A stretch of 64,000 nt of DNA, taken from Acidimicrobiales bacterium. GTDB lineage: Bacteria; Actinomycetota; Acidimicrobiia; Acidimicrobiales; Bog-793. Below the pieces are notes generated by a model. That model was given only the letters and a program-made list of their open reading frames with translations, did no database searches and was not told where the DNA came from. Shown piece after piece: positions 1 through 64,000 of the stretch. Where the stretch lies: NCBI GenBank assembly GCA_035294085.1, contig DATGLP010000004.1, positions 1 to 64,000 of the forward strand. The letters run 5' to 3'. Position numbers and translations under genes: made by a program. Position 1 is the stretch's first letter. Each line of letters starts with the position of its first letter.

Positions 1-132
1 TTCGCCCTCGAGACCCAGCACGGCAAGGTGCACGAGTTCGGCGTGCGCATCGAGGAGATGCTCATCGTCCACGAGGACCGCACCGAGATCATCTCCACCT
101 TCCCGGTACAGGAGATCACCCTCGCTGGCTGA
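1..132 (+). CDS. M24 family metallopeptidase / Xaa-Pro aminopeptidase-like, C-terminal fragment
   Basis: Only the last 43 codons are inside the window; the gene begins upstream. The fragment ends with the pattern G-V-R-I-E-E-M-L-I-V followed by a threonine/phenylalanine/proline tail, which resembles the closing beta-strands of the pita-bread fold, where the last metal-binding Glu sits in a G-x-R-I-E-[DE] motif (residues 15-20 of the fragment). M24 enzymes cleave Xaa-Pro peptides or related C-N bonds. The stop overlaps the proposed start of the next gene, so the two are probably co-transcribed. The call rests on a short stretch, and another pita-bread enzyme (creatinase or ectoine-type hydrolase) is equally possible. 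Confidence 0.55.
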   Translation, partial: FALETQHGKVHEFGVRIEEMLIVHEDRTEIISTFPVQEITLAG

Positions 133-1762
133 GGAAGGCGCCCACGCGGCGCTCGTCGACCTCGACGCGCCCGACGCCGCCGACGCGAGCACGGTCGGCG
201 CGAAGGCGGAGCGCCTCGCCATCGCACGGCGCGCCGGGCTCCCGGCGTTGCCCGGGCTCGTGCTGCCCGTCCGGGTGTCGCGCGCGCCGCTCGGGCGCGC
301 CGAGGAGGTCGCCCGCGCCGCGGGCTCTGCGGCGGCGCGCCTCGCGCTCATGGGCGAGGAGGTCCCGCCCGGCCTCGAGCACGCGGCGACGGCGGCCTTC
401 GGCGAACGTGCCCTCGTCGTCCGCTCCTCGAGCCCCCTCGAGGCGTTCGGCGCGTGGTCCGGCGCCTTCGCCTCCTACGTCGGCGTCGGCGCCGCGGACC
501 TGCCGACGGCGGTGCGGGGCTGCTGGGCCTCGATGTTCGGGCGAGACGCGGCCGAGCGCTTCGAGGAGCTCGGCGCGAGCCAGGCGGCGGCGGGGCTCGC
601 GGTGCTCGTCCAGCCGGCGATCGACGCCCGACTCGGCGGGGTGGCCGAGGTCCGCGACGGCGAGGTGGCGATCACCGTCGCCGACGGCGACCTCGCGGCG
701 ATGCTCCAGGGGTGGGTCCCCGGACTGGCGGCCGTGGTGGACGCCGACGGCCAGGCGCGCGGCCCCGCCGTCGGGCGAGCGGGCGCGTCGCTGCTCGGCG
801 AGGTCGCCCGCGTGGCCCGCGCCTGCGTCGAGGCGGGCGCCGGGAACCACCTCGAGTGGGCGGCGCCCGGTGGCGAGGTCGTCATCCTGCAGTGCCGCAC
901 GGTCGAGCGCGATCGCGCATCGGCGCTCGCCGCCCAGGAGGCCAACCCCGCCTTCGCCGGGCCGCTCGCCGTGGACCTGGCGCGGGCCGTGGCGCGCTTC
1001 GGTGGCCGCCTCGGGGAGGAGCTCGTCCTGCCGTGGGTGCTCGCACCGCGCACCGGGTCGCGCCATCGCGCTGCCGCCGCCGCGCCGGCCCGCCTCGAGG
1101 CGCTGCGTGCCCAGGCGGGCGTGCTCGTCGAGCAGGCCTGGGGAGACCCCGGCGCGGTGCGCCCAGCGCTCGAGGCGCTGCGCGAACGGCTCGACGAGGA
1201 GGCGCTCGCACGACTGCGGTCGCTGCGCCCGATCCCCGCGGGCGAGGGCGAGCGCCTCGTCGCCGCCGTCGAGTCGGCCGGGCTCGAGCTCGCGCGCCTC
1301 GGGGCGCTCGACGACGCGACCGACGTCTGGCGCCTCGCTGCGGCGGAGCTCTCGGCCTTCCTCGAGGAGGGGACCGTGCCGCCAGCGGCGCCGCCCCCGG
1401 TGCTCGAGCCGTGGGCGGCCGTGGTGCGCGAGGTGGTGCGGGCGAACGGCCGGGCCGAGCGCGGCGCCCCGGCCAGCGAGGGGGTCGGCGTCGGCCGGGT
1501 CCTCCCCCTCGACGAGCCGCGCCGGCTGCGCGGCTCGCGCCAGCGCTACGTGCTCTACGTCCGCACGCCGCTCCCCGGCTACGCCCCCCTGCTGTGGGCG
1601 GCCGCCGGTCTCGTCGCCGCGGGCGGGAGCGCGGGGGCGCACCTGTTCGACGTGGCGAGGTCCCTCGGTGTCCCCGCGGTGGCGGCCTGCGACCTCGGCG
1701 ATCCCGGCGAGGGGGCGCTGGCCCTCGTGGACGGCGAGTCCGGCGAGGTCTCGCTCCTGTGA
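125..1762 (+). CDS. Short PEP-utilising (PPDK/PEP synthase-like) protein
   Basis: Translation from about 125 gives roughly 545 residues. Near the N-terminus is a V-G-A-K-A-E-R-L motif, which matches V-G-G-K-A-x-x-L of pyruvate phosphate dikinase and PEP synthase, followed by a G-L-P-x-x-P-G segment. A V-R-S-S-S motif at about 99-103 fits the ATP-binding part. Near the C-terminus a phospho-histidine-like segment (G-G-S-A-G-A-H, His at about 506, then G-V-P-A-V) corresponds to the PEP-utiliser mobile domain. No pyruvate/PEP TIM barrel is visible, so it resembles a compact phosphotransferase of the rifampicin-phosphotransferase type more than a full PEP synthase. No ATG, GTG or TTG precedes the conserved V-G-A-K motif in frame; the first TTG (248) would delete it. 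CTG at 125, about 10 nt after a GGAG, is proposed instead. The start is therefore uncertain, and substrate and role are unknown. Confidence 0.6.
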   Translation: MAEEGAHAALVDLDAPDAADASTVGAKAERLAIARRAGLPALPGLVLPVRVSRAPLGRAEEVARAAGSAAARLALMGEEVPPGLEHAATAAFGERALVVRSSSPLEAFGAWSGAFASYVGVGAADLPTAVRGCWASMFGRDAAERFEELGASQAAAGLAVLVQPAIDARLGGVAEVRDGEVAITVADGDLAAMLQGWVPGLAAVVDADGQARGPAVGRAGASLLGEVARVARACVEAGAGNHLEWAAPGGEVVILQCRTVERDRASALAAQEANPAFAGPLAVDLARAVARFGGRLGEELVLPWVLAPRTGSRHRAAAAAPARLEALRAQAGVLVEQAWGDPGAVRPALEALRERLDEEALARLRSLRPIPAGEGERLVAAVESAGLELARLGALDDATDVWRLAAAELSAFLEEGTVPPAAPPPVLEPWAAVVREVVRANGRAERGAPASEGVGVGRVLPLDEPRRLRGSRQRYVLYVRTPLPGYAPLLWAAAGLVAAGGSAGAHLFDVARSLGVPAVAACDLGDPGEGALALVDGESGEVSLL

Positions 1763-1885
1763 CCTCGCCGCGGCGCGCGGCGACGGTTCGCCCGCCCCGG
1801 CCGGCTCCCCCTCACGTCGCTCGACGCCCGTCGGGAGGAGCGGCGGGGCGGCGGCCACAGCGGAGCGAGCGGCTGGCCCGCTGGG

Positions 1886-2581
1886 CTAGCTCCTTCGGCC
1901 GGAAGAAGCCGCTGCAGGCGCGACCTCGGCGTCCCGGCGCGTCGCCGGGTCCTCGAGGCGCCGGGGGAGGCCGACCTGGAGGACGAGGTCGGCGAGCTGC
2001 TCGGCGAAGCCGGGGCCGATCGGCTCGCCGCTGATGAGGACGCGGTAGAAGATCGTGCCGGCCCAGACGTCCATCACGAGGGGGATGTCGAGGTCCGCCG
2101 GCAGCTCGCCGCGCGCGATGGCGCGCTCGAGCACCTCGGCCGACGCGGCGCGGCGCGGGTTGAGGAACTGCGCCCGGAACGCGGCGAGCAGCTCGGGGTC
2201 GCGGCTCAGGTCGGTCGCCACCGCCGGGATGACGACGCCGGCGACCGTCTCGGTGTAGTTCGCGATCGTCGTGGCGATGGCCGCGAGGAGGTCGCCGCGC
2301 ACGCTCCCGGTGTCGGGCACGGGCGCGACGGAGAGGTGGCGGGCCATCGCCTCGCCGACGAGGGCACCCTTCGACGACCAGCGCCGGTAGACGGTGGCCT
2401 TGCCGACGCGGGCGCGCGCGGCGACCGCCTCCATCGTGAGCCCGTGGTAGCCGACCTCGGCGAGCAGCTCGATCGTGGCCTCGAGGATCGCGTCGTCGCG
2501 CCGGCGGTCCCCGGCGAACGGGCGGCCGTCACCGGTGCGCAGGCCGTGCGCGGCCGACGGCAACGCTGCTGATCGACTCAT
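1886..2581 (-). CDS. TetR/AcrR family transcriptional regulator
   Basis: This protein of 231 residues has a TetR-type helix-turn-helix at about residues 48-70 (G-L-T-M-E-A-V-A-x-x-A-x-V-G-K-A-T-V-Y-R-R-W) and a longer ligand-binding C-terminal region ending in a TetR_C-like segment (W-A-G-T-I-F-Y-R). It is divergent from the BMP importer operon. A palindrome centred at 2614 lies between them, so it probably represses both itself and that operon and is released by a pathway ligand. The ATG at 2581 was chosen because the frame upstream has no TetR similarity and because a TAAGCT -10 box (2594 to 2589 on the minus strand) ends 7 nt before it, which implies a leaderless message. The ligand cannot be deduced. 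Confidence 0.85.
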   Translation of the reverse strand: MSRSAALPSAAHGLRTGDGRPFAGDRRRDDAILEATIELLAEVGYHGLTMEAVAARARVGKATVYRRWSSKGALVGEAMARHLSVAPVPDTGSVRGDLLAAIATTIANYTETVAGVVIPAVATDLSRDPELLAAFRAQFLNPRRAASAEVLERAIARGELPADLDIPLVMDVWAGTIFYRVLISGEPIGPGFAEQLADLVLQVGLPRRLEDPATRRDAEVAPAAASSGRRS

Positions 2582-2604
2582 CACGGGCAGCTTAGACCAT
2601 CGAA

Positions 2605-2623
2605 ACGGAACAGAACGTTCCGT
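2605..2623. promoter_or_regulatory. Inverted repeat, probable TetR operator
   Basis: This perfect 7-bp inverted repeat reads ACGGAAC, 5-nt spacer, GTTCCGT. A second small palindrome, GAACGTTC, lies inside it (2613-2620). It sits 24 bp upstream of the tetR start and directly abuts the -35 box of the opposite promoter, and it also covers the expected -35 area of the tetR promoter. Size and placement are typical for a TetR dimer site controlling a divergent pair. That this particular TetR binds here is inference. Confidence 0.7.
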
Positions 2624-2624
2624 C

Positions 2625-2653
2625 TTGACCTGCTTCCCTGCTCTCCGTATGCT
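2625..2653 (+). promoter_or_regulatory. Sigma70-type promoter of the BMP importer operon
   Basis: TTGACC at 2625-2630 and TATGCT at 2648-2653 are separated by exactly 17 bp, a near-consensus vegetative promoter and unusually clear in this GC-rich sequence. It points towards the gene starting at 2828 and leaves a leader of roughly 170 nt. The -35 box begins one base after the palindrome at 2605-2623, so a bound repressor would block RNA polymerase. Confidence 0.75.
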
Positions 2654-2827
2654 GAGCGCGAGGGCGACGCGCCGTCGGCGTGCGCGAACGGGGGGTCGTG
2701 TTGGGCGAGGCAGTGCACGGGCCAGCCATCCCTCCCTTCGGCGCGCCCGGGTCGGCCTGAGCCCGCAGCGATGGGCCAGCTCCCGCGTCCTCGACGTACG
2801 AGGCGGGGGAGGGAAGGGGGGAGTCAC

Positions 2828-3916
2828 ATGTCCATGAGGTCACGGCGGCTCGGCGCCGCGGTCGGCGCCGTGCTGCTCGCGGCGACCGGCCTCGGCGTCG
2901 GCATCTCGATGACCGCGTCGGCGAGCAGCCACGGTAGCCACAAGACCACCCACAAGTCCACCTACCGGGTGGCGGTGCTCGAGCCGGGCACGGCGAACGA
3001 CGGCTCGTGGGGCCAGGCGGTCGACTCCGGCGCGCTCGCGGCCGGTCGAGCGACCGGCGCGAAGGTGACGCTCGTCGACGCGCTCGAGACGCCCGCCCAG
3101 TACCAGCAGCAGGGCGCGTCGTTCGCCTCGCACGGCTACAACCTCGTCATCATCGCCAACGGATCGGACCCGCAGACGGTCGTCGCGCTGGCGCACCAGT
3201 TCCCGCACACGTTCTTCTGCGAGACCGCGGCGACCATCAAGGTGAGGCCGAAGAACGTCTGCACGAACAACCTCACCTACTACGACGGTGACTTCCTCGC
3301 CGGGGCGCTCGCCGCGATGGTCAGCAGGACGAAGGTGCTCGGCGAGATCGGCGGCTACAGCTTCCCGCAGCTCAACTGGGAGATGAACGGCTTCTCGCTC
3401 GGCGCCCGCTACGTCGACCCGCGGATCAAGATCAAGTCGACCTACGTCAACACGTGGACCGACGTCAACGTGACGCGCAACGCCGCGAACGCCCAGATCG
3501 CGTCGGGCGCCGACGTCATCTTCTCGGCGACCGACCAGGCGACGCAGGGGATCTACGCCGCGGCGCAGACGAAGGGACACACCTACGCCATCTCGCAGTA
3601 CTTCGACACGCACCGGCAGGCGCCGAGCGTCGTGCTCACGAGCGTCCTGTTCAACCTGCAGGGCTCCGTCGGGAACCTCATCCGCCTCGGCGTCGCCGGC
3701 AAGCTGCGGAACGTGAACTACGAGACGACCTTCAACGACGGGGCGGGCCGCCTGGCGCCCTTCTACAACCTGGCGCCCAACCCGGTGACGCCGGCGATCC
3801 AGGCTCGGCTGCACAAGATCGAGCACCTGATCGCCACGGGCAAGATCGTCGTGCCGGCGCTCCCGAACGCGAACCAGGGGCTCCACTACAACGTCAGCCG
3901 CTTCCCGAAGGCCTGA
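2828..3916 (+). CDS. BMP family ABC transporter substrate-binding protein
   Basis: This 362-residue exported protein has a Sec signal peptide (basic M-S-M-R-S-R-R, hydrophobic core to about residue 27, A-S-A-S-S cleavage region) and no lipobox cysteine. The mature part matches the Bmp/Med family: a Y-R-V-A-V-L start, N-D-x-S-W-x-Q-A in the first ligand loop, G-Y-N-L-V-I-I-A-N-G, and the D-G-D-F-L-A-G-x-L-A-A-M segment. BMP proteins bind nucleosides, purines or similar N-heterocycles. An AAGGGGGGAG ribosome site lies 5 nt before the ATG at 2828. It is the first gene of the TetR-controlled operon and is followed by a strong hairpin, which would favour higher expression of this protein than of the membrane parts (5498-9113). 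Confidence 0.88.
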   Translation: MSMRSRRLGAAVGAVLLAATGLGVGISMTASASSHGSHKTTHKSTYRVAVLEPGTANDGSWGQAVDSGALAAGRATGAKVTLVDALETPAQYQQQGASFASHGYNLVIIANGSDPQTVVALAHQFPHTFFCETAATIKVRPKNVCTNNLTYYDGDFLAGALAAMVSRTKVLGEIGGYSFPQLNWEMNGFSLGARYVDPRIKIKSTYVNTWTDVNVTRNAANAQIASGADVIFSATDQATQGIYAAAQTKGHTYAISQYFDTHRQAPSVVLTSVLFNLQGSVGNLIRLGVAGKLRNVNYETTFNDGAGRLAPFYNLAPNPVTPAIQARLHKIEHLIATGKIVVPALPNANQGLHYNVSRFPKA

Positions 3917-3929
3917 GGTAGCGCTGCAG

Positions 3930-3975
3930 CTCCCCGGGGCGGCGGGTCCTCCCCGTCGCCCCGGGGAGGACCCGC
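3930..3975 (+). terminator. Two mutually exclusive GC-rich hairpins (attenuator-like)
   Basis: Two perfect stems compete for the same bases. One pairs 3930-3941 (CTCCCCGGGGCG) with 3957-3968 (12 bp). The other pairs 3942-3954 (GCGGGTCCTCCCC) with 3963-3975 (13 bp). They share 3963-3968, so only one can form at a time. No U-run follows. The element lies between the binding-protein gene and the rest of the operon, a usual place for differential expression by mRNA processing or partial termination. Real switching is inferred. Confidence 0.6.
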
Positions 3976-4072
3976 GTGGCGCCGGCCCGCGAGCCGAGGG
4001 CCACCCTGCCGTACCCGTCACGGCGCGCCTCGGCGCGCCGGCCAGTCCGAACCGAAGAAAGGAGCTGAGGAG

Positions 4073-5461
4073 ATGACGACGAGCGAGGCCGCCCAGCCGA
4101 GCGAGGGTCGCCGGGCGATCTGGCCCGGCAACATCCCGCCGCCAGCCATGCCCTACAGCCCGGCGATCACGGCGGGCGGCTGGGTCTTCGTCGCCGGCCA
4201 GCTCGCGAGCGACTACGAGAACGGCGTCGCCCCCGCGGCTCGCAACCCCGAGGGTGCCCCGTACCTGCACGACGAGCTCGAGCTGCAGTCCCGCTACGTC
4301 CTGTCGAACCTGAGCCGCACGCTCGAGGCGGCCGGGGCCGACATCCGGCGCGACCTCGTGCGCATCTACCAGTGGTTCACCTCGCCGTACCCGACGTACG
4401 AGGAGTTCGAGCAGGGCAACACCTGGCCGCGCATCTCCATCACGCCGTACCTGCGCACCCTCTACGGGGAGTTCGCCGTCGAGCGCCGGCCCGCCTCGAC
4501 CGGCATGGGCGTGCGCCAGCTGCTCGTCGCCGGCACGAAGGTGGAGGTCGACATGATCGCCATCCCGGCGCGCGAGGGCATGGTGCGCGAGGACGTGCCT
4601 GCGCCCGAAGGCGTGCCCGCACCCCTCGCCGGCTACTCGCCCGGCGTTCGCGCCGGCGACTGGGTCTTCCTCGCCGGCGAGATCCCGGTCGACTGGATGG
4701 GCGACTACGGGCGGTCGGAGCACTACGGCGAGCCCGGCGGCGTCGCCCTCGAGGCGCGCACGAACCCGTACTTCTGGTACGGGGTGCCCATCGAGGCGCA
4801 GACCGAGTACGTCCTTCGCAAGCTCGACCGGATCGCGCGCGCGGCGGGCAGCTCCCTCGAGCGCTGCGTGAAGGCGACGGTCTACCTCGGCCACCCGAAG
4901 GACTTCGCCGGCATGGACCGCGTCTGGCGCAGCTGGTTCCCGAGCAACCCGCCGGCGCGCGTCGTCATCCCGTACATGGGCCTCGGCGGCATGGGCAGCC
5001 GGATCGAGGTGGCCATGAAGCTGCTCCACAACGACTCGCCGCTGCGCATCGAGGCGATCACGGCCGACGACGCCGCCGAGCCCCTCGGCCACGAGCCGCA
5101 GGCCGTGAAGGCGGGCGACTTCGTCTTCTTCAGCACCCAGCTGCCCGGTCTCGGTGGCGGCCTCGCGCCGAACATGGTGCGACGCCCGGAGTTCCCCTAC
5201 TACGGGCTCGTGACGCGCGCCCAGGTCGACGGCGTGCTCGACAACGTGTCGAAGATCTGCTCGAAGGCGGGGACGAGCCTCGCGAACATCGTGCGCCGCC
5301 AGTGCTTCCACACGGACTTCACGGACTTCGCCGAGGCGATGGACGCCTGGGCCCGGCACTTCCCGAAGGACCCCCCTGCCTCGACGACGATCGAGATCGG
5401 CGGTCCCCTCTTCGTGCCGGGGGCCAAGTTCATCTACGACCTCATCGCCTATGCCCCCTGA
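4073..5461 (+). CDS. Fusion of three RidA (YjgF/YER057c/UK114) domains
   Basis: The 462-residue protein is built of three consecutive RidA-like units at about 25-165, 185-318 and 335-462, each with a G-x-x-V-F-x-x-G/S strand and a [KR]-[VIF]-x-[VY]-D/A-x-I-A-type final strand. RidA enzymes are homotrimers of about 130-residue chains that hydrolyse reactive enamines/imines or related ring-opened intermediates, so this chain could form a covalently joined pseudo-trimer. The catalytic Arg of the P-A-R motif is present only in the middle unit (Arg296); the first and third have Ser (142 and 437). The ATG follows AAAGGAGCTGAGGAG. It lies between the binding protein and ATPase genes of the importer, pointing to imine-type intermediates in the pathway. 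Confidence 0.85.
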   Translation: MTTSEAAQPSEGRRAIWPGNIPPPAMPYSPAITAGGWVFVAGQLASDYENGVAPAARNPEGAPYLHDELELQSRYVLSNLSRTLEAAGADIRRDLVRIYQWFTSPYPTYEEFEQGNTWPRISITPYLRTLYGEFAVERRPASTGMGVRQLLVAGTKVEVDMIAIPAREGMVREDVPAPEGVPAPLAGYSPGVRAGDWVFLAGEIPVDWMGDYGRSEHYGEPGGVALEARTNPYFWYGVPIEAQTEYVLRKLDRIARAAGSSLERCVKATVYLGHPKDFAGMDRVWRSWFPSNPPARVVIPYMGLGGMGSRIEVAMKLLHNDSPLRIEAITADDAAEPLGHEPQAVKAGDFVFFSTQLPGLGGGLAPNMVRRPEFPYYGLVTRAQVDGVLDNVSKICSKAGTSLANIVRRQCFHTDFTDFAEAMDAWARHFPKDPPASTTIEIGGPLFVPGAKFIYDLIAYAP

Positions 5462-5497
5462 TGCTCGGGGTCCTGACGGCAGCCGGGTGCGGCGACG

Positions 5498-7111
5498 GTG
5501 GTGACCACGGGTAGCGTCGGGCGGGAAGCGGCGCGGGAGGCCGCGCACGGCGCCCCGGCGCTCGCGATGGCCCAGATCTCGAAGCGCTTCGGCGCGAACC
5601 TCGTCCTCGACGGGGTCGACTTCGAGGTGCGCGCCGGGGAGGTCCACGCGCTCCTCGGCGAGAACGGCGCAGGCAAGACGACGCTCATGCGCATCGCGAA
5701 CGGTCTCGAGACCCGCGACGCCGGCACGATCAGCGTGCGGGGCGTGCCGGTGCCGATGAGCTCGCCGGCCGAGGCCATCGCCCGCGGCGTCGCCATGGTG
5801 CACCAGCACTTCATGCTGGTGGGCAACCTGACGGTCGCCGAGAACGTCGTCCTCGGCACGAAGGGCCGGCACCTCCACCCCTTCGTCAGTCGCTCGGTGG
5901 TGCGCGAGGTCGAGGCGGTCGCGGCGAGCTACTCGATCGAGATCGACGCCCGGCGGCGCGTCGACGAGCTGTCGGTCGACGAGCAGGCCAAGGTCGAGAT
6001 CGTGAAGGCGCTCCACCGGGGAGCGGACGTGCTCGTCCTCGACGAGCCGACCTCCTCGCTCGGCCCGAGGCAGATCGAGGAGCTCTTCGCCGTCGTGCGC
6101 ACCATCTCGGCGGCGGGCATCGCCGTCGTCCTCGTCACCCACCGCCTCGGGGAGATCAAGCTCGTCTCCGAGCGCGTCACCGTGCTTCGCGACGGGAAGG
6201 TCGCCGACGCGGGCGCCACGGCGGACTTCACCGAGGCGGCGCTCGCCCGCGCGATGGTCGGCCGGGAGGTGGCCCGCGCCCGCCCGGCTGCGCCGGCACC
6301 GTCGCTGCCCGCGCCCGAGGCGCGCCTTCGGGTCGAGGACCTCGTCGTGCGCGCCGGGCGGGAGGCCCCGGCGCTCGACGGCGTCTCCCTCGCGGCACCG
6401 GCCGGGCGGGTCCTCGGCATCGTCGGGGTCGAGGGCAACGGGCAGACCGAGCTGCTCGAGGTGCTCGCCGGCCTGCGCCGGCCGAGCTCGGGGCGCGTCC
6501 TGCTCGACGGCGAGGACGTGACGGGCCTCGCGCCAGTCGAGCGCCGCCGGCGCGGGATCGTGACGATCAGCGGCGACCGCCACCGCTGGGACATCGTCCA
6601 GGGGCTCACGATCGCGGAGAACCTGGCGCTCCACGACATCGCCGCCGGGGCCTTCCGAGGTCGCAGCCGGCTCATCGCCTGGCGCGAGGTGCGGCGTCAC
6701 GCCGAGCGGCTGGTCGAGGAGTTCGACGTGCGGCCGCGGCGGGCCGACGCGCGCATCGACCAGCTGTCGGGGGGGAACCAGCAGAAGGTCGTCATCGCTC
6801 GCGCCGTCGAGGGCCGCCCCGCCGTGCTCGTCCTCGGGCAGCCGACGCGCGGCCTCGACATCGGCGCGCGCGAGTTCGTCCACGAGCAGGTCCTCTCGGC
6901 GCGCGCCGCGGGCACGGCGGTCCTCCTCCTCAGCTACGACCTCGAGGAGCTCTTCGACCTGTCCGACGAGATCATCGTGCTGTTCCGCGGCGCCATCAGC
7001 TACCGCAGCTCGCGCGCCGAGGCGCGCCTCGAGGAGGTGGGCGAGGCGATGACCGGGGTCGTCGGTGCCCGGCCCGCAGCCGCGGCGGCGGGCAGGCGGG
7101 AGGTGCCGTGA
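5498..7111 (+). CDS. BMP-type ABC transporter ATP-binding protein (two ATPase domains)
   Basis: This 537-residue protein carries two ABC ATPase domains, as in sugar and nucleoside importers of the RbsA/NupO class. The first domain has Walker A G-E-N-G-A-G-K-T-T (54-62), an atypical signature (L-S-V-D-E-Q) and Walker B L-V-L-D-E-P. The second has a degenerate Walker A (G-V-E-G-N-G-Q-T-E), a proper L-S-G-G-N-Q-Q signature and L-V-L-G-Q-P, the usual asymmetry in this family. It would energise the permeases that follow; its stop overlaps the next start (GTGA). Start GTG at 5498 or 5501; the ribosome site is weak. Confidence 0.88.
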   Translation: MVTTGSVGREAAREAAHGAPALAMAQISKRFGANLVLDGVDFEVRAGEVHALLGENGAGKTTLMRIANGLETRDAGTISVRGVPVPMSSPAEAIARGVAMVHQHFMLVGNLTVAENVVLGTKGRHLHPFVSRSVVREVEAVAASYSIEIDARRRVDELSVDEQAKVEIVKALHRGADVLVLDEPTSSLGPRQIEELFAVVRTISAAGIAVVLVTHRLGEIKLVSERVTVLRDGKVADAGATADFTEAALARAMVGREVARARPAAPAPSLPAPEARLRVEDLVVRAGREAPALDGVSLAAPAGRVLGIVGVEGNGQTELLEVLAGLRRPSSGRVLLDGEDVTGLAPVERRRRGIVTISGDRHRWDIVQGLTIAENLALHDIAAGAFRGRSRLIAWREVRRHAERLVEEFDVRPRRADARIDQLSGGNQQKVVIARAVEGRPAVLVLGQPTRGLDIGAREFVHEQVLSARAAGTAVLLLSYDLEELFDLSDEIIVLFRGAISYRSSRAEARLEEVGEAMTGVVGARPAAAAAGRREVP

Positions 7112-8157
7112 CGGTCATCGGGACCGTCGCGGCGGGCACCGACCGCCTCGGCGGCTCCGGCCTCGAGCGGGCGGCGCGCGTCGTCCTCCCGCTCGTCGGG
7201 GCGTTCGCCGTCATCTGCGCGGTGATCGCCGGGCTCGGCGCGAACCCCTTCACCGTGCTCGGCTCGATGGTCACGGGCTCGCTCGGCTCGCAGTACGACC
7301 TCGCCGAGACGCTCATGGTGACGATGCCGCTCGTCCTCTGCGGGCTGGCGGCCGCGATCCCGTTCTCGGCGGGGCTGTGGAACATCGGCGGCGACGGCCA
7401 GCTCTACGTCGGCGCGGTCGCGTCGGTGCTCGTCGGCCTGACGATCGGCACGCGCGTGCCCGGCACGCTCTTGTCCTGCGTGTGCGTCCTGGCCGGCGTG
7501 GCGGCCGGCTGCCTCTGGGCGCTGCTCGCCGCGGCGGTGAAGATCGCCGTGGGGGGCAACGAGGTGATCGTCACGCTGATGCTCAACCTCCTCGCCGGCC
7601 TGGCGGCCGACTACGTCGTCACCGGTCCGTGGGCCCAGGGCGTCTCCCCCCAGACGCGCTCCATCCCGAGCGGCGCGACCTTCAGCTCCTTCTGGCAGTC
7701 GGGCTTCAACGTCGGCTTCTTCGTCGCCGTCGCGGTCGCGCTCGCCTTCGGGGTGTTCATGTCGAGCACGAGGACCGGCTTCGGCATCCGGGCGTCGGGG
7801 CGCAACCTCGACGCGACGCGCCTCGCGGGCTTCCGGGTCGTGCGACTGTGGCTGGCGGCCTTCGGGCTCGGGGGGGCCTGCGCCGGCCTCGCCGGCGCCC
7901 TCCTCGTCGTGGCGGTGCACGGCGCGCTCATCCCCGGGATGGGCGAGCAGTACGGCTACACGGGGATCGCCGTCGCGCTGCTCGCCGGCCTGCGCCCCCG
8001 CCTCGTCATCCCGGCCGCGCTCTTCTTCGCCATCGTCGAGGTCGGCGGCTCGAGCCTCTCCGCGAGCGCCAACGTCTCGACCGCCATCTCCTACGTCATC
8101 GAGGGCGTGATCGTGATCGCGCTCCTCGCCTTCCGGGCGATCCGGGTGCGCACGTGA
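7108..8157 (+). CDS. BMP-type ABC transporter permease, first subunit
   Basis: This 349-residue hydrophobic protein of the BPD_transp_2 type has about eight to ten membrane segments. Typical motifs include G-L-W-N-I-G-G-D-G-Q-L-Y (residues about 88-100) and G-G-N-E-V-I-V-T-L-M-L-N, the latter in the loop that contacts the ATPase in YufP/NupP-type permeases. It forms a heterodimeric channel with the next gene product. Translation is coupled on both sides by GTGA overlaps. Confidence 0.87.
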   Translation: MTVIGTVAAGTDRLGGSGLERAARVVLPLVGAFAVICAVIAGLGANPFTVLGSMVTGSLGSQYDLAETLMVTMPLVLCGLAAAIPFSAGLWNIGGDGQLYVGAVASVLVGLTIGTRVPGTLLSCVCVLAGVAAGCLWALLAAAVKIAVGGNEVIVTLMLNLLAGLAADYVVTGPWAQGVSPQTRSIPSGATFSSFWQSGFNVGFFVAVAVALAFGVFMSSTRTGFGIRASGRNLDATRLAGFRVVRLWLAAFGLGGACAGLAGALLVVAVHGALIPGMGEQYGYTGIAVALLAGLRPRLVIPAALFFAIVEVGGSSLSASANVSTAISYVIEGVIVIALLAFRAIRVRT

Positions 8158-9113
8158 GCACGAGCGGCGTCGTCGAAGCGGTCGTCACCGACTCGGTGAC
8201 CCTCATGGTCCCCGTGCTGTGGGCGGCGGCGGGCGAGGCGGTCGGCGAGGAGGCCGGGGTCCTCAACATCGGCATCGAGGGCGTCATGCTGCTCGGCGCG
8301 TTCGCGGCGGCCGCCGGCGTGCGCGCCACCGGCAGCCTGTGGAACGGGTGGTTCCTCTCGATCCCGCTCGGGATCGTCGCCGGCGTCGTCCTGTGGTTCC
8401 TCTACGTCTACCGATCGTGCAACCAGATCGTGACGGGCATCCTCTTCAACCTCTTCGCACTCGGCGTGACGACGGCGCTCTACGAGCGGTACCTGACCGG
8501 GGCCGGGACCGTGACGACGGTGCCGAACCTCCACGTGCCGGGCCTCGGATCGATCCCCGGCCTCGGCCCCGCGCTGTTCGACCAGACGCCGTTCTTCTAC
8601 CTCGCCGTGCTCGGCTGCGCCCTGCTCTACTACCTCCTGTGGCGGAGCTGGTTCGGGCTGTCGCTGCGCGCCACCGGCGAGCGGCCCGACGTGAGCGCCG
8701 CGGCCGGGCTGTCGGTGCTGCGGCTCCGGTTCGTCGCGGTGGTGGTCGCCTGCGTGTTCGCCGCGCTCGGAGGGGCGACGCTCACGGTGATCTCGACCGG
8801 GGGCTTCACCATCGACATGACCTCGGGGCAGGGCTTCATCGCCCTCGCGATCGTCATCCTCGGGCGGTGGAACCCGCTGTGGATCATCCTCGGGGCGTGG
8901 ATCTTCGGGCTGGCCGACGCGCTCCAGTTCCAGCTCGTCACGATCGGCTCCCTCGCCTCGGTCCCGCACGACGCGTGGCTCGCGTTCCCCTACGTGATCA
9001 CCATCCTCGTCGTCGTCTGGGCCCGGGGCGCGCGCTACCCGGCCTCCACCGGCCTGCCCTACGAGCCGGTGCGCCGTCGGCGGGGGCTCGTCGCCCAGCT
9101 GTTCCGGACCTGA
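8154..9113 (+). CDS. BMP-type ABC transporter permease, second subunit
   Basis: This 319-residue multi-pass protein is the partner of the preceding permease. It shows the family motif E-A-G-V-L-N-I-G-I-E-G near residue 33 and a cytoplasmic R-A-T-G-E-R-P-D-V-S-A-A-A-G-L loop, as in YufQ/NupQ-type subunits. The GTG at 8154 overlaps the previous stop. A strong ribosome site 36 nt later begins the enzyme part of the operon. Confidence 0.87.
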   Translation: MSTSGVVEAVVTDSVTLMVPVLWAAAGEAVGEEAGVLNIGIEGVMLLGAFAAAAGVRATGSLWNGWFLSIPLGIVAGVVLWFLYVYRSCNQIVTGILFNLFALGVTTALYERYLTGAGTVTTVPNLHVPGLGSIPGLGPALFDQTPFFYLAVLGCALLYYLLWRSWFGLSLRATGERPDVSAAAGLSVLRLRFVAVVVACVFAALGGATLTVISTGGFTIDMTSGQGFIALAIVILGRWNPLWIILGAWIFGLADALQFQLVTIGSLASVPHDAWLAFPYVITILVVVWARGARYPASTGLPYEPVRRRRGLVAQLFRT

Positions 9114-9149
9114 GTCGCCTCGCGCCGTCGCTCGTGGAAGGAGGAGGAC

Positions 9150-9887
9150 ATGCCCGAGGAGCACCGTCGCCCACCGGCGGTCGTCGACCGTAGCGAGATG
9201 CGCCGCGCCCTCGAGGGGGCGCTGCGGATCGAGCCGGCGCGCACCGCGGTCATCACCATCGACTGCCACCGGGGCCACCTCGACCCCTCGATCGCCACGA
9301 TGCCCGTGCGCGCCGAGCTCGCCGCCCAGGTGGTGTCGACGGTGGCCCGGCTCCTGCGGCGAGCCCGCGAGGCCCGTCTCCCGGTGATCCACGTCATCTT
9401 GCAGAACCGGCTGCTGCCGTCGGGGACCGTCGAGTCGATGGTGAACCCGTTCTGGCGGGCGCTCGAGGACGCGAAGCAGTCGCTCACGCCGACGCTCCCG
9501 AGCACGGTGCGCGGCCACAACCTCGCGGGCTCGCCCCAGACCGAGCTCATGCCCGAGCTCGGACCCGAGCCGGGGGACCTCGTGATCGACACGAAGCGCC
9601 GGCTGTCCATCTTCCGCGAGACCGACCTCGACCTGCTGCTCAAGGACCTCGGGATCGACACCGTGGTGCTCTGCGGCATCAACACGAACACGTGCGTGCT
9701 CTGCGCGGCCTTCGAGGCGTTCAACCGTGACCTGCGGGTCGTCGTCGTGTCGGACGGCGTCGCCTCGATGTACGGTGACGACCTCCACTTCTTCGGGCTG
9801 GAGAACGTGGCGCGCTGCCTCGGGTGGGTGGTCACCTGCGACGAGCTTCTGGCCCGGCTGCCCGAGAAGGTGGGCCTGCCCGCCTAG
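9150..9887 (+). CDS. Isochorismatase-family cysteine hydrolase
   Basis: This 245-residue protein has a complete isochorismatase-fold triad: Asp38 (I-T-I-D-C-H-R-G-H), Lys149 (D-T-K-R-R) and Cys182 (N-T-N-T-C). Family members such as ureidoacrylate amidase, maleamate amidase, biuret hydrolase and N-carbamoylsarcosine amidase hydrolyse amide or ureide bonds. A very good ribosome site (GGAAGGAGGAGG) precedes the ATG. In this operon it most likely releases ammonia or carbamate from a ring-opened intermediate. A second member of the family ends the same operon; which acts on which amide cannot be told. Confidence 0.85.
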   Translation: MPEEHRRPPAVVDRSEMRRALEGALRIEPARTAVITIDCHRGHLDPSIATMPVRAELAAQVVSTVARLLRRAREARLPVIHVILQNRLLPSGTVESMVNPFWRALEDAKQSLTPTLPSTVRGHNLAGSPQTELMPELGPEPGDLVIDTKRRLSIFRETDLDLLLKDLGIDTVVLCGINTNTCVLCAAFEAFNRDLRVVVVSDGVASMYGDDLHFFGLENVARCLGWVVTCDELLARLPEKVGLPA

Positions 9888-9961
9888 GGGCGCGTGGCGC
9901 CGCGAGCCGGAGGGAACGAGCGCTTCGCGCCCGCGAAGCTCGACCATGGACAGGAGGCAAG

Positions 9962-11707
9962 GTGGCTGACGCTGCATTCGACGTCCGGGACGGGATGCGG
10001 ATCCTGTGGGACGCGATCATCGTGATGGACGACGGCCTGGAGCTTCGCGCCGACGTCTTCCTTCCCCTCGAGGAGGGCCGCTACCCGGTCCTGCTCTCCT
10101 ACGGACCGTACGCGAAGGGCCTCGAGTTCAAGCAGGGCTACCCGAGCGCGTGGCAGCGCATGGTCGAGCAGCACCCGGACGTCGCGGCGGGCTCGTCGAA
10201 CAAGTACCAGTCCTGGGAGGTCGCCGACCCGGAGAAGTGGGTGCCGCACGGCTACGCGTGCGTGCGCGTCGACTCGCGCGGCGCGGGCTGCTCGCCTGGC
10301 GTGCTCGACCCGCTGTCCGCGCGCGAGGCGCGCGACCTCTACCACTGCGTCGAGTGGTGCGGGACGCAGCCGTGGAGCAACGGGAAGGTGGGCATCACCG
10401 GCATCTCCTACTACGCGATGAACCAGTGGCAGGTCGGCGCGCTCCAGCCGCCGCACCTCGCGGCGCTGTGCCCGTGGGAGGGCGCGGCCGACTGGTACCG
10501 GGATGCGACGCACCACGGGGGCATCCTCTCGACCTTCTGGGCGAACTGGTACGACATGCAGGTGAAGACCGTCCAGTACGGCCTCGGCGAGCGGGGGGCG
10601 CGCAGCGCCGTAACCGGCCGGCCGGTCTGCGGCGACGTCACGCTGAGCGACGAGGAGCTCGAGAAGAACCGCGTCGACTTCGGCGAGCAGATCCGTAGCC
10701 ACCCGCTCATCGACGACTACTACCGCGAGCGGATCCCGGACTTCTCGAAGATCACCGTGCCCCTCTTCTCCTGTGGGAACTGGGGAGGCCAGGGGCTGCA
10801 CCTGCGCGGCAACGTCGAGGGCTACCTGCGTGCCGGCTCGAGCCAGAAGTGGCTCGAGATGCACGGCATCGAGCACTGGACGCACTACTACACCGACTAC
10901 GGGCGCGAGCTGCAGAAGCGCTTCTTCGACTACTTCCTGCGCGGCGAGGACACCGGCTGGTCGAGCCAGCCGCCCGTCCTGCTCAACATCCGCCACGTCG
11001 ACGGCACCTTCGTGCCGCGCGCCGAGCAGGAGTGGCCGATCGCCCGCACGCGCTGGACGAAGCTCTACCTCGACGCGGCGAGCGAGCGCCTGGTCGCAGG
11101 CGAGGTGGCGGGCGAGTCCGAGCGCGAGTTCGAGGCCCTCGGCGACCCGCTCACCTTCTACGGCGACCCGCTCGAGGCCGAGACCGAGATCACCGGCCCG
11201 ATCGCGGTGAAGCTCTTCGTGTCGTCCTCGACCGACGACGCCGACCTGTTCGTCGTGCTCCGGCTCTTCGACCCCGATGGCGAGGAGGTCGTCTTCCAGG
11301 GGGCGATCGACCCGCACACGCCGATCGCCCAGGGGTGGCTGCGCGTCAGCCACCGCGCCCTCGACCCTGTCGAGAGCCGCGAGTACCGCCCCTACCACCC
11401 GCACACCGAGCTGCTCCCGGTCGTGCCGGGCGAGGTCTACGAGGTCGACATCGAGGTCCTGCCCACCTGCGTCGTCGCCCCCGCCGGCTACCGCTTCGCG
11501 CTGAGCATCCAGGGCCACGACTACGTCTACCCGAAGGCCGGCGGGGACCGGCTGTCGAACTTCAAGAACGTGCTCACCGGCTGCGGGCCGTTCCTCCACG
11601 ACGACCCCGTCGACCGCCCGGCGCCGCGCTACGCGGGCCGGACGCGCCTGCACACCGGCGGGGCGCGCCAGGCGTACGTGCTGCTCCCCGTCGTTCCGGC
11701 ACGCTGA
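9962..11707 (+). CDS. CocE/NonD family hydrolase (X-Pro dipeptidyl-peptidase S15-like)
   Basis: This 581-residue protein has an alpha/beta-hydrolase core with the nucleophile elbow G-I-S-Y (Ser149) and a likely catalytic His in G-I-E-H-W-T-H, followed by the C-terminal jelly-roll domain of CocE and X-Pro peptidases (from about 370; P-L-E-A-E-T-E-I-T-G-P). Relatives hydrolyse esters (cocaine esterase), glutaryl-type amides or dipeptides. GTG at 9962 was chosen because AGGAGG lies 4 nt upstream; an extension further upstream has no family similarity. The last base of the stop is the first base of the next start. Confidence 0.83.
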   Translation: MADAAFDVRDGMRILWDAIIVMDDGLELRADVFLPLEEGRYPVLLSYGPYAKGLEFKQGYPSAWQRMVEQHPDVAAGSSNKYQSWEVADPEKWVPHGYACVRVDSRGAGCSPGVLDPLSAREARDLYHCVEWCGTQPWSNGKVGITGISYYAMNQWQVGALQPPHLAALCPWEGAADWYRDATHHGGILSTFWANWYDMQVKTVQYGLGERGARSAVTGRPVCGDVTLSDEELEKNRVDFGEQIRSHPLIDDYYRERIPDFSKITVPLFSCGNWGGQGLHLRGNVEGYLRAGSSQKWLEMHGIEHWTHYYTDYGRELQKRFFDYFLRGEDTGWSSQPPVLLNIRHVDGTFVPRAEQEWPIARTRWTKLYLDAASERLVAGEVAGESEREFEALGDPLTFYGDPLEAETEITGPIAVKLFVSSSTDDADLFVVLRLFDPDGEEVVFQGAIDPHTPIAQGWLRVSHRALDPVESREYRPYHPHTELLPVVPGEVYEVDIEVLPTCVVAPAGYRFALSIQGHDYVYPKAGGDRLSNFKNVLTGCGPFLHDDPVDRPAPRYAGRTRLHTGGARQAYVLLPVVPAR

Positions 11708-12495
11708 TGGCGGCGAGCAGCGCGACCTCCACCGCGCGCTACCCCGACCTCGCGGGGCGCGTCGCGATCGTGACCGGCGGCTCGAAGGGGATCGGCGCGG
11801 CGACCTGCCGCCAGCTCGCGGCGAACGGCGCCGCCGTCGCCGTCGTCGCGCGGGGCAAGGAGGCGGTCGACACCCTCGTCCACGAGCTCGAGGCCACCGG
11901 CGCGCGCGCCGTCGGCGTGCTCGCCGACTGCGCCGACCGGGCGTCCGTCGAGCAGATGGTGGCGAGCGTCACCGAGGCGCTCGGGCCGCCGGACGTCTGC
12001 ATGGCCTTCGCCGGCGGCTTCCACGCGACGACGCCGATCCTCGAGATCGGCGACGAGGAGTGGCGCCGGGTGCTCGACGACAACCTCACGGCGACCTTCC
12101 TCACGGTGCAGGCCGTCCTGCGCCCCATGCTCGAGCGCGGCCGGGGCTCGATCGTGACGATGGCCTCGAACGCCGCGCGCCTCCTCGACATCCCGCTCAC
12201 CGCCTCGTACGCCGCCGCGAAGGCGGGGGTCGTCATGCTCACGCGCCACGTGGCGATGGAGGTGGGACCTCGCGGCGTTCGCGTCAACGCCATCGCGCCA
12301 GCGACGACGCTCACCGAGCGCGTCGCGACGACGCTCTCGCCCGAGGCCCTGGCGCACGTCGAGTCCTCCGCCCCGCTGCGGCGCATCGGCCTCCCCGAGG
12401 ACAGCGCGTCAGCCGCGCTCTTCCTCGCCTCGGACGTCTCCTCGTGGCTGACCGGCATCACCATCGACGTCGCCGGCGGCCGGGTGATGATCTGA
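11707..12495 (+). CDS. Short-chain dehydrogenase/reductase (SDR)
   Basis: This classical SDR of 262 residues has the cofactor motif T-G-G-S-K-G-I-G (23-30), Asn126, catalytic Ser154, and Tyr168-x-x-x-Lys172 (Y-A-A-A-K). It would oxidise or reduce an alcohol/carbonyl intermediate with NAD(P). The ATG overlaps the previous stop by one base, so it is translationally coupled to the CocE-like gene. The substrate is unknown. Confidence 0.88.
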   Translation: MAASSATSTARYPDLAGRVAIVTGGSKGIGAATCRQLAANGAAVAVVARGKEAVDTLVHELEATGARAVGVLADCADRASVEQMVASVTEALGPPDVCMAFAGGFHATTPILEIGDEEWRRVLDDNLTATFLTVQAVLRPMLERGRGSIVTMASNAARLLDIPLTASYAAAKAGVVMLTRHVAMEVGPRGVRVNAIAPATTLTERVATTLSPEALAHVESSAPLRRIGLPEDSASAALFLASDVSSWLTGITIDVAGGRVMI

Positions 12496-12496
12496 C

Positions 12497-13453
12497 GTGC
12501 GCGTCGACGTCCACAACCACGTCATCCCCCGGCCGCTCCTCGACCTCGTGCGCGCGGAGGCCGCCTTCGGGGTCGACGTGGCTGACGGGTACTGGCGCGG
12601 CCCGGACCACGTCGACTTCCCCCTCGTCGACTCCTTCTCCGTCCCGGCGGCCCGTCTCGACGACCTCGAGCGGGCGGGCCTCGAGGGCGCGGTCGTCTCG
12701 CCCGCACCCTGCCTGTTCCCCTACCGCCTCGACCCCGAGCGCGGCGAGCGCTGGTGCCGGGTGGTGAACGAGGGCCTCGCCGAGTTCTGCGCCACCGCCC
12801 CCGAGCGGCTCCGCTTCATGGCCGACGTGCCGCTCCAGGACGTCGACCTCGCCTGCCAGCTCACCGAGGAGGCGGCCGGCCTCGGGGCGGTCGCCGTGGC
12901 CGTCGGCACGTCGGTCGCCGGCGCCCGCCTCGACGAGGCGCCCTACCGGCCGTTCCTCGCCCTCCTGGAGCGCCTGCGCCTGCCGCTGCTCGTCCACCCG
13001 GCCTTCAACGACGCGCACCCGGCGCTCGCCCCGTACTACCTCCAGAACGTCATCGGCAACCCGCTCGAGACGACGATCGTCGCCGAGCGCCTGATGGCCT
13101 CCGGCGCGCTCGGGGCGCACCCCGGCCTCACGGTCATCCTCGTGCACGGCGGTGGCTTCCTGCCCTACCAGCTCGACCGCCTCCGCCACGCCTCGCAGGT
13201 GCGCGAGGAGTTCGCCGCGCCCGTCGCCACCGACGAGCTGCTCTCGCAGCTGCGCTTCGACACCGTCTTGCACGGGCGCGCCGCGCTCGCGTTCCTCGTC
13301 GAGCGCGTCGGCGTGGATCGCGTCCTCCTCGGCACCGACATGCCCTTCGACATGGCGGTCGCCGCGCCCTTCGACGCGCTGCGTGCGGCGGTCGGCGACG
13401 AGGCGGCGCGTGTCGTCGCCGAGGAGAACCCGACGAGGCTGTTCTGCCGATGA
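12497..13453 (+). CDS. Amidohydrolase_2 (ACMSD-like) metal-dependent hydrolase/decarboxylase
   Basis: This 318-residue TIM-barrel protein of the aminocarboxymuconate-semialdehyde decarboxylase superfamily has metal-site motifs D-V-H-N-H near the N-terminus (His6, His8), L-L-V-H-P, a G-G-G-F-x-P-Y-Q-x-x-R segment and L-L-G-T-D-M-P-F-D near the end. Members decarboxylate or hydrolyse ring-cleavage products and hydroxylated aromatic acids. GTG start, one base after the SDR stop. The position between an SDR and a cupin suits a ring-cleavage step. Confidence 0.82.
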   Translation: MRVDVHNHVIPRPLLDLVRAEAAFGVDVADGYWRGPDHVDFPLVDSFSVPAARLDDLERAGLEGAVVSPAPCLFPYRLDPERGERWCRVVNEGLAEFCATAPERLRFMADVPLQDVDLACQLTEEAAGLGAVAVAVGTSVAGARLDEAPYRPFLALLERLRLPLLVHPAFNDAHPALAPYYLQNVIGNPLETTIVAERLMASGALGAHPGLTVILVHGGGFLPYQLDRLRHASQVREEFAAPVATDELLSQLRFDTVLHGRAALAFLVERVGVDRVLLGTDMPFDMAVAAPFDALRAAVGDEAARVVAEENPTRLFCR

Positions 13454-13527
13454 GGACGACGCACGGGCCCCGACGGCGACCGCCCGAGGCCCCGAGCCAC
13501 CCGAGACGACCGAGGAGGAGGCGAGCG

Positions 13528-13917
13528 ATGGCCGATGCCGCATCGAAGCCGCCGAGCGTGACGGGCACCTACGACGTCGGCGACTACGCCGAGGAGCTGG
13601 CCGCCGCGCCGCGCAACCACGAGATTGGGACCTCGCTGTGGTTCGAGAACGACCGGGTGCGCGTCTTCGAGGTGCGCCTCGAGCCGGGCGAGCGTGGTGC
13701 CTTCCACGTCCACGACCGGCCCTACCTCTGGACCGTCGTGGAGGCCGGCCGGGGACTCCAGCGCCTGGCGGACGGGACCTTCGCCGTCCGCGACTACGAG
13801 CTCGGGGACACGCGCTTCCTCGAGCACTCGCCCGAGCACGCGCTCGTGCACGACCTCGAGAACGTGGGGACGACGACGCTGCGCTTCGTGACGGTCGAGC
13901 TGCGCGACGGGGGTTGA
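13528..13917 (+). CDS. Cupin-domain protein
   Basis: This 129-residue single cupin barrel has motif 1 around G-A-F-H-V-H-D-R-P-Y at residues 54-63 and motif 2 around H-S-P-E-H-A-L-V-H-D. Small cupins in catabolic operons act as dioxygenases, isomerases or lyases, but some only bind ligands. The ATG at 13528 has AGGAGGAGG upstream; the 74 nt before it hold no other gene. Start and family are clear, function is not. Confidence 0.75.
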   Translation: MADAASKPPSVTGTYDVGDYAEELAAAPRNHEIGTSLWFENDRVRVFEVRLEPGERGAFHVHDRPYLWTVVEAGRGLQRLADGTFAVRDYELGDTRFLEHSPEHALVHDLENVGTTTLRFVTVELRDGG

Positions 13918-13921
13918 CGCG

Positions 13922-15106
13922 ATGGGAGCGTCGGGTCCTCGGCTGCGCCGCGCGCTCGTCGTCGGCGGCTCCCTCGGGGGGCTCAGCGCGGCGAACTGGC
14001 TGCGCGACGCCGGCTTCGCGGTCGAGGTCCTCGAGCGCTCCTCGCACCTGCTCGAGGACCGCGGCGTGGGGATCGTGCTCCACCGCTCGACGGTCCGCTA
14101 CCTCCTCGAGTGCCGAGGCGTCGACCTCGACTCGATGAGCCTGCGCGTCTCGCGACTGCGCTACCTCGACCGTGCCGGCGGCGTCGTCGCCGACGCCGCG
14201 ATCCGGCTGCGCTTCGCCGCCTACGGCGCCCTGTACCGGGAGCTGCTGGCCGCCTTCGGCACCGAGCACTACCACCTCGGGCACGAGGTCGTCTCGGTGC
14301 GCGACCGGGGCGAGCTCGCCGAGGTCGTCCTCGCCGACGGCACGACGCGCTCCGCCGAGCTCGTCGTCTGCGCCGACGGGATCCGCTCGGGCGCGCGCCG
14401 GGCGCTACTGCCCGAGGTGCAGGCGAGCTTCGCCGGCTACGTCGCCTGGCGGGGGGTGGCCCCGCTCACCGCCCTCGGCCCGGCGGCAGCCGGGTTGCTC
14501 GGCGACGCCATCACCTACACGATCATGGACCGCAGCCACCTGCTGACCTACCCCATCGCGAGCGGCGAGGGTCGCCTCGTGAACTGGGTCTGGTACCACA
14601 ACGTCGAGACGGCCGCCGAGCTCGAGGCGCTCCTCACCGACGCCGAGGGGCGCGTGCACGACCTGACCCTGCCCGCCGGCTTCGCCCCGGCCGAGCGCGT
14701 CGCGGCGCTGCGAGCCCGGGCCCGAGGCGTCCTCCACGACGTCGTCGTCGAGACGATCGAGAAGACGTCCGAGCCCTTCGTCCAGGTGGTGCTCGACGTC
14801 GAGCCGAGCCGCCTCGCCTTCGGTCGGATCTGCCTCCTCGGGGACGCCGGCTTCGTCGCTCGCCCGCACGCCGCGGCGGGCACCGCGAAGGCGTGCGAGG
14901 ACGCCTGGCACCTCGCCGCGGCGCTCGTGAAGCAAGAGGACGTGCCCGCGGCTCTCGCCGCCTGGGAGCCGGCCGCCCTCGAGCTCGGCGCCAACCTCGT
15001 CCGCCGCTCGCGCGAGGCGGGCATCCGGTCGCAGTTCGACGGGACGTGGCAGGTCGGCGACCCGCTCCCCTTCGGGCTCTACGAGGTGGGCGACAGTGAG
15101 CTCTGA
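13922..15106 (+). CDS. FAD-dependent monooxygenase, 2,6-dihydroxypyridine 3-monooxygenase-like
   Basis: This 394-residue class A flavoprotein hydroxylase has the FAD-binding G-G-S-L-G-G (15-20), C-A-D-G-I-R-S in the middle, and the second FAD motif L-G-D-A-G-F followed by R-P-H-A-A-A-G-T-A-K-A. The R-P-H-A-A-A-G stretch and the T-W/A-W-R-G-V region resemble, from memory of the family, 2,6-dihydroxypyridine 3-hydroxylase of nicotine degradation rather than p-hydroxybenzoate hydroxylase. Hydroxylating a hydroxylated N-heteroaromatic ring would prepare it for opening. It is four bases after the cupin gene. The exact substrate is inferred. Confidence 0.75.
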   Translation: MGASGPRLRRALVVGGSLGGLSAANWLRDAGFAVEVLERSSHLLEDRGVGIVLHRSTVRYLLECRGVDLDSMSLRVSRLRYLDRAGGVVADAAIRLRFAAYGALYRELLAAFGTEHYHLGHEVVSVRDRGELAEVVLADGTTRSAELVVCADGIRSGARRALLPEVQASFAGYVAWRGVAPLTALGPAAAGLLGDAITYTIMDRSHLLTYPIASGEGRLVNWVWYHNVETAAELEALLTDAEGRVHDLTLPAGFAPAERVAALRARARGVLHDVVVETIEKTSEPFVQVVLDVEPSRLAFGRICLLGDAGFVARPHAAAGTAKACEDAWHLAAALVKQEDVPAALAAWEPAALELGANLVRRSREAGIRSQFDGTWQVGDPLPFGLYEVGDSEL

Positions 15107-15986
15107 TCCGGGCGCCCGACCGGTCGGCGTCGTGGGGCTGGGCACGATGGGCGCCGCCCTCGCTCGCCACCTGCTCGCCGCGGGCTACGACGTCGTCGGC
15201 TACGACGTGCGGCCGGAGGCCGCGCTCGAGCTCGAGCCGGCGGGCCTGCGGCGTGCCGCCGACGTCGCCGAGCTCGCCCGGCAGGTGCCGGTCCTCCTCA
15301 CCTCGCTCCCGTCGGTCGGCGCGCTCGAGGCGGTCGTCGAGGCGCTCGCCGGCTCGAAGGTTGGGGGGATCGACCTCGTGGAGGCGAGCACGCTGCCGCT
15401 TCCGGCGAAGGAGGCGGCGCGCGCCCGGCTCGCCTCCTGCCGGATCAGCGTCCTCGACTGCCCGATCAGCGGGACGGGGGCGCAGATGGCGCGGCGCGAC
15501 GCGGTCGTCTACGCGAGCGGCGACGCCGACGCGCTCGAGCGCTGCCGCCCCTACCTCGAGGCGGCCTTCCGCACCGTCTACCTCGTCGGGGGCTTCGGCG
15601 ACGGGTCTCGGCTCAAGTTCGTGGCGAACCTCCTCGTCGCCGTCCACAACGTCGTGGCTGGCGAGGCGATCGCCCTCGCCCGCCTAAGCGGCCTCGATCC
15701 CGCAGCCGTGCTCGGCGCGCTCGCCGACGGCGCCGGGAGCTCGCGCATGCTCGAGGTGCGCGGCCCGATGATGGTCGAGCGCCGCTACCAGCCGGCGACG
15801 ATGCGGGTCGACCTGTTCAAGAAGGACCTCTTGATCATCGGCGAGTTCGCCCGCTCGCTCGGCGCGTCGACGCCCACCTTCGACGCCTGCCTCGAGGTCT
15901 ACGAGGAGGCGCTGCGGCGCTCGCTCGGCGCCGAGGATACCGCGAGCGTCCACGAGGTCGTCCTCGACCCCGGTTCCGACCGTTGA
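15096..15986 (+). CDS. NAD(P)-dependent oxidoreductase, 3-hydroxyisobutyrate dehydrogenase family
   Basis: This 296-residue beta-hydroxyacid dehydrogenase has the Rossmann motif G-L-G-T-M-G (14-19), D-C-P-I-S-G near 121-126 and catalytic Lys174 (S-R-L-K-F-V-A-N). Family enzymes act on 3-hydroxyisobutyrate, tartronate semialdehyde, 2-(hydroxymethyl)glutarate and similar acids. The GTG overlaps the end of the monooxygenase gene by 11 nt. A late step on an aliphatic hydroxy acid is likely. Confidence 0.82.
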   Translation: MSSDPGARPVGVVGLGTMGAALARHLLAAGYDVVGYDVRPEAALELEPAGLRRAADVAELARQVPVLLTSLPSVGALEAVVEALAGSKVGGIDLVEASTLPLPAKEAARARLASCRISVLDCPISGTGAQMARRDAVVYASGDADALERCRPYLEAAFRTVYLVGGFGDGSRLKFVANLLVAVHNVVAGEAIALARLSGLDPAAVLGALADGAGSSRMLEVRGPMMVERRYQPATMRVDLFKKDLLIIGEFARSLGASTPTFDACLEVYEEALRRSLGAEDTASVHEVVLDPGSDR

Positions 15987-17338
15987 GCGCCTTCGACCTC
16001 GCGCTGCGCGGCGGGACCGTCGTCTCGGGGACCGGGCGCGCCGAGCTCGACGTGTACGTGCTCGGCGAGCGCATCGCCGCGCTGGGTCCCCGGGGCGCAC
16101 CCGCCGAGGCGCGCTCGACGCTCGACGCGAGCGGCTGCTTCGTGCTGCCGGGCATGGTCGACACGCACGTGCACCTCATGGAGCCGGGGGACCCGAGCCG
16201 CGAGGACTTCCCGACCGGCACCGCGGCCGCGCTGCGCCAGGGGGTGACGACGATCGTCGAGCACACCCACAGCTGGCCGGTCACCTCGCCCGAGCGCTAC
16301 GCCGAGAAGCTCGCCCACCTGGCCGGCCGCTCGCACGTCGACTTCGGCCTCGCCGCCCACGTCTGGCCGGACCGCGACGACCTCGAGGCGCTGTGGCACG
16401 CCGGCGTCGTCTTCTTCAAGATCTTCACCTGCTCGACCCACGGCGTGCCGGGTCTCACCGGGGAGCGGCTGGCGGCGGCCTTCGAGGCGATCGGCCGCTT
16501 CGGCGGCAGCTGCCTCGTGCACTGCGAGGACGAGCTCCTCACCGCCGGCGCCGAGAACGTGCTGCGCGAGCTCGGGCGCGACGACCCGGGGATCCTCCCC
16601 GAGTGGCGCTCGCGCGAGGCCGAGCTCGCCGCCGTCCACCTCGTCGGCCTGCTGTCGCGCGCCTCGGGGGCGTCGGTCACCGTCGCCCACGCGAGCAGCG
16701 CCGAGGTGCTCGAGACGATCGAGTGGCACCGCCGCCACGGCGCACCGCTCGTCGCCGAGACCTGTCCGCAGTACCTGCTGCTGTGGGAGCGAGAGGTGCA
16801 CGAGCACGGGGCGCTGCGCAAGTTCACGCCGCCGGCGCGCCTTCGCTCCACGACGGACGAGGAGGCGATGTGGGCCGCCTTCAACGCCGGCGCGGTCCAC
16901 CACCTCTCGACCGACCACGCGCCCTCGACCCTCGCGCAGAAGGCGGCGGGGTCGATCTGGGACGTCCACTTCGGCCTCCCGGGCCTCGACACGACGCTGC
17001 CGCTCATGCTCGACGCGGCGCTGCGGGGGAGGACGTCGCTCGAGCGCGTCGTCGAGGCGTACGCGAGCGCCCCGGCGCGCCGCTACGGCTTGCGGCGCAA
17101 GGGGCGTGTCGCCCCCGGCTTCGACGCGGACCTCGTCGTCGTCGACCCCCGGGCGCGCCGGGTCCTCTCGGACGCCGCCGTCGTGTCGAAGGCGGGCTGG
17201 ACGCCGTACGCCGGGCGGGAGGTCGTCGGCGCGGTGACCGTCACGGTGCTGCGCGGCCGGGTCGTCGCGCGAGACGGCGAGCTCACCGAGGAGCCCCGCG
17301 GGCGCCACCTCCCCGGGCCGGGTGCCCCGCCGCGCTGA
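15983..17338 (+). CDS. Dihydropyrimidinase/allantoinase-like cyclic amidohydrolase
   Basis: This 451-residue urease-superfamily amidohydrolase has a binuclear metal site: D-T-H-V-H (His62, His64), the probably carboxylated Lys146 (V-F-F-K-I-F), His180 (L-V-H-C-E), a further His in V-A-H-A-S-S and Asp in S-T-D-H-A-P-S. Hydantoinases, dihydropyrimidinases and allantoinases open cyclic ureides or imides. The TTG start overlaps the previous stop (TTGA). Together with the isochorismatases this is the best sign that the pathway substrate contains a cyclic amide or ureide. Confidence 0.83.
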   Translation: MSAFDLALRGGTVVSGTGRAELDVYVLGERIAALGPRGAPAEARSTLDASGCFVLPGMVDTHVHLMEPGDPSREDFPTGTAAALRQGVTTIVEHTHSWPVTSPERYAEKLAHLAGRSHVDFGLAAHVWPDRDDLEALWHAGVVFFKIFTCSTHGVPGLTGERLAAAFEAIGRFGGSCLVHCEDELLTAGAENVLRELGRDDPGILPEWRSREAELAAVHLVGLLSRASGASVTVAHASSAEVLETIEWHRRHGAPLVAETCPQYLLLWEREVHEHGALRKFTPPARLRSTTDEEAMWAAFNAGAVHHLSTDHAPSTLAQKAAGSIWDVHFGLPGLDTTLPLMLDAALRGRTSLERVVEAYASAPARRYGLRRKGRVAPGFDADLVVVDPRARRVLSDAAVVSKAGWTPYAGREVVGAVTVTVLRGRVVARDGELTEEPRGRHLPGPGAPPR

Positions 17339-17379
17339 CGGAGGGCGCCGAGACCAGCCGAGCAGGGAGGGAGGGCCTC

Positions 17380-18192
17380 ATGCAGACCGAGATGTACTGC
17401 TACCTCGAGGACCGCGAGCGGCGCGTCCTGCCGTCGAACGAGGCGTTCGAACGCTGGCTCGACCCCGATCGCAGCGCCATCGCCTGCATCGACATGTACC
17501 GCGGTCACGTCGGGCCCGACGAGCAGCTCACCTGCCCGGCGCCTCGGGCGCGCGCCAAGATCCCCGCCCACAACCTCTTCCACCGCCTCGCCCGCGACGT
17601 CGGCGTCCCCGTCATCCACGTCCAGCACTGGCAGCGCTACGGCGGCATCGACGACGCGAACTCCCGGCAGTTCAACCGCGGCGCCAACTGGCGCGTGCTC
17701 TACGAGCTCTACCTGCCGCCGAACCCGCTCATGCTCGAGCACTCGTGGGAGGGCACGAGGTGGCTCGACCTCATGGTCGAGGAGGCGCCGGGTGACTACT
17801 ACGTGCGCACGAAGAAGCGTCTCTCCGCCTTCTACCCGACGGACCTCGAGTTCCTGCTGCGCCAGCTCGACGTGAAGAACCTCGTCATCACGGGCACCTA
17901 CACGGACGCCTGCGACCTGTCGACCGCCTTCGACGCGGCGAACCGGGACCTGCGCGTGATCGTGCCGCGCGACGTCGTCGCCGGCTACAGCGCCGAGGCG
18001 GAGCACGCCGCGCTCTTGATCGTGTCGCTGCACCTCGGCCTCGTCGTCGACGCGCCGGCGCTCCTCGCGGAGTGGTACGCGAGGAAGGGACGCGAGCTGC
18101 CCGAGGCGCTGCGCTCGTGCACCGACATCTCGCTCGTCGCCGGCACCCTGGAGGACGGTGACGCGCCCGCGCCGGGTACCGGCAGGCGCTGA
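17380..18192 (+). CDS. Isochorismatase-family cysteine hydrolase, second copy
   Basis: This 270-residue protein again has the triad Asp38 (A-C-I-D-M-Y-R-G-H), Lys145 (R-T-K-K-R-L) and Cys178 (Y-T-D-A-C). It is clearly divergent from the protein encoded at 9150-9887 and carries a C-terminal tail of about 40 residues. The ATG was chosen because GGGAGGGAGGG stands just upstream. It is the last gene of the TetR-controlled operon and is followed by a short hairpin. Confidence 0.83.
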   Translation: MQTEMYCYLEDRERRVLPSNEAFERWLDPDRSAIACIDMYRGHVGPDEQLTCPAPRARAKIPAHNLFHRLARDVGVPVIHVQHWQRYGGIDDANSRQFNRGANWRVLYELYLPPNPLMLEHSWEGTRWLDLMVEEAPGDYYVRTKKRLSAFYPTDLEFLLRQLDVKNLVITGTYTDACDLSTAFDAANRDLRVIVPRDVVAGYSAEAEHAALLIVSLHLGLVVDAPALLAEWYARKGRELPEALRSCTDISLVAGTLEDGDAPAPGTGRR

Positions 18193-18198
18193 GCAGGC

Positions 18199-18218
18199 GC
18201 CGTCCGCGCCGGGACGGC
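18199..18218. terminator. Short hairpin between convergent genes
   Basis: GCCGTCC and GGACGGC (7 bp) are separated by 6 nt and lie directly after the stop of the upstream operon and before the end of the convergent asparaginase gene. There is no U-run, which is common for weak or bidirectional ends in GC-rich actinobacteria. Its function as a terminator is inferred from position. Confidence 0.45.
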
Positions 18219-18235
18219 ATCGGATCGGCACGGTG

Positions 18236-19276
18236 TCACGCGCACGCAGACGTTCCCGTCGGGAGGAACGCCGAGAACGCCTCGCACAGCTCGGCGCGTG
18301 ACGCTCCCTCCCGCACGAGGAGGTGGAGGAGGAGGCGAGCCTTGCAGCCGGCGAGCCACCCCGCGCTGAGCAGGCCTCGCCGTCGCAGGTCGCTCTCGCC
18401 GCCGACGAAGGCGTAGGTCGCCGTCAGGGTCGATCCGCCACCCGTGCGCGACGCGATCACGACCGGGATGTGCCGGGCGAGCTCCTCGAGGAGGGGCGCG
18501 ACCGGCGCGTTCACGTGGCCCCCGCCGGAGCCCTCGACGACGAGACCCGCGTACCCGAGGGTGCGGATTGCCGGCACCCAGCGGCCGTCGTCCCCGAGCC
18601 AGACGCGCACGAGCGCCACGGCGCAGTCGTCGGGGCTCGCCAGCGACGCGAGGAACGCTGCCGAGCGCGGGCGGGCGATGGACTGCGGGAGCGGCGTGGG
18701 ACGCGCGACGAACACCGGGCGTCCCTCGGACAACCAGCCGACCAGGGGATTGGAGGCGAACGCGGCGGTGCTCGAGGTGTGTCGCTTGGCCACGTAGCGG
18801 GCGGCATGGATCTCGTCGTTCATCACGACGAGCACGCCGCACCCGCTGGCCTCCCTGCTCGCGGCGACGGTGATGGCGGCGAGCAGGTTCGCGGGACCGT
18901 CGGCGCCGGCGACCGTCGGGTTGCGCATCGCGCCGGTGACCACGACCGGGCCAGGATGAGCCGCTCCGAGCAGCTCGAGGAGGAACGCCGTCTCCTCGAT
19001 GGTGTCGGTGCCCTGCGTCACCACGACCCCTGCGACGCCGGCGGAGAAGCGCTCGGCGATCCGCTGCGCGACCTCGGCGATGTCGGCGACGGTGAGGTGC
19101 GATCCGGGGATGCGGCGGAGCGCGGCGGTCTCGATCGAGGCGACGTCCTCGATGCGTGGGACGGCGCGGACGAGCTCGGCCGCGTCCAGGCTGTGCTCGA
19201 CGCCCGCCGGGGTGTCCGAGCCCATGGCGATCGTACCCCCGAGCGAGGCGACGAGGATCCTGGGCAGCGCGTTCAC
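18236..19276 (-). CDS. Asparaginase/glutaminase family protein
   Basis: This 346-residue L-asparaginase-type amidohydrolase has the first nucleophile motif L-G-G-T-I-A (Thr15) and the second T-Q-G-T-D-T (Thr90, Asp91), with V-V-T-G-A-M-R-N-P in the sheet between them. It hydrolyses an amide such as asparagine to acid and ammonia. The GTG at 19276 is preceded by GGAGGTGAT. It is transcribed against both neighbouring catabolic operons. It may process an amide product from either of them or simply be a general amidase. Confidence 0.87.
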   Translation of the reverse strand: MNALPRILVASLGGTIAMGSDTPAGVEHSLDAAELVRAVPRIEDVASIETAALRRIPGSHLTVADIAEVAQRIAERFSAGVAGVVVTQGTDTIEETAFLLELLGAAHPGPVVVTGAMRNPTVAGADGPANLLAAITVAASREASGCGVLVVMNDEIHAARYVAKRHTSSTAAFASNPLVGWLSEGRPVFVARPTPLPQSIARPRSAAFLASLASPDDCAVALVRVWLGDDGRWVPAIRTLGYAGLVVEGSGGGHVNAPVAPLLEELARHIPVVIASRTGGGSTLTATYAFVGGESDLRRRGLLSAGWLAGCKARLLLHLLVREGASRAELCEAFSAFLPTGTSACA

Positions 19277-20175
19277 GCGATCACCTCCGGTGTGACGGCC
19301 GGCATCCGGGTCCGTCCGGGCCGTGGCTCACGGCGAGGGTCCGAGTAGCGCGAGCGCCGGCGTGCGCGCTCCAGTGGCGCGCGAACGGGCGGTCGGGCGC
19401 GAGGCCCAACCGTCCAGTTCCGGCCGCGGTGCCCGAGGCAGCCGTGGCTCGCCGCTCGTGCGATCGTCCTCCAGGCGCCGGAACGCCGTCGTGCGCGAGC
19501 GGGACGACCGAAGGACGACGAGCGCGCGCACGCGCGACGTGCCTTCGGCAAGGGGCGCCGGGACGGTCGCGACGCAGCCGTCTGCCGGCCCTCGCCGCGG
19601 CCGGTGTCCTCGGTGGCACCTCGCGTCGACCGCTTCCTGGTCGTCCTGTGTAGCAGGCTGCCGCACCGGCGCTTAAGCGGGCCAGCCTTGCGAGACGCGT
19701 CGGGCTCGTCGAGCAGCTCGGTGCGACCGCATCGGCGCTCGCCGCCGCGTCGCGCGCCGGGGGATGGGTCCGCGTGCTCCCCACCGCCTCGCGCGCGCCG
19801 GCCCGCGCCGCTGCGTGCATGGCGTGCACCCCCTTCCAGCGTCTCTCGATACCGCCAGGCCTCGGAGCGCGTGCCCGGCGCTGCGACCTCGCTCCTGGGC
19901 TCTTCGAGCGTGGGCGGCGGTCGGGCCTTGCGCGTGGCGGCGGTCGCTGTTAGCTTACTGATGATCTTTATGTCTGACAATCTGTATCGAAGAGCAGATC
20001 AACAGATTCTCTGCCGTCCGAGTCTCCGCGGGCGCTGCGTCCAGCTTCAGGGCCTTCGAGGCGGCGGGCGCTGCTGGAGGGGGGTCGTCGGCGGCGATCG
20101 TGGTGCCGCCGGGAGAGGCGTGGACGGTTCGCTGTCTGCTGCGGCGCAGCGGCTACCTCGGGCGGTGCCGGCAGC
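19277..20175. other. Gene-free interval between asparaginase and the second catabolic operon
   Basis: About 900 bases with no convincing gene on either strand; open frames here give only low-complexity Arg/Ala/Pro-rich peptides. The first two thirds are GC-rich and contain a small perfect palindrome, CGCTTAAGCG, at 19670-19679. An AT-richer island at about 19950-20010 contains the probable operator and promoter of the downstream operon. The remaining 160 nt would be the leader of the permease gene. Confidence 0.6.
19971..20008 (+). promoter_or_regulatory. Candidate GntR/FadR-type operator cluster
   Basis: TGTCTGACA (19971-19979) is a perfect odd palindrome and close to the GT-N(2-3)-AC core recognised by FadR-subfamily GntR regulators. 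It is immediately followed by AATCTGT (19979-19985) and its inverse ACAGATT (20002-20008). The cluster lies in the only AT-rich stretch upstream of an operon that itself encodes a FadR-type GntR protein (21965-22771). No clear -35/-10 pair could be fixed. Confidence 0.55.
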
Positions 20176-21039
20176 GTGGTGATCGAGGTCGTCGGCGAGG
20201 CCGAGCCTTCCACCTCGCGCTCGGCCGAGCGCGAGGGAGTGGGGGAACGCCGCTCGCGCGTCCGGCGCCGAACCCGCGAGCGGTTCGTCGTGCTCGCGGG
20301 TCAGCTCCTCGTCATCGGACTGCTCGTGCTCGCGATGCAGCTCGTGAACGCGAACTTCGGCGGTCTCACGATGCCCGCGCCCGGATCGGTCCTGCGCCAG
20401 CTCGGCCACCTCGTCCGAGACGGCGTCCTCGGTCGCGCCCTGGCGGAGACGCTCACGGTCTTCGGGATCGGCTACGGCGTGTCGCTCGCCTCCGGCGTGC
20501 TGCTCGGCATGGTCGTCGGCGGCTTCCGGACGATCGGCCGCATCTGGGAGCCGTTCATCAACGCGCTGAACGCCACGCCACGCGTGGCGTTCATCCCGCT
20601 GATCATCGTGTGGTTCGGGCTGTTCGTCGAGTCGAAGGTGATCGTGGCGTGGCTGAGCGCCTTCGTCCCGATCCTCATCAACACGGCCGACGGCATCCAG
20701 AACGCCGATCAGGACCTCATCGAGATGGCGAAGGCGCTCGGCACTCCGCGCCGCACCCTGTTCTGGCGCGTCCTCGTGCCCGCAGCGCTCCCGTCCATCC
20801 TCACCGGCGTCCGCGTCGGGGCCGCGCTCGCGATCCTCGGAACCATCGTGGCCGAGCTCTACACGGCGCAGGCGGGGCTCGGCGGTCTGCTCGCCGAGGC
20901 GGGCAACACCTTCCAGATGGCCGAGTACTTCGCAGTCGTGATCGTCCTCGCGGCGCTCGGCACCGCCGTCTCGGCGCTGCTGCGGATGCTCGAGCGTCGC
21001 TTCGCCGCCTGGCGGGTCGACTGGCGGGAGGGCTCGTGA
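20176..21039 (+). CDS. ABC transporter permease, SsuC/TauC type
   Basis: This 287-residue inner-membrane protein has about six membrane segments and the BPD_transp_1 EAA loop (E-M-A-K-A-L-G-T-P-R-R-T-L-F at about 178-191). Permeases of this branch import sulfonates, nitrate, thiamine precursors and aromatic or heterocyclic acids. GTG start at 20176 (or 20179) without a good ribosome site, so the exact N-terminus is uncertain; about 35 charged residues precede the first membrane segment. The matching binding protein is encoded much later (32656-33768). Confidence 0.84.
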   Translation: MVIEVVGEAEPSTSRSAEREGVGERRSRVRRRTRERFVVLAGQLLVIGLLVLAMQLVNANFGGLTMPAPGSVLRQLGHLVRDGVLGRALAETLTVFGIGYGVSLASGVLLGMVVGGFRTIGRIWEPFINALNATPRVAFIPLIIVWFGLFVESKVIVAWLSAFVPILINTADGIQNADQDLIEMAKALGTPRRTLFWRVLVPAALPSILTGVRVGAALAILGTIVAELYTAQAGLGGLLAEAGNTFQMAEYFAVVIVLAALGTAVSALLRMLERRFAAWRVDWREGS

Positions 21040-21959
21040 GGCAGCAGGAGCCCCCGGTGGCGGTGGTCGAGGCTGCGCGCGGGGGCGAGGCGCAGGGCGC
21101 GCCGTCGGGTCGTCCGCAGATCGAGGTGCAGGGGGTCAGCCGCTGGTTCAAGGGCGGTCAGGTCCACGCGCTCGACCGGATCACCTTCGACGTCGCGGCC
21201 GGCGAGTTCGTGAGCGTCGTCGGACCGAGCGGCTGCGGGAAGACGACGCTCCTGCGCGTCATCGACGGACTCATCAAGCCCGATGCAGGACGCGTCCTGA
21301 TCGCAGGGCACCCGCCGGTTCCCGGCCCGCAGATGGGCTTCGTCTTCCAGCAGGCCCGGCTCCTCCCCTGGCGCACCGTCCGCGCGAACGTGGAGTTCCC
21401 GCTCTTCGTGCAGGGCGTCCCCGCCGACGAGCGACGCGAGCGGGCGATGAACGTGCTCGCCACCGTGGGGCTGCAGGCGTTCGCGAACGCCTACCCGCAC
21501 GAGCTCTCCGGGGGCATGCAGCAGCGCGTCGGGCTCGCCCGAGCGTTCGCGGTGGACCCCGCCGTCCTGCTCATGGACGAGCCGTTTGGCGCGCTCGATG
21601 CGATGACCCGGCAGTTCATGCGCCTCGAGCTGCTGAGGCTGTGGGCCCGCCTGCGAACCGCGGTCGTCTTCGTCACGCACGACATCGACGAGGCGATCCT
21701 GCTGTCGAACCGGATCGTCGTGCTGCGACCGCGGCCTGGCCAGGTCGACGAGATCGTGCGCGTCGACCTCCCCGAGGACCGCTGGGAAGGCGACGTGGAG
21801 GGCCTGCAGCGCTTCCGGGAGCTGCACGACCACCTCTGGCACCGGATCCGGTCGATGGTCGGCCAGAGCGCAGAGTGGGCGACGAGCGCGCAGGGCGGTG
21901 GGGGGAGAGGCGGCGAGCCCGCGCCGGGCGACGTGCGGCCAGGGCCAGGTGGCTCGTGA
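21036..21959 (+). CDS. ABC transporter ATP-binding protein, SsuB/TauB type
   Basis: This 307-residue ATPase has Walker A G-P-S-G-C-G-K-T (63-70), Q-loop F-V-F-Q-Q-A, signature L-S-G-G-M-Q-Q-R, Walker B L-L-M-D-E-P-F-G-A-L-D and the switch His in F-V-T-H-D-I-D-E-A. It powers the adjacent permease. The GTG overlaps the permease stop (GTGA). Both ends carry poorly conserved extensions, Gly/Pro-rich at the C-terminus. Confidence 0.87.
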   Translation: MRQQEPPVAVVEAARGGEAQGAPSGRPQIEVQGVSRWFKGGQVHALDRITFDVAAGEFVSVVGPSGCGKTTLLRVIDGLIKPDAGRVLIAGHPPVPGPQMGFVFQQARLLPWRTVRANVEFPLFVQGVPADERRERAMNVLATVGLQAFANAYPHELSGGMQQRVGLARAFAVDPAVLLMDEPFGALDAMTRQFMRLELLRLWARLRTAVVFVTHDIDEAILLSNRIVVLRPRPGQVDEIVRVDLPEDRWEGDVEGLQRFRELHDHLWHRIRSMVGQSAEWATSAQGGGGRGGEPAPGDVRPGPGGS

Positions 21960-21964
21960 GCGGG

Positions 21965-22771
21965 ATGTCGCATCGAGACCTCCCGAGAGGTGGTGGAGCT
22001 CCTGTGGCAGGCACGAACACGACCGAGCGACCCGAGCACGGCCTCGCCGAGCGCAAGCTGGCACGGCGCACCCTCGCGTCGCAGCTCCTCGACGAGCTGC
22101 GGGCGAACATCCTGTCGGGTCGCCTCGAGCCCGGCCATCCGCTCCCCGTCGAGCGTCAGCTGTGCGAGGCCTTCGGCGTCGGCCGCACCACGGTGCGCGA
22201 GGCGTTGCAGGGCCTGCTGGCGGCAGGTCTCGTGCGCCGGGAGGGCAACCGCCTCGTCGTCGTCGCCCGGCACGAGGTCTCGCCCGAGGAGGTGGACTAC
22301 TCGGCCCTCGCGTCTCGCCTGTCGGTACGAGACGTCTACGAGACGAGGAAGCTCATCGAGGTCGAGATCGTTCGCCTCGCCGCCGAACGCCACACCGCCG
22401 CGCAGCTCGCCGAGCTGCGCGCGCTCCTCGAGGACATGGACCCGACGGACCCCGAGGGGTACCACGTCGCGAACGAGCGCTTCCACCAGGCGATTGCACG
22501 CATGTGCCCGAACCGGGTGCTCGTGGACGTCTACCTGTCGAACCACCACGTCTTCTTCAAGCTCCCCGCCTACTGGCGGCTCTTCGGGAGCGAGCCCCTC
22601 GCTCTCGGCGGCGGCCGGCGGGGCCACGAGGAGCTCTACGAGGCGATCGCCTCGGGGGACGGCGAGCGCGCCGCCCGTGAGATGTGGGTGCACCTCGACC
22701 GGGTCGAGCAGCGCTTGATCGAGCGGATCAGGACGGCCGCTGGCGTGGCAGATGGAGGAGCCGATGCGTAA
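21965..22771 (+). CDS. GntR family regulator, FadR/FCD subfamily
   Basis: This protein of about 268 residues has a winged helix (about 38-95) with the GntR hallmark L-P-V-E-R-Q-L-C-E-A-F-G-V-G-R-T-T-V-R-E-A-L and a C-terminal all-helical FCD ligand domain (about 110-255; N-E-R-F-H-Q-A-I-A). It follows the ATPase gene by five bases and overlaps the amidohydrolase gene, so it is made with the operon that it probably represses through the site near 19971. GTG at 22004 is an alternative start. Confidence 0.85.
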   Translation: MSHRDLPRGGGAPVAGTNTTERPEHGLAERKLARRTLASQLLDELRANILSGRLEPGHPLPVERQLCEAFGVGRTTVREALQGLLAAGLVRREGNRLVVVARHEVSPEEVDYSALASRLSVRDVYETRKLIEVEIVRLAAERHTAAQLAELRALLEDMDPTDPEGYHVANERFHQAIARMCPNRVLVDVYLSNHHVFFKLPAYWRLFGSEPLALGGGRRGHEELYEAIASGDGERAAREMWVHLDRVEQRLIERIRTAAGVADGGADA

Positions 22772-24041
22772 GGGCTACAAGGTGGTCGACGTCGACACGC
22801 ACGTCACGCCTTCGTTCGAGGTGCTGATGCGCTACGCGGACGACGCGCTGCGGGCGCGTTCCGCCGAGCTCGCCCCCTACGTGCGACGCACGACGCCGGA
22901 GCCGGGTCGAGGGCACCCCGAGCACGAGTACGGCGTGCTGCGGATCAACCCGCGTCCGTACCGTCGCGTCGCAGGGCGACCCGAAGGCGAAGAGGAGCGA
23001 GGGGGCGGCGCGGGCGCCCGCAGCGCCCTCGAGGGCCGCGTCGGGAACCTCGCGAGCGCGCAGCCGAGCATCGGCGTGCAGCATGACAACCCCTCGGGTC
23101 GCCTTGCCGACATGGACGTCGAGGGCGTGGACATCGACGTCATCATCCCGGGGACGTGGGCATGCGGCAGCACCGCGCTCGAGACGTCGCTGGCGAAAGG
23201 GCTCTACGACGCGTACCACCGCTACATCCGCGAGTACTGCTCGGCGGATCCTCGACGACTGAAGAGCGTGATCCTCGCGCCGGGCGCGGACCCGCAGTTC
23301 GCGGCAGCCACGGTGGAACGGCTCGCCGGCGAGGACTGGGTGGCTGCCGTGTGGCCGCTGCTTCCCGAGGGGCTGCCGGTCGACGACCCCGTCCTCGACC
23401 CGATCTGGGCGGTGATGAACGAGGCCGACCTCCCGATCGTCCACCACAGCTTCTTCTACGAGCCGCCCTACTTCCCCGGCTACCGGGACATCTGGGGCAA
23501 CCTGGCGGTCGCCCGAACCGCGGCGCACGTGTGGGGGGCGCAGCGGCTGCTCGCCTACGTCCTCATCAGCGGCATGCTCGACCGTTTCGATCGGCTGCGA
23601 GTCGGGACCATCGAGACGGGTCACGGATGGCTCGCGCACTGGCTCGTGCGGCTGACGAGCCAGATCAGCTACGTCAAGGGTGCGGTGCCGCCGGACCTCA
23701 AGCACACGCCGCTCGAGTACGCCCAGATGGGCAGGGTCTTCTGCGCGGTCGAGGAGCACGAGGGCCCGGTCATCACCCGCGGCGTCATCGACGTCCTCGG
23801 CGAGGGGGTGCTCATGTACGCGTCGGACTACCCCCATCCCGAGTCGCACTTCCCCAGCAGCACCGACAACATCATCGCCTGGGAGCCGGAGCTCGGTGCA
23901 TCGGCAGTGCGCCGGATGATGGGCGAGAACGCCATCGCCTACCTGCGGCTCGCGTCCTCGCCCTGGGACGACGGCGACGCGCGGAGCGCGTCGGGCGCGG
24001 CCGACAGGAACCGGGCCGAGGCTGCCGCGCCCGCCTCGTGA
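22764..24041 (+). CDS. Amidohydrolase_2 family metal-dependent hydrolase
   Basis: This 425-residue TIM-barrel protein opens with V-V-D-V-D-T-H-V near the N-terminus, has I-V-H-H-S-F at the fifth strand, a G-H-G-W-L-A-H-W segment and M-Y-A-S-D-Y-P-H-P-E, the typical last metal/catalytic Asp region of large Amidohydrolase_2 enzymes. ATG 22764 was preferred to ATG 22752 because GGAGGAG stands 5 nt before it. The C-terminal 40 residues are low complexity. A role in hydrolysis or decarboxylation of a ring-cleavage product is inferred. Confidence 0.82.
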   Translation: MRKGYKVVDVDTHVTPSFEVLMRYADDALRARSAELAPYVRRTTPEPGRGHPEHEYGVLRINPRPYRRVAGRPEGEEERGGGAGARSALEGRVGNLASAQPSIGVQHDNPSGRLADMDVEGVDIDVIIPGTWACGSTALETSLAKGLYDAYHRYIREYCSADPRRLKSVILAPGADPQFAAATVERLAGEDWVAAVWPLLPEGLPVDDPVLDPIWAVMNEADLPIVHHSFFYEPPYFPGYRDIWGNLAVARTAAHVWGAQRLLAYVLISGMLDRFDRLRVGTIETGHGWLAHWLVRLTSQISYVKGAVPPDLKHTPLEYAQMGRVFCAVEEHEGPVITRGVIDVLGEGVLMYASDYPHPESHFPSSTDNIIAWEPELGASAVRRMMGENAIAYLRLASSPWDDGDARSASGAADRNRAEAAAPAS

Positions 24042-24058
24042 CGCGGAGGTCGGTCTCG

Positions 24059-24481
24059 ATGCACCCGGATCGCGCCCTCGAGTACGTGGCCTCGGCGCGT
24101 CGCATCGGCGCCGCACGGGATCTCGCCGTGACGGCAGCCGTCGTCGATGCCGCGGGGCACCCCGTCGCGGTGGTCCGCGGCAGCGGCGACCGTTGGCACG
24201 GGCCGTACATGGCGATCGGGAAGGCGCGGCTCGCTGCCGCCTTCCGGCGCACGACGGCGGACCTCCTGAGCGCCTGGGCCGACCGACCCCTGTTCGCGGC
24301 GAGCTTGCTGAGGGTCCTGCCGGAGGGCGTCACGCTCAACCCCGGCGGCTGTCCCATCTTCGAGAACGGCGAGTGCATCGGCGCGATCGGCGTCGGCGGA
24401 GGCAGTCCGAAGGAGGACGACGAGGTCGCCCGCTCGGCAGTCGCCGAGGCAGGCGGATCGCTCTCCTCCGACGGGGCGTGA
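24059..24481 (+). CDS. GlcG/HbpS family protein
   Basis: This 140-residue protein of the Haem_degrading (GlcG/HbpS) fold has A-V-V-D-A-A-G-H-P-V-A-V-V-R near the start and G-G-C-P-I-F-x-x-G-x-x-I-G-A-I-G-V-G-G later. Members are small and often sit in catabolic operons with no proven activity; some bind haem or cobalamin, others act as small lyases. The ATG at 24059 has GGAGG nine bases upstream; a GTG at 24038 overlaps the previous gene and is possible. Confidence 0.78.
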   Translation: MHPDRALEYVASARRIGAARDLAVTAAVVDAAGHPVAVVRGSGDRWHGPYMAIGKARLAAAFRRTTADLLSAWADRPLFAASLLRVLPEGVTLNPGGCPIFENGECIGAIGVGGGSPKEDDEVARSAVAEAGGSLSSDGA

Positions 24482-24496
24482 TCGATGGAGCGTGCA

Positions 24497-24892
24497 ATGA
24501 CGTTGCAGCAACTGCGCACCGACGACGCGCCGGTGCCGACGGGACCGTTCAGCCAGGGCGTGCGCGTCGGCTCGCTCGTCTTCACGGCCGGTCAGGCCGG
24601 CCGCAACCGTGAGACCGGCCAGATGGGCGACATCAAGGACCAGACGACGTGGGCGCTCCGCAACGTTGCGGCGATCCTCGCCGCTGCCGGGGCGAGCCTC
24701 GTCGACGTCGCGAAGGTGACGATCTTCGTGCGGGAGGGCAGCGACGTCCAGGCGCTCAACGCGGCCTACGTCGAGGCGTTCCGCACGGCCGGGTGCGGGG
24801 ACTACCTCCCCGCCCGCTCGCTCGTCTTCGTGAGCAGCCTGAAGAACCCGGACATGCTCGTCGAGATCGAGACCATCGCCGCGCTCGCCTGA
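24497..24892 (+). CDS. RidA family protein (single domain)
   Basis: This canonical RidA chain of 131 residues has A-P-x-P-x-G-P-F-S-Q-G-V near the N-terminus, catalytic Arg107 in L-P-A-R-S and a V-E-I-E-x-I-A final strand. It hydrolyses enamine/imine intermediates or related products. ATG 24497 was chosen for the GGAG six bases upstream; an ATG at 24485 is in frame. It is the counterpart of the triple RidA in the first operon and retains the key Arg lost in two of those three units. Confidence 0.87.
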   Translation: MTLQQLRTDDAPVPTGPFSQGVRVGSLVFTAGQAGRNRETGQMGDIKDQTTWALRNVAAILAAAGASLVDVAKVTIFVREGSDVQALNAAYVEAFRTAGCGDYLPARSLVFVSSLKNPDMLVEIETIAALA

Positions 24893-24936
24893 CGTGGACC
24901 GAGTTGGCGCGACCGGTGGGCTGGGTGGCTGAGGCG

Positions 24937-26562
24937 ATGGACGGCCTGCGCGCGGTGTCCGGGGCGGGCAAGGGGCCGGTCCTCGGGTGCCACGGTGCGG
25001 TGTCGGCCGGTGACCCCTTCGCGGCGACCGTGGCGACGGAGGTCCTCGCCAGCGGCGGCACGGCGGTCGACGCCGTCCTCGCCGGCGCCATGGTGCAGTG
25101 CGTGGTCGAGCCGGCGTGGTGCGGCCTCGGCGGTGACGCGTTCGCCCTCGTCTTCGAGCCGGGCGAGGGCGTGGTCGCGCTGAACGGGAGCGGGGCGGCC
25201 CCCGTCAAGGCAGGTTCGGCGACGGCCGGCCTCGAGCGTGTCCCGCGCTTCGGGCCGCTCTCGGTGGCGGTGCCGGGGTTCGTCGGTGCCTGGGACGCGC
25301 TCTTCAGTCGATTCGCGTCGCTCGCCCGTGCGGAGCTCGTCGAGCCGGCGCGGCGCTACGCGCTGCGGGGGTTCCCGCTCGACCTGGGCACCGCGGCGGC
25401 GGTCGAGCGAGCCGTGACCGATGCGGCCTCCGGCGCGGCGCCGGGCCTCGAGACGCTGCTGGCCGGCAACGGCCGTTGTCCCGGCGAGCTGTTCCGCCAG
25501 CCAGAGCTGGCCTGGACGCTCGGGGAGGTCGCCGAGCGCGGCGCGGCGGCCTTCTACGAGGGCGCGATCGCCGAGCGAGTCGCGTCGTGGATCGAGCGGC
25601 GCGGCGGGCCCCTCAGCCTCGAGGACCTCGGCTCGCACGAGACGGCCTTCGTGGACGTGGTGTCGGTGCGCTATCGCGATCGCCTCGTCGTCAGCAATCC
25701 GCCCGTGTCGCTCGGGATCCTGCTCCTCGAGGAGCTGGCCCTCGCTGGCGAGTTCGACGTCGCCGAGCTGCGCGCGCGCACGAGCGACCTCATCGACCTC
25801 CTCGTCTGGTGCAAGCGCGAGAGCTTCCGTGACCTCGCGCTCGTCGCGTCCGATCCCCCGGCGAGCGCCCGCTTCGGGGGGCTCGATCCGGCCACGATCG
25901 CCGCTCGCGCCGCCACCTACGAGACGGGTGCAGGTGCGGTCGCGGTGATGGAGCCGGAGCTGAGCGAGGGCACCGATACCACGAGCCTCGTCGCCGTGGA
26001 CGCGCGCGGCCAGGTCGCCGTGGTGATCCACTCGCTCTTCAACGAGTGGGGGGCGCGGGAGGTCGTACCGGGGACCGGCGTCCTGCTGAACGACCGGCTC
26101 GCCGGCCTCCGGACCGACGCATCGGCGCCGAACGGGCTCCGGCCGGGCTGTCGGCCGGTGCACACGCTGAACGCGTACATGGTCCTCGAGGCGGACAACG
26201 TCGTGCTCGCCGGCGCGACGCCGGGCGGCCGCGGGCAGGTCCAGACCAACTTCCAGGTCCTCACGCAGGTCATCGACTTCGGCTCGGACATCCAGTCCGC
26301 GCTCGAGCACCCGCGCTGGCTGAGCGGCACGCCGCGCACGCCCGTGCCCGACGACCGTCTCCTCGTGGAGTCAGAGATGGGTGCCGCGGTGATCGACGAG
26401 CTGCGCGAGCTCGGCCACGACGTCGTCGTCGTCGACGGGTCGAGCGATCGAGCGTCGAACGACCTGTTCGGCGGGTGCACCGTCGTCGCCGCGGACCCCG
26501 CGAAGGGTGTGTACCAGGCTGCCGCCGATCCGCGCCGTCGGGTGACGGCGCTCGCCTGGTGA
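24937..26562 (+). CDS. Gamma-glutamyltransferase family protein
   Basis: This 541-residue N-terminal-nucleophile hydrolase is related to gamma-glutamyltranspeptidase. It has the A-x-x-I/V-L-x-x-G-G-x-A-V-D-A start, N-P-P-V-S-L-G, and the autocleavage site where Thr348 would be the new N-terminal nucleophile (T-T-S-L-V-A-V-D). The usual T-T-H is T-T-S here. No signal peptide is visible, so it should be cytoplasmic, unlike classical periplasmic enzymes. A role in hydrolysing an amide or gamma-glutamyl-like conjugate is inferred. The exact start is uncertain; GTG 24925 is an alternative. Confidence 0.8.
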   Translation: MDGLRAVSGAGKGPVLGCHGAVSAGDPFAATVATEVLASGGTAVDAVLAGAMVQCVVEPAWCGLGGDAFALVFEPGEGVVALNGSGAAPVKAGSATAGLERVPRFGPLSVAVPGFVGAWDALFSRFASLARAELVEPARRYALRGFPLDLGTAAAVERAVTDAASGAAPGLETLLAGNGRCPGELFRQPELAWTLGEVAERGAAAFYEGAIAERVASWIERRGGPLSLEDLGSHETAFVDVVSVRYRDRLVVSNPPVSLGILLLEELALAGEFDVAELRARTSDLIDLLVWCKRESFRDLALVASDPPASARFGGLDPATIAARAATYETGAGAVAVMEPELSEGTDTTSLVAVDARGQVAVVIHSLFNEWGAREVVPGTGVLLNDRLAGLRTDASAPNGLRPGCRPVHTLNAYMVLEADNVVLAGATPGGRGQVQTNFQVLTQVIDFGSDIQSALEHPRWLSGTPRTPVPDDRLLVESEMGAAVIDELRELGHDVVVVDGSSDRASNDLFGGCTVVAADPAKGVYQAAADPRRRVTALAW

Positions 26563-26650
26563 CGCGCGCGCGAGGCGTCGGCGCGGCGAGCGCCGAGCCG
26601 GCGCCAGCCGACGAGGCGAGGAGGCACGGACAGGGGAGGAGCGAAGCACC

Positions 26651-27925
26651 GTGAGCATCGGGCAGGCGCCGGGGAGCGACCGGCAGGGCGGGGCGGCCCA
26701 GCCACGGCCCTCGTCGGGGATCGTCTACCCCTTCGAGATCAGGCGCGAGCTGTACGACTGGGCGAGGTTCTCGGACGAGGAGTACGCGAGGAGGCACCGC
26801 CTCGTCCGCGAGTTCATGGCAGAACGCGGCCTCGACTGCATGGTCTTCGAAGGGTCGAACGCGATCTGGGAGCGGGGCTGGGCGAACATCCGGTGGCTCA
26901 CGAACTACATCGGCACGATGGAGCTCGACGCGCTCTGCATCTTCCCGCTCGAGGGCGACCCCACCCTCGCCATCCTCGGCCTGAACGCGAGGCTGCCGGA
27001 TCGCATGGCGCGCTCGATCGTGACCGACATCCGCGGGGCGCTGAACACGACGCAGGTGCTCATCGGGCGTCTGCGGGAGCTCGGCCTAGAACGCGCCAGG
27101 ATCGGCGTGGTCCCGGTGGCGCCCTACCTCTCGCTGCCTGCCGACCACGTCCAGGCGCTCACGAGCGAGCTCCCGAAGGTCGAGCTCGTCGACTGCAGCG
27201 ATGCCTTCTGGCGTCTGCGGCTCGTCCTGTCGCCCGAGGAGCTCGCCTGCCTGGAGGAGGCCGGCAGGATCGGCGACGCGGCCGTCGAGGCCATCATCGA
27301 CGAGCTCCGTCCGGGGATGCACGAGACCGACCTCTTCGCCATCATCTACGAACGGCTCGCCCGCGAGGGCGGGGAGCTCCCGACGATGGTGCTCGCCGCG
27401 AGCGAGTCGACGCGTGCGCCGGTCTCCGGCTTCCAGCGGCCCCGGCCGATCTCCCGGCAGATCCAGGAGGGAGACATCCTGCTGCTCGAGATCGGGGCGC
27501 GAGAGGCCCACGGGTACGAGGCGCAGACCGGCAAGCCGATCTGCTTCGGCGAGCCGTCTCCGGAGTTCAGGGAGATGCTGGACGTCTGCCTCGAGGCGTA
27601 CGCCGCGGTGACGTCCGTCCTGGGGCCCGGTTGCGACGCGGCGAGGATCCGCGAGGCGGGCTCGGTGATCCACGAGCGCGGCTACAGCATCGTCGCGCCG
27701 CTCGTGCACGGGATCTTCAATCCGATCGACGCCGGGCCGTTCGTGGGAACCTCGCACCGTCCCGACAAGGACGTGGTCCTCCAGCCGGGCATGGCCTGCT
27801 GCGTGGAGATCCATCCGTGCAGCGCGGACGCGACCAGGGGCGTGTTCCTCGGCGACACCTACGTCATCACCGACGACGGGGCGCGCTCGGTGAACCGCCT
27901 GCCCGCGGAGGTGACCGTCCTGTGA
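26651..27925 (+). CDS. M24/creatinase-type protein lacking the metal ligands
   Basis: This 424-residue pita-bread protein has the creatinase N-terminal domain (about 45-190) and the catalytic domain (195-424). In metallopeptidases the C-terminal domain carries Asp, Asp, His, Glu, Glu. Here the first Asp is Glu280 (L-L-L-E-I-G-A), the second falls on Gln292 (G-Y-E-A-Q-T-G), His353 and Glu386 remain, and the final R-x-E-D is L-G-D. Loss of the metal site is known in creatinase, which hydrolyses a guanidine C-N bond without metal, so a C-N hydrolase is more likely than a peptidase. GTG start, GGGGAGGAG upstream. Confidence 0.78.
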   Translation: MSIGQAPGSDRQGGAAQPRPSSGIVYPFEIRRELYDWARFSDEEYARRHRLVREFMAERGLDCMVFEGSNAIWERGWANIRWLTNYIGTMELDALCIFPLEGDPTLAILGLNARLPDRMARSIVTDIRGALNTTQVLIGRLRELGLERARIGVVPVAPYLSLPADHVQALTSELPKVELVDCSDAFWRLRLVLSPEELACLEEAGRIGDAAVEAIIDELRPGMHETDLFAIIYERLAREGGELPTMVLAASESTRAPVSGFQRPRPISRQIQEGDILLLEIGAREAHGYEAQTGKPICFGEPSPEFREMLDVCLEAYAAVTSVLGPGCDAARIREAGSVIHERGYSIVAPLVHGIFNPIDAGPFVGTSHRPDKDVVLQPGMACCVEIHPCSADATRGVFLGDTYVITDDGARSVNRLPAEVTVL

Positions 27926-28590
27926 GGTCCGTCGCTCTCCGCGTGCTCGACGAGGACCGCACCGTGCACGTGGACGTTGCAACGGTCGTCATCTGCGGCT
28001 ACACCGGACGCGATCCGGCGGCGGTGGAGCGCCACATCGCCGAGCTCGAGGCGATCGGCGTGGCGCGCCCCGCATCGGTGCCGGAGGTCACCGTCCTCGA
28101 CGGCGAGGTCGTGACGCAGGCCGCGCGGATCGGGCCCTACGGCGGCCGGTCCTCGGGCGAGGCGGAGCCCGTGCTCGTGTTCGGCGACGGGGAGTGGTTC
28201 CTGACGGTGGGCTCGGACCACACCGACCGGGACCTCGAGCGCACCGACATGCGCGCGGCCAAGGCGGCGTGCGAGAAGCCCATCGCCCGCGCCGCCTGGT
28301 CGTCCGGCTTCGCGGCGCCGGCGTGGGACGACCTGCGGCTCCGGAGCTTCGCGGGGCCGCACCCGGGCACCGCCTACCAGGACGCCATGGTCTCGTCGCT
28401 CGCTCCGTGCGAGGCGCTCGTCGAGCTCATCGCCGCGGCCGTCGACGATCTGGACGGGACGGTCGGGTTCTGCGGGACGGTGCCGGTCCTGACGGGCGAC
28501 CTGCGCTTCGCCGCCGAGTGGCGGGTGGAGCTCGTGGCGCCGAGCGGCGCCGCCATCGCGTGCGACTACGTCGTGGGACCGGGCGCGTGA
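27922..28590 (+). CDS. DUF2848 family protein
   Basis: This 222-residue protein carries the G-S-D-H-T-D-R-D-L-E motif at about 105-114, K-x-x-C-E-K-P-I-A and a W-D-x-L-x-L-R-S segment typical, as I recall them, of DUF2848. The family is thought to share the fumarylacetoacetate-hydrolase-like fold, so hydrolysis or hydration of a dicarbonyl ring-cleavage product is conceivable. The GTG overlaps the stop of the M24-like gene (GTGA), which suggests a joint step. No function is established here. Confidence 0.72.
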   Translation: MRSVALRVLDEDRTVHVDVATVVICGYTGRDPAAVERHIAELEAIGVARPASVPEVTVLDGEVVTQAARIGPYGGRSSGEAEPVLVFGDGEWFLTVGSDHTDRDLERTDMRAAKAACEKPIARAAWSSGFAAPAWDDLRLRSFAGPHPGTAYQDAMVSSLAPCEALVELIAAAVDDLDGTVGFCGTVPVLTGDLRFAAEWRVELVAPSGAAIACDYVVGPGA

Positions 28591-28609
28591 CACGGGTGAG
28601 GGAGGCTCG

Positions 28610-30073
28610 ATGAGGAGCGGAAGGGACTACCTCGAATCGATCGCCGACGCTCGGACGGTGATCGTCGACGGCGAGCGCGTCGAGCGCGTCGCGCAGCACC
28701 CGGCCTTCGCGGGGGTCGCGGCGTCGGTCGCCCGGCTCTACGACGAGGCGCACGATCGGGCCAACGGCATGGTCGCGACCTTCGGCAACGGCACGGTCGG
28801 GAACGCGGCGTTCCTCATCCCGCGCTCTCGCGAGGACCTGGCGCGCCGTCGCGAGGCGATCGCGCGCTGGGCGCGGCTGAGCCATGGCTTCCTCGGCCGC
28901 AGCCCCGACCACGTCGCTTCGTTCTTCGCCGGCTTCGCGTCCGCGCCCGGGGTGTTCGACCGCAAGCACTCCTTCGGGGAGAACGTCCGGCGGTGGTACG
29001 AGCGGATCGTCGAGGAGGACCTGTACGCGGCGTACGTGATCATCCCGCCGCAGGTCGACCGGTCGACCACGGCGCAGGGCTGGGACGAGCAGTTCCTGCA
29101 GGTCGGCATCGCGAAGGAGCGCGACGACGGCGTCGTGCTGCGCGGGTCGCAGATGCTCGGCACGGGCGCGGCGGTGGCCAACGTGCTCTTCGTGAGCTGC
29201 ATCAAGCCCCTCGCGCCCGGCGACGAGCCCTACGCGATCTCGGTGGTCGTGCCGCTGTCGACGCCCGGTCTGCGCGTCTACTGCCGCAGGCCCTACGCGC
29301 TCGGCATCCCGAGCGCGTTCGACTACCCGCTCTCGGCTCGCTTCGACGAGCCGGACGCGCTCGTCGTCTTCGACGACGTCTTCGTCCCGTTCGAGAACGC
29401 GTTCGTCCTCGGCGACGTCGAGGGCGTGCGATCGCAGTTCTTCGACACCCCCGCGCACGTGCTCGGCAACAGCCAGGCCCAGATCCGCTTCGCCGAGAAG
29501 CTGAAGTTCATCGTCGGCATCGCTCGCCGGATCGCCGCGGTGAACGGGATCGACCGGCTGCCGCCGGTGCAGGGCGTGCTCGGCGAGCTGGCGGCCCTGG
29601 CGGCGGTCGTCGAGGGCATGGTGGTCGCGGCGGAGGCGAGCGCCGAGGCGAACGAGAACGGCGTGTTCTGCCCGAACCCCCGCTTCGTCTACGGGGCGAT
29701 GGGCCTGCAGGCCGAGATCTACCCTCGGGTGCTCGGGCTCCTGCGCGACCTCGCGGGCGGCGGCGTGCTCCAGCTGCCCTCCTCCGCCCGGCAGCTGCTG
29801 CGCGAGCCGGACGCGAGCGACTTCGAGCGCTACGTGCGCTCGCCGGGGGTGAGCAGCGTCGAGCGCGTCAAGCTCTTCAAGCTCGCGTGGGACGTGATCG
29901 GCTCCGAGTTCGCAGGCCGCCACCAGCAGTACGAGATGTTCTACGCGGGGGCGCCCTTCGTCGTGAAGGGCTACGCCTACCGCAACTACGGCTACGAGGA
30001 GCCGCTCGCGCTCGTGAGCGACTTCCTCGCAAGCTACGGGCTCGACGAGGAAGGGCTCGGGGCGTCGCGATGA
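28610..30073 (+). CDS. 4-hydroxyphenylacetate 3-monooxygenase (HpaB) family oxygenase
   Basis: This 487-residue FADH2-dependent oxygenase is of the HpaB/PvcC acyl-CoA-dehydrogenase-like fold. Visible are the R-S-G-R-D-Y-L-E-S start, a central P-P-Q-V-D-R-S segment, F-D-D-V-F-V-P-F-E-N-A in the middle barrel and a helical C-terminal domain ending near H-Q-Q-Y-E-M-F-Y-A-G. It uses reduced flavin supplied by the reductase encoded next (overlapping ATGA). Relatives hydroxylate phenols, chlorophenols or pyrrole/indole-like rings. In this operon it should act on the product of the UbiD decarboxylase. Start ATG with GGAGG upstream. Confidence 0.87.
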   Translation: MRSGRDYLESIADARTVIVDGERVERVAQHPAFAGVAASVARLYDEAHDRANGMVATFGNGTVGNAAFLIPRSREDLARRREAIARWARLSHGFLGRSPDHVASFFAGFASAPGVFDRKHSFGENVRRWYERIVEEDLYAAYVIIPPQVDRSTTAQGWDEQFLQVGIAKERDDGVVLRGSQMLGTGAAVANVLFVSCIKPLAPGDEPYAISVVVPLSTPGLRVYCRRPYALGIPSAFDYPLSARFDEPDALVVFDDVFVPFENAFVLGDVEGVRSQFFDTPAHVLGNSQAQIRFAEKLKFIVGIARRIAAVNGIDRLPPVQGVLGELAALAAVVEGMVVAAEASAEANENGVFCPNPRFVYGAMGLQAEIYPRVLGLLRDLAGGGVLQLPSSARQLLREPDASDFERYVRSPGVSSVERVKLFKLAWDVIGSEFAGRHQQYEMFYAGAPFVVKGYAYRNYGYEEPLALVSDFLASYGLDEEGLGASR

Positions 30074-30597
30074 GCGCGGCACCGGCGGTCCTCGACGAGC
30101 GGACGTTCCGCGACCTCGCGGGCCGCTTCGCGACCGGCGTCGTCGTGATCACCGCCGAGGCTGCCCAGGAACCGGGCGGCTGCGCCGCCATGACGGCCAA
30201 CTCCTTCACCTCGGTGTGCCTCGACCCGCCCACCGTCCTCGTGTGCGTGCAGAGCGAGAGCAGGACGGCACGGGCGATCGGCGAGAGCCGCCGCTTCGCG
30301 GTCAGCGTGCTGCGCCGTGGCCAGGAGGAGCTCGCGAACGTCTTCGCGCGACGCGGGGGCGCACGGGCGGGCCTGGAGCGCACCGCCTGGAGCGGGGGCG
30401 TGCCGGTCGTCCTCGACGCGATGTGCTGGTTCGTCTGTCGAGCAGACGCCTTCCAGCGTGCGGGAGACCACGAGATCGTGCTCGGCACCGTCGAGCACGC
30501 CCGGGCCGGTGCCGGTCACCCGCTGATCTTCTACCGCGGTTCCTACGACGAGCTCGCGGGGAGGACGAAGGACGCGGAATGGTGCTGGTACTCGTGA
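30070..30597 (+). CDS. Flavin reductase (HpaC-like), partner of the HpaB-type oxygenase
   Basis: This 175-residue flavin-reductase-domain protein has F-A-T-G-V-V-V-I-T near residue 20 and A-M-T-A-N-S-F-T-S-V at 40-49, the FMN/FAD-binding strands of the HpaC/ActVB group, and H-P-L-I-F-Y-R-G near the C-terminus. It reduces free flavin with NAD(P)H for the oxygenase. The ATGA overlap with the oxygenase gene argues strongly for a functional pair. Confidence 0.87.
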   Translation: MSAAPAVLDERTFRDLAGRFATGVVVITAEAAQEPGGCAAMTANSFTSVCLDPPTVLVCVQSESRTARAIGESRRFAVSVLRRGQEELANVFARRGGARAGLERTAWSGGVPVVLDAMCWFVCRADAFQRAGDHEIVLGTVEHARAGAGHPLIFYRGSYDELAGRTKDAEWCWYS

Positions 30598-30637
30598 GCG
30601 CGGCCGCGCCCGGCGGCGGGCAGGTGTGGGGGTAGCG

Positions 30638-31000
30638 GTGGGGAAGCCGGAGTACGAGTTCTTCGACCCGCTGCGCCAGCCGCCGGGGACCTGGCGCGCG
30701 CCGGAGGGAGACCGCAGCGGCCAGCTCTCGGAGCTCGTGCTCGCAGCGGACCTCGCGTCGGGCGACGTGACCCGCCTGCTGCGCTTCGCCGTTGGCGCCG
30801 ACACGAGCGTGAACGGAACGCTCAGCCACGACTTCTGGGAGGAGGTGTGGATCCTCGAGGGTGCGCTGCACGACCTGCGCCTCGACCGCGTCTTCGACGC
30901 GGGCTCCTACGCGTGCCGCCCCCCCGGGATGCCGCACGGTCCGTGGCGCGCGCCCGCCGGCGCGCTCACCCTCGAGATCCGGTACCGCCGAGATGCGTGA
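30638..31000 (+). CDS. Small cupin protein
   Basis: This cupin of about 120 residues has the metal-site strand H-D-F-W-E-E-V-W-I-L-E-G (near 67-78) and P-P-G-M-P-H-G-P-W in motif 2, giving a His/Glu/His-type site. It could be a dioxygenase or a small isomerase. Either GTG 30626 or GTG 30638 may be the start; neither has a strong ribosome site. It overlaps the UbiD-like gene by 8 nt. Confidence 0.7.
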   Translation: MGKPEYEFFDPLRQPPGTWRAPEGDRSGQLSELVLAADLASGDVTRLLRFAVGADTSVNGTLSHDFWEEVWILEGALHDLRLDRVFDAGSYACRPPGMPHGPWRAPAGALTLEIRYRRDA

Positions 31001-32453
31001 CGACGGCCGGGTCGGCGAGCACGGCGAGGCCGGCGCGCCCGGGGGTGAGCGCCTCGGTGTCCTCGACACGAGCTTCCGACGCGCCCTGCAGCGCCTCGAC
31101 GGCGCGGGGCGTCTCCGCAAGGTGGAGCAGGCACTCGAGCGCGACCTCGAGGTCGCGGGCGTCATGCGAGCGCTCGACGGCGGCGAGGCACTCCTCTTCG
31201 AGGCCGTGAAGGGCGCGACGATGCCCGTGCTCGGCAACTTCCTGGCGTGCAGCGAGAACGTGGAAGCCGCCTTCGGGCTTCGGCGCGAGGAGGTCCGGTC
31301 CGCCATGCTGCGGGCCCTGTCGTCCCCGGTGGAGCCCGTCGTCCTCGAGCGACGCCCCGACGACCGCCGCATCTACCGGGACGGGATCGATCTCGCGGCG
31401 CTGCTGCCCGTGCTGCGCCACACGCCCGACGACGGTGGCTACTTCATCACGGCCGGCGTCGTCGTGACGGTGGACCCGGAGATCGGCGTCCCGAACGCGT
31501 CCTACCACCGCCTCCAGGTCGTCGGGCCGAGCACCACCGCGATCAAGCTGGACTACGGCCGGCACCTGCTCGCTGCCTACGAGGCGGCGTGCCGGGCGGG
31601 CAGGCCGCTCCCCGTCGCGGTGTGCCTCGGCACCGACCTCGCGCTCATGCACGCGGCGGCGTTCATGGGCTCGCAGGTCCCCCGGGAGGTGAGCGAGCTC
31701 GACGTGGCGGGAGGGCTGCGCGGTGCCGGCCTCGAGCTCGTCCCGTGCGTCTCGCAGCCGCTGGCCGTGCCGCTCGAGACCGAGATCGTCCTCGAGGGGG
31801 CGATCGTCCCGGACTCCTCCGTCCACGAGGGCCCGTTCGCGGAGTTCATCGGGTACCTCTCCGAGGCCGGTCCGGCGCCGGTCCTCGAGGTCACCGCCGT
31901 GTCGGTGCGCGCCGACCCCGTCTACCACGCCATCAACGGCGCGGGCCGCGAGACGGTCATGCTGCGCAAGTACGTCCTCGAGGCGGCGGCGCTGCAGGCG
32001 CTCAGGCGGGCGGTCCCGATCGTGACCGACGTCGACCTGACGGCGGGCGGCCTGCACCGCTTCCACCTCGTCGTCCAGGTCGCGAAGGCGAGCCCGCAGC
32101 ACGACGGCTGGCAGCGCAACGCCATCCTCGCTGCCTTCTCGGCCCTCAAGGACCTCGACCTCGTCGTGGTCGTCGACGACGACATCGATCCGCACGACCC
32201 GGCCGACGTCGAGTACGCGATCGCGACGCGCATGGAGGCGAGCAGGGATCTGCTGGTCCTCCCCGAGGCGCGCGGGCACGAGTACGTGCGCGTCTCGCGC
32301 GGCGGCCAGCGCACGAAGCTCGGCATCGACGCCACGGTCCCCTACGGGGAGCGAGCGCGCTTCGCGCGCGCTCGCTTCAGCGAGGTTGCGCTCGATCCCG
32401 GCGCCGTGCGGAGCGCGAGGGGCAGCGCGTCCCTGCCGTGGCTGACGGCGTGA
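30993..32453 (+). CDS. UbiD family prenyl-FMN-dependent decarboxylase
   Basis: This 486-residue member of the UbiD family reversibly removes a carboxyl group from aromatic, heteroaromatic or acrylic acids using prenylated FMN. Visible are the prFMN-binding strand N-A-S-Y-H-R-L-Q (about 168-175), E-G-P-F-A-E-F-I-G with catalytic Glu, and D-V-D-L-T-A-G-G-L-H-R in the C-terminal half. The R...E...E residues expected for catalysis can be traced. It overlaps the cupin gene. The cofactor would come from the UbiX-like protein encoded at 34675. Pyrrole-, indole-, furan- and hydroxybenzoate decarboxylases all belong here; which one cannot be decided by eye. Confidence 0.85.
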   Translation: MRDDGRVGEHGEAGAPGGERLGVLDTSFRRALQRLDGAGRLRKVEQALERDLEVAGVMRALDGGEALLFEAVKGATMPVLGNFLACSENVEAAFGLRREEVRSAMLRALSSPVEPVVLERRPDDRRIYRDGIDLAALLPVLRHTPDDGGYFITAGVVVTVDPEIGVPNASYHRLQVVGPSTTAIKLDYGRHLLAAYEAACRAGRPLPVAVCLGTDLALMHAAAFMGSQVPREVSELDVAGGLRGAGLELVPCVSQPLAVPLETEIVLEGAIVPDSSVHEGPFAEFIGYLSEAGPAPVLEVTAVSVRADPVYHAINGAGRETVMLRKYVLEAAALQALRRAVPIVTDVDLTAGGLHRFHLVVQVAKASPQHDGWQRNAILAAFSALKDLDLVVVVDDDIDPHDPADVEYAIATRMEASRDLLVLPEARGHEYVRVSRGGQRTKLGIDATVPYGERARFARARFSEVALDPGAVRSARGSASLPWLTA

Positions 32454-32655
32454 GGAGGCGAGCCGGCGATCTGCGCCAGCCCCTGGCAGTCGGAGCAGGC
32501 AGCAGGCGAAAGGAGGGGGGCACGTCCGTTCCGAGAGTGAAGTGCACGACATGGCAATCGAAGGATGGTCGCTCGCTCGCGGCGACGTGGGCGCGCGACC
32601 GCGGACGCTGCGGCGGCCGGTCTGGACGGCCGTCGCGTGGACAGGAGAGAAGGTG

Positions 32656-33768
32656 ATGGGAACCACGTTTGCGTCTCGGACCCATTGGCGTTCGAGGGCG
32701 TCGCGCTGCGCCGCGGCGGTGGCGTTCGCGGGGGCCGCCCTCGCGATGGGAGCGCTGCCTGCGGCAGCAGCCTCGCGCGCCGCGCGGCACAGCGTCGCCA
32801 GGAAGGCGGTTCGGTCGCTGTCCGTCGCGGTCGACTCGACCGAGGTGACGCCGATCCCGAACGGCGTCATCCAGCTCGGCGCCGACACCGGCTACTACCG
32901 GCGGAACGGCCTGAACGTGAAGCTGGTCACACTGGAGGGGACGACGGAGGCCGCGCAGGCGCTCGCCTCGGGCGAGGTCGACGTGGCGAACCTCGACACC
33001 TCGGAGGCGCTCGAGCTTGTCGCGCAGCACCTCCTGACCCTGAAGGCAGTCGATTCCACGGGCTCCGCCCCCGACTACGTGCTCGTTGCGAGGGACAGCA
33101 TCAAGAATCTCTCCGATCTCGCGGGTGCGACGTACGCCGGGCTCGGCGCGGGTAGCGAGCCGAACTTCCTCTTCGGCTACCTGCTCGCTCGCAACCACAT
33201 CTCGTCGAGCAGGGTGCACATCGACAACGTCGGCTCGCCGCTCGCCCGGATCCTCGCAGTCGTGAACGGGCAGGCCGACGCGACGATGGTGTCGGACGCG
33301 CAGTGGTCGAGCCTCACTGCCCAGCAGAAGGCCGGCCTGCACCTGCTGCTCAACCAGCTGCAGTTCCTGAAGGCGGTGCCGTTCCAGGCGAAGGTGAACG
33401 TCGCGGCGGCCTCGATCGTGAAGAAGGACGCGCCGGCGATCCAGCTGTTCGTCACCCTGACGATGAAGCTGTCGCGCTACTACTACACACACCCGAACGA
33501 CTGGGCAGCTGCGGTCGCTCGGCAGCGTTCGGACCTCGTCTACGCGGCCCTCGCGAACCTCGCCCACCAGCAGGGGTTCAAGCAGCAGTGGTGCGTGAAC
33601 GGGTGCCTGAACCGGACCGTGATCGCTCGGACGGCAGCGCTCCTGTTCCGTTCGGGGGCGCTCCCTCCGGGCACGTCGCCCGTCGGCATCAATTCCTGGA
33701 TCGACGAGACCTTCGTGCAGCGCGCGCTGCATCAGCTCGGCGTCATGAAGGGCGTCGACAAGCCGTGA
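32656..33768 (+). CDS. ABC transporter substrate-binding protein (SsuA/TauA/NMT1 type)
   Basis: This 370-residue exported protein has a Sec signal peptide (R-S-R-A-S-R followed by an Ala-rich core and A-A-A-A-S). The mature part has the NMT1/OpuAC features G-Y-Y-R-R-N-G-L-N-V near the beginning, Q-A-L-A-S-G-E-V-D-V-A, and L-A-G-A-T-Y-A-G-L-G. It fits the permease and ATPase encoded at 20176-21959, although 10 kb of enzyme genes separate them. ATG 32656 follows AGGAGAGAAGG; an upstream in-frame ATG (32551) would place an implausible extension before the signal peptide. Confidence 0.84.
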   Translation: MGTTFASRTHWRSRASRCAAAVAFAGAALAMGALPAAAASRAARHSVARKAVRSLSVAVDSTEVTPIPNGVIQLGADTGYYRRNGLNVKLVTLEGTTEAAQALASGEVDVANLDTSEALELVAQHLLTLKAVDSTGSAPDYVLVARDSIKNLSDLAGATYAGLGAGSEPNFLFGYLLARNHISSSRVHIDNVGSPLARILAVVNGQADATMVSDAQWSSLTAQQKAGLHLLLNQLQFLKAVPFQAKVNVAAASIVKKDAPAIQLFVTLTMKLSRYYYTHPNDWAAAVARQRSDLVYAALANLAHQQGFKQQWCVNGCLNRTVIARTAALLFRSGALPPGTSPVGINSWIDETFVQRALHQLGVMKGVDKP

Positions 33769-33799
33769 TCGACGCAGCGCGTCGCGCGGTGGGGCGGTC

Positions 33800-33864
33800 G
33801 ACGCCTGGCGGCGTCTAGGTGGACCGATCGCCCCGGGGCTCGGACGCGCGCCCCGGGGCGATCG
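33800..33864 (+). terminator. Strong hairpin pair after the binding-protein gene
   Basis: Two stems follow the stop at 33768. The first is GACGCC/GGCGTC (33800-33805 and 33810-33815). The second is a perfect 14-bp stem, CGATCGCCCCGGGG (33825-33838) with its inverse at 33851-33864 and a 12-nt loop. No U-run is present. They should stop or strongly attenuate transcription, or protect the upstream mRNA, before the DUF1275 and ubiX-like genes. Confidence 0.7.
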
Positions 33865-33910
33865 CCTCGCCGAAGGTCTCGGCGCGTCGTGGAGGAGGAG
33901 CGGGAGCGAG

Positions 33911-34678
33911 GTGGCCGCCGTGCAGCACGCATCGTCTCGGGCAGCGGCGCGCCTCCGGTCGGCGTGGAGCACCCCCGAGCGCAGGCGCGATGCGCTCGTG
34001 GTGCTCCTGACCGTCGTCACGGGGATGACGGACGCCGTCGGCTTCGTCCGACTCGGCGGGGTCTTCACCAGCGTCATGACGGGCAACATGGTGCTGCTCG
34101 GCATCGCGGCCGCACGGCGGACCGCGCCGCTCGCGCTGCACACCGGCGTCGCCTTCGTGGGCTACGTGGCGGGCTCGATCGCGGGTGCGAGCATCGCTCG
34201 CCGGCCGGAGCCGAGCGACGGAACGTGGCCGGCACGGGTGACCACCGCCCTGCTGGCGGAGATCGCGCTGTTCGCAGCCTTCGCCGGCGGCTTCGAGGCG
34301 GCGCACGGCAAGCCGACGGGTGTGGCCGCTGCCGCGCTCCTCTCGTGCAACGCCGCAGCGCTCGGGATCCAGAGCAGCGCCGTGCTGCGCTTCGGGGTCT
34401 CCGGCCTCTCGAGCACCTACCTCACCGGCACCCTGACGAACCTGCTCGCCGGGCTCGTCCACTCGCCGCGCGGGGCGTGGCGAGGGGGGCGCAACCTGGC
34501 ACTGCTCGCCGGCCTCGTCGTCGGGGCCGCCCTCGGGGCCTCCCTGTGCGTGCGCGCCGCGTGGAGCGAGCCGGTGGTGCAGCTCGGACTGGTGCTCGCG
34601 GTCGTTGCCGCTTCGGCAGCGTGGTTCCGCGAGCGAGCACCGAGCCAGGCGGGCCGCGCGGAGCTGGCGCGTCGATGA
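33911..34678 (+). CDS. DUF1275 (YoaK-like) membrane protein
   Basis: This 255-residue protein has about six membrane helices and the family signatures T-V-V-T-G-M-T-D-A-V-G-F near residue 35 and F-T-S-V-M-T-G-N-M-V near 52. DUF1275 proteins have no proven role, though a transporter or channel function has been suggested by their topology. The GTG at 33911 follows GGAGGAGGAG. The ATGA overlap with the UbiX-like gene suggests joint expression. Confidence 0.8.
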   Translation: MAAVQHASSRAAARLRSAWSTPERRRDALVVLLTVVTGMTDAVGFVRLGGVFTSVMTGNMVLLGIAAARRTAPLALHTGVAFVGYVAGSIAGASIARRPEPSDGTWPARVTTALLAEIALFAAFAGGFEAAHGKPTGVAAAALLSCNAAALGIQSSAVLRFGVSGLSSTYLTGTLTNLLAGLVHSPRGAWRGGRNLALLAGLVVGAALGASLCVRAAWSEPVVQLGLVLAVVAASAAWFRERAPSQAGRAELARR

Positions 34679-35277
34679 GCGTCGGCGAGCCGAGGACGAG
34701 CGTGCGGCGCATCGTCGTGGGGATCTCCGGGGCGAGCGCCCCGCAGCTCGGGATCGCCTGCCTCGCAGCCCTGCGCGAGATCGGCGGGATCGAGACGCAC
34801 CTCGTCATCAGCGAAGGAGCCCGGCGCACGATACCGCTCGAGGCGAACCTCGAGGTCGACCAGGTGGAGGAGCTGGCCGACGCCTGCTACGAGCCGAGGG
34901 ACCTGGCGGCGCCCATCGCGTCCGGCTCCTTCCGGACGATGGGAATGATCGTCATTCCGTGCTCGATGCGGGTGCTCGCAGCGGTCGCGACCGGCAACAG
35001 CGGCGATCTGCTGGCGCGGGCCGCGGACGTGACCCTGAAGGAACGCCGGCCGCTCGTCCTCGTCTGCCGCGAGGCACCGCTGAGCCTCATTCACCTCCGG
35101 AACATGGAGACCGTTACCCTCGCCGGCGCGACGGTTCTTCCCCCCGTCCTCGCCTTCTACCACCAGCCGAAGTCGGTCGACGACGTCGTCGCTCAAATCG
35201 TCGGCAAGGCCCTCGACCAGTTCGATATTCAGCACGACCTCTATAGACGATGGTCGGCGGCGCCACTGGAGCAGTGA
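34675..35277 (+). CDS. UbiX-like flavin prenyltransferase
   Basis: This 200-residue flavoprotein of the UbiX/Pad1 type has V-G-I-S-G-A-S-A at 15-22, C-S-M-R-V-L-A-A-V-A-T-G near 95-106, L-L-A-R-A-A-D-V-T-L-K-E-R-R, and R-E-A-P-L-S-L-I-H-L-R-N-M near 135-147. It makes prenyl-FMN from FMN and dimethylallyl phosphate for UbiD enzymes, here presumably the one encoded at 30993. It is the last gene of the operon but lies beyond a strong hairpin, so it may have its own promoter or be expressed at low, catalytic amounts. Confidence 0.86.
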   Translation: MSVGEPRTSVRRIVVGISGASAPQLGIACLAALREIGGIETHLVISEGARRTIPLEANLEVDQVEELADACYEPRDLAAPIASGSFRTMGMIVIPCSMRVLAAVATGNSGDLLARAADVTLKERRPLVLVCREAPLSLIHLRNMETVTLAGATVLPPVLAFYHQPKSVDDVVAQIVGKALDQFDIQHDLYRRWSAAPLEQ

Positions 35278-35291
35278 CAGCGGCTGGAGCC

Positions 35292-35318
35292 ACGACACGT
35301 ATTGTCCGAAAGTGTCGT
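35292..35318. terminator. Hairpin between convergent genes
   Basis: ACGACAC (35292-35298) and GTGTCGT (35312-35318) form a 7-bp stem with a 13-nt loop, located in the 57-nt space between the convergent ubiX-like and sucrase/ferredoxin-like genes. Likely a bidirectional terminator; no U-run. Confidence 0.5.
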
Positions 35319-35334
35319 CCGAGCGGCCGCGGGC

Positions 35335-36393
35335 TCATGAGCTCGTGAGGTCTCGTACTCCGGACTCGGCGGTCGTGTCGATTCGCCGCAGTGCGTGCAT
35401 CGTGAGCTCCTGCTCGGCCTTGGACGGCGTCGCGAGGCGGTCCCCGCAGGTCGGCATCGTGACGGTGCGGCCGACGCCGACCTCGGCCTCGTAGCAGTCG
35501 GTCCGACCGTCGGTGTGGTGGACGCGCAGCCGGGCCAGCGACCACCCGTCGTCGTTGCTTCGCTCGACCTCCCCGTCGCGCGAGGCGTCGAGGACCTCCC
35601 AGCCGCGTTCGGCGATGACCGCTCGCTCGAGCACCTGCAGCTGGGGCGAGGCGAGGCCGGCGCACCCGCGGTAGTGCGCGAGCACGGCGTCGGCCGCACC
35701 GGCGCGATCGAGGATGTCTCGCAGTGTGTCGGCGGTGAGATAGCCCCACACCGTGCCCTCCGGCAGGACGATGGCCGTCGGCGCGAACCGGTGGCCACCG
35801 GTGTGGCTCGTTCGCCAGAAGGTCGTGCCGGCTGCACCGAGGATCGAGGCGACAGCTGTAGGGCCTTCCGGTGCGCGTCCTGCCAGGCCGAACTGCGTCA
35901 CGAGCGCCGTACCGAGCGACCCACAGCAGCGGTCCCGCCGCCCGTGCGTGCAGATCAGGACATCACGTGCCGCCGGTTCCGGGTCCGAGAGCGCGCTCGG
36001 TGCGTCGTCGACCCCGTCCTCCCGGGCGCAGGCGCGCAGCAGCTCGAGGGCCGCCTCGACGAGCTCGTCGGGATGGGCGCGAAGCGACTGGCGGCGGTAG
36101 CGGGTGAACGGCCCGCGCGGCGCGAAGTAGCAGATGACCGAGCGCTCGGGATCGTCGCCGGCGACGAGCGCTTGGAGACGAAAGCGAGCCGCCGACGAAG
36201 CGGCTGCGACGGGTGCGAGCTCGGGGATCTCGCCGACGTCACGCGGCCACGGGAGTGGCCACTCGATGAGCAGGTACCCGCGGTAGTTGCCGGCGGTCCC
36301 GATGGGATCCAATGCGATGGATCGGGAGAAGGTCGAGCACCTGAAGTCCTGAGCGTCGGTCACTGCTGTCAAGGCGTCCACGATTCCAACCAT
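35335..36393 (-). CDS. Sucrase/ferredoxin-like (thioredoxin-like ferredoxin) protein
   Basis: This 352-residue protein is of the Suc_Fer-like family. The C-terminal thioredoxin-like ferredoxin part contains I-C-T-H-G-R-R-D-R-C-C (Cys148, Cys156, Cys157) and R-T-S-H-T-G-G-H-R-F-A (His197 and His201, four apart). In the yeast relative Apd1 a [2Fe-2S] cluster is held by Cys and His residues in this kind of arrangement, so a redox role is expected. The ATG at 36393 was chosen because the frame upstream loses similarity. The 100 bases before it are less GC-rich and contain TACTTT (36428 to 36423, minus strand), a possible -10. Confidence 0.78.
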   Translation of the reverse strand: MVGIVDALTAVTDAQDFRCSTFSRSIALDPIGTAGNYRGYLLIEWPLPWPRDVGEIPELAPVAAASSAARFRLQALVAGDDPERSVICYFAPRGPFTRYRRQSLRAHPDELVEAALELLRACAREDGVDDAPSALSDPEPAARDVLICTHGRRDRCCGSLGTALVTQFGLAGRAPEGPTAVASILGAAGTTFWRTSHTGGHRFAPTAIVLPEGTVWGYLTADTLRDILDRAGAADAVLAHYRGCAGLASPQLQVLERAVIAERGWEVLDASRDGEVERSNDDGWSLARLRVHHTDGRTDCYEAEVGVGRTVTMPTCGDRLATPSKAEQELTMHALRRIDTTAESGVRDLTSS

Positions 36394-37080
36394 AGCAGTC
36401 GATCGAGTCGGCGCCGAGAGGGAAAGTACCGACGCCAGTGAGTACGGAATAGCTGGGGATGATTGGTCGAGTGTCCACACCGCTGGTACTGCCGGTGCGC
36501 GTGCGCTGTGCGCGAGCGCGACGCGTTCAGGTGGCGCCGCGGCACCGACGCCGTCGCGCAGGCCCGCTCGCCGGCAGGATCGAGGCGACGCGCTCCGGCG
36601 GAGCCGGTCGGCGCGCGCCGCGCGACGAGGCCATTGGACTCGCACCGTGTGCGCAATGAGTCGCAGCTGCGAGGCCCACCGGGGACGTCCCGACGGAGCG
36701 CGGATCCTGCTACGACGGCCGATGCCGAGCGAGGCGGCGAGCGGCCGTCGCGGGTGCGGAGCGCTCCCCGGACCGAGCTGGCCCGAGGTGGCGCGACGGT
36801 GCCGGCGCGGGGTTGCCCAGCCGGCAGCGCGACCGGCGCGTCGACGAGGCGCAGTGACCGCTCCCGCTCGACGGCCGTGACCTGGCGGCGTCGCCGACGC
36901 TGTGCCTGGCCCGAGGCCGGCGTCGGCCGGGCGCCTGCTGCGAGCGGCCGTCCGGCTGTTCGAGCCCCGGCTGGCGGCGGCGTCGGACTGCCGAGCGCGC
37001 CCTCGCGGTCGATGTGCGCCCCGACGACGGGCGAGCCGGCGCGCCCCGTCGGGGGCCACGCGCGCCCACGTCCGGCCGGC
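36394..37080. other. Interval without recognisable gene
   Basis: About 690 bases between two minus-strand genes. The part next to 36393 is less GC-rich and probably holds the promoter of the sucrase/ferredoxin-like gene. The rest is extremely GC-rich, with open frames on both strands that translate only to Arg/Ala/Pro-rich sequence without domain similarity. I see no RNA gene, repeat or mobile element in it. Confidence 0.5.
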
Positions 37081-37962
37081 CTACGGCCCGCTGCGGGCGG
37101 CGCTCCGGCGGGGCGGTGGCGGCGCGAGCGGCGGCGATGCCGCAACGGCGTCGACAGCCTCGGCTCGCGCGAAGGCGAGCGCGGCGCCCAGGAAGCGGAA
37201 CGCCCACTCCTCGGCGAGGGGTCGGGTCTCGCAGAAGACGATGGGGACCCCCGGGTACCGGACCTGCACGGCAGCGAGGAGCTCGACGACCCACCCCGGG
37301 CGGACGTGCTGCAGCTTGAAGAGCGACGAGTACCGGTCCTCGACGACGAGGGCGGCGCGCGGCGTCGTCGAGAGCTCGGCGAGCAGGAAGGCGAGGCTGC
37401 CGTCGACGAGGCTCGCCGCGAGGTCGGCGAGCGACTTGCGCTCGACGACGGCGACGAGCTCGTCGCCGAGGAACACGCCGTAGTCGCCCACGGCGAGCGC
37501 GCGGCGCTCCGTGCGCAGCTGCTGGCGCGCGAAGCGCCACGGGTAGCGCTCGCGCGTGTCGACGGCGACGACGAGGTCGCCCTGGCCGGAGGCGCGCCGC
37601 GTCGGGACCCGCACCCCCGGGCGCGCCCGGGCGGCCGTGCGCGGCGACTGCCACAAGATGAGCTCCCGGCCGCGTCGCGCCGTGAGGACGAACTGGCTCC
37701 GGTTCTCCCGGCCGCGCGCGAGCACGAGGTCGATGGCCGAGCCGCGCCGGACGCAGGAGCGCACGGGGACCTCCTCGAGGATCTCGGGGTCCTCCGGCCA
37801 GGCGTCGGCTCGGTGGCAGTAGACGGCGGCGGTGCGAGGCCAGCGGTCCCGTGCCTTCAGGACGACCGCCCCTCCAGGCAGCGGGAGGCGCAGGAGGTAG
37901 GGGAGGCGGGAGGCGGGATCGGGGTTCGCCGCGACCAAGAAGCGCTCCACGCCCACCATCAT
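37081..37962 (-). CDS. Stand-alone ERCC4-domain nuclease
   Basis: This 293-residue protein has a C-terminal XPF/ERCC4 nuclease domain (about 130-270) with the active-site pattern V-D-T-R-E-R (Asp135), G-D-Y (159-161) and V-V-E-R-K-S (Glu174-Arg175-Lys176), that is, the G-D-x(n)-E-R-K-x-x-D-type core. The N-terminal 125 residues are not recognised. There is no helicase domain and no obvious helix-hairpin-helix. Such short ERCC4 proteins occur in actinobacteria, where they may act in repair of branched DNA. Two adjacent ATGs (37962 and 37959) are possible starts. Confidence 0.8.
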   Translation of the reverse strand: MMVGVERFLVAANPDPASRLPYLLRLPLPGGAVVLKARDRWPRTAAVYCHRADAWPEDPEILEEVPVRSCVRRGSAIDLVLARGRENRSQFVLTARRGRELILWQSPRTAARARPGVRVPTRRASGQGDLVVAVDTRERYPWRFARQQLRTERRALAVGDYGVFLGDELVAVVERKSLADLAASLVDGSLAFLLAELSTTPRAALVVEDRYSSLFKLQHVRPGWVVELLAAVQVRYPGVPIVFCETRPLAEEWAFRFLGAALAFARAEAVDAVAASPPLAPPPPRRSAARSGP

Positions 37963-38007
37963 CGCCGGGCGGGCCGGCTCGCGCCGAGGCCTCGCGCGAC
38001 GCGCCCG

Positions 38008-39150
38008 CTAGGGTCGTCCGGCGCCGATGGCGCCTGGCCAGACCGGGGTGATCTGGACGACGGTGCCGGTGTCCTCCGCCTGGATCGCCCGGCCGCCGCC
38101 GATGTACATGATCACGTGGTAGATGTAGCCGCCCGCGGCGTAGAAGACGAGGTCGCCCGGCTGGAGGTCCGACAGCGGGACGTGCTCGATGCTCGCGTAC
38201 TGGGCGGCGGCGCTGTGGGGGAGGCTGACGCCGGCCTGCGCCCACGCCCACATGGTGAGCCCCGAGCAGTCGAAGCCGGCCCCCGGGGTCGCACCGCCCC
38301 ACACGTAGGGGACGCCGAGCTGGCTCTCGGCGGCACGCACGGCCGCCGTGCCGTCGCCCCCGCCGACGACGGGCGGCGGCGAGCTCGTCGGCGGCGGCGG
38401 CTGGGCGGCCGCGGTCCGGGCGGTCGCCGCTGCGGCCGCCGCTGCGGCTGCGGCTGCGGCCTGGGCGACCTGCTGCTGGCGGATGGCGGCGGCGAGCTGG
38501 CCCTGCACCTGGGAGAGGGTGGCCGAGAGCTGCGCCTCGAGGCCGAGCGCGGCGTCGCGGGCCTGGCGGAGGGTGTCGGCCGCCTGCGCCGCCTGCGCCT
38601 CGTCCTGCGCGAGGGTGGCCTCGCGCACGCCGAGGCGGTGCTCGGAGTCCCGCAGCGAGGCGATGGCGGTGTCGAGGCTCGCCGAGGCGACCTCGAGGTA
38701 GGCCTGGCGCAGCGGCAGTGCGCCAGCGGTCGAGGTGAGCACGCTGGTGACGCCGGCCCCCGTGCCGGCGTTCACGTAGGCCTCGATCGCCTGGCGGCGA
38801 AGGTTCGCCGCGTCGCGCCGCACGCTGGAGCGGGCTGCACCGAGGGCGCGACGGTCCGCGCGGATCTCGCGTCGGAGCACGCCGAGCCGGGTGAGCGCCT
38901 GGTCGTACTCCTCGGAGAGCACGCCGAGCTTGAGCCGGAGGGTGTCGATGCGCGCCGCGATGGCGTAGGCGCGGGTACGCAGCGTGGTGACGGGGCTCGC
39001 GTGTGCCTCGAGCGGCCACGCGGCTGCGGCCAGGCTGGCGGCCGCGAGGAGGAGCGCGGTCCGCCGGCGCCGGAGCGGCCCCGGCGAGCGGGCACCGAGG
39101 CGGCAGGCCCTCCGCACGACCCCGGCCGCGAGAGCTCGCTCGGTCGGCAT
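38008..39150 (-). CDS. NlpC/P60 cell-wall hydrolase with N-terminal coiled coil
   Basis: This 380-residue exported protein has an Arg-rich N-terminus and hydrophobic signal sequence to about residue 52 (E-A-H-A-S), a long coiled coil (about 55-235) rich in Leu, Arg and Ala, an Ala/Pro linker, and a C-terminal NlpC/P60 peptidase domain with Cys295 (F-D-C-S-G) and His345 (Y-H-V-I-M-Y). This is the layout of PcsB/RipA-type peptidoglycan endopeptidases that cut stem peptides at division. The Ala run (about 233-247) is coded by a GCC/GCG/GCT tract. Divergent from fumC. Confidence 0.84.
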
Positions 39151-39206
39151 CACAATGGGCCGACACCGTATCGAGCGTGCTGGCATGCAGCAAGGTTTTC
39201 CTGCGT

Positions 39207-39236
39207 TTGGCCAGGTCGCGCACCCGCCGCTACGGT
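39207..39236 (+). promoter_or_regulatory. Probable promoter of fumC
   Basis: TTGGCC at 39207-39212 and TACGGT at 39231-39236 are spaced by 18 bp and point to the fumarase gene at 39287, leaving about 45 nt of leader that includes the ribosome site GGGAGG. This is the best match in the divergent interval 39151-39286; the opposite promoter could not be placed. Confidence 0.5.
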
Positions 39237-39286
39237 TTGGCGCGAGGTGCGGCCGAGTACCGCTGGACGCTGGGAGGCAACCGGGC

Positions 39287-40693
39287 GTGAGCGCTGCGAG
39301 CGGGGAGCCCGCCGAGGGGTTCCGGATCGAGCACGACTCGATGGGGGAGGTCGCCGTCCCTCTCGACGCGCTGTGGGGTGCGCAGACCCAGCGAGCGGTC
39401 GAGAACTTCCCGATCTCGGGCCTGCGCGTCGAGCCGGCGCTCGTACGCGCGCTCGCCCGCATCAAGGGAGCTGCCGCCCGCGTGAACGCGCGCCTCGGGG
39501 CACTGCCGAGCGACGTCGCCGAGGCGATCGCCGCCGCCGCCGACGAGGTGGCCGCCGGCCACCACGCCGAGGCCTTCCCGGTCGACGTCTTCCAGACCGG
39601 TTCGGGAACCTCGACGAACATGAACCTGAACGAGGTCCTCGCCACGCTGGCCGGCCGCCGAATCGGCCGGCGGGTCAGCCCGAACGACGAGGTGAACGCC
39701 GGGCAGTCCTCGAACGACACCTTCCCCTCCGCCATCCACCTCGCCGCGCTCGAGGGGATCTCCGGGGACCTCGTCCCGGCGCTTCGCCACCTCGCGCGGG
39801 CGCTCGCCGAGAAGGCCGCGGCCTTCGCCGAGGTCGTGAAGGCCGGCCGCACCCACCTCATGGACGCCACCCCGGTCACCCTCGGCCAGGAGTTCGGCGG
39901 CTACGCCGCGGCGGTCGAGCACGGCATCGAGCGCCTCGAGGCCGTGCTGCCCCGGGTGGGCGAGCTCCCGCTCGGCGGCACGGCGGTCGGTACCGGCCTG
40001 AACGCCACGCCAGGCCTCGCCGCCGGTGTCATCGCCGAGCTCGCGAAGGAGCTGTCGCTCCCGCTCACCGAGGCACGCAACCACTTCGAGGCACACGGCG
40101 GGCGCGACGCCCTCGTCGAGGCGTCCGGCACCCTGCGCACCGTCGCCGTCTCGCTCTACAAGATCGCCAACGACCTGCGCTGGATGTCCTCTGGGCCGCG
40201 CTGCGGGCTGGCGGAGATCCACCTGCCCGACCTGCAGCCGGGCTCCTCGATCATGCCGGGCAAGGTCAACCCCGTCGTCCCCGAGGCCGTCTGCCAGGTC
40301 GTCGCCCAGGTCGTCGGCAACGACGCGGCGGTGGCCTTCGGGGGCGCGGCGGGGAACTTCGAGCTGAACGTGATGCTGCCCGTGATCGGGCGCAACCTCC
40401 TCGAGTCGATCCGCCTCCTCGCCTCGGTGAGCAGGGCGCTCGCGGACAAGTGCATCGTCGGCATCGAGGCCGACGTCGAGCGCTGCCGCACCTACGCCCT
40501 GTCGTCCCCCTCGATCGCGACGGCGCTCAACCCCTACATCGGCTACGAGAACGCGGCGAAGGTGGTGAAGAAGGCGCTCGCCGAGCGGAAGGACCTGCGC
40601 TCGGTCGTCCTCGAGCTCGGGCTGCTCGGCGAGGACGAGCTCGACCGGGCGCTCGACGTGCTGGCGATGACCCGTGGGGGAATCATCGGCTGA
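39287..40693 (+). CDS. fumC: Class II fumarate hydratase
   Basis: This 468-residue protein of the fumarase/aspartase superfamily catalyses fumarate to L-malate in the citric-acid cycle. Visible are [10 protein letters not shown] (near 105-114), [32 protein letters not shown] and the signature [11 protein letters not shown]. The C-terminal [13 protein letters not shown] favours fumarase over aspartase, although the usual H-P-N-D-H-V-N reads S-P-N-D-E-V-N. The GTG at 39287 has GGGAGG 9 nt upstream. Its end overlaps the convergent gene by 11 nt. Confidence 0.87.
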
Positions 40694-41441
40694 CGCCGGG
40701 CGCGAGAGCGCCGGGCTCGGCGAGGGGCACCCCGCTCCGCCTCGGCGCCGGCGGGCGCGGTGGTGGCGCAGCGGTGAGGAAGACCTCGGGGGCGACCGGC
40801 CGGGCGACGCGCTCGGCCGGGCGCTCGACGAGCGCGCCGCCGGGGCGCAGCGTGATCTCGTAGAGGGCGCCTGGCGGGAGCTCGAGCGAGGCCGTGGTGG
40901 CCGTGGCGAGCGACAGGCAGGCCCCCCTGGCGCGAGGTGCGGCAGCCGCGCCGTTGGCCGGCTCCCACGAGCAGCCGCGGGCGCGCGAGCAGGCGCGGGC
41001 CGACGGCGCCGACCCGTCGCCGCTCCTCGCGACGTAGGAGACGGCGAGGGGCACGCGAAGGACCTGGTAGTCGCGGCGCAGCGCGCCGAGGTCGACGAGC
41101 TGGACGCGCACGTCGACGCCACCGGGCGCGTGGCGGGCGTCGACGAGCGCGAGGTCGCCGCCGTGCTCGACGGGCTCGGGCCGGCCCGGCGCGACGCGCC
41201 AGCGGGCGAGCTCGCCGAGCACCTTGCCCGTCGCGCTGGACCGGCGGCCGTAGACGAGGGAGGTCACCCCTGCCGGCACCGAGGTGGCCCGGTCGCCTCC
41301 GGCGACGGGGTAGAGGAGCGGGCGCGCTGCGACCTCGTGCGCGAAGGACGTGGCCGTCGCCGCAGCGACGGCGGCGAGCGCGACGAGGAGCACGAGGTGC
41401 ACGAGCACCCGGTGCGCCGCGACGCTCCACCAGCCGGCCAC
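40683..41441 (-). CDS. Hypothetical membrane-anchored protein
   Basis: This 252-residue protein of unknown family has one N-terminal hydrophobic helix (about residues 12-33, [14 protein letters not shown]) and a predicted extracytoplasmic domain with beta-rich segments and two cysteines near 148-154 that could form a disulfide; the C-terminus is Pro/Arg-rich. It may be a signal-anchored exported protein. GTG start. Divergent from the next gene across an interval with an 8-bp inverted repeat. Confidence 0.55.
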
Positions 41442-41521
41442 GGGCGCGAGCCTGCCGTCGGACGCGGGCGCACGCTACGGACGAGCGGCCAGGCCGAAGG
41501 ACCCGAAGAATCAGGCGACTC

Positions 41522-41544
41522 GCGGACAAAGCATCGTTGTCCGC
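41522..41544. promoter_or_regulatory. Perfect 8-bp inverted repeat in a divergent promoter region
   Basis: GCGGACAA (41522-41529) and TTGTCCGC (41537-41544) are separated by 7 nt. The element lies between the divergent genes ending at 41441 and starting at 41605, roughly 50 bp upstream of the -10 at 41594. Size and symmetry fit an operator for a dimeric regulator; no regulator gene is adjacent. Confidence 0.5.
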
Positions 41545-41593
41545 ACGGGCGCTTCCGGCGCGGCGCGTGCTGGTCCCGGCCTCGTCCTCCAGG

Positions 41594-41599
41594 TACCCT
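41594..41599 (+). promoter_or_regulatory. -10 box of a probably leaderless transcript
   Basis: TACCCT ends five bases before the GTG at 41605, with no ribosome-binding sequence between. This matches the TANNNT arrangement of leaderless mRNAs in actinobacteria. No -35 box is evident. Confidence 0.5.
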
Positions 41600-41604
41600 G
41601 CGGC

Positions 41605-42411
41605 GTGCACCCGATCGAGCAGCTCCGTCACCTCGCCGAGGTGGGGGAGGCTGACGCGGGGGTGCTCGCCGAGGAGGCCGCCTCGGCGCTCGGCGCGCTG
41701 GGCTCGGACCGCAGGGCGCTTCTCACCGGGGCACGGCGCCTCCTCGAGGCCCACCCGTCCGTCGGCCCGCTGTGGTGGCTGGCTGCCCGCCTCCTCGTGG
41801 CTGACGACGTCGCCGCGGCGGCATCGCTCGCCGCGTCGCGCCTCGCCGGGGACTCGACGAGCGACGAGCTCGCCGCGTCGCTGCCGTCCGGAGCGACGGT
41901 CGTCGCGGCGGCGACGGACCGGGTGACGCTCGCCGTGTCGCAGCGCCCCGACCTCGAGGTCCGCCTCGTCGGGTCGCCGGGCGCGCGCTGGCGGCGCGGC
42001 GGCGGCTCACCGGTCGCGCACCGCAGCCCCGCAGCGCTCGGCGAGGCGCTCGAGGGCGCGACGCTCGCGCTCGTCGAGGCGCGCGCCGCTGGGCGCTCGG
42101 GCGTGGTCGTATGGGGCCTCGACCGGGCCGTCGCAACCGGGGCGCTCGTGGCCGGGCTCTCGCTCTGGGCCCTCGTCGGTGAGGGCCGGCTGCTCCCCGA
42201 GGCGCTCTTCGCCTCGGTCCTCGCGCGCCTCGGGGCCGTGCCGCCCGCCCCCGCCGAGACGGGCGCGGTGGTGCTCGGCGCCGGCGGCCTCCTCGTGCCC
42301 GCCGCGCGCCTCGCCGCCGTCGTCGGTCCGAGCGGGCCGGCGACCCCGGCGGTCGGCCTCGCGCGCCCGAGCTGTCCGTCCCCGCCGGAGCTGCTCGGAC
42401 CGGGAGGTTGA
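41605..42411 (+). CDS. Hypothetical protein
   Basis: This 268-residue protein is Ala/Leu/Val-rich and not recognised. The N-terminal part begins V-H-P-I-E-Q-L-R and contains H-P-S-V-G-P-L-W-W-L-A-A-R-L-L near 50-64; the C-terminal half has alternating beta and alpha character with G-R-S-G-V-V-V-W-G-L-D. The pattern vaguely recalls initiation-factor 2B-like Rossmann proteins, but this is not secure. Start GTG follows a TACCCT box by five bases. Coding bias (G/C third positions) supports a real gene. Confidence 0.55.
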   Translation: MHPIEQLRHLAEVGEADAGVLAEEAASALGALGSDRRALLTGARRLLEAHPSVGPLWWLAARLLVADDVAAAASLAASRLAGDSTSDELAASLPSGATVVAAATDRVTLAVSQRPDLEVRLVGSPGARWRRGGGSPVAHRSPAALGEALEGATLALVEARAAGRSGVVVWGLDRAVATGALVAGLSLWALVGEGRLLPEALFASVLARLGAVPPAPAETGAVVLGAGGLLVPAARLAAVVGPSGPATPAVGLARPSCPSPPELLGPGG

Positions 42412-42932
42412 ACGGGGCGCGGGGTCCGCTCCGGTGCGGTTCCGGTCCGCCGTCCACCTCGTGGCGCACGAGGCCTCCGGCGGCCACTACGCCGAGCACG
42501 CGCGAGGCGGCGGACCTGCTCCGGCACAGGTGCCGCGACGAGGAGACGACCCTCCTCGTCGGAGCCGCCCGTGCGCGCCTGCCGAGGGCCTCGCCGACCT
42601 CGGGCTCGAGGTGATCACGGGGCGGCTACCGCAGCCCGCCATCACGAAGCTCCTTCCCCGATCCTGGGTTTCCTGCCAGGGGGAAGTCGCCGTCGCGGGG
42701 GCCGAGGCGCGAGCTCGCCCGTCCGGCGCTCCTCCCGCTCGGCCGGGTGGGAGAAGCAGTCTCCTCCCTCCGCCACCTGACCGGGCGCGCCGAGGTCACC
42801 TGCTCGGCGTGGACAGCGGCTGCGCCGCGGGTTCGTCGCCGGCCAGCCCGAGCGCCTCGTGGGCCGATCAGGGACCGGCTCGTCCCCGCCGAGCTCCTCG
42901 CCGGTTGCGGACCTCGGCCTAGGATCCCGACG
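42412..42932 (+). pseudogene. Decayed or frameshifted reading frame at the head of the glycan locus
   Basis: No single frame spans this interval, but protein-like pieces continue across frames. Frame 2 from about 42440 gives V-H-L-V-A-H-E-A-S-G-G-H-Y-A-E-H. Frame 3 then gives E-A-A-D-L-L-R-H-R-C-R-D-E-E-T-T-L-L-V-G. Frame 2 resumes with E-G-L-A-D-L-G-L-E-V-I-T-G-R. Near 42709-42800 frame 3 reads E-L-A-R-P-A-L-L-P-L-G-R-V-G-E-A. Joined, they look like the N-terminal part of a Rossmann or glycosyltransferase-like protein with at least two shifts. Either an old pseudogene or sequencing errors would explain this. Confidence 0.4.
42920..42925 (+). promoter_or_regulatory. -10 box of a probably leaderless transcript
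   Basis: TAGGAT ends seven bases before the GTG at 42933. There is no ribosome site in the gap. It would start the glycan operon with a leaderless message. No convincing -35. Confidence 0.45.
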
Positions 42933-44312
42933 GTGAGCGTCGGCGCTGCGGTGCCCGTGGCGGAGCCGGGCGCGCCGCGCGTCCTGCGCCGGGAGCTCGA
43001 CGCGACGAGGTGGCGGTGGCCGCTGCGCTGGCTGCGTGGGCTGCTCGCCCGCCTCGAGCTCGGTGCCGAGGGGGTCCTCGGCCAGGTTCCGGTGGGGCGG
43101 GAGGTCGTCGCGCGCGCGAACCTCCGACGCCTGCGGCGGGCTTGGCGCATCGAGTCCGAGCGCGAACGGGCGAGCCCGTCGTGGCTGCGGGCCGCCGAGC
43201 GGCGCGTCTACTCGCAGAACGGCGAGGATGGGATCCTCGCTGGCCTGTTCGAGCGCATTGGCGTCACCAATCGCTTCTTCGTCGAGATCGGCGCCTCGGA
43301 CGGGAGCGAGAACTGCACGCGACTGCTCGCCGAGGGCGGCTGGTCCGGGGTCTGGCTCGAGGCCGACCCCTCGCGTGTGCTGCGCGCGCGCCGCATCGCG
43401 GGGCCGGACGTGCGCGTCGTCACCGCGGCGGCGAGGCGCGAGACGATCGTCGGGGTCCTCGAGCAGGCGAACGTGCCGGCACGACCGGACCTCCTCGTCG
43501 TCGACATCGACGGCAACGACTTCTGGATTCTCGACGCGCTGCTGCGGTCCTTCGCGCCGCGCATCCTCGTTGCCGAGTACAACGCCGTGTTCTGGCCGAG
43601 CCAGTGGTGGACGTGCCCCTACCGAGCGGAGGCCGTCTGGGACGGGACGTTCCGGCACGGCGCCAGCCTGCTCGCCCTCGCCCAGCTCGCGCGCCGCGCT
43701 GGACTGGCGCTCGTCGGGTGCGACTCAGCAGGCGTGAACGCCTTCTTCGTCCAAGCTGACGAGGTCGAGCGAGCGGGTGTCCACCAGCCCGGCTCGGTCG
43801 CCGGGCACTACGTCGGACCTTGGTACTCGAGTGGCCTGTGGGGCCACCTGCGCTCGCGTCGGGCGCGGCTCCCGATGCTCGCCTTGGCGGATGGCGAGCT
43901 CCGAAGGATCGTGCTGCGCAAGGTCGCGTTCACGCATTCGCGCCGGGCCGCGGCGGCGGGCGAGCCTCTCGGGGTGCGGGTCACCGTCGAGAACGGTTCC
44001 ACGGCCCGCCTGTCGAGCGGGGAGCCGGCCCCCGTCCACCTCGTCCTGGCCTGGCAGGACGGGGGCAGCGCGGCGTGGGAGCGCGCCCGGCGGATCCTGC
44101 TGCCCTACCCCATCCCGCCGCGCTGCGTTCGAGAAGTCACGACCTGGGTTCCTGCCCCGCTCGTCGCCGGGCGACACGTGCTGATCGCAACCGCAGTGCA
44201 AGAAGGTGTGGCCTGGCTGCACCACCTCGAGCCCGGCGCCGTCGCTCGAGCCGAGCTCGAGGTGAGCGACGGGCGCGGGGTCGTCGCCCGTGGAGGAGGA
44301 GGACGTGTCTGA
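42933..44312 (+). CDS. FkbM-like SAM methyltransferase with C-terminal beta-sandwich domain
   Basis: This 459-residue protein has, at about 85-270, a Rossmann methyltransferase of the FkbM type: Y-S-Q-N-G-E-D-G-I-L, F-F-V-E-I-G-A-S-D-G-S-E-N-C-T-R, W-L-E-A-D-P, then D-L-L-V-V-D-I-D-G-N-D. At about 340-455 is a beta-rich domain beginning G-V-R-V-T-V-E-N-G, like the carbohydrate-binding tails of Wzt-type ABC proteins. It probably methylates a sugar of the surface glycan. The C-terminus overlaps the next gene by 8 nt. Confidence 0.72.
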   Translation: MSVGAAVPVAEPGAPRVLRRELDATRWRWPLRWLRGLLARLELGAEGVLGQVPVGREVVARANLRRLRRAWRIESERERASPSWLRAAERRVYSQNGEDGILAGLFERIGVTNRFFVEIGASDGSENCTRLLAEGGWSGVWLEADPSRVLRARRIAGPDVRVVTAAARRETIVGVLEQANVPARPDLLVVDIDGNDFWILDALLRSFAPRILVAEYNAVFWPSQWWTCPYRAEAVWDGTFRHGASLLALAQLARRAGLALVGCDSAGVNAFFVQADEVERAGVHQPGSVAGHYVGPWYSSGLWGHLRSRRARLPMLALADGELRRIVLRKVAFTHSRRAAAAGEPLGVRVTVENGSTARLSSGEPAPVHLVLAWQDGGSAAWERARRILLPYPIPPRCVREVTTWVPAPLVAGRHVLIATAVQEGVAWLHHLEPGAVARAELEVSDGRGVVARGGGGRV

Positions 44313-45264
44313 GCGCAGCGTGCACCTGCCGAGGCGGTCGGTGCTCTCGGTGCCCGCCTCGAGCGAGCGCTTCCTCGAGAAGGCACCGCAGGTCCCGGCC
44401 GACATGATCCTCCTCGACCTCGAGGACGGGGTCGCACCCGGCGAGAAGGCCGACGCGCGCCGCAAGGTGGTCGAGGCGATCCGCGAGCTCGCCTGGAACG
44501 ACCGCGTGCTCTGCGTTCGGCTGAACGCCTGGGACTCCGAGCACACGCTGCGCGACGTCCAGGAGGTCGTGGGGCGGGCGGGCGAGCGCCTCGACGAGGT
44601 GATGCTGCCGAAGGCCGAGAGCGCTGCGCAGGTGGTTGCGCTCGACCTCGTGCTCACCCAGGTCGAGCGGGAGTGCGGCCTTCCTCCTGGGCGCACGGGC
44701 ATCGAGGTGCAGATCGAGTCCGCCGAGGCGCTCGCCCACGTCGGCGAGATCTGCCGGGCGTCGCGCCGGCTCGAGGCGGTCGTCCTGGGGCCCGCCGATC
44801 TCGCGGCCTCGCTGCAGATGCCGACGCTCACCGGCGGCGAGCCGTCGCCGAGGTACCCGGGGGACGTCTTCCACTTCGCGCTCGCCTCGATCCTCGTCGC
44901 CGCCCGCGCGGCCGGCATCCAGGCGATCGACGGGCCCTACCTGCGCCTCGGCGACTTCGAGGGGCTGCGGGTGCTCGCGGAGCGCAGCTTCGCCCTCGGC
45001 TACGACGGCAAGTGGGCGATCCACCCCGACCAGGTCCCGGTGCTCAACGAGGTCTTCACGCCGAGCCAGGAGGACTTCGACCGGGCCCACGACGTCGTGG
45101 TCGCGCTCGACCGTGCCGCCGCGGTCGATGGGCGCGGAGCCGTGCGCTTCGCCGGGGAGATGATCGACGAGGCGACGCGCAAGATGGCGCTCAAGGTCGT
45201 GGCTCGGGGGCGGCTCGCGGGCCTCGAGCGCAGCCCGCGCGAGCCCGCGTCCACCGATGGCTGA
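44305..45264 (+). CDS. HpcH/HpaI aldolase / citrate lyase beta (CitE)-like protein
   Basis: This 319-residue TIM-barrel protein of the CitE/malyl-CoA lyase group has R-S-V-L-S-V-P-A-S near the start, D-L-E-D-G-V-A-P near 36-43, Q-I-E-S-A-E-A-L (metal-binding Glu) and V-L-G-P-A-D-L (metal-binding Asp), and D-G-K-W-A-I-H-P-D-Q near the end. Such enzymes cleave or form malyl- or citramalyl-CoA-type thioesters. GTG 44305 follows GGAGGAGGAGG; GTG 44290 is an alternative. It overlaps both neighbours by 8 nt although these are glycan genes, an odd partnership for a central-metabolism enzyme. Confidence 0.83.
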   Translation: MSERSVHLPRRSVLSVPASSERFLEKAPQVPADMILLDLEDGVAPGEKADARRKVVEAIRELAWNDRVLCVRLNAWDSEHTLRDVQEVVGRAGERLDEVMLPKAESAAQVVALDLVLTQVERECGLPPGRTGIEVQIESAEALAHVGEICRASRRLEAVVLGPADLAASLQMPTLTGGEPSPRYPGDVFHFALASILVAARAAGIQAIDGPYLRLGDFEGLRVLAERSFALGYDGKWAIHPDQVPVLNEVFTPSQEDFDRAHDVVVALDRAAAVDGRGAVRFAGEMIDEATRKMALKVVARGRLAGLERSPREPASTDG

Positions 45265-47692
45265 TGCGGCGCCGCCGGTCATCTGCTGCGCGGCCGTTGC
45301 CGAACAGCTGCCGGCGGCGCGCGCGCTCGACGACGCGGTCGCCAAGGTCTACCCGGGCGAGCGCCTCCGGCTCTTGCTCGTGGAGCGTGAGCCGTCCTCG
45401 GCGCTGCGCGGCGCGGGCGTGGTCGCGGCGAGCCTCGCCAGCCTCGCCAGCGAGGCGGACGTCCACGAGTTCGTCGCCTGCGCGGAGGGACCCGACCTCG
45501 CCGCGGCGCTCGCGCCGGCGTTCGTCGCGACGCTGCTCGCGAGCGAGCCGGGGCGCCCTGTCTGCTACCTGGCTCCGGAGGTCGCCCTCCTCGGTGCGCT
45601 CGAGGCGCTCGTGGCGCCGCTCGACCGGCACCCGGCCACGCTCGTCGCCCGCCTCCTCGCGCCGGTGCCCGAGGACGGGCGGACGCCGAGCCCCGCGGAG
45701 GTCGCCGCGGCGGGTGCCTTCGATCCGGGCATCGTGGCGGTGGCGCCGGGGGAGCGGGGAGCGGCCTTCGCCGCTTGGTGGCTCGCCGCGATGCGCCGCG
45801 CCGTTGCCCAAGAGGGCGCGCAGCCGAGCCGAGGCGCGCCCTTCCTCGACCTCGCGCCCGGCGCACTCGGTGCAGCGGTGCTGCGCGACCCGGGCCACGG
45901 CATCGCCTACTGGAACGCGGCCGAGCGCGGCCTCGAGCTCGCGGCGGACTCGAGCGTGACGGCCCAGGGCCGCCCCGTGCGGACCGTGCACTTCGCGGGG
46001 TTCGACCCGAACCAGGCGCACCTGCTCAGCACCTGGGCGGGGAGCCGCCCCCGGGCGCTCGCGAGCGCCAACCGGGCGATCGCCCAGCTGTGCAGGGAGC
46101 GGCGCGCGGCGCTCGCCGCCCACGCCGGCGCGCCGGCGGGGAACCCGCCGCCGGGCGAGCGCCTCGGCGACGGCGCGCGCCTCACCGCCGCGATGCGGCG
46201 CTGCTACCGCTCGGCCCTCGCCCGCGCGCTCGACGAGGGGGGCGAGCACCCCCCGGATCCCTTCGACGACGCGGGCCCGGCTCGCTTCTACGCCTTCCTC
46301 GCGAGCGCGGACCCGACGGACCACGAGATGCCGGTCCTCCCGCGCTTCCTCGCCGAGCTCCACCGGCGCCGCATCGACCTGCGCTGGCACTTCCCGCGCG
46401 TCGGGACGGTCGACGCCGCGGCGTTTCGCGTCTGGGTGGAGCAGCACGGCCTCGCCGAGGAACGGGTGCCGAGGGGGCTCGCGGACGCCCTCGCCGCGAC
46501 GCCGTGGTGGCGCGCGCCGACGGGCGTCGTGTGCGCGCCGCCGGGCGACCTCGCCGCGGGCGTCGCCGTCGCCGGCTACCTCCACGCGGACGTCGGCCTC
46601 GGCGAGGTGGCCCGTCGCACGCTCGAGGCGCTCGAGGCCCGCGGCGTCGCGACGAGCGCGGTGCCCCTCGGGCGCACCGAGGCCGGGAGCGCGAGGCGCG
46701 CCAGCGCCGCGCTCGGGCGGGCGGACCGGCGCATCAACGTGGTCTTCGTGAGCGCCGACCAGTTCCTCGGCTTCGCCTCGGTCGTCGGGCCCGAGTTCTT
46801 CGAGGGGCGCTACACCGTCGGGGCCTGGGTCTACGAGACCGAGCAGCTCGGAGTGGGCATGGCGCGCCACGCCGCGCTCGTCGACGAGATCTGGGTGCCG
46901 AGCTCGCACGTGCGCCGGGCGGTCGAGCCCTTCGTCGACCGGGCGGTCCACACGGTGCCCTACCCGGTCGACGCGCCGCCCGTGGATCGCGACTTCGACC
47001 CCGCCCGCCTGCGCATCGACCGCCCGTACCTGCTCTTCGCCTTCGACTTCCTGAGCTGCGTGCGCCGCAAGAACCCCTTCGGGGTGCTCGCCGCCTTCCG
47101 GCGCGCCTTCCGGCCCGGCGAGGGTCCGCTCCTCGTCCTGAAGAGCGTCAACGGGGCGCGCCGCCCCGGCGAGCTCGAGGCGCTCCTGCTCGCCGCGAGC
47201 GACCACCCCGACGTGCGCGTCGTGGACGCCCACCTCGAGGCCGCCGAGCGGGGCGCGCTGCTGGCCGGGGCGCTCGCCTTCGTCTCGCTCCACCGCGCCG
47301 AGGGCTTCGGGATGGCGATGGCCGAGTCGATGGCGCTCGGCCGGCCGGTCGTCGCCACCGCCTACTCGGGCAACCTCGACTTCATGGACGCACAGACCGC
47401 CTACCTCGTTCCCGCTGCGCGCGTCCCGGTCGGCGAGGGCGCCCCGCCGTACGATCCGGACGACACCTGGGCTGAGCCGGACCTCGAGGCCGCGGCCGAG
47501 GCGCTGCGGCGCATCTGGGCGGCACCGGAGGAGGCCGAGGCCGTCGGCCGTCGGGCGCGCGAGCGCGTGCTCGAGCGCGTCGGCGTCGAGCGGGTCGGCG
47601 AGCTGCTCGCCGCGCGCATCGCCTCGATCGAGCAGCTGCGCCGGCGCGGCTACCGCAGCAAGGTGCCGGCAGCGCTGCGCCGGATGCTGTAG
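45257..47692 (+). CDS. Two-module glycosyltransferase (GT8-like N-terminus, GT4 C-terminus)
   Basis: This 811-residue protein has an N-terminal module (about 1-290) resembling a nucleotide-diphospho-sugar fold, but without an obvious D-x-D. The middle has a conserved Y-W-N-A, F-A-G-F-D-P-N-Q-A-H-L-L-S segment also found in the protein encoded at 47786. The C-terminal GT4-type module (about 435-790) shows G-Y-L-H-A-D-V-G-L-G-E, R-K-N-P-F-G, S-L-H-R-A-E-G-F-G-M-A-M-A-E and A-T-A-Y-S-G-N-L-D-F-M, the donor-binding E-x(7)-E region. It should transfer sugars to a surface glycan. ATG overlaps the CitE-like gene. Confidence 0.78.
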   Translation: MADAAPPVICCAAVAEQLPAARALDDAVAKVYPGERLRLLLVEREPSSALRGAGVVAASLASLASEADVHEFVACAEGPDLAAALAPAFVATLLASEPGRPVCYLAPEVALLGALEALVAPLDRHPATLVARLLAPVPEDGRTPSPAEVAAAGAFDPGIVAVAPGERGAAFAAWWLAAMRRAVAQEGAQPSRGAPFLDLAPGALGAAVLRDPGHGIAYWNAAERGLELAADSSVTAQGRPVRTVHFAGFDPNQAHLLSTWAGSRPRALASANRAIAQLCRERRAALAAHAGAPAGNPPPGERLGDGARLTAAMRRCYRSALARALDEGGEHPPDPFDDAGPARFYAFLASADPTDHEMPVLPRFLAELHRRRIDLRWHFPRVGTVDAAAFRVWVEQHGLAEERVPRGLADALAATPWWRAPTGVVCAPPGDLAAGVAVAGYLHADVGLGEVARRTLEALEARGVATSAVPLGRTEAGSARRASAALGRADRRINVVFVSADQFLGFASVVGPEFFEGRYTVGAWVYETEQLGVGMARHAALVDEIWVPSSHVRRAVEPFVDRAVHTVPYPVDAPPVDRDFDPARLRIDRPYLLFAFDFLSCVRRKNPFGVLAAFRRAFRPGEGPLLVLKSVNGARRPGELEALLLAASDHPDVRVVDAHLEAAERGALLAGALAFVSLHRAEGFGMAMAESMALGRPVVATAYSGNLDFMDAQTAYLVPAARVPVGEGAPPYDPDDTWAEPDLEAAAEALRRIWAAPEEAEAVGRRARERVLERVGVERVGELLAARIASIEQLRRRGYRSKVPAALRRML

Positions 47693-47785
47693 GGCGCCGG
47701 TGCGGGCTCCGTGCCGGCTCGGCGCCGCTCGGGTAGCCTACGCGAGCGCCCTGGCGCGCCCCGACGCCGCATCGGAGCCTCGCTC

Positions 47786-50530
47786 GTGACGATCCACGCC
47801 TGCACGATCATCGCCCGCAACTACCTCCCCGCGGCGCGGGTCCTCGCCCGCTCCTTCGCCGAGCACCACCCGGGCGCGCCCTTCACGACGCTCGTCATCG
47901 ACGACGTCGACGAGGCCGTCGACGAGTCCGCCGAGCCCTTCGCCGTGCTCCGGCTCGACGACATCGGCCTCGAGGCCGGCGAGCCGCACCGCATGGCGGC
48001 CATCTACGAGGTCATGGAGCTCTCGACCGCCGTCAAGCCCTGGCTGCTGCGCACGCTCCTCGAGGGGGGCGCGGACGCCGCGGTCTACCTCGACCCCGAC
48101 ATCTACTGCTACGCCCCGATCGACGAGGTCGGCCGCCTCGCGCGCGCACACGGCATCGTCCTCACGCCCCACGTGCTCGAGCCGATGCCTCGCGACGGCA
48201 AGACGACGTCGGAGACCTCGATCCTGCTCTCGGGCATCTACAACCTCGGCTTCGTCGCCGTGAGTGCGGCGGCGAAGGACTTCCTCGAGTTCTGGCAGGA
48301 GCGGCTCCGGCGAGAGTGCGTCGTCGATCCGGCGAACATGCGCTTCGTCGACCAGCGCTGGGTCGACTTCGTGCCGGGCATGTTCGACGTGCACATCCTG
48401 CGCGACCCCGCCTACAACGTCGCCTACTGGAACCTCCACCACCGCCCACTCGGCTTCGACGGACGCCGCTACACGGTCGGGGGCGCGCCGCTGCGCTTCT
48501 TCCACTTCAGCGGCTACAGCCCGAGGGAGCCGCACCTGCTCTCCAAGCACCAGGGGCCGCGGCCTCGCATCCTGCTGTCGGAGCACGCCGTGCTGCGCCG
48601 CCTGTGCGACGAGTACGGCGCGGCGCTCCTCGCGGCCGGCTACGAGCGGGAGATCGAGCGCCCCTACGGCTTCGCGCGCCTCGCGAACGGCCTCGAGCTC
48701 GACCGGGCGATGCGCCGCGCCTATCGCGACGGGCTCGTGGCGGCCGAGCGCGACGGCGTCGAAGCGCCGCCGGATCCCTTCGACGCGCTCGACGCCGACG
48801 CCTTCCTCGAGTGGCTCAAGGCCGTGCCGTCCTCGCCGGGCGCCGCGGCGGGGCAGCCGAGGCTCTCGCGCTACCTCGCGGCTGCCTGGGCGCTGCGGCC
48901 CGACCTGCAGGCGGCCTTCCCCGAGCCCGAGGGCGCCGACTTCGACCGCGTCGTGGCGTGGTCCCGCCACGAGGCGGCGATGGGGCGCCTGAGCTACCAC
49001 TTCGTCCTCGACGACGACGCAGGCAACGAGCGGCCAGCGGTGACCGCCGGCGAACGTGCCGGCGAGCCGGCGCAGCTGCGGCCGGGGATCCGCATCGCCG
49101 GCTACCTCCGGGCCGAGACCGGGACCGGGGAGCACGGCCGCCTCACCGTCGCCGCCGTCGAGCGCGCCGGCATCCCGTACGCGACGCACGTCGACACGAC
49201 CCCGCTGAGCCGCCAGGAGCACGCCTTCGCGGGCCGCGACGAGGACGACCTCGACGTCAACCTCGTGTGCGTCAACGCCGACGAGCTGCCGAACTTCGCC
49301 CGGCGCGTCGGGCCGGAGTTCTTCCGGGGCCGCTACACGATCGGGCTGTGGGCGTGGGAGCTCGAGGTGTTCCCGGCTCGCTTCGCTGACTCCTTCGACT
49401 TCGTCGACGAGGTCTGGGCGAACAGCACGTTCTCCGCGAAGGCGATCGCCGCCGCGGCCCCGACGCCCGTGTTCGCCTACCCGCTCCCCATCGTCGCGCC
49501 GCAGCCCTCGCCGGCCTTCGACCTCGCCGGCCTCGGCGTGCCCGACGGCCCGTACTTCCTGTTCTGCTTCGACCTGCTGAGCGTCGTCGAGCGCAAGAAC
49601 CCGATCGGGCTCATCGAGGCCTTCTCGCGGGCGTTCTCGCCCGGCGAGGGACCCAACCTCGTCATCAAGGCGGTGAACCGGCGTCACGGGCTCGCCGCGC
49701 TCGAGGCGATGCGGTACGCGGCGGGCGACCGTCCCGACATCGTCATCCTGGACGAGCACCTCGATCCCGGCGACAACGCCGCGCTCATGGCGGGCTGCAC
49801 CTGCTACGTGTCGCTGCACCGCGCGGAGGGCTTCGGCCTGACGATGGCCGAGGCGATGGCGCTCGGCAAGCCGGTCATCGCGACCGCCTACTCGGGCAAC
49901 CTCGACTTCATGACGGCGGAGAACTCCTACCTCGTCGACTTCACGATGGGGAGCGTCCCGCGCGGCTGCGACCCCTACCCCGAGGGCGCGCCCTGGGCCG
50001 AGCCCGATCTCGACGACGCGGCCCGCCTGATGCGGCAGGTCGTCGCCAATCCCAAGGAGGCCGCCGAGCGCGGCGCGCGCGCACGGCGCGAGGTACTGGA
50101 GCGTCACGGGGTCGACGCGCGTGCTCGCTTCGTCGCGGCCCGCTACGCCGCCGCCCGACGCGCCCTCGAGTCGGGCAAGCCGCTCGCCGCGAGCACGCTG
50201 CCCGGGTCCGTCGTCCGGCCGGGCTCGGCGCCGGCCGGCCCGCCGCTCATCGAGCTCGCCAGGCGCCGACCGAACCCTGGCGGCGCCAGTCGCCTCGGTG
50301 CGCTCGGGCGCCTGGTGCGCAGGGCGGTGATCCGCCTCCTTCGCCATCACGACGCACCGCAGGAGGAGCTGAACCTCGCGCTCGCGCTCGCGATCGAGCA
50401 CCTGGCCCCGATCGTGACGAGGCTCGAGGCCGATCTCGCCGAGCTGCGCGCCCAGGTGCGCAGCCTCGGCCTGCGCGTCGAGCGCCTCGAGGATGGGCGC
50501 AGCGCGCCGAGCGGCGGGGCCGGCCGGTGA
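47786..50530 (+). CDS. Two-module glycosyltransferase (GT8-like plus GT4), paralogue of the preceding gene
   Basis: This 914-residue protein has an N-terminal GT8-like module beginning V-T-I-H-A-C-T-I-I-A-R-N-Y-L-P-A-A with D-P-D-I-Y-C-Y (a D-x-D motif near 100) and N-L-H-H-R-P-L. The GT4 module starts near 440 (G-Y-L-R-A-E-T-G-T-G-E) and includes R-K-N-P-I-G and S-L-H-R-A-E-G-F-G-L-T-M-A-E. The C-terminal 45 residues form a coiled coil. Unlike its neighbour it keeps the D-x-D, so both modules may be active. The GTG at 47786 was chosen because family similarity begins there; TAGCCT at 47734-47739 is a possible -10. Confidence 0.8.
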   Translation: MTIHACTIIARNYLPAARVLARSFAEHHPGAPFTTLVIDDVDEAVDESAEPFAVLRLDDIGLEAGEPHRMAAIYEVMELSTAVKPWLLRTLLEGGADAAVYLDPDIYCYAPIDEVGRLARAHGIVLTPHVLEPMPRDGKTTSETSILLSGIYNLGFVAVSAAAKDFLEFWQERLRRECVVDPANMRFVDQRWVDFVPGMFDVHILRDPAYNVAYWNLHHRPLGFDGRRYTVGGAPLRFFHFSGYSPREPHLLSKHQGPRPRILLSEHAVLRRLCDEYGAALLAAGYEREIERPYGFARLANGLELDRAMRRAYRDGLVAAERDGVEAPPDPFDALDADAFLEWLKAVPSSPGAAAGQPRLSRYLAAAWALRPDLQAAFPEPEGADFDRVVAWSRHEAAMGRLSYHFVLDDDAGNERPAVTAGERAGEPAQLRPGIRIAGYLRAETGTGEHGRLTVAAVERAGIPYATHVDTTPLSRQEHAFAGRDEDDLDVNLVCVNADELPNFARRVGPEFFRGRYTIGLWAWELEVFPARFADSFDFVDEVWANSTFSAKAIAAAAPTPVFAYPLPIVAPQPSPAFDLAGLGVPDGPYFLFCFDLLSVVERKNPIGLIEAFSRAFSPGEGPNLVIKAVNRRHGLAALEAMRYAAGDRPDIVILDEHLDPGDNAALMAGCTCYVSLHRAEGFGLTMAEAMALGKPVIATAYSGNLDFMTAENSYLVDFTMGSVPRGCDPYPEGAPWAEPDLDDAARLMRQVVANPKEAAERGARARREVLERHGVDARARFVAARYAAARRALESGKPLAASTLPGSVVRPGSAPAGPPLIELARRRPNPGGASRLGALGRLVRRAVIRLLRHHDAPQEELNLALALAIEHLAPIVTRLEADLAELRAQVRSLGLRVERLEDGRSAPSGGAGR

Positions 50531-50650
50531 GCAGACCGGGGCGCCGCCGACCGCGTCGGTGGCGGGATGGATGGCTCCTCGCACACGCGCCGGACGACGA
50601 GGCGAGCCGGGGGAGCGCGCGACGGCCATGGTGAGCGGCAGGTGGCGGCG

Positions 50651-51970
50651 GTGAGCGACGAAGGCGTGGCGGACGTCGACCTCGGTCTGCCCGTGCCGCC
50701 GGGCGCGCGCCACCGGCTCGCCCGGCGACTGGTGGCGAAGCTCGCCTGGCCGATGCTTCGCCACCAGGTCGCGCTGAACCGCCGGTCAGCTGCCGCGCTC
50801 GACGACCTAGCCAGTCGGGTCGCGCGCCTCGAGGGACTCGTCGAGCGCCTCGCCGAGTACGAGGCGAGGCTCGGGCAGCTCGAGGGCAGCCTCGCGCACC
50901 ACTCTGAGGTTCTCACGCGCCAGGACGTCGCTCTCGAGCGCCACGAGCAGATCGTGGCGCGCCAGGACGTCGGCCTCGACGACCTGCGCGAGCGGATCGA
51001 GCGGGTCGCCGACGAGATCGACCTCGTCCACCGGCAGGTCTTCGCCCGCTACCACGAGGGCATCGCCGACGTCCGTTCGGAGCTCGGCGAGCTCGGTTCG
51101 GAGCTCGGCGAGCTCGCAAGAGGCGTCGACGACGGGCGGCGCCTCCTCGAGGAGCACGCCCGGCGCCTGGACCGGGCCGTCGCGGACTTCTGGCCTCGCC
51201 TGGCGCAGGTCGATCTCGTGCTCGCGGACCTGAGACGGGCGCTGCCCAGCCCGCCGCCTCGCGAGGTCGTCGAGGCCGCCCCCTCGGCCTTCGAGCAGCT
51301 CTACGACTCGTTCGAGTACGCGTTCCGCGGCCCGCCCCACCTCATCGAGGAGCGGGTCCGCCCCTACCTCGCCGACGTGGCGCAGCTTCCCGACCTCGGG
51401 CCCGTCCTCGACGTGGGCTGCGGCCGGGGCGACTGGCTGCGCGTCCTTCGCGAGGCCGGCATCGACGCCTACGGGGTGGACACGAACCGAGCCGCGGTCG
51501 AGAAGGCCCGGCAGGCGGGCCTGCGCGTCGAGCTCGAGGACGCGATCGCGCACCTCGCCCGCCTGGAGGCGGGCTCGCTGCGGGCCGTGAGCGCCATCCA
51601 CCTCGTCGAGCACCTCGAGACCGGTGCGCTCATCGAGCTCCTCGACCGTGCCTTCGTCGCGCTCGGCGCGGGGGGCCTCCTGCTCCTCGAGACCCCGAAC
51701 CCGGAGAACGTGGCTGTTGGTGCCTCGTCGTTCTACCTCGACCCGACGCACCGGGCGCCGCTGCCGCCCGGTCTGCTCGCCTACCTCGTCGGGGCGCGGG
51801 GGTTCACCTCGGTGGAGGTGCGCCCGCTCACCCGTGCCGAGGGGAAGGCGCTGCTGCGCCTCGACGACGAGGAGTCCCCCTGGGCGAGGGACCTCGCGCC
51901 GGTGCTCGAGCTCTTGAACGCTCGCTTCCTCGAGTCCCAGGACTACGCGCTGCTCGCGAGGAAGCCCTGA
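50651..51970 (+). CDS. SAM methyltransferase with long coiled coil
   Basis: This 439-residue protein has a heptad-rich coiled coil at about 50-195 (repeated L-x-x-L/R-x-x-R-V-x-x-L and E-L-G-E-L-G-S-E-L-G-E-L), then a class I methyltransferase domain with V-L-D-V-G-C-G-R-G-D-W at about 254-264, G-V-D-T-N and a later H-L-V-E-H-L segment. The arrangement recalls chain-terminating methyltransferases of WbdD type, in which a coiled coil measures polysaccharide length. That role here is inference. GTG 50642 is an alternative start. Confidence 0.75.
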   Translation: MSDEGVADVDLGLPVPPGARHRLARRLVAKLAWPMLRHQVALNRRSAAALDDLASRVARLEGLVERLAEYEARLGQLEGSLAHHSEVLTRQDVALERHEQIVARQDVGLDDLRERIERVADEIDLVHRQVFARYHEGIADVRSELGELGSELGELARGVDDGRRLLEEHARRLDRAVADFWPRLAQVDLVLADLRRALPSPPPREVVEAAPSAFEQLYDSFEYAFRGPPHLIEERVRPYLADVAQLPDLGPVLDVGCGRGDWLRVLREAGIDAYGVDTNRAAVEKARQAGLRVELEDAIAHLARLEAGSLRAVSAIHLVEHLETGALIELLDRAFVALGAGGLLLLETPNPENVAVGASSFYLDPTHRAPLPPGLLAYLVGARGFTSVEVRPLTRAEGKALLRLDDEESPWARDLAPVLELLNARFLESQDYALLARKP

Positions 51971-51977
51971 GGGCCCC

Positions 51978-54323
51978 GTGCGCATCGCCTACTGGAGCCC
52001 CTTCCCACCCCAGCGCACCGGCATCGCGGACTACAGCTACGAGCTCCTCGAGGAGCTGCGCGAGCTCCTCGACGTCGTCGCCGTCGTCGACGATCGCCAG
52101 CTCGGCCGCGTCCGGGTCCCCGAGGGCGTGGACCTCGCCGGCGCGTCGTGCCCACCCGAAGGGATCGACCTCGACGTCTACCAGATGGGCAACAACCCAC
52201 CGTTCCACGCCTTCGTGCACCGCAGGGCGCTCGAGGTCCCCGGCCTGCTCGTGCTGCACGATCCCTCCCTCGTCGACTTCTACGCCGCGATTGCGGGCGG
52301 CGCCTCGCACCTCGACGGCGCGGTGTTCCGCCACGAGGTGCAGTACAACTGCCCGGAGATCGGGCCGGACGATCCCCTCCCGCTCGTCGTCGACGGCGAG
52401 CACCGGGACGTCGACCGCCTCCGGCTGCTCTGCTCCCGCCGGGTGGTCGAAGCGAGCCTCCGGACCCTCGTGCACAGCACCTGGGTGCGCGACCTCCTGC
52501 GCGAGCGTTTCCCCGGTGCGGACGTGGAGCGGATCTGCCTCGCGGCGCCGCTCGTGCACGAGCCGGAGGACCCTGGTCCCCGTCGCGAGCCGATCCTCTT
52601 CGGCGTGTTCGGTGGCATCACCTACTACAAGCGGCTCGTCGAGGTGTCGACCGCCTTCGCGGAGGCGCACCGTCGCGACCCTCGCATGCGCATGGTCATC
52701 GCCGGGCGCGCCGACGAGGCGCGCATCGAGGAGGCGGTCCGCTCGATCGCGGCCGAGCCATCGCTCGCCGGTTCGCTCGAGGTCCGCACCGACCTGCCGC
52801 TTCGGGAGCTCGAGCAGCTCATCGTCCGCTGCGACATCGCCGTGTCGCTGCGCTGGCCGACGGCCGGCGAGATGAGCGCGACGCTCCTGCGAGCGCTCGG
52901 TGCCGGGAAGCCGGTGATCGTGAGCGACCTCCCGCAGTTCGGCGACCTCGACGCGAGCTTCTGCTGGCGCGTGCCGATCGAGCCGCGGGCGGAGCGGGCC
53001 TGCCTCGTCGAGGTCATGACCTCGCTCGCGGCGTCGCCCGACCGGCTCCGGGCGGCGTCGCAGGCAGCGCGCGCCTACGTCGCGCGCCACGCCACCTACC
53101 GAGTCGTCGCCAACGAGTACGTGCGCCACATCGAGGCGTGCGCGCGTCGCCCAGCTCGAGGGAGGCGCGCCACGCCGCTCCTCGCGATCTGCGGCGCCCG
53201 GGAGGGGGGCGTCGAGCCGCGCCGACTCGCACGCGCGGCGAGCGAGCGGGGCATCGGCGCGATCGCCTTCGGGCCCGCCGCGAGCCGGCGCATCGCAGGG
53301 GACGAGGGTCCTCTCTCGAGCATCGTGCCCGGTTTGCGCGCGGTCGTGTGGTGCGCCGACCTCGATGCGGTCGAGCCGCCCGAGGTGCACCGGCCTGCGG
53401 GCACCTGCCTGGTCGCGTCCGTGCAGTGGTCGTTCCCCTTCCTGTCGCGCCGCCTCGGCGCGTGGGCGGGCCGCTTCGACGAGATCTGGCTGCCGAGTCG
53501 CTTCGCGGCGCAGGCGTTCGTCCGCCATGCCGCACGCGTCGCCGTCGTACCGCCGGCCGTGGACCTCCCGGTGTCCGACGACGGCGTCCTCGGGCGGGTC
53601 GGCTGGCCGGAGCGGCGGGTCGTCTTCCTCTCGTTCCTCGACGCTCGCACCGGTTTCGCGCGCAAGAACCCGCTCGGGCTCGTCGAGGCCTTCCGGCGGG
53701 CCTTCACGAGAGCGGAGCGCCGAACGAAGGTGGGCCTCGTCGTCTCGACCGCCAACCTCGCCAGCTCCAACGCGGCAGGCACCGTCCTGCGCGAGGCCGT
53801 CGAGGGTGTCGGCGGCGTGCTCATCGACCGAGCGCTCACCCAGAGCGAGCTGGCGGGTCTCCTCACGGCGTGCGACGTCTACGCGTCGCTCCATCGGTCG
53901 GTCGGCTTCGGGGCCGCGATGGCGGCGGCGATGCTGGCGGGCAAGCCGGTCGTGGCGACCGGCTACTCGGGCAACCTGGAGTACCTGTCGAGCGCGAACG
54001 CACTCCTGTGCCGCTACCGGATCTGCGAGGTCGTCCCCGACGAGCTGGTCTTCGAGCCGACGAGCGTCGCGCGCCGCCACTCGGACGGCTACTACTGGGC
54101 GGAGCCGGACCTCGACCACGCCGCCTCGTTGCTGCGCGCGCTCTACGATGACGCGGAGCTTCGCTCGCACCTCGGGAGCGTCGCGCGAGAGGTCGTCCGG
54201 CGACGCTTCTCGCCCGAGGCGAGCGGTGCCGCCATTCGCCGGCGTCTCGACGCGATCGCTGCCTCGCGACCTCGCGTCGACGTGGCAAATCGGTGCAGCG
54301 TCGCGCGAGGCTGCCTCGCCTAA
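51978..54323 (+). CDS. Tandem GT4 glycosyltransferase
   Basis: This 781-residue protein has two GT4 (GT-B fold) modules. The first (1-390) starts R-I-A-Y-W-S-P-F-P-P-Q-R-T-G-I-A-D-Y, typical for mannosyl- and rhamnosyltransferases of this group, with G-G-I-T-Y-Y-K-R and G-A-G-K-P-V-I-V-S-D. The second (about 395-765) contains R-K-N-P-L-G, S-L-H-R-S-V-G-F-G-A-A-M and A-T-G-Y-S-G-N-L-E-Y-L. Two-module GT4 enzymes such as WbdA build repeating units with two linkages. Seven bases separate it from the methyltransferase gene. Confidence 0.82.
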   Translation: MRIAYWSPFPPQRTGIADYSYELLEELRELLDVVAVVDDRQLGRVRVPEGVDLAGASCPPEGIDLDVYQMGNNPPFHAFVHRRALEVPGLLVLHDPSLVDFYAAIAGGASHLDGAVFRHEVQYNCPEIGPDDPLPLVVDGEHRDVDRLRLLCSRRVVEASLRTLVHSTWVRDLLRERFPGADVERICLAAPLVHEPEDPGPRREPILFGVFGGITYYKRLVEVSTAFAEAHRRDPRMRMVIAGRADEARIEEAVRSIAAEPSLAGSLEVRTDLPLRELEQLIVRCDIAVSLRWPTAGEMSATLLRALGAGKPVIVSDLPQFGDLDASFCWRVPIEPRAERACLVEVMTSLAASPDRLRAASQAARAYVARHATYRVVANEYVRHIEACARRPARGRRATPLLAICGAREGGVEPRRLARAASERGIGAIAFGPAASRRIAGDEGPLSSIVPGLRAVVWCADLDAVEPPEVHRPAGTCLVASVQWSFPFLSRRLGAWAGRFDEIWLPSRFAAQAFVRHAARVAVVPPAVDLPVSDDGVLGRVGWPERRVVFLSFLDARTGFARKNPLGLVEAFRRAFTRAERRTKVGLVVSTANLASSNAAGTVLREAVEGVGGVLIDRALTQSELAGLLTACDVYASLHRSVGFGAAMAAAMLAGKPVVATGYSGNLEYLSSANALLCRYRICEVVPDELVFEPTSVARRHSDGYYWAEPDLDHAASLLRALYDDAELRSHLGSVAREVVRRRFSPEASGAAIRRRLDAIAASRPRVDVANRCSVARGCLA

Positions 54324-54326
54324 GGT
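54321..54326 (+). promoter_or_regulatory. -10 box overlapping the previous stop, probably leaderless
   Basis: TAAGGT overlaps the TAA stop of the tandem GT4 gene and ends six bases before the GTG at 54333. It would allow separate leaderless transcription of the membrane-protein gene. No -35 was seen. Confidence 0.45.
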
Positions 54327-54332
54327 CCGTTC

Positions 54333-56669
54333 GTGCCGGCATTCCTCGAGGTCGCGTCGCGGGAGGCCGCGATGCTGTTCGTGCTGTCGGCCATCGGCGC
54401 CGGCCCGAGCAGGCTGCTCGGCGCGCGCTTCGACCGCACCGCGCGCCTCGCCATGGCACCCGTGCTCGGACTGTGCCTCGCGACGTGCATCTGCACGACG
54501 GCGCTCTGGTTCGCGCCCGCGGGGGCGACGCCCTGGCTGCTACCGACGGCGATGGCCGTGTCCGTCGCGGCCGCGCTCTACCGTCGACGGACGGGCCGCC
54601 ACCGCCGTGGCCGTGCGGCAGCGGAGCGTCCACCCGAGCCAGCGGGCGACCGCCGGGCGAAGGTGACGCGCCGGCGGCACGACAGCTGGCCGGTCGCGCT
54701 CGCCAAGCTTGTTCTCGTCGTCGTCGCCGTCTCGACGCCGACCCTCGTGCTCCTCGGCGAGCACCACAGCGTCGGTCCGGTCGCGTACCAGGTACCGGAT
54801 GCGGGCGGCTACGTCATGCAGACCGATGGGATGGTCCACGAGTCGATCCGCCAGGCGGTCGCGCACAGCGCGGGTCCGTGGAGCGACCTCGTGCACGAAT
54901 ACTGGGACTGGTATGCGCACACCTCGCTGGAGATGAGTGCTGACCCGGTGTCGGCGAACCTCGACGGGCTCCTGGGCTTCGGTGCCACGGACACCCAGAG
55001 CGCCTTCATGCTCGCCTTTTATGCCGACATCGCGCTTGGAATCGTCGCGGTCGTACACCGCATGCTGCGGCGGCCGAGCTGGGTAGCCGTCTTTGGTGCC
55101 TCGCTCGCCGGTGGTCCGTTCTTCCTCCAGCTCTTCTTCGACGGGAGCGAGGGAGCGATCTGTGGGCTGGCCCTCATCGCCCCGCTCGTCGTGGTGGCTT
55201 CGGACCTCGCGGAGCGCTTCTCGGTCGCTGATGCCGTGGTTGCCGGGATCTTGCTGGCAGGATTGTTCGGTCTCTATCCCCTCTTCCTGCCGCCCCTCGT
55301 CCTGGCCGGGGCGCTCCTGGTCGTCATCAAGGCCATCTCAAGGTTCCGCCGCAGCAGAACGGCAGCCTCGCTCCTCGCGCCACCTGGCGCAGCACTGCTG
55401 GTCGTCGCAGTAGCGGCCATCTTGGGCTCCGTGCAGGTCGTGCGGGGCCTCCGCTACCTGGTCACGGTGCACGGGTACCTGCACGGCCAGCCGAACTACC
55501 ACCTTACGGCGGGAACGATCCCCGCCTGGCTGCTGCAGACGCGCGGCTTCTACGACATCTTGTCGATGACATCGGGCAGCAAGAGCTTCGCGCTCCTGCT
55601 GCTCCTGCTCGTGGTCCCGGTCGCGCTCGGGCTTACTGCGCTGACGGGCTGGCGGGAGTGGCGGCTTGCGTACGGGATCTGGCCGATCACGCTTGCCTGC
55701 ACGGCCGCAGTCGCCGCCTACGAAGCGACATTCGTCGTGAACGCAGGCCGTGCCTGCACCTACTGCATGGACCGGTCCCTCCTGCCGGTGTCGCCGATGC
55801 TCGTCGTGATGATGTCCGTCGGGGTCGCGTCGGCACTTGCAACCGGCGCGATCGTGGTGCGAGTGATCGCGGCGCTGGTTGGGCTAGGCGGGATGACGGC
55901 TGCGTCGCTCGCGCTGCAGCAGGAGTCAGTGCTGTTCTCGAACAGCTTCTTCCTGAGCCCCGCGATCGGCGCCGCGCTCAGCCATCTGCCCCATCGTTCG
56001 GGGAGCATCGAGGTGGAGGCGTTCGACGAGGCGCCCCCCAATCCCATCGCTGAGTACATGCTCACGTACGCCAAGGTCGACGAGGTCGCCTGGGATCGTG
56101 CGTCTGTGCCGGGAGATACGAATGAGAACAACTCGATGCTCTATGTCGTTCCCGCTATGAGGCCATTGCCGAACCAGCTCTTGCATACCGACTACCGCTA
56201 CGTGTTGACGCGGGCGCCAGGAATCATCACCGGGCGCAGGGTCATCGCGCGTGACGGAGCGGTTGCCTTGGAGGAGCGGACGTCTCGCCTCGACGTCACG
56301 TTGGACTACGGGTTCGCCGTCTTCGGGACGAACGACAGCCCCGGCATCGTCACGAAGAACCCATGGATGAATGAGTCGATGCAGTTCGTGGTCGCCGGTG
56401 CACATCAGCACACGTTCGTCCACCTCCGGTACCTCGTACCGGCCGGACCTCTCGCGGGTCCTGTTCGAGCAGCGAAGGGGTTTGTTGTCCGGCGCCGCGG
56501 CAACACGCTCTTCGTGTGCGGTCCCGCACGACCGCTCAGGCCCAGGGCTCGTGTCGCCGCGGTGCAACTTGATCTCCCGGCGAACGGACAGCTGGTCGCC
56601 ATGTTCGCGTCACGTACGTCGTGTGGAGGACGGACGCGAAAGCTCGCGAGAGACGGGGTGCCGCGATGA
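54333..56669 (+). CDS. Large multi-pass membrane protein, GT-C-like
   Basis: This 778-residue protein has many hydrophobic helices between about 10 and 540 and a soluble C-terminal domain (about 550-778). Charged loops include P-D-A-G-G-Y-V-M-Q-T-D-G-M near 150 in the first large loop. Layout and genomic setting resemble polyprenol-dependent GT-C glycosyltransferases or polysaccharide polymerases, but no conserved motif proves it. From about 54900 the base composition is visibly less GC-rich and uses more A/T third positions than upstream genes, which suggests a different history. Confidence 0.6.
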   Translation: MPAFLEVASREAAMLFVLSAIGAGPSRLLGARFDRTARLAMAPVLGLCLATCICTTALWFAPAGATPWLLPTAMAVSVAAALYRRRTGRHRRGRAAAERPPEPAGDRRAKVTRRRHDSWPVALAKLVLVVVAVSTPTLVLLGEHHSVGPVAYQVPDAGGYVMQTDGMVHESIRQAVAHSAGPWSDLVHEYWDWYAHTSLEMSADPVSANLDGLLGFGATDTQSAFMLAFYADIALGIVAVVHRMLRRPSWVAVFGASLAGGPFFLQLFFDGSEGAICGLALIAPLVVVASDLAERFSVADAVVAGILLAGLFGLYPLFLPPLVLAGALLVVIKAISRFRRSRTAASLLAPPGAALLVVAVAAILGSVQVVRGLRYLVTVHGYLHGQPNYHLTAGTIPAWLLQTRGFYDILSMTSGSKSFALLLLLLVVPVALGLTALTGWREWRLAYGIWPITLACTAAVAAYEATFVVNAGRACTYCMDRSLLPVSPMLVVMMSVGVASALATGAIVVRVIAALVGLGGMTAASLALQQESVLFSNSFFLSPAIGAALSHLPHRSGSIEVEAFDEAPPNPIAEYMLTYAKVDEVAWDRASVPGDTNENNSMLYVVPAMRPLPNQLLHTDYRYVLTRAPGIITGRRVIARDGAVALEERTSRLDVTLDYGFAVFGTNDSPGIVTKNPWMNESMQFVVAGAHQHTFVHLRYLVPAGPLAGPVRAAKGFVVRRRGNTLFVCGPARPLRPRARVAAVQLDLPANGQLVAMFASRTSCGGRTRKLARDGVPR

Positions 56670-56754
56670 AAGCGCACGAGGCCATGAGCCGATCGGGGCA
56701 GCGTGACCTCGTGAGATTTGGACGACCGGCACCGCGCCTTGGAAGTTGCACGCG

Positions 56755-56768
56755 GGCGAGCGCTCGCC
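56755..56768. terminator. Palindrome in the space between two convergent operons
   Basis: GGCGAGCGCTCGCC is a perfect 14-bp palindrome, flanked by GCACG and CGTGC that could extend the stem across a small internal loop. It lies in the 115-nt gap between convergent genes and is the only strong secondary structure there; probably a bidirectional terminator. Confidence 0.45.
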
Positions 56769-56784
56769 GACCCGTGCGCCACGT

Positions 56785-58578
56785 TCAGGCGTGGCGTCTC
56801 GCGCGCCATCGGCGAGCGACGTAGAGGACGAGGAGTAGGCTCGTCGCCGCGAGGCCGACATCGGTGAGCGTCTGCCCGGCGACGACGCCGACGCTGCTCG
56901 CCGTGTGCACGTCGACGAGCACAGGGCCGCTACCTTTGCGGAGGCGTTGCACGACGAGGGTGTCCTCGTCCGACCGGCCGACGACCTTCACGCCGCCAGT
57001 GATCGCCACGAGGTCAGGATTGGCGGTCACGTTCGTCTGAATGGGTGCGAGGCCAGGCGGGACATCCATGACGGCCCGGTAGCCGTTCCCAGCACCGCGA
57101 ATGCGCGCGGGGTTGATGGTAAGTACGCGGCCCGCGCCAACGCGCCGGATCGGTACTGCGGTGCTGGAGTAGCTCCCGCCCCCTGCGTACCAGGTCGGCG
57201 GCGCGGTGTGCGGCGACACGAGCGCGCAGCTGCGCGATGGACACCCGTCCGTTCCGCGCCGAACCCAGATCTGCGCCGTGGCCATGGCCAGGTTTACGAG
57301 AGCGACCGACGCGAAGAGACCGAGGGTGGCTCGGCGAGCCCATGTCGGCGTCATCGTGGCGGAGCGGCTGTAGGCGAGCACGGCGACGCCGACGACGCCA
57401 GCGACGCCGAGGGTGGCGAAGCTCATGAGGCGGTACCCGAACTGGAGGTCGGAAAGTGGGGCGGGAAGGTGGGTCCACAGGTTCGTCATGGCAAGGGTGC
57501 ACGGGAGCGCGACCAACCCGATTGCCAGCACGAGGCCGCGCCTCATGTTCCCGCGGACGCTTCGGCGGTAGGCGAAGACGGTGAGCACGGCCGTCGCGAG
57601 GAAGATGACCGGAATCTGTACGTAGAGAGCAGGCGTGGTCGACTGCGACGGCACGTACCGGATCGGGGAGAAGATCGCGCGCACGCTGTCGAAGAACGGC
57701 GTGGATTCAACTCGCGGAAGGGCGGCTATCGCCGTCCGCCCCCCGTAGACGACGTCGGGGACGAGCGCCCATCCGTTGAGCGCAATCGCGCTGGCCATCG
57801 TGCACAGGATCGCAACCACGTTCGCCCGAGGGAGCCGAGGACGCCAGCCGACGACGAGCGCGACCACGGCGAGTACAGCTGACAAGAACAACGCCCAGGA
57901 GAGAACCAGGTTGTGGCTTCCTGTGACCACGATGGTGGCGACGAAGAGCGCGGCAAGAGGCGTGAAGCGAAGCGCTTGGTCCCGTGCGACGACGGCGACC
58001 GCTGCCGCGAGGGCAGGAAGAGTCGAAATCGCCATGAACTCGGTCCAGTCGCCTCGACCGTAGAGATCGGTGAGGTAGTAGGCGCCGGTGACGTAGGTGA
58101 GCGCGGGAAGGTGCGCGAGGTTCCGGGGGACGGTGCAGCAACGGGCAAGTCGGTAGACGCCGGCGTAGGTGGCCGCGAGGGTTGCGGTCGTCATCAGTTC
58201 GAATGCGACGAGCATGTGCCCGCCCAGCGCGCGATCCAACGCACCCAGGAGCGTGAACACGGGCCCGCCGTAGAATGCATAGATCGGATCGAAGGCGTAC
58301 GTGCCGGCGCTGTTGACGAAGTAGGAGAGCTGGGTGCTCGGCGTGAGCTCGGTCCCTCGGACCCAGCCGAGCCAGATGCTGTTCGTGAAGTCTTTGTCGA
58401 ATGCTCGGTGCGTGAGGTACAGCGGGGAGGCGAGCAGCGCGACTACGAGGAGGCCAATGACGGTGTGAGGAGCGCAGGTGCCCAGCCAGGTCAGCAGGGC
58501 TCTCGAGCGCTCTGGTCGTCGGCGGACCGGACGAGCGGTCACCGCGTCATGTGCAACTCGATGAGAGGCAGCTCTCAC
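56785..58578 (-). CDS. Large multi-pass membrane protein, GT-C-like or 6-pyruvoyl/oligosaccharide-type
   Basis: This 597-residue protein has about ten membrane helices (first near 37-55), a large first outside loop containing F-D-K-D-F-T-N-S-I-W-L-G, and a C-terminal extracytoplasmic beta-rich part before one last helix (about 570-590) and an R-R-W-R-A-R-R tail. The topology resembles GT-C transferases acting on lipid-linked sugars. Like the convergent gene at 54333 it is less GC-rich than its surroundings. It follows the hddC-like gene by 75 nt. GTG start with a weak GGGGG ribosome site. Confidence 0.6.
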   Translation of the reverse strand: MRAASHRVAHDAVTARPVRRRPERSRALLTWLGTCAPHTVIGLLVVALLASPLYLTHRAFDKDFTNSIWLGWVRGTELTPSTQLSYFVNSAGTYAFDPIYAFYGGPVFTLLGALDRALGGHMLVAFELMTTATLAATYAGVYRLARCCTVPRNLAHLPALTYVTGAYYLTDLYGRGDWTEFMAISTLPALAAAVAVVARDQALRFTPLAALFVATIVVTGSHNLVLSWALFLSAVLAVVALVVGWRPRLPRANVVAILCTMASAIALNGWALVPDVVYGGRTAIAALPRVESTPFFDSVRAIFSPIRYVPSQSTTPALYVQIPVIFLATAVLTVFAYRRSVRGNMRRGLVLAIGLVALPCTLAMTNLWTHLPAPLSDLQFGYRLMSFATLGVAGVVGVAVLAYSRSATMTPTWARRATLGLFASVALVNLAMATAQIWVRRGTDGCPSRSCALVSPHTAPPTWYAGGGSYSSTAVPIRRVGAGRVLTINPARIRGAGNGYRAVMDVPPGLAPIQTNVTANPDLVAITGGVKVVGRSDEDTLVVQRLRKGSGPVLVDVHTASSVGVVAGQTLTDVGLAATSLLLVLYVARRWRARRHA

Positions 58579-58638
58579 CGTGGTGAGCCCCCTTTACCTG
58601 GTCGCGTCGGTAATGGCTGCGGCGTGCATAAGGTCCGG

Positions 58639-58651
58639 CAACGATACGTTG
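58639..58651. repeat. Short inverted repeat between two minus-strand genes
   Basis: CAACG and CGTTG flank ATA in the 74-nt space between the hddC-like gene and the membrane-protein gene. It overlaps an AT-richer spot, so it could be a small regulatory site or part of a promoter for the downstream membrane protein. Weak evidence. Confidence 0.3.
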
Positions 58652-58652
58652 T

Positions 58653-59378
58653 CTATTCGAAGCTGCAGAGGTCCCGGAGGCCTTCGGCAGCGAGGTACGC
58701 GCTGGTCTCGGCGAGCGCTGCAGGTGTCCCGATCTCGTAGAAGCGGTCGACGACCTCGAACCCGAAGAGCAGGCGGGCGTTTGCGAGGAGCGCGTGGAGC
58801 TCGGCGAGATCGGTCATCGAAGCATCGGAGTCGGCCACGACCGCCGCGGTGAAGCCCTCCAGTCCGTAGTCGATCCAGCGCATCGACGCGTCGGGATGAT
58901 GCTTGTCGTAACGCACGACGTGCGGAGCCCGGAAATCAGCGTTCGAGGGGCCGAACCGGCCGTCGTTGCGATACACGGTCATTGCCGCGGGAAGGCCGCT
59001 CTGCTCCCAGGATGCCGCGAAGTCACCGAAGTTGACCTGCAGGTACGTGTCGCCATACAGGACGAGGAAGCGGTCGCCGAGCAGCGGCAGGGCCCGCCGG
59101 ATCGCCCCGAGCGTGCCTGCCGGCGTTGGGCCGTCGTCGCTGTACGCGAGCCGGATGCCGAACTGCTCGGCGCCGAGGCGTTCGGCGATCTGGTCGCCCC
59201 GATAACCGGTGCAGAGCACGGCGCTCGTCGCACCGTGCGCTGCGAGCTGGCGGAGCTGGTGGCACAGGAAGGGCTCGCCTGCCACCTCGAGCAGCGGCTT
59301 GGGCGTCGTGGCCGTGAGGGCACCGAGGCGTGAGCCGCGTCCTCCAGCGAGGATGCAGACCGGCGGAAGGCGGCTCAT
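58653..59378 (-). CDS. hddC: Sugar-1-phosphate nucleotidyltransferase (HddC-like)
   Basis: This 241-residue nucleotidyltransferase has the signature L-A-G-G-R-G-S-R-L near 10-18, T-P-K-P-L-L-E-V-A-G-E-P-F near 25-37 and G-D-T-Y-L-Q-V-N in the metal-binding loop. Size and motifs fit D-glycero-alpha-D-manno-heptose-1-phosphate guanylyltransferase or another NTP transferase. A GHMP kinase of HddA type in the same operon makes the GDP-heptose assignment likely, but glucose- or mannose-1-phosphate is possible. The ATG overlaps the preceding GT2 stop (ATGA). Confidence 0.75.
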   Translation of the reverse strand: MSRLPPVCILAGGRGSRLGALTATTPKPLLEVAGEPFLCHQLRQLAAHGATSAVLCTGYRGDQIAERLGAEQFGIRLAYSDDGPTPAGTLGAIRRALPLLGDRFLVLYGDTYLQVNFGDFAASWEQSGLPAAMTVYRNDGRFGPSNADFRAPHVVRYDKHHPDASMRWIDYGLEGFTAAVVADSDASMTDLAELHALLANARLLFGFEVVDRFYEIGTPAALAETSAYLAAEGLRDLCSFE

Positions 59379-60388
59379 TGAGGCCGAATCGTGTCGAGAA
59401 CCTCGTCGTCGGTACCGTTGGCGTCGTGAGGCTCCGAGTCCCAACCGAGGCGCGACTCGACGAGGTAGCGGGGCCGCTGACGGACCTCGTCGTAGATCCG
59501 CCCGACGTACTCGCCCATGACGCCGAGTGACAGCAGCTGGATCCCGCTGAACAGACTGACGAGGATCACGATCGTGGGGTTGCCGACGGGAAAGTGCGCC
59601 CCTGCCAGCTTGTAGCAGAAGTAGGCGACCGCGAGCAGGAGCGCCAGCGAGGCGAGGAGGACTCCTAGCACGGAGATCACCTGCAGCGGGTACCGGGAGA
59701 AGCCGATGACGCCGTTGAGGCCAATCAGCAGCGAGCCGGTGAACCGGTTGTACTTCCCAGACCCGGCGGCGCGCGGATCTCGGTCGTAGAGGACGCTCGT
59801 CTGCTTGAAGCCGACGAAGCCGACGAGCCCGCGCAGGAACCCGTGGCGCTCGGGGAGAGCCGTGACCGCGTCGACGACGCGCCTGCTCATGAGGCGGAAG
59901 TCTCCGGTGTTCGGCGGGATCTCGACTTCGGCGATCCGCCTGATCAGCCGGTAGCCGAGGGAGGCGACGATCCGCTTGACGAGCGTCTCGCCTGCCCTCG
60001 TCCTGCGTTGCGCGTAGACGACGTCGTACCCCCCACGCCAGCGCTCGACGAGGTCCTCGATGAGCTCGGGGGGATCTTGCAGGTCGCAGTCGATGACGAC
60101 CACAGCGTCGCCACGCGCAGCCTCGAGCCCGGCGATCGTCGCCATGGGCTGGCCGAAGCGCCTCGAGAAGCGCAGCATCTTGACCCTTGAGTCCTTCTCG
60201 TGGAGGCGGCCGATGATCTCCTCGGTGCGGTCCGTGCACGGGTCGGTGCTGAAGATGAGCTCCCAGGTGATCCCGAGCCGGTCCAGCACCGGCACGAGAC
60301 GCTCGTAGAGGAGCTCGACGTTGTGCTCCTCGTTGTAGGTCGGGACGACGATGCTGAGCAGCTGGGGGGAGTCCTGCGCGCCGCTCAT
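59375..60388 (-). CDS. GT2 family glycosyltransferase with two C-terminal membrane helices
   Basis: This 337-residue protein has a GT-A domain (about 10-235) with S-I-V-V-P-T-Y-N-E-E near the start, V-V-V-I-D-C-D-L-Q-D-P-P-E (D-x-D region near 95-105), and two hydrophobic helices near 236-265 and 270-300. This is the DPM1/GtrB/ArnC-like layout of enzymes that put a sugar on polyprenyl phosphate at the inner membrane. It would supply lipid-linked sugar to the GT-C-like membrane proteins. ATGA overlaps at both ends. Confidence 0.84.
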   Translation of the reverse strand: MSGAQDSPQLLSIVVPTYNEEHNVELLYERLVPVLDRLGITWELIFSTDPCTDRTEEIIGRLHEKDSRVKMLRFSRRFGQPMATIAGLEAARGDAVVVIDCDLQDPPELIEDLVERWRGGYDVVYAQRRTRAGETLVKRIVASLGYRLIRRIAEVEIPPNTGDFRLMSRRVVDAVTALPERHGFLRGLVGFVGFKQTSVLYDRDPRAAGSGKYNRFTGSLLIGLNGVIGFSRYPLQVISVLGVLLASLALLLAVAYFCYKLAGAHFPVGNPTIVILVSLFSGIQLLSLGVMGEYVGRIYDEVRQRPRYLVESRLGWDSEPHDANGTDDEVLDTIRPQ

Positions 60389-61206
60389 GGCTGTTCCGAG
60401 CGAACCGTCGCGCCTGGCCGGCTGATGACGACGAGCTCGCGGATCCCGACGGGGAAGCGGATCCCAACTCGTCCGAGGCAGCGCTCGACGAGCCACGTCA
60501 GGCGGCCGAGCCGCGAGTCCTTCGTCGCCGCGATGTCCCGAGCGACGCGCGCCCGGAGGGCGTCGCCGTCGAGCCGGCTGAACCGCAGCCGGTTGAGCTT
60601 CTTCGCGAGCCAGAAGGCGGGGAAGATGAGCGATGCGATGTAGCCGTCGAAGAGCACCTCGAGTCCGGCGTCGCGTGCCTTTGTGGCCAGCTCACCCCGC
60701 TGGTAGCGGCGCTGGTGGCAGAGGAACCGGTCGTAGTAGTCGTAGGTCCCGGCACCGGCGGGCACGACGAGCACGGCGCGACTGCCTGGTCGAAGCACGC
60801 GCCGCACCTCGCGCAGCACGTTGACGTCGTCTGGCACGTGCTCGAGGAGGTTCGCGCTCACGAGGGCGTCGAGGCTGCGGACTGCGAGCGGCAGCGCGCC
60901 GGCATCCGCGCGTACGAGTCCCGCTCTCGGCACGTTCTTCGACGCGACGCGCAGCCCCGAGAAGATGTAGTCGATGCCCACCAGCCGGGCGCCCTCGATG
61001 TGAGCCGCGAGGTCCTCGAGGAGGTAGCCGGTGGAGCAGCCGAGGTCGCAGATGGTCGGGTTCTCCGGGAGCGTGCCGAGCTGATCCACGATCGCCCGGC
61101 GCGTCCAGGCATCGAGGAAGTGCGTGCGGCTGCTCTCCTCGTGGAGCGTCTCGAGCTCGTCGGACCAGTAGAGGTCCGTCGACGGAACGGGCGCGTCGAG
61201 GCTCAC
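60385..61206 (-). CDS. Class I SAM-dependent methyltransferase
   Basis: This 273-residue methyltransferase has I-C-D-L-G-C-S-T-G-Y-L near 52-62, R-A-D-A-G-A-L-P-L near 99-107 and N-L-L-E-H-V-P-D-D, the Methyltransf_11 pattern. It is likely to methylate a sugar or lipid-linked intermediate of the glycan. GTG start, overlapping the SDR stop (GTGA) and the GT2 start (ATGA). Confidence 0.8.
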   Translation of the reverse strand: MSLDAPVPSTDLYWSDELETLHEESSRTHFLDAWTRRAIVDQLGTLPENPTICDLGCSTGYLLEDLAAHIEGARLVGIDYIFSGLRVASKNVPRAGLVRADAGALPLAVRSLDALVSANLLEHVPDDVNVLREVRRVLRPGSRAVLVVPAGAGTYDYYDRFLCHQRRYQRGELATKARDAGLEVLFDGYIASLIFPAFWLAKKLNRLRFSRLDGDALRARVARDIAATKDSRLGRLTWLVERCLGRVGIRFPVGIRELVVISRPGATVRSEQP

Positions 61207-62075
61207 GGCGAGACCACCGCCTTCGGCGCGAAGTGCTGGTCGTCGATCCGCCGGATCGTCGCGAGGTCGCTGTCGCTGCGCAGGCGGTCCTGGAAGTGTG
61301 GCGCTCGCCACGGGTCCCAGTGTGCGCTGATGAGCTTGCCGGTGATCCCTTGGGCGGCCTCGGAGAGGAGGAAGGCGGTGAGCTCGGCTGCGGGCTCGGG
61401 CGCGTCGCCCTCGCCCTGCTCGCGGGCACGCAGGGTGCGCTCGAAGTACTCGGGCCCGGCGAGCTCGGGACCCGCCGCGAGCGTCTCGGCGTGCATCGGC
61501 GTGACGACGAAGCCAGGAGCGACGCAGTTCGCCCGCACGCCGTCGGCGGCGAGCTCCGCGGCCAGGTTCTCGGTGAGCCGGACGACCGCAGCCTTGGAGG
61601 CCGCGTAGGCGTCGAAGCGGGGGAACGGCCCCGTGGCGCCGCCACCCGAGAAGGTCACGATGGAGCCCTGCGCCCGCTTCAAGGCGGCGAGGGTGGCGGT
61701 GATCGCGAGCAGCGTGCCGGTGAGGTTGACGTCGACGGTCCGGCGGAACGCGGCGACGTCCCAGGAGCCGACGGGCCCGATCGGCGGGAGGATCGCGGCG
61801 GCCGTGACAACGCCGTCGACCCGGCCGCGCTCGGCGAGCTGTGCGCCAGCGCTCGCCCAGGCGTGCTCGTCGGTCACATCGAGGACGATCGGCTCGTGCG
61901 GCCCGTTCGGCAGAGAGACGGCGAGCTCGTGCAGGCGCTCGGCAGATCGGGCGACGAGGGCGAGGGTGGCTCCCTCGCGCGCGAGGTGCGCGACGAGCAC
62001 GCGCCCGATCCCCCCCGTCGCACCGGTGACCACGACGCGCCTGCCCGCCAGCGCGCCCCCGTGCCGATCCGTCAT
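61203..62075 (-). CDS. Short-chain dehydrogenase/reductase
   Basis: This 290-residue SDR has T-G-A-T-G-G-I-G near 17-24, Ser in V-T-F-S-G-G-G, and Y-A-A-S-K. It carries an unusual C-terminal extension of about 40 residues (H-W-D-P-W-R-A-P-H-F) after the standard fold. It may reduce or epimerise a nucleotide sugar together with the Gfo/Idh/MocA enzyme encoded just upstream. Confidence 0.82.
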   Translation of the reverse strand: MTDRHGGALAGRRVVVTGATGGIGRVLVAHLAREGATLALVARSAERLHELAVSLPNGPHEPIVLDVTDEHAWASAGAQLAERGRVDGVVTAAAILPPIGPVGSWDVAAFRRTVDVNLTGTLLAITATLAALKRAQGSIVTFSGGGATGPFPRFDAYAASKAAVVRLTENLAAELAADGVRANCVAPGFVVTPMHAETLAAGPELAGPEYFERTLRAREQGEGDAPEPAAELTAFLLSEAAQGITGKLISAHWDPWRAPHFQDRLRSDSDLATIRRIDDQHFAPKAVVSP

Positions 62076-63070
62076 CGTCGTCGTGCCTCCTCGACGCACG
62101 ACCACGCGAACCGTGCCGAGGCGAGGTCGCCCTCGAGCGTTGCCGGATCGCCGGCGGCGATGGCCACGGCGAAGTGCTCCCACTCCGAGGCCCACGAGCC
62201 GTCGCGTTCGGGGTAGCGGACCTCCTCGAGGTCGGGCGGTCCGAGCTCCGGGAGCATCCGGTACAGGCGCAGGCGCTGCGCGCCGTAGGAGCCGGCGAGG
62301 CCGTCGACCACGAGTTTCGCGCGCTCGCAGGCGACCTCGAGCGAGAAGGTGTTCTTCCACTCCGTCCAGCTGACGTGCAGGAGCGCGAAGGGCGAGCGCG
62401 TCCCGACGCCGCCCTGCTCGCCGAGCAGCAGGACGGCGTTGTCGTCGACCGGCGCGGACCAGAACTGCGTGCGCAGCATGGCGCTGTGAAGGGGGAGCGG
62501 CCCGCAGATCGCGTACGCGAGGTCGAGGAGGTGCATCCCCTGGTCCACGAGCTCGCCGCCGCCCGAGAGCGCCGGGTCGCACCGCCACTCGCGCTCGTAG
62601 CCGAGCCGGCCGCCGTGGCCGTAGCGGGCGCGCACGTAGAGGACGTCGCCGTGTCGGCGCGAGGTCGCCTCCTCGATGGCCCGTGCGATGCCGGGGTGGA
62701 AGCGGTGGTTGAAGCCCACCTTGACGAGCCGCCCGGCTCGCCGGGCGGTCGCCGCGATGGCGTCGATGTCGCCCGTGCCCATCCCGGCGGGCTTCTCGAC
62801 GAGGACGTGCGCGCCCGCCTCGAGCGCCTGGCGCGCGATCGGCGCCAGGTCGCGGTGCACCGTCGCGACGACGACGACGTCGGGCTCCAGGTCGAGCAGG
62901 AGCTCGAGCGTGGCGCACGGCTCCCCGCCGACCTCCTCGGCGAGCTGCTTCGCGCGCTCGGGGTGCACGTCGTAGCAGCCGACGAGCACGTCGCGCCCGA
63001 GCGCACGCGCGCGCTTGGACCCGACGAGGCCGCAGCCGACGATGCCGACGCGAAGCCGTGGGCGGCTCAC
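62072..63070 (-). CDS. Gfo/Idh/MocA family oxidoreductase
   Basis: This 332-residue protein has a Rossmann start V-G-I-V-G-C-G-L-V-G, the V-E-K-P-A-G motif near 95-100 with catalytic Lys, and a G-G-E-L-V-D-Q-G-M-H-L-L-D segment in the C-terminal domain, as in sugar dehydrogenases and sugar-nucleotide modifying members. It probably oxidises a hydroxyl of a nucleotide sugar or polyol. GTG start overlapping the hddA-like stop. Confidence 0.83.
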   Translation of the reverse strand: MSRPRLRVGIVGCGLVGSKRARALGRDVLVGCYDVHPERAKQLAEEVGGEPCATLELLLDLEPDVVVVATVHRDLAPIARQALEAGAHVLVEKPAGMGTGDIDAIAATARRAGRLVKVGFNHRFHPGIARAIEEATSRRHGDVLYVRARYGHGGRLGYEREWRCDPALSGGGELVDQGMHLLDLAYAICGPLPLHSAMLRTQFWSAPVDDNAVLLLGEQGGVGTRSPFALLHVSWTEWKNTFSLEVACERAKLVVDGLAGSYGAQRLRLYRMLPELGPPDLEEVRYPERDGSWASEWEHFAVAIAAGDPATLEGDLASARFAWSCVEEARRR

Positions 63071-64000
63071 GCGTGCTCGCTCGCGTACGCGCCGCCGTAC
63101 TCGAAGTCGAAGGTGAGCTCCGGCGCGCCCGCCTCGGCGAGCGCCCGCCGCGTCTCCTCGGGGCGCAGCGAGTAGACGAGCAGGAAGCCGCCCCCGCCCG
63201 CGCCGATGAGCTTGCCGCCGAGCGCGCTCGCCTCGCGAGCGAGCGCGTAGAGGGAGTCGATCGACGAGTTCGCCATGCCCGGCGACCGCCGCCGCTTGTT
63301 CTCCCAGTGCTCGTGCAGCAAGAGCGCGTAGCCCTCGAGGTCGCCCTCCTCGAGGAGCTTGCGGCTCTCGTAGCCGATCTCCTTGGTCCGGTGGAGGTTC
63401 TCGATCATCGTCCCGTCGCCCGACTTGGAGCGGCGGTCCTGGTCGGAGAGGATCGCGGAGGCCGATCGTGCCTCGCCGGTGTAGAAGAGGAGGAGGTGCT
63501 CGCGAAGCAGCCGGAGCGTCTCGGTGTCGAGCTCGAGCGCCTCGACCTCGACGGTGTCGTCCGGGTGGAATGTGTAGGCGCAGATCCCACCGTGCGCCGC
63601 GACGTACTGGTCCTGCTTGCCCACCGGCTCGTGCAGCACGTCGATCTCGATCGCGCACGCGGCCTCGGCGAGCGCTGCAGGCGTGATCGACGTCCGCCTC
63701 GCGTGGGCGAGCGCCTTGAGCAGACACACGGTGTACGCACCCGAGGAGCCCATGCTCGTCCCCGCGGGGACGTCCGCGACCGACGCGATCTCGAGCGGGT
63801 TGCCGCGCCAGTGCCGCAGCAGCGTCTCCCGCAGGATGGGGTGCTTGATCTCCGAGGGGTGGTCGACCTCTTCGATCTGCGAGTACTTCATCCGGTAGCG
63901 GTGCTGGAAGACGGTGTGCACGAGCATGTAGACGTACTTGTCGATCGCGCCCGAGACGAGGAAGCCCCCGTGCTCTCGGTAGTAGGAGGGAAGGTCCGTG
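63067..64000 (-). CDS. hddA: GHMP kinase, D-glycero-D-manno-heptose-7-phosphate kinase (HddA)-like, N-terminus missing
   Basis: The gene runs off the right edge; 311 codons are present. Visible are T-D-L-P-S-Y-Y-x-E-H-G-G near the truncated start, I-D-K-Y-V-Y, the ATP-binding G-T-S-M-G-S-S-G-A-Y (P-x-x-x-G-L/M-G-S-S motif), G-K-Q-D-Q-Y-V-A-A-H-G-G and the C-terminal G-A-G-G-G-G-F-L. This pattern is characteristic of heptose-7-phosphate kinases of the GDP-heptose pathway, a role supported by the HddC-like enzyme downstream; fucokinase- or mannose-type GHMP kinases are the alternatives. First visible gene of the minus-strand operon. Confidence 0.8.
   Translation of the reverse strand, partial: TDLPSYYREHGGFLVSGAIDKYVYMLVHTVFQHRYRMKYSQIEEVDHPSEIKHPILRETLLRHWRGNPLEIASVADVPAGTSMGSSGAYTVCLLKALAHARRTSITPAALAEAACAIEIDVLHEPVGKQDQYVAAHGGICAYTFHPDDTVEVEALELDTETLRLLREHLLLFYTGEARSASAILSDQDRRSKSGDGTMIENLHRTKEIGYESRKLLEEGDLEGYALLLHEHWENKRRRSPGMANSSIDSLYALAREASALGGKLIGAGGGGFLLVYSLRPEETRRALAEAGAPELTFDFEYGGAYASEHA

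Follow-up and report, generated by a model that had tools for sequence, protein, structure and literature searches.

A locus in the genome of an uncultured actinobacterium of the class Acidimicrobiia, located in a window of 64,000 nucleotides (the whole stretch of DNA that was analyzed), is, on balance, probably a catabolic operon that is inducible by its substrate, a flat N-heteroaromatic compound. Most likely, this would be a 2,6-dioxygenated ring of the pyridine or pyrimidine type, to be processed by hydroxylation, lactam opening and amidase and enamine steps. The gene content and order, the conserved co-occurrence of the genes, the family placement of their products and the intact catalytic residues were directly established.

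Gene content and control region

The locus comprises 14 genes, all on the forward strand (positions 2828-18192). The first five encode a BMP/PnrA-type substrate-binding protein (2828-3916; PF02608, 6e-40), a triple RidA (3x-RidA; 4073-5461; three PF01042 stretches), a duplicated ABC transporter ATPase (5498-7111; PF00005 twice) and ABC permeases 1 and 2 (7108-8157 and 8154-9113; both PF02653). They are followed by the genes for isochorismatase-fold amidase 1 (9150-9887; PF00857), a CocE/NonD-type serine hydrolase (S15/CocE; 9962-11707, with a likely GTG start at 9962 in an ORF open from 9824), a short-chain dehydrogenase (SDR; 11707-12495; PF13561), an ACMSD-like protein of the Amidohydrolase-2 family (AH2; 12497-13453; PF04909), either a decarboxylase or a hydrolase, and a small cupin (13528-13917; PF07883, under the gathering threshold). 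The remaining products are a FAD monooxygenase of the 2,6-dihydroxypyridine hydroxylase subfamily (13922-15106; PRK07236), a 3-hydroxyisobutyrate/L-threonate dehydrogenase-like (HIBADH-like) oxidoreductase (15096-15986; PF03446 and PF14833), a cyclic amidohydrolase of the allantoinase/hydantoinase/dihydroorotase superfamily with a putative ring-opening role (15983-17338; assigned by NCBIfam-type model scores) and isochorismatase-fold amidase 2 (17380-18192; PF00857). The intergenic gaps, in gene order, are 156, 36, -4, -4, 36, about 74, -1, 1, 74, 4, -11, -4 and 41 nt. Every family named for this same-strand array in an earlier sequence-only reading was found in its place. Two flanking genes were absent from that gene list: a convergent asparaginase-family amidase (18236-19276, reverse strand; PF00710/PF17763), a possible member, and an upstream PPDK_N/PEP-utilizer protein (248-1762, forward strand), a possible associate whose gene may be truncated where the contig begins.

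A TetR-family regulator gene (1886-2581, reverse strand; TetR_N and TetR_C_11 in Pfam; start codon ATG identified at 2581 in the sequence) is divergent from the 14 genes. Between it and the BMP gene lies a sigma-70-like promoter, TTGACC-17-TATGCT (2625-2653, forward strand), a single match in 18.6 kb against 0.3 expected. The promoter adjoins a perfect 7+7 inverted repeat, ACGGAACAGAACGTTCCGT (2605-2623), which is a candidate TetR operator and whose exact match is unique in the window. Since an inverted repeat of equal size occurred in 589 of 2000 shuffles (29%) of the 245-nt TetR-BMP gap, the repeat alone is not beyond chance and is weakened as independent proof of an operator. The regulator would keep the divergent promoter repressed until released by binding of an inducer.

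Recurrence of the gene set

The conserved co-occurrence that the sequence-only reading had proposed to look for is borne out by seven further genomes that encode a close relative of the triple RidA (62%), in which the enzyme set largely recurs. The BMP and both permease genes adjoin the triple RidA gene in all seven, which also carry amidase 2 (67-73%), the CocE-type hydrolase (62-65%) and the cyclic amidohydrolase (53-62%); the flavoenzyme is found in six. Importer, triple RidA, amidase 2, CocE, flavoenzyme and cyclic amidohydrolase share one contig in three genomes, where AH2 accompanies them; the set falls within some 37 kb in both G455 and G452, and the G453 contig that carries it is 40 kb long. 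In a further genome (G450), amidase 2, CocE, flavoenzyme, AH2 and cyclic amidohydrolase are on one contig. Amidase 2 occurs in just 4 of 395 genomes of the class, and the triple RidA is present in all four. The cupin gene adjoins the flavoenzyme gene in 17 of the 28 other class genomes having the former, and cupin and cyclic amidohydrolase (present in 28 and 17 of 394 genomes) are found together in 12 (hypergeometric 6e-12, phylogeny ignored). A Rhodococcus opacus plasmid carries consecutive flavoenzyme, cupin and AH2 genes, and homologs of the PPDK_N/PEP-utilizer protein (33%) directly precede the HIBADH-like gene in G455, G452 and G454. Some genomes encode the cyclic amidohydrolase with neither triple RidA nor flavoenzyme nearby. 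On two haloarchaeal plasmids an asparaginase gene adjoins a cyclic amidohydrolase homolog, and amidase 1 is 42% identical to a haloarchaeal plasmid protein encoded near such a homolog.

More distant relatives were set aside. Those of amidase 2 on Klebsiella, Pantoea and Rhizobium plasmids (41-43%) lie in other gene contexts, those of CocE on Shinella and Variovorax plasmids (54-56%) have unrelated neighbors, and a distant triple RidA (33%) in G104 lies next to a TPP enzyme and an ABC transporter other than the present one. A search of plasmids and viral contigs with the triple RidA gave no match.

Identity between loci is much lower for the flavoenzyme (38-43%), HIBADH (44-46%) and AH2 (33%) than for the triple RidA, amidase 2, CocE and cyclic amidohydrolase, and therefore these three may differ in substrate. 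Related clusters also contain XDH-type molybdenum hydroxylases, and no gene for such enzymes was found in the genome of the source organism; the pathways are thus not identical, and a first step by a molybdenum hydroxylase was dropped for this organism. Few members of the class Acidimicrobiia are in culture and the gene set is found in at least three of its lineages, so that identifying a single substrate would allow many environmental genomes to be annotated and would assign a defined pathway substrate to a triple RidA.

Evidence on the substrate class

The importer combines the PF02608 protein with two permeases and a double ATPase, as in BMP/PnrA systems. The best solved relatives of the binding protein are AtzT (6pi5, 7e-26) and the adenine-bound 3s99, and the ligands held by such relatives are guanine, 2-hydroxyatrazine and adenine (PMC6834077). 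Import of a heterocycle, as proposed in the sequence-only reading, is thus upheld by family placement, and its purine/nucleoside label is narrowed to free bases and a hydroxytriazine. The aromatic sandwich of AtzT (PMC6834077) is shared, with Trp replacing Tyr45 and Trp194 kept, whereas in the alignment Glu165 is changed to Gln, Ser97 to Asn, Asn218 to Ala and Asn220 to Asp; given these changes in hydrogen-bonding residues, a different ligand is likely.

The nearest NCBIfam models for BMP, ATPase and permease describe a putative vitamin B6 transporter, which brings into consideration a route for a pyridine carboxylate or vitamin B6 (nicotinate, picolinate, homarine or a pyridoxine-like compound) by ring hydroxylation, AH2 decarboxylation, deformylation and a maleamate-type amidase. 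Picolinate and nicotinate routes do combine a flavoenzyme, an amidohydrolase-2 decarboxylase, an alpha/beta hydrolase and an amidase; the nicotinate side of this parallel is described in PMC6122326. However, all three transporter models scored far under cut-off (NF047927, 90.6 of 400 bits; NF047929, 146.7 of 400; NF047930, 408.5 of 670), the operon has no gene of the 2,5-dihydroxypyridine dioxygenase, MHPCO or pyridoxolactonase type, MHPCO is absent among the PDB matches of the flavoenzyme at 1e-8, and such routes use no cyclic amidohydrolase. A substrate of this kind is quite unlikely.

The flavoenzyme, a PHBH-type protein, passes the 2,6-dihydroxypyridine hydroxylase subfamily model PRK07236 (404 bits, cut-off 333) and aligns over its whole length with the solved enzyme 2vou (E 1e-64, 222 bits). 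Its H206 and H316 align with the histidines of 2vou in 'GHLIAY' and 'RPHAAAG', which we infer to be the two active-site histidines proposed in the literature; both are kept in the window flavoenzyme and in all 21 distinct cluster-linked homologs from Acidimicrobiia and Rhodococcus. Ring hydroxylation in the manner of 2,6-dihydroxypyridine hydroxylase is predicted from these features. The adjoining cupin has conserved H60, H62 and H108.

These residues bear on a purine or methylurate route, in which the flavoenzyme would hydroxylate (methyl)urate and the cyclic amidohydrolase would act as (methyl)allantoinase, followed by ureide amidases and a tartronate-semialdehyde-type reductase. Such a route is consistent with the guanine and adenine bound by the nearest BMP relatives and with allantoinase being the best-scoring model of the cyclic amidohydrolase. 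It was taken seriously after a plasmid of a coffee-root Methylobacterium was found to carry a cupin relative next to a flavoenzyme of the same family, uraD, two uraH genes and an XDH trio; caffeine C-8 oxidation clusters contain cdhABC, tmuM, tmuH, tmuD and a putative trimethylallantoinase (PMC4408171). It was lowered because of the His/His signature: the positions of Arg204 and Asp293 of the urate hydroxylase HpxO are both occupied by His, and the Methylobacterium flavoenzyme has Gln at the Arg204 position. The HpxO model failed (108.6 bits, cut-off 500). The operon also has no uraH/uraD-type gene, and the allantoinase AllB model TIGR03178 stayed under its cut-off (297.2 bits of 357.9). A urate-type substrate is accordingly improbable.

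The binuclear metal site of the cyclic amidohydrolase (HxH, carboxylated Lys, His, His, Asp) is complete, with H62, H64, K146, H180, H236 and D311 invariant in 16 sequences; the D-hydantoinase/dihydropyrimidinase model TIGR02033 failed (249.3 bits, cut-off 393.3). Both isochorismatase-fold amidases match PF00857 and retain the Asp-Lys-Cys triad, in agreement with the earlier description (D38, K145 and C178 are invariant in amidase 2), and both failed the biuret hydrolase BiuH model NF050097 (61.4 and 47.2 bits, cut-off 370). The CocE-type hydrolase passes TIGR00976 (267 bits, cut-off 66), AH2 has ACMSD as nearest solved relative (E 1e-33) and no NCBIfam match at 1e-10, and the HIBADH-like oxidoreductase is under all equivalog cut-offs.

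The folds of the cyclic amidohydrolase, isochorismatase and CocE enzymes take many substrates, which counts against the heterocycle reading, and CocE/S15 and cyclic amidohydrolases act on peptide-like and lactam compounds too. One might thus consider an operon that salvages or detoxifies amides, cyclic dipeptides or antibiotics, the heterocycle being borrowed from the best-known family members; tetracycline destructases are distant relatives of the flavoenzyme. N-heteroaromatics are favored instead by the flavoenzyme, with its subfamily-level match to 2,6-dihydroxypyridine hydroxylase and the His pair of that enzyme, by the base-binding BMP relatives and by the XDH-type hydroxylases of related clusters, which leaves a non-heterocyclic role very improbable.

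The triple RidA carries three Rid domains in a single chain and is probably a single-chain pseudo-trimer. In all eight sequences compared, the catalytic arginine (Arg105 of TdcF) is kept solely in the middle domain (R296), and the two outer domains have serine instead (Ser142 and Ser437). The AlphaFold model built with eight sequences is of moderate quality (pTM 0.74, mean pLDDT 61.7) and was used for the overall three-domain arrangement alone; its top Foldseek matches are chorismatase and RutC. The RutC match is one argument for a Rut-like pyrimidine route, with a FAD oxygenase, RutB-like amidase, RutC-like RidA, hydrolase and semialdehyde reductase acting on uracil, thymine or a barbiturate. 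The fold types succeed one another as in the Rut pathway, a CoA-acylating methylmalonate-semialdehyde dehydrogenase adjoins the haloarchaeal cyclic amidohydrolase, and relatives carry a ring-opening enzyme of the AtzD/barbiturase family. Against it, the RutB (60.5 bits, cut-off 378) and RutC (86.3, cut-off 169) models both failed, the oxygenase is of the PHBH type and not of the luciferase type of RutA, and the operon has no AtzD-type enzyme; we regard such a route as a poor candidate.

Predicted pathway and known systems

For the preferred N-heteroaromatic reading, the substrate class, each reaction, the step order and the regulation are predictions from sequence. The BMP protein and ABC importer would bring in the ring compound, a supply of nitrogen and carbon, and the FAD monooxygenase would hydroxylate it in the manner of 2,6-dihydroxypyridine 3-hydroxylase. 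The cyclic amidohydrolase would open the resulting lactam or imide, and the cupin and ACMSD-like enzyme would contribute an isomerization or decarboxylation alongside. The isochorismatase-fold amidases, perhaps with the asparaginase, would then strip amide or carbamoyl nitrogen, the triple RidA would hydrolyze the resulting enamine or imine, and the CocE-type hydrolase, SDR and HIBADH-like dehydrogenase would pass the carbon remainder to central metabolism. The import, ring hydroxylation and cyclic amide opening of the sequence-only reading are each favored by family placement and intact active-site residues; the co-transcription and the stepwise loss of ammonia that it also proposed are predictions.

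To our knowledge, flavin hydroxylation followed by hydrolytic opening by an allantoinase-like enzyme is a combination not known for pyridine- or pyrimidine-type rings, and a literature search found no paper describing the present gene combination. More tentatively, the locus might encode an undescribed hydrolytic N-heteroaromatic route with a hydroxypyridine-type flavoenzyme, a dedicated cyclic amidohydrolase for ring opening and a likewise dedicated, single-chain triple RidA acting as a pathway enzyme and not just in damage control. Such a route, if true, could include missing steps after a 2,3,6-trihydroxypyridine-type product.

The 2,6-dihydroxypyridine 3-hydroxylase of nicotine breakdown in Arthrobacter nicotinovorans (2vou) shares the subfamily model and both histidines with the flavoenzyme. 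Here, in contrast, the genome has no molybdenum hydroxylase genes and the flavoenzyme gene sits with those of a cyclic amidohydrolase, a triple RidA and a BMP importer; in the nicotine route itself, the fate of 2,3,6-trihydroxypyridine is unclear (PMC6122326). The pathways for urate, Rut-type pyrimidine, B6 and picolinate breakdown are all poor fits, owing to models that stayed under cut-off or to genes that are missing. The Rut pathway is alike on paper, with its flavin oxygenase, isochorismatase-fold amidase, RidA, hydrolase and reductase, but the failed RutB and RutC models and an oxygenase of another family place the operon outside it. The caffeine C-8/urate pathway (PMC4408171) has in common a flavoenzyme, an allantoinase-like enzyme and, in one such cluster, a related cupin; the operon differs from it in having no HIU hydrolase or OHCU decarboxylase and in not keeping the HpxO catalytic residues. 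Lastly, 3x-RidA proteins such as EF_0115 also have three fused Rid domains, presumed to form a covalent trimer, and most Rid subfamilies have no known natural substrate (PMC4433059). Unlike those proteins, the triple RidA described here is encoded in a catabolic operon with an importer and has the essential arginine in the middle domain alone.

Organization, control and family assignment of the operon

The gene string at 2828-18192 was confirmed, with Pfam and NCBIfam bearing out each family named in the sequence-only reading. The window is the start of contig C4 of an assembly of 2.4 Mb in 31 contigs, and the 14 operon genes, all on the + strand, are separated by less than 80 nt at every gap except one, five adjoining pairs overlapping by 1-11 nt. 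A TetR gene (1886-2581, - strand) diverges from the operon, and between the two lies the sole sigma-70-like match in 18.6 kb (2625-2653), directly preceded by a perfect 7+7 inverted repeat (2605-2623). Since such a repeat is within chance for a 245-nt gap (589 of 2000 shuffles hold one), though its position fits, the likely control by TetR is judged from this anatomy.

None of the operon enzymes reached the equivalog cut-offs of known pathways among the NCBIfam models, and subfamily models were exceeded by the flavoenzyme at 13922-15106 (PRK07236, 404 bits against a cut-off of 333), the CocE serine hydrolase at 9962-11707 (CocE/NonD) and the triple RidA (Rid). Thus, as judged by curated models, the parts are of known kinds and their placement in a known pathway fails.

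In the neighborhood, homologues of a PEP-utiliser/PPDK_N-like protein (248-1762) directly precede the HIBADH-like gene in G455, G452 and G454. A second catabolic-looking cluster (20176-33768, + strand) has its own SsuABC/NMT1-type transporter and GntR/FCD regulator, and encodes Amidohydro_2, gamma-glutamyltranspeptidase family, creatinase-like M24, HpaB-type flavin monooxygenase and UbiD-type decarboxylase proteins.

Recurrence of the gene set

When 84,980 species genomes were scanned once for the triple RidA, seven close relatives (61-63%) emerged, six from MAGs titled Acidimicrobiia or Acidimicrobiales and one titled 'bacterium'. The triple RidA gene has the BMP gene and the two permease genes as neighbours in all seven genomes, which also carry amidase 2 (17380-18192 in the window; single copy, 67-73%), CocE (62-65%) and the cyclic amidohydrolase (53-62%); the flavoenzyme is present in six. 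Within about 45 kb, the complete chromosome G455 and G452 each carry genes for the importer, triple RidA, amidase 2, CocE, flavoenzyme, AH2 (in the window the ACMSD-like protein at 12497-13453), cyclic amidohydrolase and HIBADH-like protein, interspersed with genes for XDH-type hydroxylases, a nitrilase, an AtzD-family ring-opening amidohydrolase, a DUF1989 protein, a single RidA and creatinase-like M24 proteins. One 40-kb contig of G453 carries the importer through the cyclic amidohydrolase, and one contig of G450 amidase 2 through the cyclic amidohydrolase. With this recurring set, the proposed uptake and breakdown of a heterocycle stands, at the level of compound class, with strong comparative support.

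In a second lineage (f34; G508, G750, G456/G727) BMP, amidase 2 and triple RidA lie side by side, and on another contig of G456 the CocE, HIBADH and cyclic amidohydrolase genes are grouped. Few genomes of the class Acidimicrobiia have amidase 2 (4 of 395), and all four carriers have the triple RidA. The cupin (129 aa; H60, H62 and H108 conserved) occurs in 29 of the 395, adjoining the flavoenzyme gene in 17 of 28 when the window genome is excluded, and co-occurs with the cyclic amidohydrolase in 12 genomes (28 and 17 carriers; hypergeometric 6e-12, uncorrected for phylogeny). G661 groups the cyclic amidohydrolase with the cupin (71%), the flavoenzyme (44%) and AH2, beside a different transporter, of Liv type, and without triple RidA; a Rhodococcus opacus plasmid carries flavoenzyme, cupin and AH2 directly one after another. 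The cupin does not belong to the cluster in the five sponge-type or marine MAGs (G450-G455) that gave no full-length match to it, apart from partial 120-nt ones. Given this separate occurrence, the window operon unites two modules: importer, triple RidA and amidase 2; and flavoenzyme, cupin, AH2 and cyclic amidohydrolase.

The AtzD-family enzyme of uncultured Acidimicrobiia (L056, 5284-6378, and the G455/G452 superloci) scores 417 against the cyanuric-acid-hydrolase cut-off of 360 and is clustered with XDH-type hydroxylases; in nature it may act on a pyrimidine, for example barbiturate. Archaeal plasmids of Haloarcula and Haladaptatus (L058, L059, L094) hold related sets in which the cyclic amidohydrolase (42%) adjoins an asparaginase, together with an SDR, AH2 or flavoenzyme, an isochorismatase-fold protein and methylmalonate-semialdehyde dehydrogenase.

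Importer ligand and predicted reaction order

The importer had been called purine/nucleoside-class; 'nucleoside-class' is better replaced by 'free base / hydroxy-azine class', the closest solved relatives of the BMP protein being AtzT and another BMP protein whose model contains adenine. AtzT binds guanine with a Kd of 0.11 uM and 2-hydroxyatrazine with 2.2 uM (PMC6834077). In the window protein the aromatic sandwich is retained and the hydrogen-bonding residues are altered (AtzT numbering was mapped by motif, and residue equivalences are somewhat uncertain), which points to a flat ring other than guanine as the probable ligand.

The binuclear metal site of the cyclic amidohydrolase is complete, and both isochorismatase-fold amidases retain the catalytic triad. 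From the chemistry of these families, hydroxylation would be followed by ring opening, the amidases, RidA and a carbon end-game. 3x-RidA proteins were previously described (PMC4433059). In all 8 sequences only the middle domain has the essential arginine (R296 here), the first and third having Ser in its place, and one working site per pseudo-trimer would therefore be the simplest reading. Structure search with the triple RidA model retrieved chorismatases and RutC as nearest, one chorismatase chain covering all three domains. Divergent triple RidAs (33-34%) lie beside other transporters (L050 5536-6834 in G508; L003 1348-2667 in G104), which suggests that import operons recurrently have a 3x-RidA as partner.

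Substrate signature of the flavoenzyme

Two histidines of the flavoenzyme bear on its substrate. H206 aligns with the HpxO residue at which chains 3rp6 and 3rp8 are not identical (Arg/Gln), which we take to be Arg204 in HpxO numbering, and H316 with HpxO Asp293. The His/His pair is kept in 21 of 21 distinct cluster-linked homologues (Acidimicrobiia and Rhodococcus), whereas Gln/His stands in a family member whose neighbours on a Methylobacterium plasmid include uraD and uraH; the predicted substrate is thus more likely a 2,6-dioxygenated pyridine- or pyrimidine-like ring than urate. A haloarchaeal member has Gln/His and a Pantoea one Glu/His. The Methylobacterium sp. NMS14P plasmid locus (L060; Coffea arabica root) combines its Gln/His flavoenzyme with a cupin, uraD, two uraH, an XDH trio and a Liv-type transporter, and is probably a methylxanthine C-8 oxidation cluster. 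The closest solved relative of the window flavoenzyme is 2,6-dihydroxypyridine hydroxylase, whose structure (2vou) likewise has His at both positions, while HpxO differs at both.
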